From the IMG/VR virus record IMGVR_UViG_3300020055_001822, positions 1 through 36,869 of that record: 36,869 bases of DNA. One strand, given 5' to 3'. This document shows, piece after piece, positions 1-36,869 of this stretch. The position numbers and the translations under genes are program-made. The stretch is from a virus. Each line of letters opens with the position of its first letter. Position 1 is the first letter of the stretch. The notes below the pieces were generated by a model. The model was not told the DNA's origin. It worked only from the letters and a program-made list of their open reading frames with translations, and searched no databases.

Positions 1-240
1 AACGCCCAATGTACTGATCACCATAAATTTTAAATTTTCTTCGTAAGCACGAGTTAATAGCTGCTCATGTGAAGTGTCGATCATTACAGTAGCATTATAA
101 TTTCCTAGTTCGACTATCCAATACTCAGTAATATTTTGACTTAATGCTAATGCTGTGGCCTTTTTAATTCTATCACTGTTGTCAATCCATCCAAAGCCTA
201 TTCGATTTTTAGTTATTATATTATAATCATAAAAGCTCAT
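1..240 (-). CDS. Hypothetical protein, N-terminal 80 residues (runs off the left edge)
   Basis: An open frame starts at an ATG at 240 and stays open to the window edge. The start overlaps the last 14 bases of the rSAM gene to its right, the same coupled spacing used elsewhere here. The protein begins MSFYDYNIITKNRIGFGWID and continues with EYWIVELGNYNATVMIDTSH. The alternation of hydrophobic strand-like stretches (YWIVELG, LKFMVISTLG) with charged helices suggests an alpha/beta domain. No catalytic motif is recognisable in the visible part and I do not assign a function. It is the most promoter-distal gene of the minus-strand series seen here. Confidence 0.7.
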   Translation of the reverse strand, partial: MSFYDYNIITKNRIGFGWIDNSDRIKKATALALSQNITEYWIVELGNYNATVMIDTSHEQLLTRAYEENLKFMVISTLGV

Positions 241-1591
241 GTGTATCTTCCTCATCCATTATATTCATAAATTCTTGATATTTGCTCCAATATTCTGTGT
301 GTCGATTGTTGTCTATGCATTCTTTAAGCCAACGCTCACTATCTCTGATATGTCTAATTTTGTTTATTGTAATTAATTTTTGCTCGTAATCTTTGATATC
401 TTCAACTGTATCTTCTAGTGGTTTGATACGTTCTAATAATTGCTCACGCTGTTGTGTTAACTGCACAGGATCTAATACATTTGCATGTAAAAATTCTGGC
501 ACAGTTAATCTACTGGTGTGCCAACGTATTCCTAAATCGTTTTCTATAGCGTCCATTGTTTCTGTTAAGTACAGTGCATTCATAGCACTAATAGTTGTAG
601 AACCTCTGATAGTTTGTAACTTATTTCCTAAAACCTGTTTGCACTGTTTAATATTTTGTTTTAATGTATTCCAATCGCTACCGTGACGTATCATACTATT
701 AAGTTCTCTATAACCATCAATGCTAATAGTAAGTCTGATGCCTGCAAAATTTCGCCATATATCTAATACATTGCGTCCGTTTTTAAATTCTAAATTTGTT
801 AAATTAGTACTGTATTTTAATATAACATTTTCGGGATTTGGTATTTGACTTATTAATTTAAAATGCAAAGGATCCAATAATGGTTCACCGCCTGCAAACT
901 CCATTTCTTCAATATGTTCTAAGTTTTCCATTAAATCATCAACAAACATAGTACTAGAACTAAACAGATTTAACATCGGATTACGCCGCATGTTGTTGAC
1001 TTCAATGATTGTATCAAGATAATCTCTGTCACCGTCTGGATGTAAATGTTTTACACGATCCCAACTACGCATCCAAGGTGTAGAGTCTTTAGGCCAACAC
1101 ATTCGACAACGTAAGTTACATATATTGCTTAATTTAAATTCAAAAATAGGAACACGCCAATCTACATTTCCAGTTTCGACCCATTCTTTAACAAAATCAG
1201 CATAGCGTTCTACACGTTCTAAATTTTGAGTTTGTCTTAAACTTACAATACCTTTATCTTCTAACTTCCAACACGCACGGCATCGTCTATTCCGTTCACC
1301 ATTGACAAGATCACTGCGTATTTCATTATATGTATTACTTTGCCATATATCTTTAGGAGTAAGGTTTCCGGTAGGGGCAGTGATCAGATCAGGAAACATT
1401 TCATGTATACGATTGTGATTAATTTCTGTAACTTTTTGACTGCGGCAACACAATCGATATTCGCCATTTGTAGTTGTACTCATATGCATAAACGGCATAA
1501 TGCAAAACGTATCATCGTTAACTTCAACTCCCAATGGCTCTAGTATTTCACTAGGCTTAAAATTTTCTGGGCTATTATCCTTATAGTTCAT
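227..1591 (-). CDS. N-twitch radical SAM protein (rSAM-1)
   Basis: Radical SAM enzyme with its auxiliary Fe-S domain at the N-terminus. Seen: C30-x12-G43-x4-C48 followed by C49, then C104-x2-C107, which fits the half-SPASM ('twitch') ligand pattern for one auxiliary [4Fe-4S] cluster. The core CxxxCxxC is C158, C162, C165, followed by the C-x4-S-x2-W signature shared by this family. GGEP (SAM-binding) is at residues 234-237 and a SIDG strand follows. At 454 aa it is a normal length for twitch domain-containing rSAM proteins. It lacks the RN..F...FPE tail found in most siblings and ends in acidic residues instead. The ATG at 1591 overlaps the upstream SPASM fragment by 11 nt. Family is confident; substrate unknown. 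Confidence 0.9.
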   Translation of the reverse strand: MNYKDNSPENFKPSEILEPLGVEVNDDTFCIMPFMHMSTTTNGEYRLCCRSQKVTEINHNRIHEMFPDLITAPTGNLTPKDIWQSNTYNEIRSDLVNGERNRRCRACWKLEDKGIVSLRQTQNLERVERYADFVKEWVETGNVDWRVPIFEFKLSNICNLRCRMCWPKDSTPWMRSWDRVKHLHPDGDRDYLDTIIEVNNMRRNPMLNLFSSSTMFVDDLMENLEHIEEMEFAGGEPLLDPLHFKLISQIPNPENVILKYSTNLTNLEFKNGRNVLDIWRNFAGIRLTISIDGYRELNSMIRHGSDWNTLKQNIKQCKQVLGNKLQTIRGSTTISAMNALYLTETMDAIENDLGIRWHTSRLTVPEFLHANVLDPVQLTQQREQLLERIKPLEDTVEDIKDYEQKLITINKIRHIRDSERWLKECIDNNRHTEYWSKYQEFMNIMDEEDTHELL

Positions 1592-1916
1592 TTTTGCCTA
1601 CTCTTAATTTTTTTATATGTTCTGGATGGGCTTTGCTCAACTGTATATCTGCTGCACAAGTACATTTTTGTTTTGTACATACAATAGGTCCATCTGGCAT
1701 TGTAAATCCATCATATATATTACCCAATGGACCGCCTACACGACAAATTGCACGATACACGGTACCTTGATTGTCTATAGTAACATTTTGCATGCCTGCC
1801 CAGCATAACCATCCTTGGAAACGGTTTGTTTCTTCAGCTAGTAAATCATTTACATTGCTTTCTTCACTAGTACCATCTTCACGATGTACTATAATATTTT
1901 TGAAACTACTCGCCAT
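1581..1916 (-). CDS. Free-standing SPASM-like domain ('SPASM A'), apparent C-terminal half of a split rSAM enzyme
   Basis: A 111-aa protein consisting of a SPASM-type auxiliary cluster domain. Cysteines are C38, C58, C80, C85 and C87, with WLCWAGMQNVTIDNQG, a VYRAICRVGG strand and CTKQKCTCAAD at the end. No rSAM core is present. Its beginning (FKNIIVHREDG...NVNDLL) reads as the natural continuation of the core-only protein at 2909-3604, which stops just after its barrel at EELEWLARV; 231 plus 111 residues gives a normal rSAM/SPASM length. Two other genes lie between the halves. The frame is open to about 2015, but I chose the ATG at 1916 because the upstream part is an out-of-frame shadow of the neighbour. 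It may act in trans with the core protein (inference). Confidence 0.75.
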   Translation of the reverse strand: MASSFKNIIVHREDGTSEESNVNDLLAEETNRFQGWLCWAGMQNVTIDNQGTVYRAICRVGGPLGNIYDGFTMPDGPIVCTKQKCTCAADIQLSKAHPEHIKKLRVGKNEL

Positions 1917-2271
1917 CGTATTTTTTCCACTTACTCCCGCCATTGGGACCAGCAATTGATTCATATGAATTAATAGTACAGTTGTCAAAACATGTAGATG
2001 GTAAGTCAGAACCATCTATTGTAAAGTTTTTTCTAAGTCTTTGATAACTTGGAGACTTTAATATTTCAGAACTTGTTTTTTTGCCATCTATTCTCATATC
2101 AATATCTATATCTAAATTTTGTCTCTGTGCCCATTCACGTAGGCTATGATTATCACCATGTAAAAAACAACAAGGTAGATATCTTCCATCTGGTGTTATC
2201 ATTGGCAGCACTGAATTATAAATGCACTTTGGCCAAAAATTACTTCTCCATTTTGCATTTTTTAAATCCAT
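1906..2271 (-). CDS. Free-standing SPASM-like domain ('SPASM B'), apparent C-terminal half of a split rSAM enzyme
   Basis: A 121-aa protein with C16-x12-G29-x4-C34 then C35, and C94-x3-C98. This matches the C-terminal cluster domain of the intact rSAM/SPASM protein at 9488-10570 (C-x13-G-x4-C-C, then C-x3-C). It has no rSAM core. It follows the core-only gene at 2262-2927 with a 10-nt overlap, and the two together (221+121 aa) approach the length of the intact relative (360 aa). They may therefore be one gene broken by a frame change in the linker, or a genuine two-subunit enzyme. The ATG at 2271 lies next to an A6 run, so a one-base indel or assembly error is possible. Ends with TAG inside the start region of the next gene. 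Confidence 0.75.
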   Translation of the reverse strand: MDLKNAKWRSNFWPKCIYNSVLPMITPDGRYLPCCFLHGDNHSLREWAQRQNLDIDIDMRIDGKKTSSEILKSPSYQRLRKNFTIDGSDLPSTCFDNCTINSYESIAGPNGGSKWKKYDGE

Positions 2272-2927
2272 AAATGCTTGTCCTTTTCATTTTTTACATC
2301 GTATATATGCTCACCACGAGTACTTACAACTGGATTAAAGTAGAAGTTGTTTGCTTCTGCAATTTCTCTAGCTTGTGATACAGTGTCACGGTTATACGGA
2401 AATACCAAATGTTTCCATTCTAAACCCCTAAAACGATTATAATTTTTACCTACAGTTTCAACTGCTGTTTGAATTGACTGCCATCTTGCGCCTCGGCGAT
2501 AAAGATGATTGTTAGACTCGATGCCGTCAATACTAAAAATTATATTCCATTTACTTAAATCTTTTGCAACAAACTCGTTCCAAAATTTTGCAGGACGATT
2601 AGCTGCACTAGTAACTAGTGTACATAAAAAATCTTGTTCTATTAATCTATCTACACAACCTAAAAAGTTTTTATGAAAAATTGCATCACCGTAACATCCA
2701 CACAAATTAAAACTGTAATATTTCCTATCAAATGTTTTTAATATTTGTTCAAATATTTCCATTGACATATCGCCTTTGTACCATCCATGTATTGGGTCAT
2801 TGGAATCTCGGTATGTTCGAACACATCCTGGACAACTAACTGCACAAATACTAGTAAGTTCGAGTTCTATAGAAATTTTAGGTTTGTTTGGCTGTTTGAT
2901 AAAATCCTCTAAACTCTCGCTAACCAT
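2262..2927 (-). CDS. Radical SAM core protein without SPASM ('core B')
   Basis: A 221-aa rSAM core. Seen: C28-x3-C32-x2-C35 in the context TSICAVSCPGC, an FSIDG strand, and a LYRRGARW segment shared with the classical rSAM protein at 9488-10570 (LYRQNVVW). The usual GGEP motif is replaced by CGCYGDA (residues 76-82), matching CGNLGDP at the equivalent place in that relative, so this is a subfamily trait rather than damage. The protein ends shortly after the barrel, with no auxiliary cluster cysteines; these are in the next gene (1906-2271). Starts at ATG 2927, overlapping the previous core gene by 19 nt. Function unknown; probably acts with the adjacent SPASM product. Confidence 0.8.
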   Translation of the reverse strand: MVSESLEDFIKQPNKPKISIELELTSICAVSCPGCVRTYRDSNDPIHGWYKGDMSMEIFEQILKTFDRKYYSFNLCGCYGDAIFHKNFLGCVDRLIEQDFLCTLVTSAANRPAKFWNEFVAKDLSKWNIIFSIDGIESNNHLYRRGARWQSIQTAVETVGKNYNRFRGLEWKHLVFPYNRDTVSQAREIAEANNFYFNPVVSTRGEHIYDVKNEKDKHLWI

Positions 2928-3604
2928 TCTAGTTCCTCATTGCTATAATATGGATCATCACTGTGCCCGTCATACACTGTTAACCCACTAGCACCCGGTA
3001 ATGCCCAACTACCAGTGACGGGATCGATCTTAGGACGTATACGTCTGATAACCCAGTGAACATCATTTTCATCAAACATTTGAATTAGTTGTTTGCATTC
3101 TTCTAACTTGCCCGGCAAATACATTATGTGGACATGTACTTGATTATTGCCTGTGTTTTGCTTAACATGATTATTTAGTGCAATAATTGTGTCCATGATA
3201 CGATCATGTTTAGCAAATTCAAAATGATAGCTAAAGATATAATAATTGATATAAGGTAAACTGTCAATATAACGTTGTAGTCCAACACTTCCATTTGTTG
3301 TAACACTAAAACGATTGATACCACGGTCTTTAGCATACTTTAGCATTTCAATTATACGTGGATGTACAAAAGGCTCTCCACCGGTCAAACTAACCCGTGT
3401 TATTTTTCCTACACTTTTTGCGGTATCCACTAGTTTGTCGACTGTGCTTGTGTAAACATCCCAAGGCATATGTTCACTTGTACGATCGTGGATGTCGCTA
3501 CCGCAATAGCTGCAATCGTAGTTACAACGTTTGCCTAAATTCCATTCTACACGAAGCCAATCGTCTTTTGGTGCATGATTATCTTCAACTGCTACTAGTG
3601 ACAT
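2909..3604 (-). CDS. Radical SAM core protein without SPASM ('core A')
   Basis: A 231-aa rSAM core starting at ATG 3604. Seen: C27-x3-C31-x2-C34 within GKRCNYDCSYCGSD, and a canonical GGEP at 75-78 (SLTGGEPFVHP), then VTTNGS and FSYHFEF strands. It stops at NEELEWLARV, about where a C-terminal SPASM domain would begin. A sequence resembling its missing SPASM half is encoded about 1 kb further on (1581-1916), beyond a complete second split enzyme. It has the classical order (core first), unlike most rSAM proteins in this window, and lacks the C-x4-S-x2-W signature. Overlaps the SGNH-like gene upstream by 20 nt. Confidence 0.82.
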   Translation of the reverse strand: MSLVAVEDNHAPKDDWLRVEWNLGKRCNYDCSYCGSDIHDRTSEHMPWDVYTSTVDKLVDTAKSVGKITRVSLTGGEPFVHPRIIEMLKYAKDRGINRFSVTTNGSVGLQRYIDSLPYINYYIFSYHFEFAKHDRIMDTIIALNNHVKQNTGNNQVHVHIMYLPGKLEECKQLIQMFDENDVHWVIRRIRPKIDPVTGSWALPGASGLTVYDGHSDDPYYSNEELEWLARV

Positions 3605-4466
3605 TATAATACCTTTCTGCTATTCTCTGTGCAAATCGTTTATGTACGCTACTGTTTAAATGAAAATTAGTTGTCCATACTGCTTCGTCAAATGTTAATT
3701 CGTCATCCATTGCTAATTCTATTCTTCTATTCACAAAGTCTTTTGCAAACTCGAGTATTTGTTTACTAACAAGATGTTTTTGTTTTCGGCCAACAAGAAA
3801 ATTATTATCTATTACAAGATGCATATATTCTGACAAAAGACTATTTTTCTTTAAAAACACACTATCTACATAGATAGGTTTTTTGCCTAATATATTAGTA
3901 ATGGTATTATCAAAAAACATTAAATCAACAAAATATCTATATGCTGACATTTCCCAAGTTTCTCTAGAATAATAATCTGAAGTATATAAATTATTTTTTT
4001 TACTATGTCTACTAAAACTAGATATTAAATATTTTTTATGATTTTCAATATCTGGAGAGGAAGAATTCTTACAATAATACGAATATCTGTCAGAACTAGT
4101 TGTTTGTACAATAACATCTTTTATTTCGATACCTTGAGATTGCAGATCTAGTATATCGTGTAGTGTTTTATACATTATTTCGTAATTACTACTTCCGCCT
4201 ATACTATTATTAATTACTGATATATCTAATATCTGACTTAATTGTGTACTCCATCTATTCTGAACATTAAAGTCTATAAATTGTTTAATATGGTTCGGAT
4301 CCTGATGTAGCCAAGTATCTCGATATTTTTGCCACGATTGAACATTTTCCATTAAATGGTCGTTAAAGTCATTACGAGTTCTACTAACAGCATTTGGGAC
4401 TAAAAAATCTCCTATATCTTCTCCTGCTGTAAAACTATCTCCTGCAATATATATTACCTGTTTCAT
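3585..4466 (-). CDS. SGNH/GDSL-like hydrolase or acyltransferase (SGNH-1)
   Basis: A 293-aa protein with an SGNH-type layout. Seen: a nucleophile motif GDSFTAG at residues 9-15 (Ser11) directly after a short beta strand, a block-II/III-like GGSSN at about 90-94, and a C-terminal NFHLNSSVH at 267-275 in the place of the usual DxxH. There is no signal peptide, so it is probably cytoplasmic. SGNH enzymes hydrolyse or transfer acyl esters, often on glycans; the substrate here is not determined. It overlaps the N-twitch rSAM gene upstream by 4 nt (ATGA), the tightest coupling class. Two further SGNH-like genes in the window also sit beside N-twitch rSAM genes. Confidence 0.72.
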   Translation of the reverse strand: MKQVIYIAGDSFTAGEDIGDFLVPNAVSRTRNDFNDHLMENVQSWQKYRDTWLHQDPNHIKQFIDFNVQNRWSTQLSQILDISVINNSIGGSSNYEIMYKTLHDILDLQSQGIEIKDVIVQTTSSDRYSYYCKNSSSPDIENHKKYLISSFSRHSKKNNLYTSDYYSRETWEMSAYRYFVDLMFFDNTITNILGKKPIYVDSVFLKKNSLLSEYMHLVIDNNFLVGRKQKHLVSKQILEFAKDFVNRRIELAMDDELTFDEAVWTTNFHLNSSVHKRFAQRIAERYYNVTSSS

Positions 4467-5611
4467 TTGTCAATATAATCTTTCAATTCAGGAACAACAC
4501 TGAGAATGTTTTCATTTCTTAACTCATCTAAATCTCTAGTAAAATTAACAAAAGTGTCCCAATGTTTTTTATGGATCTCATCACTGCTTAATTGTTTACA
4601 CAGTGTAGCAAAATCTGATATAGATTCAAGTTGTTGTACAGCCTGTTCACGCAATTGTGCAGGTAATACAAAAGGACTGAGATATATAGGACTGTTACAC
4701 ACTGTAGTAAATGCACTTTTAGCACTGACGTTAGTGTACTCAGCATCAAACTCAAACAAACGCAGATACAGTTCTTTAAGATTTAATAAATTGTATGCTT
4801 GTATAGTAACATTAAATCCTATTTGCACTGTGTTTAAACTGGCATATCTGTCAAGTGTTTTTTCTAATTGTTCAAACGTATATGATCCACCTCTGATATA
4901 TTCATATAATTTGCCTGTGCCTTCGATACTAAACATAATACGAACTTGTTTGAATTGACTTAGCGCATCAAGTATTCCTGGGTTGACTACTGTGCCATTT
5001 GTTGTATACTGAAGTACAATATTTTCACCTCCCCGACGTACTAATTCATTTAAAAATTCTACATGATTTTTAGCCATCATAGGCTCACCGCCTTTGAAAT
5101 CAATACGTTGTAGTGTGTGACTGTGACTGAGTAGTTCTTGTAAATCACTTAGTTCAGTTTGTCTTACTGTTTGTATATCTGCACTGTAGTCTTTTTGATA
5201 ACGTGGATCTCGTTGTGCTAATATACGATCTTCTTTAAACCAACTGTTGCTAGCCCAACTGCCACACATGCGACATTTTAAGTTGCATACATTACTGAGA
5301 TTTATATCAGCTTGTATTAGTTCGACAGGATCGTTTACACTGCGAGTTCCCGAAGGTACAGTAAACTTTTCATCAAACCAAAATCTTCTGCTAGTACCAA
5401 CCATACGTTCACGCTCTGAACAACTGCCACAACTTTTAGGTAATTCGCCTTGTAGCAAACTAGCTCTAACATCTGTTAGTGCAGTTAAACTTTCTTGCAT
5501 ATTGTCTACACCAAAATCGCCTGCACTACCTCTCCACTGACAACAAGGTTTTAATTTGCCACTGGCTGTTACTGCTACAGCATGCCAAGGCATATAGCAA
5601 GCAGGCTTCAT
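4463..5611 (-). CDS. N-twitch radical SAM protein (rSAM-2)
   Basis: A 382-aa N-twitch rSAM enzyme, among the shortest here because the twitch begins almost at residue 1. Seen: C5-x12-G18-x4-C23 plus C24, C61-x2-C64, core C109-x3-C113-x2-C116 followed by C-x4-S-x2-W, GGEP at 174-177, YTTNGT and FSIEG strands, and a tail RNENILSVVPEL. The tail resembles the RN-x-x-F-x-x-x-FPE ending of its siblings. It is coupled by ATGA to the SGNH-like gene downstream and abuts the next rSAM gene upstream, with one shared base at 5611. Substrate unknown. Confidence 0.9.
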   Translation of the reverse strand: MKPACYMPWHAVAVTASGKLKPCCQWRGSAGDFGVDNMQESLTALTDVRASLLQGELPKSCGSCSERERMVGTSRRFWFDEKFTVPSGTRSVNDPVELIQADINLSNVCNLKCRMCGSWASNSWFKEDRILAQRDPRYQKDYSADIQTVRQTELSDLQELLSHSHTLQRIDFKGGEPMMAKNHVEFLNELVRRGGENIVLQYTTNGTVVNPGILDALSQFKQVRIMFSIEGTGKLYEYIRGGSYTFEQLEKTLDRYASLNTVQIGFNVTIQAYNLLNLKELYLRLFEFDAEYTNVSAKSAFTTVCNSPIYLSPFVLPAQLREQAVQQLESISDFATLCKQLSSDEIHKKHWDTFVNFTRDLDELRNENILSVVPELKDYIDK

Positions 5612-6831
5612 TAATATATCTCCAATATACGATTTAATTCCGGAAATGTGTGTGCAAAGTTTTCATTTCTCATAGCATCTAACTTTTTAATTGTGTCTAT
5701 TCTATCAATTTCTAATTGTTCACTCCATTGGTCTGTCAGAATAAAATCTAACGTTGATTTGACAATTATATGATTTGAATGTTTACATTGTGACAATACT
5801 TGAATTATTTTCTGTTTTTGATCAGTCCTCAATGTTCTAATATTATTAAAACTTGTGTTGTTTACATAGTGTTCGTGGTTACCTGGTAGATACCAATTAT
5901 GTTCTAAACAATAATCTACAAGCTGATTCAAATATAATACATTATATATACTCACTGTTGGATCTAGCTGAACTTGATAATTTTGTTTTGTATTTAATTC
6001 AAACAATTGATTAATAGTATGTTTAGCTTGTTCCCAAGCAACACCATGACGTTGATAACTGTATCTATCTTCTATATCATCTATGCTTACTGTTATAAAA
6101 ACTGAACCCATGCTATCTAACAAGTCGGTGTATTGTTCAGGTATAGCAAGTGTTCCGTTGGTGTTGTACCACAATTGTACATCACTAACATCGTAAGTGT
6201 CAGCAAATCTTTGTAAAAATTCAAATTGTCTAGTTATCATAAAAGGTTCGCCGCCCATGACATGGATGTGTTTTATTTTTTCTAAGCCTGATACATCTAA
6301 CCACTGCTCATCTTCATCAACCCATTCGCATTGCTTTTGATATTGATAAATTTCAGTTTGCTTGTAAGTTTTGTTTGAATCTTGTATTCTATATTTGTCT
6401 TTTGCCCAACTGCTACTGTTGTGAACTCCACAAATTCTGCATTTTAAATTACAACGATTTCCAGGTTTTATTTCTAACCATGTGAGTTCATTCTTAGGTG
6501 CAGCACCTTGCATAATCCGATGAGTATAGTTTATTGCTTGTAAACTAGTACTAAATGAAATTCTAGGGCTAAACTTGCTATTATCTTTCCAGCATATACT
6601 ACAATTAGCAAACTGTTTATTTTCAATAAATTGTTGTTGCATTTGTATACGACTCGGATCTTGCAACAATTGCCCGATACTTTTTTTTTGTATTTTTGTA
6701 TCTAAAGGATCGCCCATGCAACAAGGAAGAACATCGCCGTTTGCTTCTATAGCCATGTGTATAAAAGGCATAGCACAAAAGTTATTGCCAGGTTGTTGTA
6801 GCCATTCAGTTATAGTGTCTTTACGATTCAT
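5611..6831 (-). CDS. N-twitch radical SAM protein (rSAM-3)
   Basis: A 406-aa member of the same family. Seen: twitch C19-x12-G-x4-C37 plus C38, C77-x2-C80, core C127-x3-C131-x2-C134 followed by C-x4-S-x2-W (CGVHNSSSW), GGEP at 193-196, YNTNGT and VSIDD strands, and a well-formed tail RNENFAHTFPEL. The start at ATG 6831 overlaps the next gene by 11 nt. It is the second of four consecutive N-twitch genes (4463-9491) that probably arose by old tandem duplication, since all motifs keep their order but the sequence between them is strongly diverged. Confidence 0.9.
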   Translation of the reverse strand: MNRKDTITEWLQQPGNNFCAMPFIHMAIEANGDVLPCCMGDPLDTKIQKKSIGQLLQDPSRIQMQQQFIENKQFANCSICWKDNSKFSPRISFSTSLQAINYTHRIMQGAAPKNELTWLEIKPGNRCNLKCRICGVHNSSSWAKDKYRIQDSNKTYKQTEIYQYQKQCEWVDEDEQWLDVSGLEKIKHIHVMGGEPFMITRQFEFLQRFADTYDVSDVQLWYNTNGTLAIPEQYTDLLDSMGSVFITVSIDDIEDRYSYQRHGVAWEQAKHTINQLFELNTKQNYQVQLDPTVSIYNVLYLNQLVDYCLEHNWYLPGNHEHYVNNTSFNNIRTLRTDQKQKIIQVLSQCKHSNHIIVKSTLDFILTDQWSEQLEIDRIDTIKKLDAMRNENFAHTFPELNRILEIY

Positions 6832-8230
6832 TTAAATCCTTAAATATATCTTTCATTTCTGGGAATGTAGCACTAAAACTATTATTACGTTGACGATCAC
6901 AAAGAGATAAAAATTCTCTTAATTCGGGAAGTCTGATACTCCAATCTTCTGATTCCATAAACTTTAGCATACCTTCTAGTCTATCAATACCGTAACTTGC
7001 ACTACGCCATTTTTCGTAATCTACTTTTCCTTTGTGCCAACTCGGCACACCAAGTTCCCAATTAGCTTCCCACCAAGGATAAAATTTTTCATATTTTTTG
7101 CGCACTTCTGCTTTGAACCAGTCTGGCAAAACTTTTACATTTAAGTGTGGAGGATGATACACAAAGTGATAGTTAATACCACCTGCTCCAAACGGCCACA
7201 TATTAATCTTGCTAAATCCTTGTTCTAGTTTCCATTTAATAAAATCCGGTATGTAATAAATGTTTAATGCTTGAACTGCACAAGCAACTGTTACTTCTAC
7301 GTTATTGCTGGTTTCTTTGTCTAGTATATGAAATACTTCTTCTGTACGTTTCCATTCACTTGGATAACGTATATAACTGTTCATTTCGTGTATACTGTCT
7401 ACACTATAATGAAAACGTACTAATTTAAATTCTTTCCATAAATCAAATAAATCTTCACGCCATTCTACACCATTTGAGTTATAACGTAGTTCTAAGTTTT
7501 TAGCATGTCCTTGTTTGATACATTCTTCTAATATTTCATAGTGTTCTTCAATGATTAAACTTTCGCCACCCGCAAAATAAATCTGTTGCATGTTTGGAAT
7601 TTGAGAATAAAACTGTTCCCAAAACGTAGGATTTTGTTTGTGCCAGTTATAACTACTACCGTTAGTACTGCCTTTATCATGCCACTGCATTGTTTCTTTA
7701 AGCGACTCATTTTGTACAGCAGGAAAGATTGCTTTGTAATCTTTAATCCATCCAGAACTATCATGCGGACTGCACATAACACATGCAAGTTGACACTTAG
7801 TTCCAAAACGCAAGTCAATGTATGTTAGTTCAGGAGGCACTTCACCATCTTCTGTAGTATTTTCTAGTAAACGGTCAACATCAACTCTCTGACTCCAATA
7901 TGCAGTTTCCCACATACGTTTACTATTATGTCCTGCTGCTTCTTCTTTATAACATTTTAAACAACTAGGAGGTTTTTCACCATTCATCATTTGTTTACGA
8001 ACATTACGCATGTACTTCGAGTTCCATGCAGTTTGAAAATCAGTTACATTTAAGTTATTAGGTTTACCGTCGTCTGTTTTTAAAATCCCAACTTGACCTC
8101 CATGTTCTTTATCATTTGTAGGACCCACGCTACTAGCGTTAGCCGTACAACATACTCTCATTGATCCGTCCGGTCTTGTACTAAGGTGTACCCACGGTAA
8201 TATACAAAATGTATCACTGGGTAAAGTCAT
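6821..8230 (-). CDS. N-twitch radical SAM protein with GGES variant (rSAM-4)
   Basis: A 469-aa member. Seen: twitch C9-x12-G22-x4-C27 plus C28, C90-x2-C93, core C146-x3-C150-x2-C153 followed by C-x4-S-x2-W, and tail RNNSFSATFPEM. Two departures from the siblings stand out. The usual GGEP is GGES (residues 221-224). The core motif reads TKCQLACVMC, lacking the Asn that follows the first Cys in the other eleven. A long insertion after the core (about residues 165-205) and an aromatic-rich C-terminal half (WWEANWELGVPSW) suggest a distinct substrate pocket. The cluster ligands are intact, so it is likely active. Confidence 0.88.
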   Translation of the reverse strand: MTLPSDTFCILPWVHLSTRPDGSMRVCCTANASSVGPTNDKEHGGQVGILKTDDGKPNNLNVTDFQTAWNSKYMRNVRKQMMNGEKPPSCLKCYKEEAAGHNSKRMWETAYWSQRVDVDRLLENTTEDGEVPPELTYIDLRFGTKCQLACVMCSPHDSSGWIKDYKAIFPAVQNESLKETMQWHDKGSTNGSSYNWHKQNPTFWEQFYSQIPNMQQIYFAGGESLIIEEHYEILEECIKQGHAKNLELRYNSNGVEWREDLFDLWKEFKLVRFHYSVDSIHEMNSYIRYPSEWKRTEEVFHILDKETSNNVEVTVACAVQALNIYYIPDFIKWKLEQGFSKINMWPFGAGGINYHFVYHPPHLNVKVLPDWFKAEVRKKYEKFYPWWEANWELGVPSWHKGKVDYEKWRSASYGIDRLEGMLKFMESEDWSIRLPELREFLSLCDRQRNNSFSATFPEMKDIFKDLNES

Positions 8231-9491
8231 AATCTGGGTCCTTTTGTAGTTGATTATACAGTATTTGAAATGTGCTTTGCCAATTAGTTTTTCTACTTTT
8301 ATCTAATATCCTTAGTGTATCAAAACATTTATCTAAAGCCTGTGTATTATAGTTATCTAAATTAGTCTGTATATATTTAATTAAGTGTCCAACTTCATGA
8401 TGTGGATACTGCTCTTTGTGTTTTTGATAAAGGTCTAACAGTTCTTGTTTAGTTGCAGGAGGTAATATTTTAACATCGAAATAATCAGGTGTACTCAATA
8501 TACGAATACTTTTGTTTCCTGTGTACTTTTCTAATAATTCTAATAACTTAGGAGTAGTAAATGCAGTTAGCACTTGCCATGTTATTGTAAAATCCATTTT
8601 GATATTATCACCCTGAACACGATCTAAATTTTGAATAACTTGTTTCCATCTACTAGGATAACGTACATAGTCAAATTGTTCATTTTGATCGTCTATACTA
8701 ACTCGCAACCATACACGTTTAAAGTGTTTCCATAGACGTAGCGCACGATCTTGTACACTAGTAAGATTTGTATCGTATTCTAGTGTTACTTGATCTGCTC
8801 TGCCACTATCAATGATTTTTTGTAAAAAGTCATAATGTGGTTGAATAAGCATAGGTTCGCCGCCTACTAGATATACTTGTTTTAAATAGGGAATTTTCTC
8901 TTCTAATCTTGTCCAAAACTGTTCATTGTTCCACCAATCGTACTGCCCTTGGTCACGATAACGATTATTTGTTTTTTCTAAATTAATTTTAATACCGCTG
9001 TCACCGAATTTAGTTGTACCATTTAAAAGAACATAATCCTCATACCATTGATTACTGCTGGCTGGATGACACATTACACATTTTAAATTACATAAGTTAC
9101 CAAAACGCAAGTCCCAGTAACTGGGTTGCCAATCGGTGTATCCTTGTGCGTCTGTGTGCTGCTGTGCTGTTTCTTTAGTAAACTCGTCTTTGTACATTCG
9201 ATTAGTTACTAGTCGTCTACTGCTAGCACCCATATCTTCTTTTATCCAGCAAGTATCACAATCGGGCAGACGTTCATTATTAAGCATTGCTAAACGAACT
9301 TTTCTAACACGTTCACCGTTTTTAATTTCGTCAAACTCGTCTGTTCCTAAATTATAAGGACGACCTTGATCATCAGATATAATACCTTGTCCAGTACTAT
9401 GACTGTTGCTCATAAGACAACATACACGAGCAGTGCCGATAGGTTTGCTTGCCATATGTACCCAAGGTATTACACAAAAATTATCTTTCAA
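8214..9491 (-). CDS. N-twitch radical SAM protein, TTG start (rSAM-5)
   Basis: A 425-aa member. Seen: twitch C6-x12-G19-x4-C24 plus C25, C78-x2-C81, core C134-x3-C138-x2-C141 followed by C-x4-S-x2-W, GGEP at 210-213, and VSIDD. The C-terminal tail is degenerate (RKTNWQSTFQILYNQL), keeping the F but not FPE. No ATG precedes the first essential cysteine; the frame opens at TTG 9491, inside the TGA of the previous gene (TTGA), with GGAG at 9502-9505 ten bases upstream. TTG is therefore the likely initiator, giving translational coupling to the rSAM/SPASM gene before it. Confidence 0.87.
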   Translation of the reverse strand: MKDNFCVIPWVHMASKPIGTARVCCLMSNSHSTGQGIISDDQGRPYNLGTDEFDEIKNGERVRKVRLAMLNNERLPDCDTCWIKEDMGASSRRLVTNRMYKDEFTKETAQQHTDAQGYTDWQPSYWDLRFGNLCNLKCVMCHPASSNQWYEDYVLLNGTTKFGDSGIKINLEKTNNRYRDQGQYDWWNNEQFWTRLEEKIPYLKQVYLVGGEPMLIQPHYDFLQKIIDSGRADQVTLEYDTNLTSVQDRALRLWKHFKRVWLRVSIDDQNEQFDYVRYPSRWKQVIQNLDRVQGDNIKMDFTITWQVLTAFTTPKLLELLEKYTGNKSIRILSTPDYFDVKILPPATKQELLDLYQKHKEQYPHHEVGHLIKYIQTNLDNYNTQALDKCFDTLRILDKSRKTNWQSTFQILYNQLQKDPDYDFTQ

Positions 9492-10570
9492 TTAAACTGC
9501 TCTCCAAATGGATCAAACTCCGTGCCACATTTCATAGCACATACACCTAACTTTCCTTTTGCTAAACTAGGCAACTGCCAACTAGATTCAATACTACGAA
9601 GAAGATTTCCTTGCATTACTTGTCGCAAGTCGTTATTGATCACATCGATACCTTGTTTTCCACCTGCATCGTCTATATGATCCCATATTTGTTCTACACG
9701 AGGATCTTTATGCCACCATTTGTACATGCGTCCAGCAGTCCAACAGCATGGCATTAATAAACCTTCCGCTGTAATAAAAATATTTTTCTCTTCGGCTACT
9801 TTACATTTAATACTACAACTGTCATAGTATTCATGCATTGAACCATACGTTTTTTCAATTTCTTTTTGTTTAAGTAATGCTAAATTAATATTTTCTTTTT
9901 TAGCAGGCTTTGCAATTACTTGTGTTTGTTCACCTTTGCGATTACGTGCTTGTTGAAAATCTTTTTGTTCACTTTTAGCAGTAAAGAAACGTCCTGACTT
10001 TTTAAGTTGAAAACGTTCTACACCCCATGACTCAGCTAATTCTTTAGCTTCATCAACTTGATGTTCGTTATGTCCAAACACAATAAAGTCCCAACGTGCT
10101 CTACCGCCAGCATCTATAAATGCTCGCATGTTACGTTCTACGTTAGCCCAGACAACATTCTGCCTGTATAAATGATTAGTGTCACTAAGACCATCCACGC
10201 TAAAAATAACAGTACCCATTCTACCGTAGACTTGGGCAAGTTCACGCCACCACGTTTCATCTTTTGCTCCTGCGTTTGTATTCATGCTTAACCACATTGT
10301 GGGGTTGTGTTCTCTAAAATAACGGAATACTTCTAGTGTATCTCGTGCAACAATAGGATCACCTAAGTTGCCACACATGTACATTGTTTTTAATTGTGCA
10401 ATAAACTCTGGTTCAAATATATGTTTACAATCTTCTAAACTTAATTCAGCATTGGTAATATGACGATTGTCAGGACCACCGTTTTCATTGCGATCACACA
10501 TAGGACATGCTGCTTGACATCGTTGCGTAATTTCTAAATGCACTGTAGTTATGTCTTTGTAGTTATACAT
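9488..10570 (-). CDS. Radical SAM/SPASM protein, classical order (rSAM-6)
   Basis: A 360-aa intact rSAM enzyme with the core first. Seen: C18-x3-C22-x2-C25 (QRCQAACPMC), CGNLGDP at about 66-72 in place of GGEP, FSVDG, then a C-terminal SPASM-like domain with C252, C256-x13-G-x4-C275 plus C276, and C344-x3-C348. It is the unbroken relative of the split pair at 1906-2927 and a good template for judging that split. The residue 190-240 linker is rich in Lys and Gln (KKSGRFFTAKSEQK). I chose ATG 10570 over the TTG one codon earlier because it forms a TGATG junction with the preceding small ORF. Confidence 0.86.
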   Translation of the reverse strand: MYNYKDITTVHLEITQRCQAACPMCDRNENGGPDNRHITNAELSLEDCKHIFEPEFIAQLKTMYMCGNLGDPIVARDTLEVFRYFREHNPTMWLSMNTNAGAKDETWWRELAQVYGRMGTVIFSVDGLSDTNHLYRQNVVWANVERNMRAFIDAGGRARWDFIVFGHNEHQVDEAKELAESWGVERFQLKKSGRFFTAKSEQKDFQQARNRKGEQTQVIAKPAKKENINLALLKQKEIEKTYGSMHEYYDSCSIKCKVAEEKNIFITAEGLLMPCCWTAGRMYKWWHKDPRVEQIWDHIDDAGGKQGIDVINNDLRQVMQGNLLRSIESSWQLPSLAKGKLGVCAMKCGTEFDPFGEQFN

Positions 10571-10794
10571 CAATCATCCATTATTAATTTAATATCTTTA
10601 CCTGGACCGTAACGACTAGGCAAATCTCCATATTCTTCAACATACCATTCGATAACTGCTTTGTACCATAAATGACTATTATGGTGTGCAAGTTTATTAA
10701 ACTTGTAAATGTTATTGTTAGTGGCTTGCATAGTGCTCAATGCACGTGCTGCTTCTTTTTGCAGTTCTCTTACTGATAAATCATTTATATCCAA
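10570..10794 (-). CDS. Small hypothetical protein, 74 aa, TTG start
   Basis: A 74-residue ORF between the methyltransferase-like gene and the rSAM/SPASM gene. It begins at TTG 10794 (next in-frame Met is residue 22), overlapping the previous stop region by 14 nt, with GAGG at 10805-10808 ten bases upstream. The sequence is helical and charged at the start (DLSVRELQKEAARAL), then has HHNSHLWYKAVIEWY, and ends KDIKLIMDD. There is no transmembrane segment or signal peptide. Its stop shares bases with the rSAM/SPASM start (TGATG), so the two are made together. It could be an accessory subunit or a substrate peptide; nothing in the sequence proves either. Confidence 0.68.
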   Translation of the reverse strand: MDINDLSVRELQKEAARALSTMQATNNNIYKFNKLAHHNSHLWYKAVIEWYVEEYGDLPSRYGPGKDIKLIMDD

Positions 10795-11914
10795 TTAACA
10801 TAAACCTCGTATATTTTGGTAGTTTTAATTCGCCACTGTATAACAGTTGACTCATAGGAGCCATTTTTTTAAACTCTTGTACGTTACTTACACAATTTAC
10901 ATGCTCGTCAATTTCATAATAATTATTACTTTGTAATACTACTAATTTACCTTTAGGTATTTTAGCATACCAATCTTTAAAATTTTCTATATGCTCGCAA
11001 CTTGTGTTGATAATTGTAGTCGGTATATCATGTATCGGTTTGCTCATCCTGTTGTTAGCATTACTCCAACACTGCCAAGTATGCTCATTATAATCAACAT
11101 CTATAATATCTTGCGTAATACTTTTAAATTTCCAACTATCAACAAACCAAGGCTTATTAAATGTTTCTGCAATATCTACACAACTTGGATCAATATCAAA
11201 CGATCTAACTTTATCCAACTTAATATTACTCTCAAATAACATAGTTGCTAGTGTAGCATACCAACCTGCACACAAATATACTGTGCCTAACTCTACGTTT
11301 GCTTTTTTAAGTTCTTGTATCAGCCACAGTTTACTTTGTAATTGTCCTCTACTAAAACAATCTTTGTCTATTTCTATATCGTTGACGAAGAAACTTTTGA
11401 ATGCTGTTGTGAACTGTGTGTCTATATAACCTTCTAGTATTGGCCAAAGTTTCCATTCGTTTTCTTCTGTTATTAATTTACGCAAATTATCATTTCCGAT
11501 TAATCTAAAAATACTGCGCAAATTTTTATTAACAATTGCAGTTCGGTATGTGTTTACAACTTCGTCATCTTCTGGAAATAATCTGAATAGACTATATAAA
11601 TTATTTTCAACAACTGCTCTACGAAGGTCATCACTGTGCCCAGAAACAGGATATTCTTCCATCAATCTAAAAATACTATGTAAATTTTCTTCAATAACTG
11701 CCTTGCGTATTTCTTCGTACTCGTCAGTTTCGCCACACAATCTGAATATGCTACTCAAATCACGATCAATGACTGCTCTACGTAGGTCAGCAAGTTCGTC
11801 TATTTCTGGATATAGTAATTCATATCTATCCAGAAGTTCGTGTATTAGCAGTGTTGGCTTGTCAACTGTAGTTTCTTCAACAATGTCTGGCATATCAACT
11901 CGTATTAGTTTCAA
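10781..11914 (-). CDS. Repeat-bearing methyltransferase-like protein, TTG start
   Basis: A 377-aa two-part protein. Residues about 44-158 hold four clear and one degenerate copy of a 16-residue unit of the form LRRAVIDRDLSSIFRL, spaced 21-28 residues apart. The remainder resembles a class I SAM-dependent methyltransferase: motif I-like VYLCAGWYA (212-220) replaces GxGxG, and an acidic FDIDP (239-243) ends strand 2. A later strand TTIINTSCEHI may be motif IV. Substrate is unknown. It opens at TTG 11914, inside the stop of the glycosyltransferase-like gene (TTGA), and a strong AGAGGAAGA site at 11918-11926 supports this start over the ATG seven codons on. Confidence 0.75.
   Translation of the reverse strand: MKLIRVDMPDIVEETTVDKPTLLIHELLDRYELLYPEIDELADLRRAVIDRDLSSIFRLCGETDEYEEIRKAVIEENLHSIFRLMEEYPVSGHSDDLRRAVVENNLYSLFRLFPEDDEVVNTYRTAIVNKNLRSIFRLIGNDNLRKLITEENEWKLWPILEGYIDTQFTTAFKSFFVNDIEIDKDCFSRGQLQSKLWLIQELKKANVELGTVYLCAGWYATLATMLFESNIKLDKVRSFDIDPSCVDIAETFNKPWFVDSWKFKSITQDIIDVDYNEHTWQCWSNANNRMSKPIHDIPTTIINTSCEHIENFKDWYAKIPKGKLVVLQSNNYYEIDEHVNCVSNVQEFKKMAPMSQLLYSGELKLPKYTRFMLIGYK
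11441..11785 (-). repeat. Coding tandem repeat, four to five units of about 63-84 bp
   Basis: Within the methyltransferase-like gene, units encode LRRAVIDRDLSSIFRL, IRKAVIEENLHSIFRL, LRRAVVENNLYSLFRL and YRTAIVNKNLRSIFRL, then a weak fifth (LRKLITEENEWKLWPI). The DNA copies are diverged, so these are old protein repeats rather than a recent slippage array. Each unit looks like one amphipathic helix with a conserved SIFRL end, separated by acidic linkers. Confidence 0.85.
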
Positions 11915-12627
11915 GTATCTTCCTCTAATGATAATTCAAACTGTTCACGTAACCAGTCAAAGTCATTTATAAGTTTTAATACTTTATCATTTTTACGATA
12001 ATGTGTTCCAAAATCACGTCCTTGATTTGCACCCATAATAGCATACTCGCCATATTTTTTATTTTTTCCTCGAGTGCACCAAATATCTAATCTGTATTGA
12101 TTATCAATGTTATCTCCATTTGGAATAATACTACTCGCAAGTTTTGTACATTCTCTAAATGCACTTTTCCATGAATCAAATGGACTAGTATTGAATGCTG
12201 TAATATTACTAATACCAAATTGAGGTACAAAAGGACAACCCAAACTTGTACTCATATCAACGTTCCATGTACGTGCTTCTAACAATTGCTTACGTGGAAA
12301 TAATTTAACACCACCGTATCCGTAAAGTAAGTCATTTACTGGATTACGACTGCGCCAAGTATATATGCAGTCTGTCTGTGGAAAGTGTCCATATTCTAAT
12401 TTTGTACTTTTTGGTGTAAATTCAAAATTAAAAGTTTCTTCTATAATTGCATCTGCATCAACTACATAAAAATTGTTTGTTTCGGCAATTGTTGCAGCCG
12501 CCTGATGTGCTTTTAAAATGCCTTTTACTCCCTCAACACGCTTTGCATGGGGAGCAAACATTTTTAGTATTTCAAAATGATCATCTGCGGTTTCTTCGTA
12601 ATAACTAATTTGAACAACATCTAACAT
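11911..12627 (-). CDS. Glycosyltransferase-like protein (GT-1), DxD motif
   Basis: A 238-aa protein. Seen: a strand ending in VVDADA (residues 55-60), typical of the metal/nucleotide-sugar DxD of GT-A fold transferases, and GYGGVKLF at 103-110. Near the end is DFDWLREQFE. The same landmarks (VDADN, GNGGIKMWP, DFDWLSNYF) occur in the protein at 32490-33473, so the two are paralogues. No membrane segment is visible, so it is probably cytoplasmic. Donor and acceptor are unknown. Preceded by the 38-aa ORF with only 3 bases between, and overlapping the TTG start of the next gene. Confidence 0.68.
   Translation of the reverse strand: MLDVVQISYYEETADDHFEILKMFAPHAKRVEGVKGILKAHQAAATIAETNNFYVVDADAIIEETFNFEFTPKSTKLEYGHFPQTDCIYTWRSRNPVNDLLYGYGGVKLFPRKQLLEARTWNVDMSTSLGCPFVPQFGISNITAFNTSPFDSWKSAFRECTKLASSIIPNGDNIDNQYRLDIWCTRGKNKKYGEYAIMGANQGRDFGTHYRKNDKVLKLINDFDWLREQFELSLEEDT
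11918..11926 (-). promoter_or_regulatory. Strong ribosome binding site deciding a TTG start
   Basis: AGAGGAAGA on the minus strand, with GAGG placed 7 bases before TTG 11914. It lies inside the last codons of the upstream gene, and the TTG overlaps that gene's TGA. No comparable site precedes the later ATG. Confidence 0.65.
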
Positions 12628-12630
12628 TTT

Positions 12631-12747
12631 TTACTCATATATAAAAGGATCTTTCTTTTTTAGTTCTTCTAAACGTTTTTTAAATTGTTTTTTTCGTTTA
12701 TACCATGTCCATGGCCATAGTATAAAATTTTTTATTCTGGTAAACAT
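12631..12747 (-). CDS. Small basic protein, 38 aa
   Basis: A short gene starting at ATG 12747 and ending at TAA 12631. It overlaps the 3' end of the carbamoyltransferase gene by 16 nt and ends 3 nt before the glycosyltransferase-like start. The product opens MFTRIKNFILWPWTWYKRKK and closes KKKDPFIYE. An aromatic, possibly membrane-associating N-terminal segment (FILWPWTWY) is followed by a Lys/Arg-rich helix. I recall similar short proteins with a DPFIY ending in marine T4-like phages, but that is memory, not a search. Function unknown; a membrane anchor or scaffold for neighbouring sugar enzymes is possible. Confidence 0.7.
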   Translation of the reverse strand: MFTRIKNFILWPWTWYKRKKQFKKRLEELKKKDPFIYE

Positions 12748-14228
12748 ATTTTAACTCCGTATTTTTCGCTCCATCTTTCAGCATCTGTACGAGTATTTAC
12801 AAGGGGTTCGCCTTTAATGTTTAAACTTGTATTAAGCAACATAGGGCATCCAGTTTCTTCGTACCAACGTTCTAGTAACTTTCTAAATCCAGGATTATCT
12901 CTTTGATTAACAGTCTGCACACGACTACTTCCGTCATAGTGTATAATAGCAGGAAATTTTTCAGTATCTTTACACCATGCTGTGTATTGCATATATGGAC
13001 CTGTGTGTCCGTCAAAATAATCACTTGCATATTCTTCTAGTATTGCAGGCGCAAACGGTCTAAAAGCTTCACGTTGTTTAATACTATTAACCAAATCTTT
13101 TACATCGTCGCCTCGAGGATCAGCAAGAATACTACGATTTCCTAATGCTCTTGGTCCAAACTCTGCTCTGCCTGCTGCTACTGCAGTAATTCTGTTTTCT
13201 TTAAGTTCATTTATAATTTGATCAACTGGATAATTGCCGTCAATATTATGTCCAAGGTATGCACCCGGCCATCTTACGTGCTGATCCCAATGTGCTAGCG
13301 GAGCACCAATTGCGCTACCTGCATCTCCCGGGTTAGGCATAATCCATACTTGACTAAAGTTTTTATATGCAATACTATTTGCTTTACAATTAAGTGCACA
13401 TCCACCCATTACAACAATATTTCGTGTCTTAGGTAATAATTTTGCTGTGTAACGTACTAATCCTTGAAATATTTCTTCGTAAATCCGTTGTGTGGCTGCA
13501 GCAATATCTGCATAGTCTTGTGGAGTTCTTAAATCTGTTGCCCAGTCTAAACATCCACGGTGACAATTTTGTTTAAAAATAACGTTACCATCATCTATAG
13601 TAGGCATTTTTTTAATAAAATCTCGTTTAATTCTTTTATACAATCTTTCTTTATCGCCAATTGCTGCCATACCCATGAGAATATATTCATGTTCCTGTGG
13701 CTTTAATCCAATTCGTTGTGTCATTGCACTGTACCAGATACCAATACTGTTTGGATAATTTTGTTTATGTATACGTTTTAAATTATTATCCTCACCATGC
13801 CATATACTAATTGTTTCCCATTCTCCGATACTGTCAACAACTAAAATTGCAGCATCGCTAAAAGGACTAGTATAAAAACCAGCAGCGGCATGACTACGAT
13901 GGTGTGCTGTTGGTATACTTTTAGGAGCATCTGGATAAAATGATCTCATGTGTGATGTTGGCGATTGTTTTGTTAGCAATGAATATTGTTTAGCGTAAAG
14001 TTGTCTTGTTTTTTTCAAAAATGTATTTTCATAAAAATACACTTTTTCTGGTTTGCCAAACTCTAAGGCTTCGTTAATTAAATCATGGTGTAAGTTTTTA
14101 TCATTTTTGATACGACTATAACGTTCACTGTGTGAAGCAAATACTAATCTTTTGTTTACATATACTGCTAGACTAGCATCGTGACTCATACCTGTCCACC
14201 CCCAAACAACTTTATTAGTTTTTGTCAT
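12732..14228 (-). CDS. Carbamoyltransferase, NodU/CmcH family
   Basis: A 498-aa enzyme expected to transfer a carbamoyl group from carbamoyl phosphate, via carbamoyl-adenylate, to a hydroxyl, usually on a sugar. Seen: the N-terminal Kae1-like domain with GMSHDAS, the metal-site HHRSHAAAGF, VDSIGEWET, and MGGCALNCKANS; then the YrdC-like C-terminal domain beginning at EFGPRALGNRSILADPR and ending LNTSLNIKGEPLVNT. Many family members are 550-600 aa, so this is a compact but apparently complete version. It starts at ATG 14228 with GGAGAT 7 bases upstream. It is followed by sugar-related genes and overlaps the mini-GDPD-like gene by 14 nt. Family members are known from marine T4-like phages. Confidence 0.9.
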   Translation of the reverse strand: MTKTNKVVWGWTGMSHDASLAVYVNKRLVFASHSERYSRIKNDKNLHHDLINEALEFGKPEKVYFYENTFLKKTRQLYAKQYSLLTKQSPTSHMRSFYPDAPKSIPTAHHRSHAAAGFYTSPFSDAAILVVDSIGEWETISIWHGEDNNLKRIHKQNYPNSIGIWYSAMTQRIGLKPQEHEYILMGMAAIGDKERLYKRIKRDFIKKMPTIDDGNVIFKQNCHRGCLDWATDLRTPQDYADIAAATQRIYEEIFQGLVRYTAKLLPKTRNIVVMGGCALNCKANSIAYKNFSQVWIMPNPGDAGSAIGAPLAHWDQHVRWPGAYLGHNIDGNYPVDQIINELKENRITAVAAGRAEFGPRALGNRSILADPRGDDVKDLVNSIKQREAFRPFAPAILEEYASDYFDGHTGPYMQYTAWCKDTEKFPAIIHYDGSSRVQTVNQRDNPGFRKLLERWYEETGCPMLLNTSLNIKGEPLVNTRTDAERWSEKYGVKICLPE

Positions 14229-14655
14229 TTACTTTATCTCCACATATTCCGTATATACCTGTTGTATCTTTTGGTAACGGTATATCTTCTAAGTCTAACC
14301 AAACTGCTCGTTTATGACGAGGAAAGTTGCCCGGATAACACCATATGTGTCCATCGTTGGTTAGTGTAACTGTATCTTTGTCGTGCCAAAAGCAACGGGT
14401 ACGCATGTCTAATAGTATTTGCAGTGCATCTAAATCCTTTGCATGACACCATACACCAGTTTGTTGTAAAAAATTTGTGTTAGCAACTTGCAGTGGCTCG
14501 TCGTGTCCTAAGTATAGTATTCCACGATGTGCACGTACATCTATTTCAACATCATATCCTTTGTCATAATATGCAAACTCTACATAGTCTTTAGTGTTCT
14601 CCCACGCAGGTTGTATGCCTTGCCAGTTACCTTTATGTGCTATGAATTTAACCAT
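14215..14655 (-). CDS. Mini-GDPD-like phosphodiesterase-fold protein
   Basis: A 146-aa protein resembling the first part of glycerophosphodiester phosphodiesterases. Seen: IAHKGN (His7), ENT around residue 19-21, DVEIDVR (Glu37 and Asp39, the metal-binding ExD) and LGHDEPL (His51, the second catalytic-type His). Normal GDPD barrels are about 240-300 aa, so only half a TIM barrel's worth of sequence is present. The active-site residues of the early strands are nevertheless kept, and the later strands HIWCYPG and AVWLDLEDIPL may complete a reduced fold. It lies between the nucleotidyltransferase and the carbamoyltransferase, with overlaps of 14-16 nt. The substrate may be a phosphodiester-linked glycan unit (inference). 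Confidence 0.7.
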   Translation of the reverse strand: MVKFIAHKGNWQGIQPAWENTKDYVEFAYYDKGYDVEIDVRAHRGILYLGHDEPLQVANTNFLQQTGVWCHAKDLDALQILLDMRTRCFWHDKDTVTLTNDGHIWCYPGNFPRHKRAVWLDLEDIPLPKDTTGIYGICGDKVNDKN

Positions 14656-15335
14656 AACTCTAAATCCTCTGGTGTTCCAACTCCATACATGCGTTCAATA
14701 GGAACCCTTACTACACGCCCGCCGACGGCAATAGTTTGATTGTATGTTGGCGCAAGATAAAACTCACCATTTACACGTTCATTGTTTGCAATCATTCTAT
14801 TAGCACTATTCTTAAATGTAATCCAATGACTCCAGTAATAGTGTCCACTTGTACCATATGTACTAATAGGATTCTTTTCTGCTACTTCTACAACTACATC
14901 ATCTTCTGTTCTAGCATAACTCCATTTAGGATCACGTTCAGGACAATCAAAAGTCATAATAACTCCGTCGTTATCCATTTGTTCGGTAAACAAACTACTA
15001 TCCCAATCTATAAACTGATCACAGTTTGTAACAAACATAGCATCTTCTGGGTTCATATAAGAGTCTGCTGTTAACACACTACAGGCTGCACCTTCTGTTA
15101 GTTCATCTAGTTCAACAACATGTGCACGTGGATAGTAGTCACGTATACCATCTGCTATGTTGTGCTCTTTTCGAGTAATAAAAATATGATTGTCAAATTC
15201 TAAATCAACACTTTCTACTGCTCGCACAAACATAGGTTTACCACGTACATCTATTAGCGGTTTTGGTGTTGTATATCCTTGTTCACGAAAGCGACTACCT
15301 TCGCCTGCCATTGGCATAATTAAATTAAAGTTCAT
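14640..15335 (-). CDS. Sugar nucleotidyltransferase (NTP-transferase family)
   Basis: A 231-aa GT-A-like nucleotidyltransferase. Seen: the NTP-binding signature MPMAGEGSRF (residues 7-16) with PKPLIDVRGKPM, a metal-binding NCDQFID (Asp106), and GEFYLAPTYN in the position of the usual second metal/sugar region. Such enzymes join NTP and a sugar-1-phosphate to make an activated sugar. Length fits a minimal catalytic domain with no C-terminal left-handed beta helix. Starts at ATG 15335, overlapping the rSAM gene upstream by 11 nt. It probably supplies donor sugar for the glycosyltransferase-like proteins of the island (inference). Confidence 0.85.
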   Translation of the reverse strand: MNFNLIMPMAGEGSRFREQGYTTPKPLIDVRGKPMFVRAVESVDLEFDNHIFITRKEHNIADGIRDYYPRAHVVELDELTEGAACSVLTADSYMNPEDAMFVTNCDQFIDWDSSLFTEQMDNDGVIMTFDCPERDPKWSYARTEDDVVVEVAEKNPISTYGTSGHYYWSHWITFKNSANRMIANNERVNGEFYLAPTYNQTIAVGGRVVRVPIERMYGVGTPEDLELWLNS

Positions 15336-16722
15336 GTCTTTTCCACCAATCGTGTAACTCTGTGTCGTTACGATATATATCTTCTAAGCGAATCGGTTCT
15401 TGTCTGATACGATCTAACTTATCTTGGAACCCTTTGCCATTTTTAAATTGTTGTTCATAAGTATCTGGCCATTGTTCAGCAAAGGTAGGTCTATTTTTCA
15501 TTTCACGTAATGTATTAACTATACTCATTTGTCTATGTGTAGCACGTGGCTCCATATATGCTAGTAGTTCATCAATTTTACGATCTAATATATGTCGTGG
15601 CCATGCAAACGGACTCATAACAATATCAGGGTGAAATGCAAACATAATTTTTGTTTCTACACTTACATCCAACTCACGACTCAGATCAAACAAGTCTTGT
15701 ATGCTAAACATACCAGGTCCAGTAATTGTTAGATCAAATCTCATTTTTTCATTTCCGCCTGGCAATAACAATCCTTGTTTAAAATTATCTAACCATTCTT
15801 CCCAGCGTATGCCTTTGCGTATAAATTCTACAATATCACCTGTACCGTCGATACTTGCACACATTAGCCAGTCTTTAAACTGCGGCAAGTAATCGTATAA
15901 ATTTTTACCATTGAATTCTACTCTAGATAGATTACTATTATAACGTAAGTAACAATTTTTTGCACTATTATTATCTATCATTTCTTGTAATGCCCACCAA
16001 TGTATGTCATACATCAAAGGCTCGCCGCCTACCCAATAAATTTCTTCTACAATGCCGTCACTGATTGCTTTTTTAAATTCAGGTTCAACTACATTACGCT
16101 GAAACAATGTCATTTTCTTTTTAACATCGTGTTGCATAAAAGGTTGGTTTTCTGGTGACCACATATTATGTTTTTTCTTTTCGGCTTCCCAACTAGAACT
16201 TAATTGTTCGCCACACATACGACATTTAAAATTACACAAATTACTATAACGATAATCAAATGATATAGTAGGCATTGTTGTGTAACCTTCATCATCAGTA
16301 CTATCAAATGCTTCTTGTATTTTGTCTCTGAAAAGAACACCTGTAAACCATTTGCGATAACTGCTAATACTAAGTATGTCGTCATTACAAACATCGCATT
16401 GCGAAATACGTTCACCAGCCATTAACTTTTTACGAATATTACGCATATACTCGCTGTTCCAGTGTTCTTCGAGTGTTACTGGATTAAACTCATCTGCTGC
16501 AGTTTTTGATTCTTTTATTTCACCGTAAGTTTCATCGTTTGTAGCATCAATATATTGTTTTTGAAAACTGTGTTCTTCACGACTAGCACAGCACATTCTA
16601 CGTTCTCCTTGTGGAGAAATATATGTATGTGTCCATGGTGCCATACAGAAAGTTTTGTTTTCACTTTCTTCTGCACAACTACCGTCATCGTTCCAAATTG
16701 GTATTTTTCTTTTGATTGTCAT
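15325..16722 (-). CDS. N-twitch radical SAM protein (rSAM-7)
   Basis: A 465-aa member. Seen: a 25-residue leader, twitch C26-x12-G39-x4-C44 plus C45, C109-x2-C112, core C163-x3-C167-x2-C170 followed by C-x4-S-x2-W (CGEQLSSSW), GGEP at 232-235 and ASIDG. The tail is altered: DRIRQEPIRLEDIYRN in place of RN..F...FPE. It lies directly before the sugar nucleotidyltransferase, overlapping by 11 nt, the clearest physical link between the rSAM battery and sugar chemistry. ATG 16722 has AGGA five bases upstream. The 26 bases before it are a short AT-rich spacer after the SGNH-like gene. Confidence 0.9.
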   Translation of the reverse strand: MTIKRKIPIWNDDGSCAEESENKTFCMAPWTHTYISPQGERRMCCASREEHSFQKQYIDATNDETYGEIKESKTAADEFNPVTLEEHWNSEYMRNIRKKLMAGERISQCDVCNDDILSISSYRKWFTGVLFRDKIQEAFDSTDDEGYTTMPTISFDYRYSNLCNFKCRMCGEQLSSSWEAEKKKHNMWSPENQPFMQHDVKKKMTLFQRNVVEPEFKKAISDGIVEEIYWVGGEPLMYDIHWWALQEMIDNNSAKNCYLRYNSNLSRVEFNGKNLYDYLPQFKDWLMCASIDGTGDIVEFIRKGIRWEEWLDNFKQGLLLPGGNEKMRFDLTITGPGMFSIQDLFDLSRELDVSVETKIMFAFHPDIVMSPFAWPRHILDRKIDELLAYMEPRATHRQMSIVNTLREMKNRPTFAEQWPDTYEQQFKNGKGFQDKLDRIRQEPIRLEDIYRNDTELHDWWKRHEL

Positions 16723-16748
16723 GAGGATCCTATTTTGTATAATATAAC

Positions 16749-17645
16749 TTATTTTTTATCGGTTGTCAACTCATACTGTTCACGTATATAGTTTGCCATT
16801 ACATTTGCAATTGCTTGATATCCCATCTTAGAAGGATGTATTGTATATTGACTCCAAAATCCAGGATGATTATCAATACTGCGTCCTGCAACTTCATGCA
16901 TAGGCACGCCATCAAATAAACACAGTTCTTCAACTGTGTTTATATAAAAGTCATATTTTTTTCTTTTTTCATCAGTAACTGGAAATATTCCATTTAATCC
17001 TAAAAAGTTAATAAAAACATGAGGTATACCTGCACGAGTTAGCAGTGCATCCATTGACAATATCCATTGTTGACATTTTAAATATCTAAGCCAATCTTGC
17101 TGTTCAACATAGTTTAGATACTGTCTTCCAAACTCACTGTCAGGATGCTTTAATGCATACTCTTCTCCCGATGGTGAGGCCAAGTTCATAACAACATATT
17201 GATTGTTATCATTGAAAAGATATTCTGTTGTTTTTACTTTTTCGACTCCTGTAAATCTCGGAGGTACACTTGCTATTTCTCTAAACGGTGAAGTTAATCC
17301 GACAATAGCCAGTGTACGTCCATTGGGTTTAAAGTTCTTTATGTGTTCTGCTATCCACAGATTCTGTGATTCGTAATCGGTATATACAGCTAGATCTGGG
17401 TTTAACCATTTATATATGTCAATGAACATACTTTGATTGCTGTTGCCCAATGTTGCTGCATTCATCACTGGTATGTTCAACTGTTCAGATAATCTAGCAG
17501 GATATGCAAAATTTCTATCTGTATAATCTCGCCAGTCTTTTCCCGGTGAATATTCTTCTCTATGATCCCAACTAGTCCTACCAGTTGCTGCACTGTCGTG
17601 ACCTCTTGTAAAACTACAACCGAAACAAATTATTTTTTCAATCAT
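16749..17645 (-). CDS. SGNH/GDSL-like protein (SGNH-2)
   Basis: A 298-aa SGNH-type protein. Seen: GCSFTRG at residues 9-15 (nucleophile Ser11), NAATLGNSNQSM at 62-73 as the block with Gly and Asn oxyanion residues, a strand LAIVGLTSPFRE, and a C-terminal YTIHPSKMGY (His270) matching the DxxHP region of the family. There is no signal peptide. It is the first gene of the long minus-strand series and has a good GGAGAT site five bases before ATG 17645. A GATAAATA box lies 26 bases before the start codon. It precedes an N-twitch rSAM gene, repeating the pairing seen at 3585-5611 and 20806-24004. Confidence 0.75.
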   Translation of the reverse strand: MIEKIICFGCSFTRGHDSAATGRTSWDHREEYSPGKDWRDYTDRNFAYPARLSEQLNIPVMNAATLGNSNQSMFIDIYKWLNPDLAVYTDYESQNLWIAEHIKNFKPNGRTLAIVGLTSPFREIASVPPRFTGVEKVKTTEYLFNDNNQYVVMNLASPSGEEYALKHPDSEFGRQYLNYVEQQDWLRYLKCQQWILSMDALLTRAGIPHVFINFLGLNGIFPVTDEKRKKYDFYINTVEELCLFDGVPMHEVAGRSIDNHPGFWSQYTIHPSKMGYQAIANVMANYIREQYELTTDKK

Positions 17646-17654
17646 TGTATCTCC

Positions 17655-17662
17655 AATAAATA
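17655..17662 (+). promoter_or_regulatory. Candidate T4-like late promoter box, plus strand
   Basis: AATAAATA matches the T4 late consensus TATAAATA at seven of eight positions. It ends 28 bases before ATG 17691, leaving room for a start site and the AGGA ribosome site. It is half of a facing pair in the only divergent gap. In AT-rich DNA such matches arise by chance, hence moderate confidence. Confidence 0.4.
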
Positions 17663-17671
17663 CGTATATAA

Positions 17672-17679
17672 TATTTATC
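17672..17679 (-). promoter_or_regulatory. Candidate T4-like late promoter box, minus strand
   Basis: GATAAATA read on the minus strand matches TATAAATA at seven of eight positions and ends 26 bases before ATG 17645. Its spacing mirrors that of the plus-strand box 9 bases away, so the 45-base gap could drive both transcription units. A TATAAT hexamer also crosses this gap on the plus strand and is an alternative. Confidence 0.4.
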
Positions 17680-17690
17680 AGGAAAAATGT

Positions 17691-18761
17691 ATGAGAGTAG
17701 GATTACTATTAACAGGATTAGTTAATGATACTAAAACTATAAAACATTTACAAAAGCAAATTGAATACTGGAACCAGTCTGGTATTGAAACAGAAATTTA
17801 TAGTACATCATGGAGCGATACACACCGTTATCCTTGGAGTACTCCTACATTAAAAACTGATTACGGTAATCCTATACAAGACACTGCAGTTATTGATTAT
17901 GCAGTAAGTACACTGAATCCAAACAGACATCTTGAATTACTATATTGCGATTTGTATGATAAATTTATCGAATATTGTAGTCAGTTTAATAGTAACCCAT
18001 ATAATAAAATTAATAGAGTTGCTAAGTCGCTAAGGAATTGCAGATTTAATAAATTTGGAGATATAACTGAATTCGACGACTGGTGGATAACTTATACATG
18101 GTTTACAAGATTTGTATATTTTGTAAATCAAGCATACAGTTTAAGTCAAGTAATTAACATTGCACTTGATCAAACAAACCCTCCTCAAGTTTTTTTAAAA
18201 TGGCGCTGGGATTTATTATGCAACTACCATCGTGACACTGAAAATTTAATACATAGATTAGAAACAATGCAAAGACATGAAGGATATGGAATTCATTTTA
18301 ATCGAGCATGGTTGTTTGGAGAAGAAACAAAAGACATAGAAATTAAAGCAACAAGAATGCACGAAGTATGGCCATATGAAGATCAACCTATTTGCGTCGA
18401 TGATACTTGGTTTATATTCAATGATATGACAGCAAATAATTTACGTAAAATAATGAGCAAATATCTTGAGGTTTGGAATTTTGATGAACCACATCAACAT
18501 CTTAATCTTTGGAGTGCAATCGGAAAAATACAATTACAGCGTGGCAGTTATACAACCGAACCAATGAGTAGGATACTAGTAAGATCAGGTGAGTTAATCG
18601 ATGACCATTTTCATCGTAATACTGATAGATTTTTTGCACAACAACAGCAAAATAATCAGTTAGCAAGCCCTATGAACAAATTAATGGCAAAAGCCAACGA
18701 TGCTGAATTTAAAAAATATCTGTATCAAGCAATTAGCAGTTTTGATTGGAGCAGTCAATGA
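17691..18761 (+). CDS. Putative glycosyltransferase-like protein (GT-2)
   Basis: A 356-aa protein starting at ATG 17691 with AGGA eight bases upstream; the frame is open further 5' but that part lies over the divergent gene. Seen: an N-terminal strand MRVGLLLTGLVND, a region with IYSTSWSD, and FLKWRWDLLCNY (KWRWD at 170-174). The next gene has KTRSD in the same setting after a similar N-terminus (MKIAIVLCGFPR), so the two look like distant paralogues. The K-x-R-x-D strand resembles acidic metal-binding strands of GT-A-type enzymes. No membrane segment. Assignment rests on the paralogue pattern and context, so it is tentative. Confidence 0.5.
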   Translation: MRVGLLLTGLVNDTKTIKHLQKQIEYWNQSGIETEIYSTSWSDTHRYPWSTPTLKTDYGNPIQDTAVIDYAVSTLNPNRHLELLYCDLYDKFIEYCSQFNSNPYNKINRVAKSLRNCRFNKFGDITEFDDWWITYTWFTRFVYFVNQAYSLSQVINIALDQTNPPQVFLKWRWDLLCNYHRDTENLIHRLETMQRHEGYGIHFNRAWLFGEETKDIEIKATRMHEVWPYEDQPICVDDTWFIFNDMTANNLRKIMSKYLEVWNFDEPHQHLNLWSAIGKIQLQRGSYTTEPMSRILVRSGELIDDHFHRNTDRFFAQQQQNNQLASPMNKLMAKANDAEFKKYLYQAISSFDWSSQ

Positions 18762-19657
18762 AAATAGCAATTGTATTATGCGGATTTCCTAGATTAGCAG
18801 AACACGTAGCAGGTTGGAGCCATCAAGTGTTTGCTGATTATTCAGTTGACTTTTATACTCATTTTTGGTATACAAATTGGCCAAACATGGGAACTGACCA
18901 AGCAACTGCATATAATGCAATTGATAGTATTAAGCCAATTGCAAGTACAGTTGATTGTTATGAAACTGCAGCATGGGACTTTATTGATCATGTTAGACAA
19001 AAACCTATAGAACCAAAAAGTGAATACTATTACAGTTGGCCTGATGTTAGGATTTTCAATTATAACTTTCCGGGGCAGTTTATCAGTAGTTCACGTGCAG
19101 TAAATCTAGTAGAAAGTAACTATGATTTAATAATAAAAACTCGAAGTGATTGTATTCTTCCGATTGGTGCAAACGAATGGCTACAGGAACTAGTTGATTT
19201 AGTTAACAAAAACGATTGTGTGTATGAAAGTGGTTCAACAGTTGTAAATGAAGGCATTCCTTTTATTGGTTGGGATGCTGCTTTTTACGGAAATACATCA
19301 AGTACAAAAAATTATTTTCAACCAATGGAAGATAACCTCAAAGAACTTTTTTTAGAAAAAAGAAATTTTTACGACGATTGGCATTATAATGTTAATCAAA
19401 CTAGAGCAAAAGTACATCCAGGACTAGCACACGTAACTTGGGCTAAACTTGCATTGCTAAGTAATACAGTAATAAGATCAAAACCTATATTTTTGCCAAC
19501 TCCTATAGTAGCTAGACAAGAATTTGATTACACATGGACATGGTCCGAAATCGAAGAACATCAATATCAAACAACAGGCATCCAAGGATTTGAAATATTT
19601 AATAATATAAACTCTGCTGATTTAATTAATCGAGCAGGAAAAATAAGGACAGCATAA
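18758..19657 (+). CDS. Putative glycosyltransferase-like protein (GT-3)
   Basis: A 299-aa protein. I chose ATG 18758, which overlaps the previous TGA (ATGA) and has GGAG six bases upstream, over a TTG four codons earlier. Seen: MKIAIVLCGFPRL, THFWYTNW, then LIIKTRSDCILP with KTRSD at 127-131, which looks like a GT-A-type acidic strand. Late segments include GWDAAFYG and PTPIVARQEFDYTW. Probably cytoplasmic. Pairs with the preceding gene and precedes the oxygenase-like gene with a one-base overlap (TAATG). Confidence 0.55.
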   Translation: MKIAIVLCGFPRLAEHVAGWSHQVFADYSVDFYTHFWYTNWPNMGTDQATAYNAIDSIKPIASTVDCYETAAWDFIDHVRQKPIEPKSEYYYSWPDVRIFNYNFPGQFISSSRAVNLVESNYDLIIKTRSDCILPIGANEWLQELVDLVNKNDCVYESGSTVVNEGIPFIGWDAAFYGNTSSTKNYFQPMEDNLKELFLEKRNFYDDWHYNVNQTRAKVHPGLAHVTWAKLALLSNTVIRSKPIFLPTPIVARQEFDYTWTWSEIEEHQYQTTGIQGFEIFNNINSADLINRAGKIRTA

Positions 19658-20280
19658 TGAATATAGAGCAAGCACAACAACATGCACTAGCAAGTTTAAA
19701 CGCAACAGAATTAACTCGCAGTGACTTTAATTATCTTATGATACATGATTTATTTCCTGAAGATTTTTATCAGCAGTTAAAACAATTGCCTGTAGAAGAA
19801 ACAGATGAAATTGTGCACAGTGTGTTTAACCACGAACCATTTGTACAAGCACTGGCACACAAGTTTGAGGATAGTCCTCGCCGTAGTGATACTATACGAA
19901 GTGTATATGCTTTCTGGCAACGTGCAGGAGCAGGTTATACACTAAAACCGCATGTAGACAGTTATCCTCGAGTGTTTACAATGACAGTATACCTAGCAGA
20001 TGATAACGATACACCAGAGGCTGGCACTGCAGCATATCGTGTTGACCGCAGTACTCGTACTTGGGAAACAATTGGAATGATGGAATACCTACGTAATAGT
20101 TGCATGATCATAAGTCCGTACGATGACTTAACTTGGCACGGTGTAAATCTAATTGAAAAAGACATTGTACGTGATAGTGTTGTTTTAGTTTACAGTGCTG
20201 AAGAATGGAACGAATCGCAGATGCACTACGCTAACTGGAAGCCTGGAGAAACAGTAAACTATGTACTACCACAACAGTAA
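19657..20280 (+). CDS. 2-oxoglutarate/Fe(II)-dependent oxygenase-like protein
   Basis: A 207-aa protein with the jelly-roll facial triad. Seen: H99-x-D101 in LKPHVDSYPRVFTMTVYLAD, the distal H161 in LTWHGVNLI, and R172 eleven residues later as the probable 2-oxoglutarate anchor. Such enzymes couple 2-oxoglutarate decarboxylation to hydroxylation or related oxidation. The overall length suits a small prolyl-hydroxylase-like or sugar/peptide hydroxylase-like enzyme; the substrate is not readable. It starts in a TAATG junction after GT-3 and overlaps the next ORF by 20 nt, suggesting tight co-expression with the glycosyltransferase-like proteins. Confidence 0.8.
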   Translation: MNIEQAQQHALASLNATELTRSDFNYLMIHDLFPEDFYQQLKQLPVEETDEIVHSVFNHEPFVQALAHKFEDSPRRSDTIRSVYAFWQRAGAGYTLKPHVDSYPRVFTMTVYLADDNDTPEAGTAAYRVDRSTRTWETIGMMEYLRNSCMIISPYDDLTWHGVNLIEKDIVRDSVVLVYSAEEWNESQMHYANWKPGETVNYVLPQQ

Positions 20281-20809
20281 ACAATATTTAGATAGATTTG
20301 AAAATCTACAAAATGGTTTTTATGAATATAGAGTTGACAATACTGTAGTTAACTTGTATACTATTTTTGAAGATCGCAGTGGATGGATATGTACTACTGT
20401 AGTAGATTGGAATAACAATTTACATTGCACAGAAGCCGCAGTAGATAATGTTAAGCCACACGATTATGTTATCAATCAATTGCGAACAGATCAAGAGTAT
20501 AATGTAATGGCAGTTGCTGAAGTTTTCAAAAGACCGTTTAATGAATGGTTACGTTATCCGCATATTATGTATGTGCATAACAGCATGAAAGAATACTCTA
20601 GTACTCGTATCACCAGTGAAATAGAAAATAGTAATATGATTAGTTTTGATTTAAATCAACCTCCTACACGTGTAGGACATAGTGCTCGTACAATTGGATT
20701 TGGCAATGGACAAGTTGGCGACACTGTGTTTGGATTCGGCGGCATTGATAGTGATGGTTTTTTTCAAAGTTTTAGTGGCAGTGGCAGAGGATTAGTATAC
20801 GTAAGATGA
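20261..20809 (+). CDS. Hypothetical protein with Gly/Ser-rich C-terminus
   Basis: A 182-aa protein I do not recognise. It starts at ATG 20261 inside the end of the oxygenase gene and ends 4 nt into the next rSAM gene. The first 110 residues are alternating beta-like segments (GWICTTVVDWNN, YNVMAVAEVFKRPFNEW). The last 40 are unusually glycine-rich (GFGNGQVGDTVFGFGG, then SGSGRGLVYVR), like a flexible or surface-exposed tail. There are no catalytic cysteines or membrane helices. Its place between an oxygenase and an N-twitch rSAM gene makes it a possible substrate or carrier protein, but this is only a guess from position. Confidence 0.65.
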   Translation: MYYHNSKQYLDRFENLQNGFYEYRVDNTVVNLYTIFEDRSGWICTTVVDWNNNLHCTEAAVDNVKPHDYVINQLRTDQEYNVMAVAEVFKRPFNEWLRYPHIMYVHNSMKEYSSTRITSEIENSNMISFDLNQPPTRVGHSARTIGFGNGQVGDTVFGFGGIDSDGFFQSFSGSGRGLVYVR

Positions 20810-21990
20810 GTAAAATATATTGTCCATATGCTTTTAATGCAATGGAAATAACAACAGGTGGTGCATTTAGTCCGTGTTGTATAAGTAGCAAAGAATTTAA
20901 AGACGAAAGCGGCGATCGTTATCATGCTGGTAGTAGCAGTATTGGTAAAGTTTATGCTAGTAGTGACAGACGACATTGGATCGAGCAGTTTGATATGAAC
21001 TTTAAAACAGACTGCAAACAATGTTGGGAAGTTGAAAAAAGTGGAGGCGAAAGCAAAAGACTACGTGAAATTAAATATTGGAAACTATACTACGACAGTT
21101 TAGGCGAACGTGTGCCGGTTATTAATATCGACACGCCGCTAGAAGTGCTAGATTTAAAACTAGGCAATACTTGTAACTTGGCTTGTGCTACTTGTGATCC
21201 TGTTAGTAGCAGTCGCTGGAACAGCATTATCAAAGGATTTACAGGCGATTTTCCTGTACAGCCGCAGCGTTGGCAAGATACTGATGACTTTTGGGAAGGT
21301 TTAAATGACAGTATTGATCATGTAAAGAAAATTGAAATTGCAGGCGGCGAACCTTTTATGGTTAAAAAGCAACGAGTGCTACTTGATTATCTAATAGACA
21401 ATAATATTGCACAGCATGTAGACATTACTTGGATTACAAACAGTACACACTACGAACAAGACATTGTAGATAAATTTAAACATTTCAAACAGGTACGTGT
21501 AATGGTCAGTTTAGATAACACACATGAACAGTTTGAATATATGCGTTATCCTGCTAAATGGGATTATGCATATAATATTTTTCAAAAGTTTATCAAACTA
21601 CACAGAGAAAACAAAATCATGCTTGGACTCAGTTACACTATCAGTGCATTGAACATATATCGTGCACCTGACATGTGGCAGTTTGCACGTGATCATCAAA
21701 CACCAATTTTTAACAATCTTGTAATGCAACCGTTTCATTGTAAAAATTTGCCTGAAGCATATAAACAAATTGTACGAGAAAGATTAGAATCAGTTGAGGA
21801 TCCTGCATATCAAACAAACCCTGCAGTAGGCAAAGACAATTGGCTAGTTAACTTCTTGATGCAACCAGCAGACACAGACGAATACACACGAAACAGTATA
21901 AAACACAGAATGGATTTGGTTACTCGTAGTAGACCCGGGCTAGGAGAAACAGCGTTTCCTGAACTCGTTGGAATATGGGAAGGATTATAA
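20806..21990 (+). CDS. N-twitch radical SAM protein (rSAM-8)
   Basis: A 394-aa member on the plus strand. Seen: twitch C6-x12-G19-x4-C24 plus C25, C70-x2-C73, core C123-x3-C127-x2-C130 followed by C-x4-S-x2-W (CDPVSSSRW), GGEP at 180-183, VSLDN, and tail RSRPGLGETAFPEL. The core context (LDLKLGNTCNLACATC) is closest by eye to the minus-strand gene at 23986-25185 (VELRLGNVCNVACRTC), suggesting these two are related by duplication and inversion. It overlaps the previous ORF by 4 nt (ATGA) and the next by one base (TAATG). Confidence 0.9.
   Translation: MSKIYCPYAFNAMEITTGGAFSPCCISSKEFKDESGDRYHAGSSSIGKVYASSDRRHWIEQFDMNFKTDCKQCWEVEKSGGESKRLREIKYWKLYYDSLGERVPVINIDTPLEVLDLKLGNTCNLACATCDPVSSSRWNSIIKGFTGDFPVQPQRWQDTDDFWEGLNDSIDHVKKIEIAGGEPFMVKKQRVLLDYLIDNNIAQHVDITWITNSTHYEQDIVDKFKHFKQVRVMVSLDNTHEQFEYMRYPAKWDYAYNIFQKFIKLHRENKIMLGLSYTISALNIYRAPDMWQFARDHQTPIFNNLVMQPFHCKNLPEAYKQIVRERLESVEDPAYQTNPAVGKDNWLVNFLMQPADTDEYTRNSIKHRMDLVTRSRPGLGETAFPELVGIWEGL
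21977..21984 (+). promoter_or_regulatory. Ribosome binding site that decides the SGNH-3 start
   Basis: GGGAAGGA lies five bases before ATG 21990, which shares its first base with the preceding TAA. A slightly longer frame begins at ATG 21975, but that codon sits just upstream of this site, so 21990 is the better start. Confidence 0.65.
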
Positions 21991-22838
21991 TGTTAGGATT
22001 TAACAAAAGCACACCTAAACGTATGTTTGTACTCGGGTGTAGTCATTTAAGTGGAGCATACGATATAAATGATCAGAACGCAGGAGAGCAAAGTTATGCA
22101 TGGCATCTTTGGAATCTACGAGGACAAAAAGATATTATGTATACTATGCCTAATCCAGGTGAAGGGTTACAGATGTATGCTACAATTATAAATTACATGG
22201 AAGTAACTGGTCAAATCGAAAGATTTGATCGTTATTTAATACAACTAACAGCCGAACCTAGAATAAGTTATTTTAATAATTCACACGATCAAGAATTTTA
22301 TTTTAAAAATTTAGATTTATTTTTACAAGAAAAAAATCCATTCAACGACGGTCGTACTCTTAGTTATTTGTACAGCAAAGAAGGCACCGGCTGGACTACT
22401 AATAATCAACAAATCACAAATGTACACAGAAAATTATACGAAAAACATGAAAATAGATTTAGAACCACCGAAGGAAAAAATGCTTGGCTTGATGTTAGTG
22501 AAAACATGACCAGTGGATTAAACGACCCAGGCTTACTATTACAAAATTTAACTCACGTGTACTATCGATTTATTATTGATACTTTAAAAAAGTATAACAG
22601 AGAAGTATGTATGTTTACCTGGTGGGGTAATCAAGGATTTACTAATTTACATAAAAAACAAACTGATCCGTGGATATTTAACAAACACAATGGTAGTATT
22701 AGTAGTAGTATGAAATCTGTTAATAAATGGTTTCCTAGAGAAGAACTTAGTAAAGGTGCTCATTTAAACGGTGAACAAAGTTTAATAGTTGCCGAACACT
22801 TGCATCAAGAAATAAATCGCAAGGGATATTTTAAATGA
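21990..22838 (+). CDS. SGNH/GDSL-like protein (SGNH-3)
   Basis: A 282-aa protein, the most diverged of three SGNH-like products. Seen: MFVLGCSHLSG with the probable nucleophile in GCSH (16-19), NPGEGLQMY as a block-II/III-like element, a long aromatic middle, and a C-terminal GAHLNGEQS (His258) matching the position of the family's final His. In the first motif His replaces the Phe/Tyr that usually follows Ser. No signal peptide. It sits between two N-twitch rSAM genes with overlaps of 1 and 4 nt. Likely to act on an acyl or glycan ester, or to bind one without hydrolysis; the sequence alone does not separate these. Confidence 0.68.
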   Translation: MLGFNKSTPKRMFVLGCSHLSGAYDINDQNAGEQSYAWHLWNLRGQKDIMYTMPNPGEGLQMYATIINYMEVTGQIERFDRYLIQLTAEPRISYFNNSHDQEFYFKNLDLFLQEKNPFNDGRTLSYLYSKEGTGWTTNNQQITNVHRKLYEKHENRFRTTEGKNAWLDVSENMTSGLNDPGLLLQNLTHVYYRFIIDTLKKYNREVCMFTWWGNQGFTNLHKKQTDPWIFNKHNGSISSSMKSVNKWFPREELSKGAHLNGEQSLIVAEHLHQEINRKGYFK

Positions 22839-24004
22839 ATAAAGCAATGTGTGTGGCTCCTTGGCTACACGTACACGTTGAACCAACTGGTGACGTTCAG
22901 TTGTGTTGTGCTAGTAATCTTAAACACGATCACAACGAAAGTATGGGAAATCTAAATACAAGCACACCTGAAGAAATTTGGAATAACGAACGTTATCGTG
23001 AAGTTCGTCGTCATATGCTACAGAACAGATTACTTGGAAAATATTGTAGTGCTTGTTATCAGCGTGAAGACGGAAGTATAAACTGGACCGAAAGACAAAG
23101 ATTAAACAAAGAATTTCCAATTGGATTTGATTTTGCAAAGCAAACTGATATCGACGGTAGTTTTAATAAAATCGACATACGTTACTTAGATATACGTTTT
23201 AATAATTTATGTAATTTAAAATGTAGAACATGTGGTCCACATTGGAGTACACAATGGGCTACTGAAATGGGGCTCGACGATACTGTACAGTATAATCGCA
23301 GTTGGCAAAAATTAATACCATATCTTGACAATTTAGAAAAAGTATATTTTGCAGGAGGTGAGCCTCTTATGCAACGTGAACACTATGACTTTTTAGAACA
23401 TTTACTTGAAAAAAATCCTAATGTACAATTACTGTATACCAGTAACTTTACTAGATTAAAACTAGGAAACAGACATGTTATGGATTATTGGTCTCAATTT
23501 AGATTAGTAGAAGCCGTTGCTAGTATTGATCATTTTGGCAAACATGCTGCTTATGTAAGAACAGGCAGTGACTATGAAAATATAAAACAAAATATTCAAG
23601 AAGTAAAGTCATACGGTATTAATACAGTACGTCCTAGTGTTACTAGTGTACTAAGTTTATATAATGTTACTCGCATTGGTGATTTTGTAAAACAACTTTG
23701 GCAAGATGACATTATTTCTGATATGCGTCAAATTGTTTTTAATATGTTGGTAAATCCTGCAAAACAAAATGCACTGATTATGCCAGAACGTGCACGTGAC
23801 CTTGCACTTGAAAACATACAACAAGGTATTGACTTTGTACAAGAAAAAGGCGACGATCCTGAGAAACTTATATCAATGCAAAAATGGATCGAACATCACT
23901 GGCAGCACGATGCCGAACTGTTTAAACAATTTGTTGAATACAACTTACATCTTGACAAGATTAGAAATACTCGGTTTGAAGATTTTTATCCTGAATTTGT
24001 ATAA
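22835..24004 (+). CDS. N-twitch radical SAM protein (rSAM-9)
   Basis: A 389-aa member, last gene of the plus-strand island. Seen: twitch C6-x12-G19-x4-C24 plus C25, C71-x2-C74, core C126-x3-C130-x2-C133 followed by C-x4-S-x2-W (CGPHWSTQW), GGEP at 174-177, ASIDH, and tail RNTRFEDFYPEF. The last 19 bases overlap the end of the convergent rSAM gene on the other strand, with no room for an intervening terminator. The ATG overlaps the SGNH-3 stop by 4 nt (ATGA), so the pair is coupled. Confidence 0.9.
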   Translation: MNKAMCVAPWLHVHVEPTGDVQLCCASNLKHDHNESMGNLNTSTPEEIWNNERYREVRRHMLQNRLLGKYCSACYQREDGSINWTERQRLNKEFPIGFDFAKQTDIDGSFNKIDIRYLDIRFNNLCNLKCRTCGPHWSTQWATEMGLDDTVQYNRSWQKLIPYLDNLEKVYFAGGEPLMQREHYDFLEHLLEKNPNVQLLYTSNFTRLKLGNRHVMDYWSQFRLVEAVASIDHFGKHAAYVRTGSDYENIKQNIQEVKSYGINTVRPSVTSVLSLYNVTRIGDFVKQLWQDDIISDMRQIVFNMLVNPAKQNALIMPERARDLALENIQQGIDFVQEKGDDPEKLISMQKWIEHHWQHDAELFKQFVEYNLHLDKIRNTRFEDFYPEFV

Positions 24005-25185
24005 CTAGAAAACTCTGTTAAAAAGTCTGTTAAATTTTGATTTCTAATTCTATCTAGGCTTTTAGTATACAGTAATGCTTTTTCCCAATCTTGTTTTTTA
24101 TCAGGGCCACCAAACATATTTTTTAATTCGTTAACTTTCCATTCCGGAAATATGTTACCTACACGAGTATGTACTGAATCTCTAATTTCTTTAGGTAGCA
24201 CTGCAGGACTTAGAATAGCAGGATCGTATACATAATTATGATGTACCCAAACACCATGTTGATTGTGAAAAAAATCATAAAACTCACCAATGGTACTATA
24301 ATTCATCCAAGATACTGTTTGTGTAATATCTAGTTCAAAGTTTTCTTCTTTAAGTCTTAAAAAGTTACGCATAACGTCTGCCCATTTTGTCGGGTATCTA
24401 ATATACTCATTGCGTTCTTCTAAGTCATCAATACTACAACTTACTTTTACATGGTCAAAGTGTTTCCATAAATTGATCATTGCTTCGTTCATATTTGTCA
24501 TGTTGATATTGTACCACAGTTTGATATCTGTTTTACCCATATCAATTAAACGCTGTAAGAACTTAAAGTGTTGTTTAATTAGAGTTGGCTCGCCGCCATT
24601 GATATAAAATGTTTTTACGTTATCACAGTGCTGTAATAAATCTTCCCAAAATTCTTCACGTTCGGGCCAGCGAAATCCAAACTTTGTATCATAGTTTGTA
24701 ATTTTAAATGGTAAATCTTTTTGCAATGCATCATAGTCATTGCGCCACTTACTACTACTAACAGGGTTACATGTACGACAAGCAACATTACAAACATTAC
24801 CCAAACGTAGTTCGACAAAATCTAGTTGCACATCTTGTATATAACCTTCAGTATCTGTTGCTTTTTTTGCTACATCTAGTGTATAATCAGGATAATTTTT
24901 TATTTCCTCTAAACGTTTCGAAGTTATTCCTTTTGCTTCTTCTGCATAGCAACGTAAACATGCTTGTGGTTTTTTACCATCTAATACTTGTAGTCGTGCT
25001 TTTCTAAACGACTCCGAATTCATAGTATCATGTACAGTATCATGATTTAAGTTGTAATATCTGTTATCGTTGTCTTTGGAACTACTTCGTGCTTCACGAT
25101 GATCGGCAATACAACAGTGCGTAACTCCGCCGTGTGGGTGTGTTGCTAGATGTTGAAATAGTAATGGACAAAATGTTTCGCTCAT
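23986..25185 (-). CDS. N-twitch radical SAM protein (rSAM-10)
   Basis: A 399-aa member. Seen: twitch C6-x12-G19-x4-C24 plus C25, C76-x2-C79, core C132-x3-C136-x2-C139 followed by C-x4-S-x2-W (CNPVSSSKW), GGEP at 197-200, CSIDD, and tail RNQNLTDFLTEF, a relaxed form of the family ending. The first motif begins CPLLFQH rather than CxxPWxH. It is coupled to rSAM-11 by an ATGA overlap and ends convergently with the plus-strand island. By eye its core is nearest to rSAM-8 (20806-21990). Confidence 0.9.
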   Translation of the reverse strand: MSETFCPLLFQHLATHPHGGVTHCCIADHREARSSSKDNDNRYYNLNHDTVHDTMNSESFRKARLQVLDGKKPQACLRCYAEEAKGITSKRLEEIKNYPDYTLDVAKKATDTEGYIQDVQLDFVELRLGNVCNVACRTCNPVSSSKWRNDYDALQKDLPFKITNYDTKFGFRWPEREEFWEDLLQHCDNVKTFYINGGEPTLIKQHFKFLQRLIDMGKTDIKLWYNINMTNMNEAMINLWKHFDHVKVSCSIDDLEERNEYIRYPTKWADVMRNFLRLKEENFELDITQTVSWMNYSTIGEFYDFFHNQHGVWVHHNYVYDPAILSPAVLPKEIRDSVHTRVGNIFPEWKVNELKNMFGGPDKKQDWEKALLYTKSLDRIRNQNLTDFLTEFSSYTNSG

Positions 25186-26429
25186 AATAAATCTCTTATA
25201 CGGTTAACTATACGACCAACCGGGCCAGGTTTTAAACAACGTAAACTAGGTATTATTTGCATTACATCTTCATTTCTAATTTTATCAATACTACTAATAT
25301 ATTCTAAAAATTTATCTTGTAGTTCTGTTTTATCTGTATCAAGGCTACGTATAAATCCTTGCATTTCTGGTAAGCACCTGCGCTGTGTATCTTCATTTTC
25401 TAAATCATAATCATCGATATATTTTTGCCAACGCTTCTGTATTTGTTTTCTTTTGTAACGTGGTAACACTTGTGCACGTAGGTATTCTGGGAATAACAGT
25501 GTATTTACATGAATACGATCCGGTTCAATTATACCTTTTTGAACCCAATGATCAAAAAAATCTGGAGCATGTTCTGCATTTAATGCACTAATAGTCGGTG
25601 TAATACCAAATTCAACATTACGAAGTTCACGAGTAATTGTTCTTGCGTTTTGTTCTATTTCTTCCCAAACAGTTCCTGTACGTACATACTCACCAACTTC
25701 TCCCATTGCATCTATGCTAGCATCAACTCGTATACGATCAAAGTGTCTCCAAAGATCGATTACATTTTTGTTCTTGTATTTGAGTTTGCTTAGATTTGTA
25801 TTGTAACTAATGTATATATCTGTTTTGCCAATGTTAATAAGATGTTCAAGAATTTTATAATGTTCATCCATAATAAGTGGTTCACCACCGGCAAAATAAA
25901 GATGTTCTACTGTGTCAATCCAACTTTCCATATCATCCCAAAGTTCGTCTAAACTGCGTTTTACTTTGAGAATACGTTTTTCTTTACCATTGCGTCTGCC
26001 TAATTTTACACTATCGTCATGCCAGTTACTGCTAAGTTCTGGCCCGCAACTTCTACATCTAAAGTTACAGATATTACTAAAACGTATATCCATGTAACCC
26101 ATAAAGATATCGTCTAAACTTCCATCTTCTTTTGTTAATGCTGTTCTTGAATTAAAATGTTCAAATTGATGATTCATATTCATACGCATACTACGAACAC
26201 CATTACTTTCATGTTCGTAACATCTACTACAACCATCAGTTGGAACATCGTTAAGTACATTTAATCTTAACTCACGCATCTTATCACTGTTCCACAATTC
26301 TTTAAAAGATTTGTTGTTTGTGTTGCCTAATTGATAATCATGTTTTGCTAAACAACATGGAAAAGTTGTACCATCTGGCCATATATGCATATGTATCCAT
26401 GGTAATATACAATAGTTTTTATTTTCCAT
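25182..26429 (-). CDS. N-twitch radical SAM protein (rSAM-11)
   Basis: A 415-aa member. Seen: twitch C7-x12-G20-x4-C25 plus C26, C67-x2-C70, core C121-x3-C125-x2-C128 followed by C-x4-S-x2-W (CGPELSSNW), GGEP at 181-184, ASIDA, and RNEDVMQIIPSL near the end, followed by about 18 extra residues with a basic stretch (GRIVNRIRDLL). Its core surroundings (YMDIRFSNICNFRC) are close to rSAM-9 (YLDIRFNNLCNLKC), its neighbour across the convergent junction. Overlaps the kinase-like gene upstream by 11 nt. Confidence 0.9.
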   Translation of the reverse strand: MENKNYCILPWIHMHIWPDGTTFPCCLAKHDYQLGNTNNKSFKELWNSDKMRELRLNVLNDVPTDGCSRCYEHESNGVRSMRMNMNHQFEHFNSRTALTKEDGSLDDIFMGYMDIRFSNICNFRCRSCGPELSSNWHDDSVKLGRRNGKEKRILKVKRSLDELWDDMESWIDTVEHLYFAGGEPLIMDEHYKILEHLINIGKTDIYISYNTNLSKLKYKNKNVIDLWRHFDRIRVDASIDAMGEVGEYVRTGTVWEEIEQNARTITRELRNVEFGITPTISALNAEHAPDFFDHWVQKGIIEPDRIHVNTLLFPEYLRAQVLPRYKRKQIQKRWQKYIDDYDLENEDTQRRCLPEMQGFIRSLDTDKTELQDKFLEYISSIDKIRNEDVMQIIPSLRCLKPGPVGRIVNRIRDLL

Positions 26430-27237
26430 AAATTTCTAAAAGCCTTTCGTGAAAGTTTTTTCTTACTTGTTCTGGATTATTGTTTAACACATACCATAAC
26501 CAAAAACGACTCACTCTTTTTAATTCCTTTGGATTGTAATCAAATATAAAATTAAACCACCTATCTGTTATACTACGACATACCTGCTCAGGCGGTTGAT
26601 ATATACCATGATCAAAATCAATTATTTCAATTTTTGGGTTTTCTACTGTAGGGTCAATAATAAAGTTACTGCATTGATTATCATTTGGATAAAACACAAA
26701 ACCGTGGTCGTCTACTTTATAATTATCTCTTACAAAATCAAAAAATAATTCCCATAGTAATTCAGCATCTTGCAAATGTTTTACATCACTGTTATCATAT
26801 ACTCCAAAAAAATCACCTTCTATTATATCTCTAACTGTTATCCCGGGTATTATATCGTAACATTCAACTCTAAATCCATTGCTCCTGAGATCTAAACTAC
26901 TTTGCATACTACGAGTATGACTAAATGTTTTATACATTTTGTGAAAATTATATCCACTAATTTTTGCATTCAGTCCGACAAATATTTTATACTTTCTTTC
27001 TCCAACAATAATACACTGATTGTATTTTGTATACTTCCAAGTAAGTGCAGTATGATCATTTTCATTTTTTTTCCAAATTGGATCCCCGTCTATAATTAAC
27101 TGTGCAATATCAATCGCAAATTCTTTTAACGAAAGATCAACATGAGTATTAATATTAACACCATGTATTGTTTGACTTAGAAACTGCAAATACTTGTGTA
27201 TAGTATCACGAAGTAGTAAACGGAGGTTGTTTTCCAT
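26419..27237 (-). CDS. Protein-kinase-like fold phosphotransferase, putative
   Basis: A 272-aa protein. Seen: NDNQCSNFIID, where D186 and N191 have the D-x4-N spacing of the kinase-like catalytic loop, and IIDFDHG with D207-F-D209 as the metal-binding DFG/DFD element 21 residues later. The residue before the Asp is Asn rather than His. A Lys in an early strand (RKYKIFVGLN) could be the nucleotide-binding Lys, but no clear glycine loop is visible. This fits the aminoglycoside/choline/lipopolysaccharide kinase branch, which phosphorylates small molecules and sugars. It overlaps both neighbours (11 and 32 nt), which ties it to the methyltransferase-like protein and rSAM-11. Confidence 0.6.
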   Translation of the reverse strand: MENNLRLLLRDTIHKYLQFLSQTIHGVNINTHVDLSLKEFAIDIAQLIIDGDPIWKKNENDHTALTWKYTKYNQCIIVGERKYKIFVGLNAKISGYNFHKMYKTFSHTRSMQSSLDLRSNGFRVECYDIIPGITVRDIIEGDFFGVYDNSDVKHLQDAELLWELFFDFVRDNYKVDDHGFVFYPNDNQCSNFIIDPTVENPKIEIIDFDHGIYQPPEQVCRSITDRWFNFIFDYNPKELKRVSRFWLWYVLNNNPEQVRKNFHERLLEIYGK

Positions 27238-29464
27238 TTAAAATTAAACCCTTTGTTTGACGCTTTAGATATTCGCTCCAAGCATAAAAACTTTGTTCTT
27301 TATATCTAAATTGATGCCAATCAAAAATATTACTATGCCAAAACCATGTAGTTGTTTCATTACTATTTTGATTTATCAATCTTGATAACAATTTACAATT
27401 ATTTACTGCATCTAGTTTGACATAAGTTTTAGGTATACTTGAATATCTTTTCAAAAAGTTTAACCAATCATATTGTGTAATTTCTAATGTATCTAAATCT
27501 TCATTAATTGCATCTCTGATGCTAGTGTGTGAACCTCCCCAAAGTGGTTGAATTCTACTATCAACTGTTTCCTTATAAACTTCAAACGCTTGATCAAAAA
27601 TACTATTATCAGTAATGCTTACTTTTGTAAGCCAGTTATCTTGCCACATTCTATAATCTACACTTTGTGGAACAACATCAACATATATAAACTGAAACTC
27701 TTTTCCAAAATAATTATCAATGTGTGCTTTGTACATACTTTTAAATCCTGCACAGACACTAACATATGTTTTAATATTTCTTTGATTACGAACAAGTTCG
27801 CCGTCTTTTTGACTGCTCAAATCTTCTGTATTTGTCAAGTACACCTGATGTTGTAGTTGTTCTAAACTAAAATCGGGTTGTAAATGGTGTACATGATTCT
27901 CACTATCTGCGTTAAAATCTGCTTTAATTTTTCTCTTGGGACGTTCTATATCAGTATATAAACAATATACTGCTCTGTTACCCATTCTTATATCCATGTC
28001 AACATTTTTCATGCTCCATGCCCAACGATCAAGTAATGGAATAAAATCTGGACTTTGATAACTTTTACTTGGACGTGGTTCAGATATAATAATACATTTT
28101 GGATTGTATTTTTCTATTAGACTTTGTACATACTCATCGGTGCTTGGTAATCCATTTTTACCAAAATAATAAAGTATGCCACTTAAAATAATACAGTCAA
28201 ACTCTCGATTATATTCAGGTAAACTTAACGCATTCGCTACTTGATAATCATGATTAGGATAGTTAGTTTGACAATATTTAATACACTCAGCATCTGTGTC
28301 TACACCAGCAATATTATAATTATAGTCTGTTAAAAACTCGTTGACCCGACTATAACCACAACCAATATCGAGAATGTTATCACAGTGATTTTCTTTAACA
28401 AAATTTGCAATTTGCTGAAAAAGAGGATTTGCACCTGTACCGTTTAGATAGTTCCATGTATAATCATCGGATTCATCTTCTTCAATATATGCTCCAGTGA
28501 CATACGGATATTGTTTCCGCAATAGTACAAATGACTTATAACTCAAAGGATCAACTAATTCTCCAAGTCGGGCTCTTCCTGGAAAATATTTATTTTCACG
28601 ATAATTAATGTATTCTTCTAATTTGTTTTCTTTGCACCAGTCATACATTGAAAGAATACTCAGATCATAGTTAAATGAAACTTGCGCTGGATCTTCATTG
28701 CGTCGGTTAAATTTAAAATTTACCATTGGACGCACATGTGTTTGTTGCTTTACTTCATTGTTTTTAATTAAGTCAATATCTGCTGTGCTAAAACAAGTTG
28801 CTAAATCTTTACCTACAGTTCCAAAGTCTAAATACAAAACTCCAGATTGATCTTCATTGCAAAATCTATAATAGTCGCTGTTAGTAAGTGGCAAATCTAA
28901 TTCTTCGTCTTTGCAATTACGTATTACTGTTAACAAACTAGGATCGTTATCTATATTCTTTTCTAATATATGAACTAACTGATTTATACTTTCGAGCCAT
29001 TGGTATAGTTGTTGATATTCATCTGGACTATTGTTTAATGCATAACTTACATCTTCAAAATATCTATGCAGTGCATTTAGTTTATCTAATTGTCTGTCAG
29101 ATATAGTTTCGTCAATATACCAATCTGTATTAATTGGATAATTTTTTCTAGCCCACGCATGATGATCGATACTTTCAATGATTTGGTTTAATTCTTTTCT
29201 ACACTCTGCATATATTTCCGGTGTAATACTTCCATACTCATTTACAAATAAACGATGTGTTGATACATTTAGATTTCTTACATTCCATGCTTGAATAAAT
29301 TTATTGGTTAATTCAGTTTCATCTAATTTAAATTTTATAATAAATCCGTCGTGCTCAACAGGCATATCAAATTTATTAAACGGTTGATAAAGCAATGATG
29401 TACTGTTATCAACCGAATGAGATTCAGACGATTTATTACCAAACTGAACTACAAAGTATTTCAT
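27206..29464 (-). CDS. Multidomain methyltransferase-like protein, 752 aa
   Basis: The largest gene in the window. Residues 1-340 are an unrecognised domain containing YLDFGTVGKDLATCF and PGRARLGELVDP. Residues about 345-515 are a class I SAM-dependent methyltransferase: motif I ILDIGCGYSRV (364-374), GVDTD ending strand 2 (387-391), and CIILSGILYYFG as motif IV. Residues about 560-735 look like a further Rossmann-type unit, with YVSVCAGFKSMY (567-578) and FIYVDVVPQ (592-600) in the places of motif I and strand 2, then WFWHSNIFDWHQF. The reaction and substrate are unknown. The CAGFKSMY strand recalls CAGWYA in the repeat-bearing protein at 10781. Coupled by ATGA to rSAM-12 upstream. Confidence 0.78.
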   Translation of the reverse strand: MKYFVVQFGNKSSESHSVDNSTSLLYQPFNKFDMPVEHDGFIIKFKLDETELTNKFIQAWNVRNLNVSTHRLFVNEYGSITPEIYAECRKELNQIIESIDHHAWARKNYPINTDWYIDETISDRQLDKLNALHRYFEDVSYALNNSPDEYQQLYQWLESINQLVHILEKNIDNDPSLLTVIRNCKDEELDLPLTNSDYYRFCNEDQSGVLYLDFGTVGKDLATCFSTADIDLIKNNEVKQQTHVRPMVNFKFNRRNEDPAQVSFNYDLSILSMYDWCKENKLEEYINYRENKYFPGRARLGELVDPLSYKSFVLLRKQYPYVTGAYIEEDESDDYTWNYLNGTGANPLFQQIANFVKENHCDNILDIGCGYSRVNEFLTDYNYNIAGVDTDAECIKYCQTNYPNHDYQVANALSLPEYNREFDCIILSGILYYFGKNGLPSTDEYVQSLIEKYNPKCIIISEPRPSKSYQSPDFIPLLDRWAWSMKNVDMDIRMGNRAVYCLYTDIERPKRKIKADFNADSENHVHHLQPDFSLEQLQHQVYLTNTEDLSSQKDGELVRNQRNIKTYVSVCAGFKSMYKAHIDNYFGKEFQFIYVDVVPQSVDYRMWQDNWLTKVSITDNSIFDQAFEVYKETVDSRIQPLWGGSHTSIRDAINEDLDTLEITQYDWLNFLKRYSSIPKTYVKLDAVNNCKLLSRLINQNSNETTTWFWHSNIFDWHQFRYKEQSFYAWSEYLKRQTKGLILNGKQPPFTTS

Positions 29465-30936
29465 GCTCCGAGTGTATCCTTTTCAGTATTCCAACCTCCT
29501 ACTTGTAGATCATCATTTACATAGTCTTCAGTCGTTGCTGGATCGCCTTGTGCATCAATACTAGGAATAATTTTATCTGAGTTATACCCTATACTGTCAT
29601 ACCATTCAACAAAACTAGGAAACGTAGCACGGAAATCTTTTCCACGGCGTTTGTCGTACTGTTCGTAAAAGTAACGGAAGTCATTGTACAGTTTAGGAGT
29701 TTCAGCAGTATTGCGATGTGGAGTTTTTACAACGTCTAAATAATCAATAAGTCGTTGTACTTGTGCAATTTCTCTAACATTTAACATATCCATTTGTGAT
29801 GGCAACCACGTTTCAATTTTTTCTTTAAACTTGTTTTTAAGTTCAACAGGAAGAATTGCTGCACTTTGGAAACTTGGAAAACGTAAAATGTTTAACGAAA
29901 GAACAGGAGCACGTTCGCCGTATTCTTTTCTTAATTCCATCATGTCGTCCATAAACTCAGTAATTGTTTCTAAACATAAACTATTAATAGTCATCATACA
30001 ATGTAGTTTTTTAATGTTTGACTGCTTTAGCAAACGCTCAATGTTGCTGCGCCATACATCATACTTAAACCCATCACGAGTATATTCATTTTGTGGGCCT
30101 GCACACTCTGCACTAGTATAGATTTCAAAGTTACGAATATTAAAAGTACTATCGATCATACGCTGAAAGTGTCGTTCATTTTCAGGAACAAGATTACTAT
30201 TAATAGCAAAACGCATATTGCTATGCGGATTTTGATCAAACCAATCAAACAGTTTCCAAATACTTTTATGCATAAGAGGTTCACCGCCAGTAACACGAAT
30301 TTCTTCTAAACTATCACTAAGTCCATTTTCCCACCATTTCCAAAAGGCTTGAATGTACGGATTATCTTCTTCGAGTTTTGTACTACGTGCAGCCCATGGT
30401 GCAGTATCAGTAAAATGCCCACGTCCGTCACTTTGTATATTCATGTACGGACCATCTTCTTTGATATCTTTAACCCATGTACTACTAAATGCAGGATTAC
30501 AATAAGAGCAAGCAAAATTACAAGCACGGTCAAATGCAATTTCTAGTGTTTTAAGATTTACATCAGCGTCCCATGGCATTTCGGCACTTGCTCTAACATC
30601 ATCATCTTTAAAAATTTCTGTTTTATAAACACGATCACTGACATTATCTCTACCAATGTCTTCAACTTTCCAGCAGTATTCGCATTCTTGCGGACGCTCA
30701 CCCTTGAGCATCATTTCACGCATTTTCTTTTTATGTTTTGTATTATGAATAGCAGTGTAGTTTTCTTTTAGTTCCTCCATTGGAATCCAATGTCCGGGAG
30801 GGTGGTGACAACTAGCAGTTTGTCCATGTCCTAACCAGATAGTAGCATTATACCATTTTGCAGCACAATAACTATCACTGATTGGATCAATCATTCTCTT
30901 TTTGTATTCTTGAAAATCTTCGTCTTGTCTTCTCAT
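29461..30936 (-). CDS. N-twitch radical SAM protein, C-H-H variant (rSAM-12)
   Basis: A 491-aa member of a distinct branch. Seen: C24-x13-G38-x4-C43, but the second Cys of the usual CC pair is His (SCHHPPGH); C85-x2-C88; core C139-x3-C143-x2-C146 followed by C-x4-S-x2-W (CNPAFSSTW); GGEP at 217-220; tail RRGKDFRATFPSF. A block NPYIQAFWKWW before GGEP is shared only with rSAM-13. Every motif residue number is identical to that of rSAM-13, so the two are clear tandem duplicates. About 40 residues follow the tail, a longer C-terminus than in siblings. Confidence 0.9.
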   Translation of the reverse strand: MRRQDEDFQEYKKRMIDPISDSYCAAKWYNATIWLGHGQTASCHHPPGHWIPMEELKENYTAIHNTKHKKKMREMMLKGERPQECEYCWKVEDIGRDNVSDRVYKTEIFKDDDVRASAEMPWDADVNLKTLEIAFDRACNFACSYCNPAFSSTWVKDIKEDGPYMNIQSDGRGHFTDTAPWAARSTKLEEDNPYIQAFWKWWENGLSDSLEEIRVTGGEPLMHKSIWKLFDWFDQNPHSNMRFAINSNLVPENERHFQRMIDSTFNIRNFEIYTSAECAGPQNEYTRDGFKYDVWRSNIERLLKQSNIKKLHCMMTINSLCLETITEFMDDMMELRKEYGERAPVLSLNILRFPSFQSAAILPVELKNKFKEKIETWLPSQMDMLNVREIAQVQRLIDYLDVVKTPHRNTAETPKLYNDFRYFYEQYDKRRGKDFRATFPSFVEWYDSIGYNSDKIIPSIDAQGDPATTEDYVNDDLQVGGWNTEKDTLGA

Positions 30937-32489
30937 ATATTTTCTCTTTCGCTATTATGTGCTGCATCGCAGTCTTTCCACCAAACACTTAATTCAGGAA
31001 AAGTTTCAATAAAGTTGGTGTTACGTCTTTTGTCAAGTGTATTAAAATATTTCCAAAAATGCACTTGTCTTTTACTTAGTTCATCTTTGTCTATACCATT
31101 TTTGATCCACGAAATATCACGTTTAAGTTTTGCTACTTCGTGATTTAAAAACCCGTGATAAGTATCTTCGTAATCTTCTTTAGCAATATTATCTTCCATA
31201 AACTTAACACAATCATCTAACATATTCATAAGTTCAGGAATATAATGAGCATTTTGTGCACTCATCCATAATGGTTCTCTCAAATATGGAATATCAAACC
31301 AAACTCGTTGTCGTTTTTTTCGTGTAAACGGTCCTCGCTTTTTACCAGTTTCGTCAATTGGTGATACTACAACTTCAGGTTGATTTTTAAATCCAAACTC
31401 TATACGTAAGTCTAATATCATTTGTAAAAAGTCTTTAAGTTTTGGAATACTCAACAAATTGAATGTGTTAATAAATGTAACACTCGTTCCTGTCGTTTCT
31501 CTTAGTATGTGACGAGTATTGTTTAACATAGTATCATAATTTAAACCAGTTCGAATATACTCTGCTTGCGGACCTACGCTATCTACACTTACAAATAAGT
31601 TAAAGTGTTTACATGCAGGAGCAACAAACCAATTGTTCTCAGTGTAAGGATTGATTTTCTCAGGATCTTCCCATATTCTAACTTCTTCTATTGCTTTTAA
31701 AGAATTCATAAACTTATCAAATAACTTTTGTTCCGGAGGGCACATGTTACTAGTAATACTAAGTTCAATATCTTGATTAGGATGAATGTTAACATAATCT
31801 AATACCTTAAAGGTATTTTTATCCATCAATGGTTCACCACCAGTCATTCTAAATATTTTTAAATCTTTATAAAGATCGGGCCACCAATCCCAAAATGCTT
31901 GTACATATGGATTTTCTTTGTTAGCACCTTCGATTGGCATTAATCCTGCTTTTCTAAGACTAGCAATGTCGTTGTGTTTTGTTTCTTTATTAAACACAAC
32001 TGGACCAAACTCTTTGATTTCTTTTTCCCATTCGGTACTTAGGTGAGGACTACAATATGTACATTTAAAATTACACGCTTGATTAAAATTTACTTCTACA
32101 TAACGAGGGTTAATATTTTCATCCCAGCCTCCGTCAACTACTTCTTTCCATCCGTCGGCACCGATCCAATCTTCACTTGAACGATAATGTCTATCACTCA
32201 TGTTTCCATTGTCTTCGATATTCCAACAATAACTACATCCTTCGGGTCTTTTTCCCTCCCACATTTCTTTACGTTGTCGTACTTTCTCATGTGTGTTGTG
32301 TAGTGCACGTGGAGTAACTGCTAACTCACTTAGTGGAACTTTATGAGTCGGGGGATGGTAACAACTTTGTGTTAATCCTTGTGGTAAGTGCATACTAACC
32401 TGCAACCATTTAGCCATACACATAGTAGGACTAATTTTGTCAAGTTTAGTTTTAGTTTTTTCAGCATTTTTAAAATAATCGTCTGACAT
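30933..32489 (-). CDS. N-twitch radical SAM protein, C-Y-H variant (rSAM-13)
   Basis: A 518-aa member, the longest rSAM protein here. Seen: C24-x13-G38-x4-C43 with SCYHPPTH, C85-x2-C88, core C139-x3-C143-x2-C146 followed by C-x4-S-x2-W (CSPHLSTEW), GGEP at 217-220, VSVDS, and tail RRNTNFIETFPEL. A stretch unique to it, EEVRIWEDPEKINPYTENNW, is inserted between the first strands after GGEP and the VSVDS strand. ATG 32489 has GAGGA just upstream and directly follows the TAA of the glycosyltransferase-like gene. Coupled to rSAM-12 by a 4-nt ATGA overlap. Confidence 0.9.
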   Translation of the reverse strand: MSDDYFKNAEKTKTKLDKISPTMCMAKWLQVSMHLPQGLTQSCYHPPTHKVPLSELAVTPRALHNTHEKVRQRKEMWEGKRPEGCSYCWNIEDNGNMSDRHYRSSEDWIGADGWKEVVDGGWDENINPRYVEVNFNQACNFKCTYCSPHLSTEWEKEIKEFGPVVFNKETKHNDIASLRKAGLMPIEGANKENPYVQAFWDWWPDLYKDLKIFRMTGGEPLMDKNTFKVLDYVNIHPNQDIELSITSNMCPPEQKLFDKFMNSLKAIEEVRIWEDPEKINPYTENNWFVAPACKHFNLFVSVDSVGPQAEYIRTGLNYDTMLNNTRHILRETTGTSVTFINTFNLLSIPKLKDFLQMILDLRIEFGFKNQPEVVVSPIDETGKKRGPFTRKKRQRVWFDIPYLREPLWMSAQNAHYIPELMNMLDDCVKFMEDNIAKEDYEDTYHGFLNHEVAKLKRDISWIKNGIDKDELSKRQVHFWKYFNTLDKRRNTNFIETFPELSVWWKDCDAAHNSERENI

Positions 32490-33473
32490 TTATTCCTCTA
32501 CTGAGTCTTTTACTTGATCTTCTCTAACCTGAGGACCTAGCCGACTTGGATTTCTATATACAGTTTTCCAAAAACGTGAACCTTCTGTTCCGATATCTGC
32601 AATTTCTAAGTCTAGTTTTCCCTTTAGTTCGTTACCTAGTTCTACTGTACGTGATTTTAACTTATCGATATTCCAATTAACACCAGTGCGTGGACATAAC
32701 TCAGTACCGTCTTCAAACTGCGGAAGTAATTCTGTATTAAAGTAATTACTCAACCAATCAAAATCACGTACATTACGCCAATCCCAATCTTCTCTAGTAA
32801 TGTTTGTCATGTATGCTCCGAGTCTAGCACCATAAATTGCCCATAAGCCATTTGTAGTATCTTCACCGACTGTCATCCACACCATAAGACGTCTATAATT
32901 TTCTTGAAAGATATGTTTGAGTCTCCCAGGATCAACTACATCACCGTCTTCTAATCCCATTTTTACACCTTCACGAAAACCAGCACGCCACGCTTGTAGT
33001 GGACTACCATTGTTGTGTACCCACGAATACCAATTGTTCATTTGTACATAGTGAATGTTCCAGCAGAAGTCAACTTGTGCACGTTTATCACTTTCGGGTG
33101 CTGCTTCATGTGTGCGCATACGATTTACAACGTCAACCGGCCACATTTTAATACCACCGTTGCCGTATACTAATCCGTTTACTACATTTTTTGCTGCAAA
33201 ACTAATAACATGATTAGGTGCAATTCTATCCATATCTAGTTCAACATTGAAAAAATCGTCGTTAACAATATTATCAGCATCAACTGTGATAAAACGTTCA
33301 GTTTCACTTAGTGCAGCGGCGGCCTTGTGTGCTGCATCACTGCCCCATACTCCGTGACTACGTTTAGCCCAGGGACATTTTTCTAATAGATCTGCATAGT
33401 TTTCATCTGCATTTGGTTCGTCATAACTGATGTATACTATATCAAAATCGTTAATACTTACCAGATTCGGCAT
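32490..33473 (-). CDS. Glycosyltransferase-like protein (GT-4), paralogue of GT-1
   Basis: A 327-aa protein. The frame could open at a TTG (33488), but ATG 33473 has AAGGA nine bases upstream and is preferred. Seen: FITVDADNIV (DxD at 65-67), GNGGIKMWP at 104-112, and FDWLSNYFN, all shared with GT-1 (11911-12627). It is about 90 residues longer than GT-1, mainly at the C-terminus after FDWLSNYFN (for example LELADIGTEG-like and FWKTVYRNPSRLG segments). HxxxAAAALSETERF precedes the DxD strand, mirrored by HQAAATIAETNNF in GT-1. Likely a cytoplasmic GT-A-fold enzyme; donor and acceptor unknown. Confidence 0.68.
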   Translation of the reverse strand: MPNLVSINDFDIVYISYDEPNADENYADLLEKCPWAKRSHGVWGSDAAHKAAAALSETERFITVDADNIVNDDFFNVELDMDRIAPNHVISFAAKNVVNGLVYGNGGIKMWPVDVVNRMRTHEAAPESDKRAQVDFCWNIHYVQMNNWYSWVHNNGSPLQAWRAGFREGVKMGLEDGDVVDPGRLKHIFQENYRRLMVWMTVGEDTTNGLWAIYGARLGAYMTNITREDWDWRNVRDFDWLSNYFNTELLPQFEDGTELCPRTGVNWNIDKLKSRTVELGNELKGKLDLEIADIGTEGSRFWKTVYRNPSRLGPQVREDQVKDSVEE

Positions 33474-34467
33474 ATTCCAATCCTTCAAATTTAAAGGTAA
33501 TATTTTTACCTTCGGGTCCTAATAATATTTTACAAGTTGTAGGATCAACTTTTGTTTTTACAATATATTCTTGATTTCTTCCAATGCTATCATATGGTAT
33601 GCTAATTCTGTCTAACAATATATTTGGGTTGTTACCAGTTAAGAACATATTAATATCTTTGTATATTTTATAATCATGCGGATCATTGAAATTACTACGT
33701 ATAATCCATCCTTGTGTACTCGGACTTACACTAAACGTTGCAAATTCTTCTGCTGTACTGTCTTTAACATAAGTATGGAATCGTTTGTTATTTTGTGCTA
33801 GTCCATAATCTACTGTAACATAGTTTTGTTTAATTTTCAAGCCATAACTTTTAAAAATACGTCTTGTTAATATATCAATGTCACCGAGTGCTATTGTATT
33901 CCGTAAATTAGAAAAATCATACAATATGTATCCTTTTTGTATTAGTTCAATCGGATCTATTTCAATGGTTTCAAGCAAACGAAGAGGATTGTTTTTTTCA
34001 ATAATATACAGTGTTATTTTTTCATAGGTCTTGTCTTTTTGTATTTTAACTTCACTTGAATTAATCTTTCCAGTTAACTGATATACTAAATCTGTGCTAA
34101 CATTTATTTCTACTTTATAGTCACTTAAATATAAAATAATGTTAACATCTTTGTTTACAGTTGGCTTAACAAAAGGAATTTTACTAAGATAATTTTCTGC
34201 TTGTTTTATTCGTATATAGTTTTTCTTTTCAACTAGTTTGTATCCATCAACTAAGTCTGCTACAATATATTTTTTAGTATTTTTAATACCTTTCATGAGA
34301 TCAGCAACAACAGGATCACTTGTTTTTAAATAAGGATCCTTAATGTCATCTCTTGATTTTCCAGAGATAACGGTTATGTTTCCAGTCCACTCATTGAAGT
34401 ATACATAATAATTATGCGGCTTCTTCTTTTTGGATTTTTGTATTATTAAACTTGTTTCTAAGCTCAT
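33451..34467 (-). CDS. Hypothetical phage protein, 338 aa
   Basis: I do not recognise this protein with certainty. It begins MSLETSLIIQ, then a lysine run (KSKKKKPHNYY), then VYFNEWTGNITVISGK, and continues as many short beta-like segments with few cysteines and no catalytic motif. This beta-rich, low-Cys make-up resembles phage structural proteins more than enzymes, but that is an impression. It lies between glycosyltransferase-like genes and may be a virion protein whose modification is served by its neighbours (inference). The start at 34467 overlaps the previous gene by 56 nt, the longest overlap in the window; the next Met is about residue 58, so the long overlap is probably real. Confidence 0.65.
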   Translation of the reverse strand: MSLETSLIIQKSKKKKPHNYYVYFNEWTGNITVISGKSRDDIKDPYLKTSDPVVADLMKGIKNTKKYIVADLVDGYKLVEKKNYIRIKQAENYLSKIPFVKPTVNKDVNIILYLSDYKVEINVSTDLVYQLTGKINSSEVKIQKDKTYEKITLYIIEKNNPLRLLETIEIDPIELIQKGYILYDFSNLRNTIALGDIDILTRRIFKSYGLKIKQNYVTVDYGLAQNNKRFHTYVKDSTAEEFATFSVSPSTQGWIIRSNFNDPHDYKIYKDINMFLTGNNPNILLDRISIPYDSIGRNQEYIVKTKVDPTTCKILLGPEGKNITFKFEGLEYAESGKY

Positions 34468-35293
34468 TTATAATTTCTTCTGTTATAAAATTTTCATCTC
34501 TGTAATGAATAATTCCGGATCGTGTTAAACTGTTTTCTATTATTAATCCGTTTTTAATATCAAACCAACTGTTAAATAATTCAGTCCATTCTTGTGGAAC
34601 ATCAGATGTCCACATGTATTGACTTATAGTATCAATATCGTAAAAATTGTTTAGATTTATAACAACATCGTTGTAACAATCTAAATGTTTTGTTATGATA
34701 TTACATACAATGTTTTTGTTAAAACTTTCAGGTTTTAATTCAGTAAACACATTGTTATACAATTCTCTCCAGTTTTGAAAATAAGGATCAGCCAACTTAA
34801 ACCATTCTTGTGCAATATCGCTTGCTGAATCAAAATAAATCAGTTGATTGTACAATAACGGAAGATCGTACTTTAATTCAATATCAAACGACAGTATTTT
34901 GTTAGTTGGTATATTTCTATATGTTCTTGCTAGATTTGTCATTGCTAAGTCATGAGTTTCAAATTGATCCCATAATAAGTCAATATCTACATTTAAAAAT
35001 AGTGTATCATAGTCAACATATATTGTTTCATCAAATGGAGTGCAGTGAATTACTTGCCATATGTTACTTCCATGAAATCCATCTTCATGGCCAGTATTAC
35101 CAAACGGTAGTTCGGTGATATAATCAAACGCATCAAAATATTTTTTGTTAACTAAATCGGATTTTCCGTTGTCAACAACAAGACAAACTTCTGCGGTAGG
35201 ATCACAATTTTTAATACTTAATGCAAGAGCATAACTATACTTAACTTTATCTAAATCTGTATCAATACCTAGTGTTACAAACCCTCTACTCAT
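34412..35293 (-). CDS. Glycosyltransferase-like protein (GT-5), GT8-like
   Basis: A 293-aa GT-A-type protein. Seen: an N-terminal strand FVTLGIDTDLD, SYALALSIKNCDP (typical of GT8-like enzymes, where a helix follows the first strand), CLVVDNG, and PFDETIYVDYDTLFL with DxD at 94-96. A late element GIIHYRDENF supplies a candidate second metal-binding His. There is no signal peptide or membrane segment. Overlaps the next gene by 56 nt and the previous one by 4 nt. GT8-type enzymes use UDP- or related activated hexoses and retain configuration; the specific sugar is unknown. Confidence 0.75.
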   Translation of the reverse strand: MSRGFVTLGIDTDLDKVKYSYALALSIKNCDPTAEVCLVVDNGKSDLVNKKYFDAFDYITELPFGNTGHEDGFHGSNIWQVIHCTPFDETIYVDYDTLFLNVDIDLLWDQFETHDLAMTNLARTYRNIPTNKILSFDIELKYDLPLLYNQLIYFDSASDIAQEWFKLADPYFQNWRELYNNVFTELKPESFNKNIVCNIITKHLDCYNDVVINLNNFYDIDTISQYMWTSDVPQEWTELFNSWFDIKNGLIIENSLTRSGIIHYRDENFITEEIINELRNKFNNTKIQKEEAA

Positions 35294-36195
35294 AGCAATA
35301 CCTCTTGTAAATTTTTTTCAATTTCGTTAATATTTCTACTGATTGCACGTTTGTTCATAGCATGTAAGTTATAATCTGTATTTCGAGTAAGTATGTTTTT
35401 CCACTGTTCTTGTCTATTATGACTTAGCAATATCCAATCATTCATTCCTTTTATTTCGATAATATCATCTTTTTGATCCATGTTACGCATTGGTATGCCC
35501 ATAAAATCATGTATGTAAGATTCTTCATTGCTTCCATTTAATAAATGTGCAGCAATACTTACACAAAAATCTGTTCTGAATAATGCAGGAGGGAATTGAT
35601 ATAATAGTGCATAATAGTCCCAGTTTTCTTTAACATGGCACCAAGTATCAAAAAATACACGACTTTCTTCACTTTGATCAAAGTAAACAACTGTACTCCA
35701 CCAATGATGTATGCCACCATCTGTTAGTGTAATTTCATTTAAATACGGAGGCTGATGCTCTAAATATGTTGCTGTCTTATGCATAGATATTGTTATATCA
35801 GTATCAAAAATATAATCATAAAAGTTATTTTTTATGATATAATCTGTATCAATTAACATTGTTTTATCAAAAGGTGTTAATTCAAATACTTCGTGCTTGT
35901 TGCTGTTTAAGAAAGGTGCACTAAATTCTGTCCACGGACTATCAAAATGCTTTCTTGAATTTTGTTCATGTTCAACATCATCAATAACAATATGATCAAA
36001 ACACGCTTCGTGCCATTCACTTGATATACTTTCTTTTAACCATGCATATCCGCCATTATCGGTCATTAAGCACGTTTTATTATTTTTCATGTTTGCTTTT
36101 ACATAGCCTGCTGCAACATGTGCAAATCGTATATAATCTAATTGGCTATTGTTGTAAGCAAAAAAGCATACGCCTTTTTCTTCTTCTTTTGCCAT
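35290..36195 (-). CDS. Glycosyltransferase-like protein (GT-6), paralogue of GT-5
   Basis: A 301-aa protein. Seen: GVCFFAYNNSQLDYIRFAHVAAGYVKAN cut as FFAYNN...YIRFAHVAAGY at the N-terminus, TCLMTDNG, and LTPFDKTMLIDTDYII with DxD at 116-118. The order matches GT-5 (CLVVDNG, TPFDETIYVDYDTLF), so they are paralogues. DGGIHHWWSTVVYFD and WILLSHNRQEQW give further His and Asp residues that could line the site. Coupled to GT-5 by ATGA and following the 115-aa phage protein with no gap (TAAATG). Probably the first glycan-related gene transcribed from the promoter at 36572-36601. Confidence 0.72.
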   Translation of the reverse strand: MAKEEEKGVCFFAYNNSQLDYIRFAHVAAGYVKANMKNNKTCLMTDNGGYAWLKESISSEWHEACFDHIVIDDVEHEQNSRKHFDSPWTEFSAPFLNSNKHEVFELTPFDKTMLIDTDYIIKNNFYDYIFDTDITISMHKTATYLEHQPPYLNEITLTDGGIHHWWSTVVYFDQSEESRVFFDTWCHVKENWDYYALLYQFPPALFRTDFCVSIAAHLLNGSNEESYIHDFMGIPMRNMDQKDDIIEIKGMNDWILLSHNRQEQWKNILTRNTDYNLHAMNKRAISRNINEIEKNLQEVLL

Positions 36196-36543
36196 TTACC
36201 AATCCATAATTTTTTTAATATTACGTGCTTTTTTAATCTTATCCATTTGAATTTTGTATTCATTACTGGCTTCAGTATATGCACTAATTAAACTATCTTT
36301 AAACTCGGACAGATCATCAATCTCAATTGGATTTTCTTTTGTATCAATTACAATAGCATTTTTTTTATCTGACCGTAATAACGCATCAACAAAACTGATA
36401 GTTTTTTCATCGGCAACAAACGATCCAGTTTTATACTGAACCGATTGTAATACTTGCATACGTGATCTGATATTACGTTTTTGATTAGATAGCGTTGTGC
36501 GGTAATTTGCAAATTCGAGGGCTTTCTCGAGTCTCTCATCCAT
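36196..36543 (-). CDS. Conserved small phage protein, 115 aa
   Basis: Begins MDERLEKALEFANYRTTLSN and contains FVDALLRSDKKNAIVIDTKE, ending KKARNIKKIMDW. Helical ends flank a small beta region, with a DxxENPIEIDDLSEFK acidic block near the middle. I recall similar MDxRLxxALEFxNY proteins from T4-like marine phages, without a known function; this is memory, not a search. ATG 36543 has an excellent AGGAG site eight bases upstream and a sigma70-like promoter close behind. It is the strongest sign that the flanking DNA belongs to the phage core region rather than the tailoring island. Confidence 0.75.
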   Translation of the reverse strand: MDERLEKALEFANYRTTLSNQKRNIRSRMQVLQSVQYKTGSFVADEKTISFVDALLRSDKKNAIVIDTKENPIEIDDLSEFKDSLISAYTEASNEYKIQMDKIKKARNIKKIMDW

Positions 36544-36571
36544 AGTGAGTTTCTCCTTATAATTAAGTACT

Positions 36572-36601
36572 ACTATAACTTATTTAGTTAACAAATGTCA
36601 A
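36572..36601 (-). promoter_or_regulatory. Sigma70-like promoter
   Basis: On the minus strand TTGACA (36601-36596) is followed after 18 bases by TATAGT (36577-36572); TTATAG one base earlier gives 17. It lies in a 67-base gap, 29 bases before ATG 36543. The -35 is a perfect consensus. It could read leftward through the glycosyltransferase-like and rSAM genes, as there are no gaps or obvious terminators between them down to the convergent junction near 24000. Confidence 0.6.
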
Positions 36602-36610
36602 GTGATTTTT

Positions 36611-36869
36611 TTAGTTATCGTCTGGACCCATAAATCCATCGCCTACCACTGCTGGCACAGGATCTGGTGTAACATCAAACGTACTATTATTTTCTGTAAT
36701 AATATCTGGCATTAAGTATCTAGGTGTTACTGTTAATGTTCCGTCCATTACTTGTTCAAATGCAGTATCGTCAAATACTAGTTTGAAATGTACTTCTTTT
36801 CCATCGTCGGCCCATTTGCCATATAATTTAAAATATCTATTAGCATAACTAGATAGTCTTTCATCGCCG
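36611..36869 (-). CDS. Unknown protein, C-terminal 85 residues (runs off the right edge)
   Basis: An open frame enters from the right edge and ends at TAA 36611. The visible part reads GDERLSSYANRYFKLYGKWA, then EVHFKLVFDDTAFEQ, then LTVTPRYLMPDII, and ends VVGDGFMGPDDN. It has a compact alpha/beta segment followed by a Pro/Asp-rich acidic tail. No family is recognisable. It lies on the same strand as its neighbours but is separated from them by the only strong promoter-like gap, so it may belong to a preceding unit. No hairpin terminator is visible after its stop. Confidence 0.65.
   Translation of the reverse strand, partial: GDERLSSYANRYFKLYGKWADDGKEVHFKLVFDDTAFEQVMDGTLTVTPRYLMPDIITENNSTFDVTPDPVPAVVGDGFMGPDDN

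Follow-up and report, generated by a model that had tools for sequence, protein, structure and literature searches.

The window analysed here, a 36,869-base virus fragment from IMG/VR, is a fragment of a phage genome. As a sequence-only reading had claimed, 15 of its ORFs carry a radical SAM CxxxCxxC core between positions 227 and 32489, and in all 12 ORFs to which that reading ascribed an inverted layout the auxiliary-cluster motif (C-x12/13-G-x4-C plus CxxC) precedes the core. These 12 ORFs are given below with their scores in the NCBIfam model NF033640 (N_Twi_rSAM) and their occurrence in five array-bearing records.

30933..32489, minus strand: N-twitch radical SAM, core group (5/5 array records), 304 bits, dN/dS 0.03
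29461..30936, minus strand: N-twitch radical SAM, core group (5/5), 314 bits, among the genes compared for dN/dS
25182..26429, minus strand: N-twitch radical SAM, group in 4/5 records, 406 bits, the one modelled
23986..25185, minus strand: N-twitch radical SAM, core group (5/5), 357 bits
22835..24004, plus strand: N-twitch radical SAM, group in 3/5, 326 bits
20806..21990, plus strand: N-twitch radical SAM, group in 3/5, 253 bits
15325..16722, minus strand: N-twitch radical SAM, core group (5/5), 325 bits, dN/dS 0.03
8214..9491, minus strand: N-twitch radical SAM, without close relative in the set examined, 352 bits
6821..8230, minus strand: N-twitch radical SAM, core group (5/5), upstream end of the left operon, 427 bits
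5611..6831, minus strand: N-twitch radical SAM, left operon, 254 bits
4463..5611, minus strand: N-twitch radical SAM, left operon, 283 bits, relatives 48–57% identical
227..1591, minus strand: N-twitch radical SAM, left operon, 281 bits, relatives 40–52% identical in 22 loci

All 12 thus belong to NF033640 (twitch domain-containing radical SAM protein), with 253–427 bits against a curated whole-protein cut-off of 170 bits that was exceeded in none of 14 control genomes. Pfam Radical_SAM found 13 of the 15 cores at E 0.001, 12 of them over the Pfam cut-off; it missed 30933..32489, which NF033640 detects, and 2262..2927, which NF033640 and TIGR04317 match below their cut-offs. Seven cysteines are invariant in an alignment of 69 N-twitch members, and the cysteine motif predicts an auxiliary [4Fe-4S] cluster in the N-twitch ORFs. 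The one protein of the 12 that was modelled, 25182..26429, is predicted to adopt the radical SAM fold (AlphaFold2, pLDDT 94.9) and aligns with BlsE at a VIA-align Z of 12.9 (rmsd 3.6 over 218 residues). Its top structural matches are tied among enzymes acting on sugars (BlsE, DesII), nucleotides (viperin) and peptides (anSME, SkfB, SuiB). The name of the NF033640 model states no function, a literature search found no paper with this accession, and the portions of the literature consulted gave no function for any N-twitch radical SAM enzyme.

Putative split radical SAM enzymes and the left operon

The other three cores lie outside the N-twitch family. One precedes its auxiliary motif; the other two are proteins with a core only, for which separate downstream ORFs seem to supply the auxiliary domains.

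9488..10573, minus strand: radical SAM with the auxiliary motif after the core (SPASM-type), Pfam Radical_SAM 41.8 bits, motif at residue 257
2909..3604, minus strand: radical SAM core-only protein, Pfam Radical_SAM 55.5 bits
1581..2015, minus strand: stand-alone auxiliary-cluster (SPASM-like) domain, about 105 aa conserved at 59–70% identity
2262..2927, minus strand: radical SAM core-only protein, TIGR04317 37.5 bits, below cut-off
1906..2271, minus strand: candidate C-terminal twitch-like half for 2262..2927, C-x12/13-G-x4-C motif at residue 16

Judged by sequence, 2909..3604 is the probable catalytic half of a split enzyme; its family occurs together with that of 1581..2015 in 21 of 23 loci. 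The latter ORF probably has its true start further inside; six loci in the genome collection match it, and by eye it resembles the C-termini of L157:8900-10087 and L158:11712-12689. Perhaps 2262..2927 is part of a second split enzyme, with 1906..2271, which overlaps it by 10 bases, as its possible C-terminal twitch-like half. In L168 and L174 a distinct small ORF comes after a core of the 2262..2927 family; BLAST does not join 1906..2271 to these small ORFs, and it has no family match. The sequence-only reading mentioned neither these putative split enzymes nor the virion-gene link and the promoter-like motif described below.

This left operon keeps the order 4463–2909–1581–227 in 21 of 23 additional loci, several of which are near-identical. 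The family of 6821..8230 is present in 10 of the 23, and relatives of 5611..6831 (39–44% identity) stand at one of two places in the gene order. The window and the near-identical record G001 differ left of about position 9650, identity dropping inside 9488..10573. Misassembly at this point was considered: other records also have the left part as an operon, and both this operon and a full-length relative of the GT-A-fold protein f3 (see below) occur in record G053. A natural cassette difference is therefore likelier than a chimaera of two related phages.

Virion genes, probable glycosyltransferases and a promoter-like motif

The array is interleaved with sugar-related genes, an earlier claim that family matches, glycosyltransferases and neighbour families all bear out, and it follows a virion-gene block, from which two GT8-like proteins and one GT-A-fold protein separate it.

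36611..36868, minus strand: C-terminal end of f2, putative virion protein; the gene continues in G001
36196..36543, minus strand: small conserved protein f6, 31 non-redundant members, placed by its position in the block
35290..36195, minus strand: GT8-like (glycogenin-like) glycosyltransferase, profile of 20 relatives
34412..35293, minus strand: second GT8-like glycosyltransferase, same profile
33451..34467, minus strand: conserved protein f4, separating the GT8 pair from f3 in 20 of 31 loci listed
32490..33488, minus strand: GT-A-fold protein f3, predicted structure, pLDDT 86
27206..29464, minus strand: large protein with a methyltransferase-like domain, below NCBIfam cut-offs
19657..20280, plus strand: 2OG-Fe(II) oxygenase-like protein, E 5.5e-4, below the Pfam cut-off
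17656..17678, no strand: divergent ATAAATA pair between two gene runs, 26 and 28 nt before possible starts
14640..15335, minus strand: sugar-1-phosphate nucleotidyltransferase-like protein, Pfam NTP_transf_3 and NTP_transferase over cut-off
12732..14228, minus strand: NodU-type carbamoyltransferase, Pfam 181 and 128 bits
11911..12627, minus strand: shorter f3 paralogue

Of the 31 loci listed, 20 show the order f6–GT8–GT8–f4–f3–N-twitch; in L007 and L012 another family takes the position of f4, and in L024 two genes precede the first N-twitch gene. Where a locus reaches that far, this run stands behind f5/f27, f9, f10 or f2. In PHROGs f5/f27 is a virion structural family, f10 matches families of virion structural proteins and tail fibres less strongly, a relative of f9 matches only a family of unknown function, and a relative of f2 matches none. 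The virion role of f2 is thus deduced from its position, and the label "fibre" from position and f10; we take f9 and f2 to be fibre or other virion proteins. Within the window, consecutive genes between f6 and 23986 overlap or touch, and the single gap, of 67 bases, lies before f6.

The GT8-like profile matches glycogenin weakly (E 6e-6), over only profile positions 3–110 of 283. The model of f3 aligns with B4GALNT1 (VIA-align Z 10.5, rmsd 3.0–3.1 over 140 residues) and has SunS as its best Foldseek match. Sequence searches of the PDB with single proteins returned nothing for one GT8-like protein or f3, a search with the f3 profile only a poor ankyrin match, and one with the f7 profile nothing. 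Among the neighbours of phage arrays that match a recognised family, glycan and sugar-nucleotide families are prominent, including epimerases and UDP-sugar dehydrogenases (115 of 138 representatives scanned, best 25 of 60 families listed); these counts are not frequencies, since each family contributed at most two representatives. Most array neighbours lie outside recognised families, and every record is a fragment.

The T4 late promoter is TATAAATA, and a cyanophage form also exists. The similar heptamer ATAAATA is under-represented in the window, with 3 occurrences against 25.7 expected; among 21 permutations it is both the rarest and the one nearest to gene starts (for 23 of 53, a distance of 10–45 nt). 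It precedes 25 of 28 genes for f9, the first small gene of the run, and stands before none of 62 GT8 genes, none of 31 f4 genes and 7 of 219 N-twitch genes; f3 has a motif of its own in 12 of 34 cases, and in 3 of 11 left-operon loci the motif heads the gene run. A scan of motif-bearing genes only in the relative G012 covered 10 of 18 found. Five of them gave a functional match, in each case to a virion family (portal, tail fibre, baseplate hub, virion structural and a weak tail spike match), as would be expected anyway because nine of the ten lie in the 40 kb surrounding the capsid gene. As a control, the roughly 140 nt upstream of the gp23-type capsid gene of G012 contain no ATAAATA, nor do the shorter stretches upstream of two other capsid genes (one only 34 nt).

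Such ties to virion genes bear on where the chemistry might be directed. The enzymes could instead alter the O-chain of the host LPS or the capsule during infection, either blocking competing phages or keeping progeny off debris, a close rival reading that we consider somewhat unlikely. It has a published counterpart: the available passages on pelagimyophage host-recognition glycosyltransferases infer remodelling of the host envelope, for a locus of the same kind with GT8 and radical SAM cassettes beside fibres (PMC7029224). The carbamoyltransferase, nucleotidyltransferase, epimerases and UDP-sugar dehydrogenases among the neighbours would also suit it, as would loci in which N-twitch genes adjoin glycosyltransferase relatives and the virion block is absent. 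However, the initiating transferase PF02397 and the flippase PF01943, expected of a Wzx-dependent surface polysaccharide cluster, were found in none of 23 records, which are fragments, although host enzymes or other initiating families outside the search could serve; and the motif ties the run to virion genes, even if late modification of the host is conceivable.

The same ties, together with recognised neighbours that are mainly glycan enzymes, speak against hypermodification of nucleotides or DNA as an evasion of restriction. Radical SAM and related enzymes do occur in base hypermodification pathways, but we regard this role as highly improbable here.

Orthologue groups and selection

Viral relatives were sought with single-protein queries, as the 12 N-twitch proteins share no stretch conserved strongly enough for a profile. 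N-twitch arrays recur in dozens of viral records, and the seven that were counted hold 11–14 N-twitch genes each. The relatives include T4-type records of up to 342 kb. Of 21 related records 15 have a gp23-type capsid protein, as do 2 of 16 records with the left operon; it is absent from the fragmentary window, G001, G004, G015, G029 and G030. Neither f3 nor the N-twitch protein 30933..32489 has a match among 50,697 deposited phages.

A tree of 215 of the 514 family members (at least 330 aa, intact core, one per 90% cluster) resolves the N-twitch copies into old, separately conserved orthologue groups instead of recent duplicates; 8214..9491 has its nearest relative at 2.1 substitutions per site. 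Sixty-four N-twitch proteins from five records fall into 35 groups, of which five are common to all five records and one contains a within-record duplicate. Tree and groups rule out recent tandem duplication, except for one pair in G012. The seven N-twitch copies compared are under strong purifying selection, with dN/dS of 0.03–0.09 by a simple script estimate whose dS (0.6–1.0) is near saturation. Age, separate conservation and purifying selection would fit the many distinct reactions proposed from sequence; that these would act on a single product class is likewise a proposal of that reading.

Alternatively, genes might merely accumulate at a recombination hot spot behind the virion genes with little joint function. 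The confinement of 26 of the 35 groups to one of the five records, the divergence from G001 left of about 9650 and the existence of bacterial N-twitch clusters could be read in this way. Yet the five shared groups, the fixed gene order at the array's head, the low dN/dS of the seven genes and the order of the left operon in 21 of 23 loci (several near-identical) argue otherwise, and we consider accumulation improbable.

Proposed role and known systems

Taken together, the locus suggests that the phage chemically tailors its own particle or the host surface. We tentatively favour, with well under even confidence, a late tailoring island for glycans or glycoproteins of the virion, itself an island of the host-recognition type. 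The virion genes, the two GT8-like genes, the gene for the GT-A-fold protein and the first N-twitch genes form one tight run behind the late-promoter-like motif. The glycosyltransferases would assemble a sugar chain on a virion protein, with a fibre as the likeliest acceptor, and the N-twitch enzymes would modify this chain or the peptide around it by hydrogen-atom abstraction, with epimerisation, oxidation, deoxygenation or cross-linking as candidate outcomes. Carbamoyltransferase, SGNH-like hydrolases, oxygenase and nucleotidyltransferase might act as helpers; the five shared core enzymes could make a common scaffold and the swappable set its variant decoration. We infer the late timing, the acceptor and every reaction of the array alongside an observed gene order, family membership, orthology, selection on seven genes and motif position, and the modelled folds of one N-twitch protein and f3. 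Among the results that weaken the proposal of virion tailoring are the tied structural matches across sugar, nucleotide and peptide enzymes, and the N-twitch genes beside GT7-LamG relatives in L083, L084, L086 and L093, which are without the virion block.

A sugar-free variant, in which N-twitch proteins act as RiPP-type maturases on virion proteins or a small peptide, for example on the tyrosine-glycine-rich loop of f2, appears distinctly unlikely. The closest solved folds include SPASM peptide maturases, and (YG)n loops occur in 8 of 11 long-type f2 rows; but a long YG loop is absent from the short-type f2 pairs of array-bearing phages, a PqqD-type recognition domain was found in none of 10 records (the control was positive in 3 of 14 genomes), and no obvious precursor gene was seen among ORFs of at least 60 or at least 35 aa, depending on the set, although conserved small ORFs exist (f6 and the 10570-10794 family).

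Within the favoured virion tailoring, a bolder and rather unlikely extension is that the phages of this clade, some of them jumbo-size, run a late combinatorial line of radical chemistry that rebuilds glycans or tyrosine-rich loops on their own fibres, this fibre chemistry, and not fibre sequence, setting host range. Such a line would comprise five conserved and several swappable N-twitch enzymes, plus radical SAM enzymes split into core and cluster subunits. The array is a naturally occurring collection of many old N-twitch members, each conserved in its own right, that lie in a tight run with likely glycosyltransferase partners and recur in dozens of viral records. It renders N-twitch function testable and might bring to light radical reactions on glycans of the virion or the envelope.

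N-twitch genes also occur elsewhere. Vibrio phages such as KVP40, K566 and K567 have one to three relatives per record, 22–24% identical to the query; no array of the window's size was seen in them. In Bdellovibrionota and other bacteria a single locus has as many as 8 N-twitch genes; N-twitch genes there adjoin a fused radical SAM/SPASM-like protein and, in L117 and L118, also a carbamoyltransferase, whereas homologues of f3 and GT8 appear in only one (L131) of 37 bacterial loci. The bacterial neighbours give a mixed picture: among the best 25 of 78 families listed for the 93 of 184 neighbours scanned are 13 radical SAM, 3 GT2, 3 SPASM, 2 PhoX, 2 GGDEF and 1 carbamoyltransferase.

The sequence-only reading knew of no described system built in this way, a claim that does not hold, since phage precedents with many radical SAM genes exist; the passages of these papers that were available neither name the N-twitch family nor assign it a function. 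The pelagimyophage host-recognition cluster, a hypervariable island located between VrlC and gp14, is described there as holding tail fibres, GT8 genes and radical SAM cassettes (PMC7029224), a combination that resembles the present one. It differs in that the capsid protein of the relative G012 is nearest to PA5oct-type phages (71%), in a phage collection that may lack metagenome-derived pelagimyophages; the window has no capsid gene. Fe-S carriers are found in 8 of 23 array records, and the excerpted description of TARA_ERS488813_N000010, a 183-kb T4-like marine genome, likewise reports 12 radical SAM genes together with a gene for an Fe-S carrier (PMC5332604), a similarity of gene counts.

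Radical SAM complement and predicted folds

Fifteen ORFs with a CxxxCxxC core lie between positions 227 and 32489 of the window. The sequence-only reading had counted fifteen radical SAM cores, twelve of them inverted, and this count was borne out: in 12/12 N-twitch ORFs the auxiliary cluster motif precedes the core, and all twelve score 253–427 bits against the NCBIfam model NF033640, above its cut-off of 170. Pfam Radical_SAM matches 13 of the 15 core-bearing ORFs, the two unmatched ones being 30933-32489 and 2262-2927. The three radical SAM genes that are not of the N-twitch type are:

9488-10573, radical SAM protein with its auxiliary motif C-terminal to the core
2262-2927, radical SAM short core
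2909-3604, radical SAM short core

A conserved 74-residue protein (10570-10794), with family members in 10 sequence sets including the window, adjoins a radical SAM gene. The small protein 20261-20809, which has a phenylalanine-glycine-rich C-terminus and a family of five non-redundant members, is flanked by an oxygenase-like gene and an N-twitch gene.

Proteins of the 1581-2015 family, approximately 112 residues long, turn up in 22 of 24 sequence sets (one being the window) and share 59–70% identity across about 105 residues; six genome-collection loci match the family. On visual comparison it looks like the C-terminal portion of longer radical SAM proteins at two loci (L157, L158), and at three others (L117, L120, L128) a neighbor of the N-twitch gene appears, likewise by eye, to combine a core (confirmed by Pfam) and a 1581-2015-type domain in a single chain. 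This family and the core-only 2909-3604 family co-occur in 21 of 23 loci, and judging from sequence we read the two as putative subunits of one enzyme. Similarly, 2262-2927 and 1906-2271 may constitute a second split enzyme. A small ORF also follows a core of the 2262-2927 family in L168 and L174; BLAST did not join these ORFs to 1906-2271.

A structure model of one of the twelve N-twitch proteins, 25182-26429, was built from 69 aligned sequences (mean pLDDT 94.9) and matches radical SAM folds. Its match to BlsE (Z 12.9, rmsd 3.6, 218 residues) is tied with those to anSME, SkfB, SuiB, DesII, and viperin. Sugars, nucleotides, and peptides are all among the substrates of these proteins; the fold is therefore no guide to the substrate. 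Most structural matches hardly cover the N-terminal hundred residues of the model.

Age and turnover of the N-twitch genes

N-twitch genes above cut-off occur in 47/47 records searched, but these counts are not informative on phages in general because the records were picked from loci similar to window genes. By hand count of matches above the cut-off, the window has 12, G001 11, G004 14, G012 13, G015 14, G023 11, and G030 12; in G023 they are spread over several places in the record. A tree of 215 N-twitch proteins indicates that the window copies are old: each has 3–57 relatives elsewhere that are closer than its nearest window partner, which lies 2.4–3.55 substitutions per site away. A relative at ≤0.63 substitutions per site exists for 8 of the 12; in the case of 20806 it comes from the closely related G003, with the next one at 0.68. 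Grouping at a distance of 1.2 placed 64 proteins from five records into 35 groups, nine of which are found in at least two records and five in all of them (30933, 29461, 23986, 15325, and 6821). One group has two members from a single record, G012. Between the window and G003, dN/dS is 0.03–0.09 for the seven N-twitch genes compared. The plain reading is a conserved core with a changing remainder.

Four genes on the left (227, 4463, 5611, and 8214) have no group partner among the five grouped records. Of 23 other loci with the left operon, several of which are near-identical, 21 keep the order 4463, 2909, 1581, 227; 6821 precedes this series in 10 of the 23, and 5611 is found either ahead of 4463 (the window arrangement) or between 2909 and 1581.

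Gene neighborhood, with proposed timing and role

In 20 of the 31 loci printed, the order is f6 (a small conserved protein), two GT8-like genes, f4 (a conserved protein), and f3, then N-twitch genes, mostly downstream of the virion-block genes f5/f27, f9, f10, or f2. In L007 and L012 a different family replaces f4, and in 9 of the 31 loci the block is missing or lies beyond the end of the locus. The f5/f27 protein matches a PHROG virion structural family, and f10 resembles virion structural and tail fiber families more weakly. Since an f9 relative matches a PHROG family of unknown function and f2 matches none, f9 and f2 are "fiber" proteins only putatively. The GT8-like pair (34412-35293, 35290-36195) matches glycogenin over one third of its length in a profile search, and f3 (32490-33488) has a GT-A fold at about residues 9–159 (Z 10.5, rmsd 3.0–3.1, 140 residues).

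Families recognized among 115 phage neighbors include radical SAM (6), NAD epimerases (4), LamG (3), nucleotidyltransferases (3), and carbamoyltransferase, GT7, UDP-sugar dehydrogenase, aminotransferase, nitroreductase, cupin, methyltransferase, and 2OG oxygenase (2 each); PF02397 and PF01943 were found in 0/23 records. A-type Fe-S carriers are encoded in 8 of 23 array-bearing phage records (G023, G031, G036, G040, G047, G053, G055, G061) and were not found in the window. In L083 and L084, f11 proteins join a GT7 glycosyltransferase to a LamG-like lectin domain (Pfam, L083) and are encoded side by side near N-twitch genes. A Rhodobacteraceae MAG contig (L131), perhaps a phage contig binned with the bacterium, carries four N-twitch genes plus f3 and GT8 homologs. 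Bacteriovoracaceae, Halobacteriovoraceae, and Oligoflexia contigs (L126, L123, L124) contain 5–8 N-twitch genes per ~20 kb, and in L123 and L124 a PhoX phosphatase gene is immediately ahead of one.

The T4 late-promoter core motif, ATAAATA, has three copies in the window, where 25.7 would be expected (TATAAATA: 0 against 7.7). Two copies, near 17660 at the boundary between divergent gene runs, lie 26 and 28 nt upstream of possible gene starts; between f9 and 23986 there is one more, within gene 27206-29464. In 15 loci, none of the other 21 permutations compared is as rare, and 23 of its 53 sites lie 10–45 nt upstream of a start; in that respect the overlapping permutation TAAATAA comes next (15/66), and the others reach at most 11%. 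It precedes f9 in 25/28 cases (in G001 by 21 nt), f3 in 12/34, N-twitch genes in 7/219, GT8 in 0/62, and f4 in 0/31. Stretches of G012 yielded 18 motif-bearing genes, ten of which were scanned, nine of these from the 40 kb surrounding the capsid gene; all five with a functional match are virion genes, one weakly so. The G012 capsid gene has no ATAAATA within the short upstream stretch examined. We infer that the right-hand array is probably transcribed late, together with virion genes. In the left operon the motif heads the gene run in 3/11 loci, too few to claim the same.

Our leading, albeit tentative, interpretation is a late, virion-linked island that would tailor a glycan or glycoprotein. 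Remodeling of the host envelope is an almost equally likely alternative. A candidate acceptor is the (YG)n loop of f2, a protein encoded ahead of the array and putatively part of the virion. Of the 11 long-type f2 rows, 8 have the loop; the tyrosine-glycine repeats vary in length (L004, L014, L016, L017, L020, L021, L023, L024). This candidate is weakened by short-type f2 pairs, which lack the loop, yet whose phages retain GT8 and N-twitch genes. Maturation of a peptide is a weaker explanation than glycan tailoring, because a PqqD-type domain was found in 0/10 records searched.

Carrier phages and comparison with known systems

The window is a linear IMG/VR virus record of 36,869 bases, to which G001 (68,869 bases) is 98.7–99.96% identical from ~9648 to 36869. 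In comparison with L107, near-identical phages diverge within 9488-10573 at ~9650 and the array genes beyond differ; this point is probably a cassette boundary. Among 50,697 deposited phages, megablast found no match to window bases 1-20000, and tblastn (E 1e-3) none to f3 or N-twitch 30933. N-twitch 25182 has relatives of 22–24% identity in 16 deposited records, of which 15 are Vibrio phages and the other a single-cell virus, and 6821 in two Vibrio phages. A T4-type gp23 capsid gene is present in 15 of 21 related records searched. G012, a 198-kb relative bearing the same block, has a capsid protein whose counterparts in Pseudomonas phage PA5oct and Vibrio phage 2.275.O are 71% and 70% identical to it, respectively. 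Phages of ~280–490 kb are among the matches listed for the large virion protein f5, and two related records each measure 342 kb.

The sequence-only reading knew of no described system built this way. For the array itself, a literature search, with subscription journals mostly outside its coverage, returned nothing naming an N-twitch function and no array like that of the window. The kind of phage does have precedents: radical-SAM-rich T4-like marine phages are described in two publications (PMC5332604; PMC7029224). The island is therefore of an already known kind, of which the window carries a new version.
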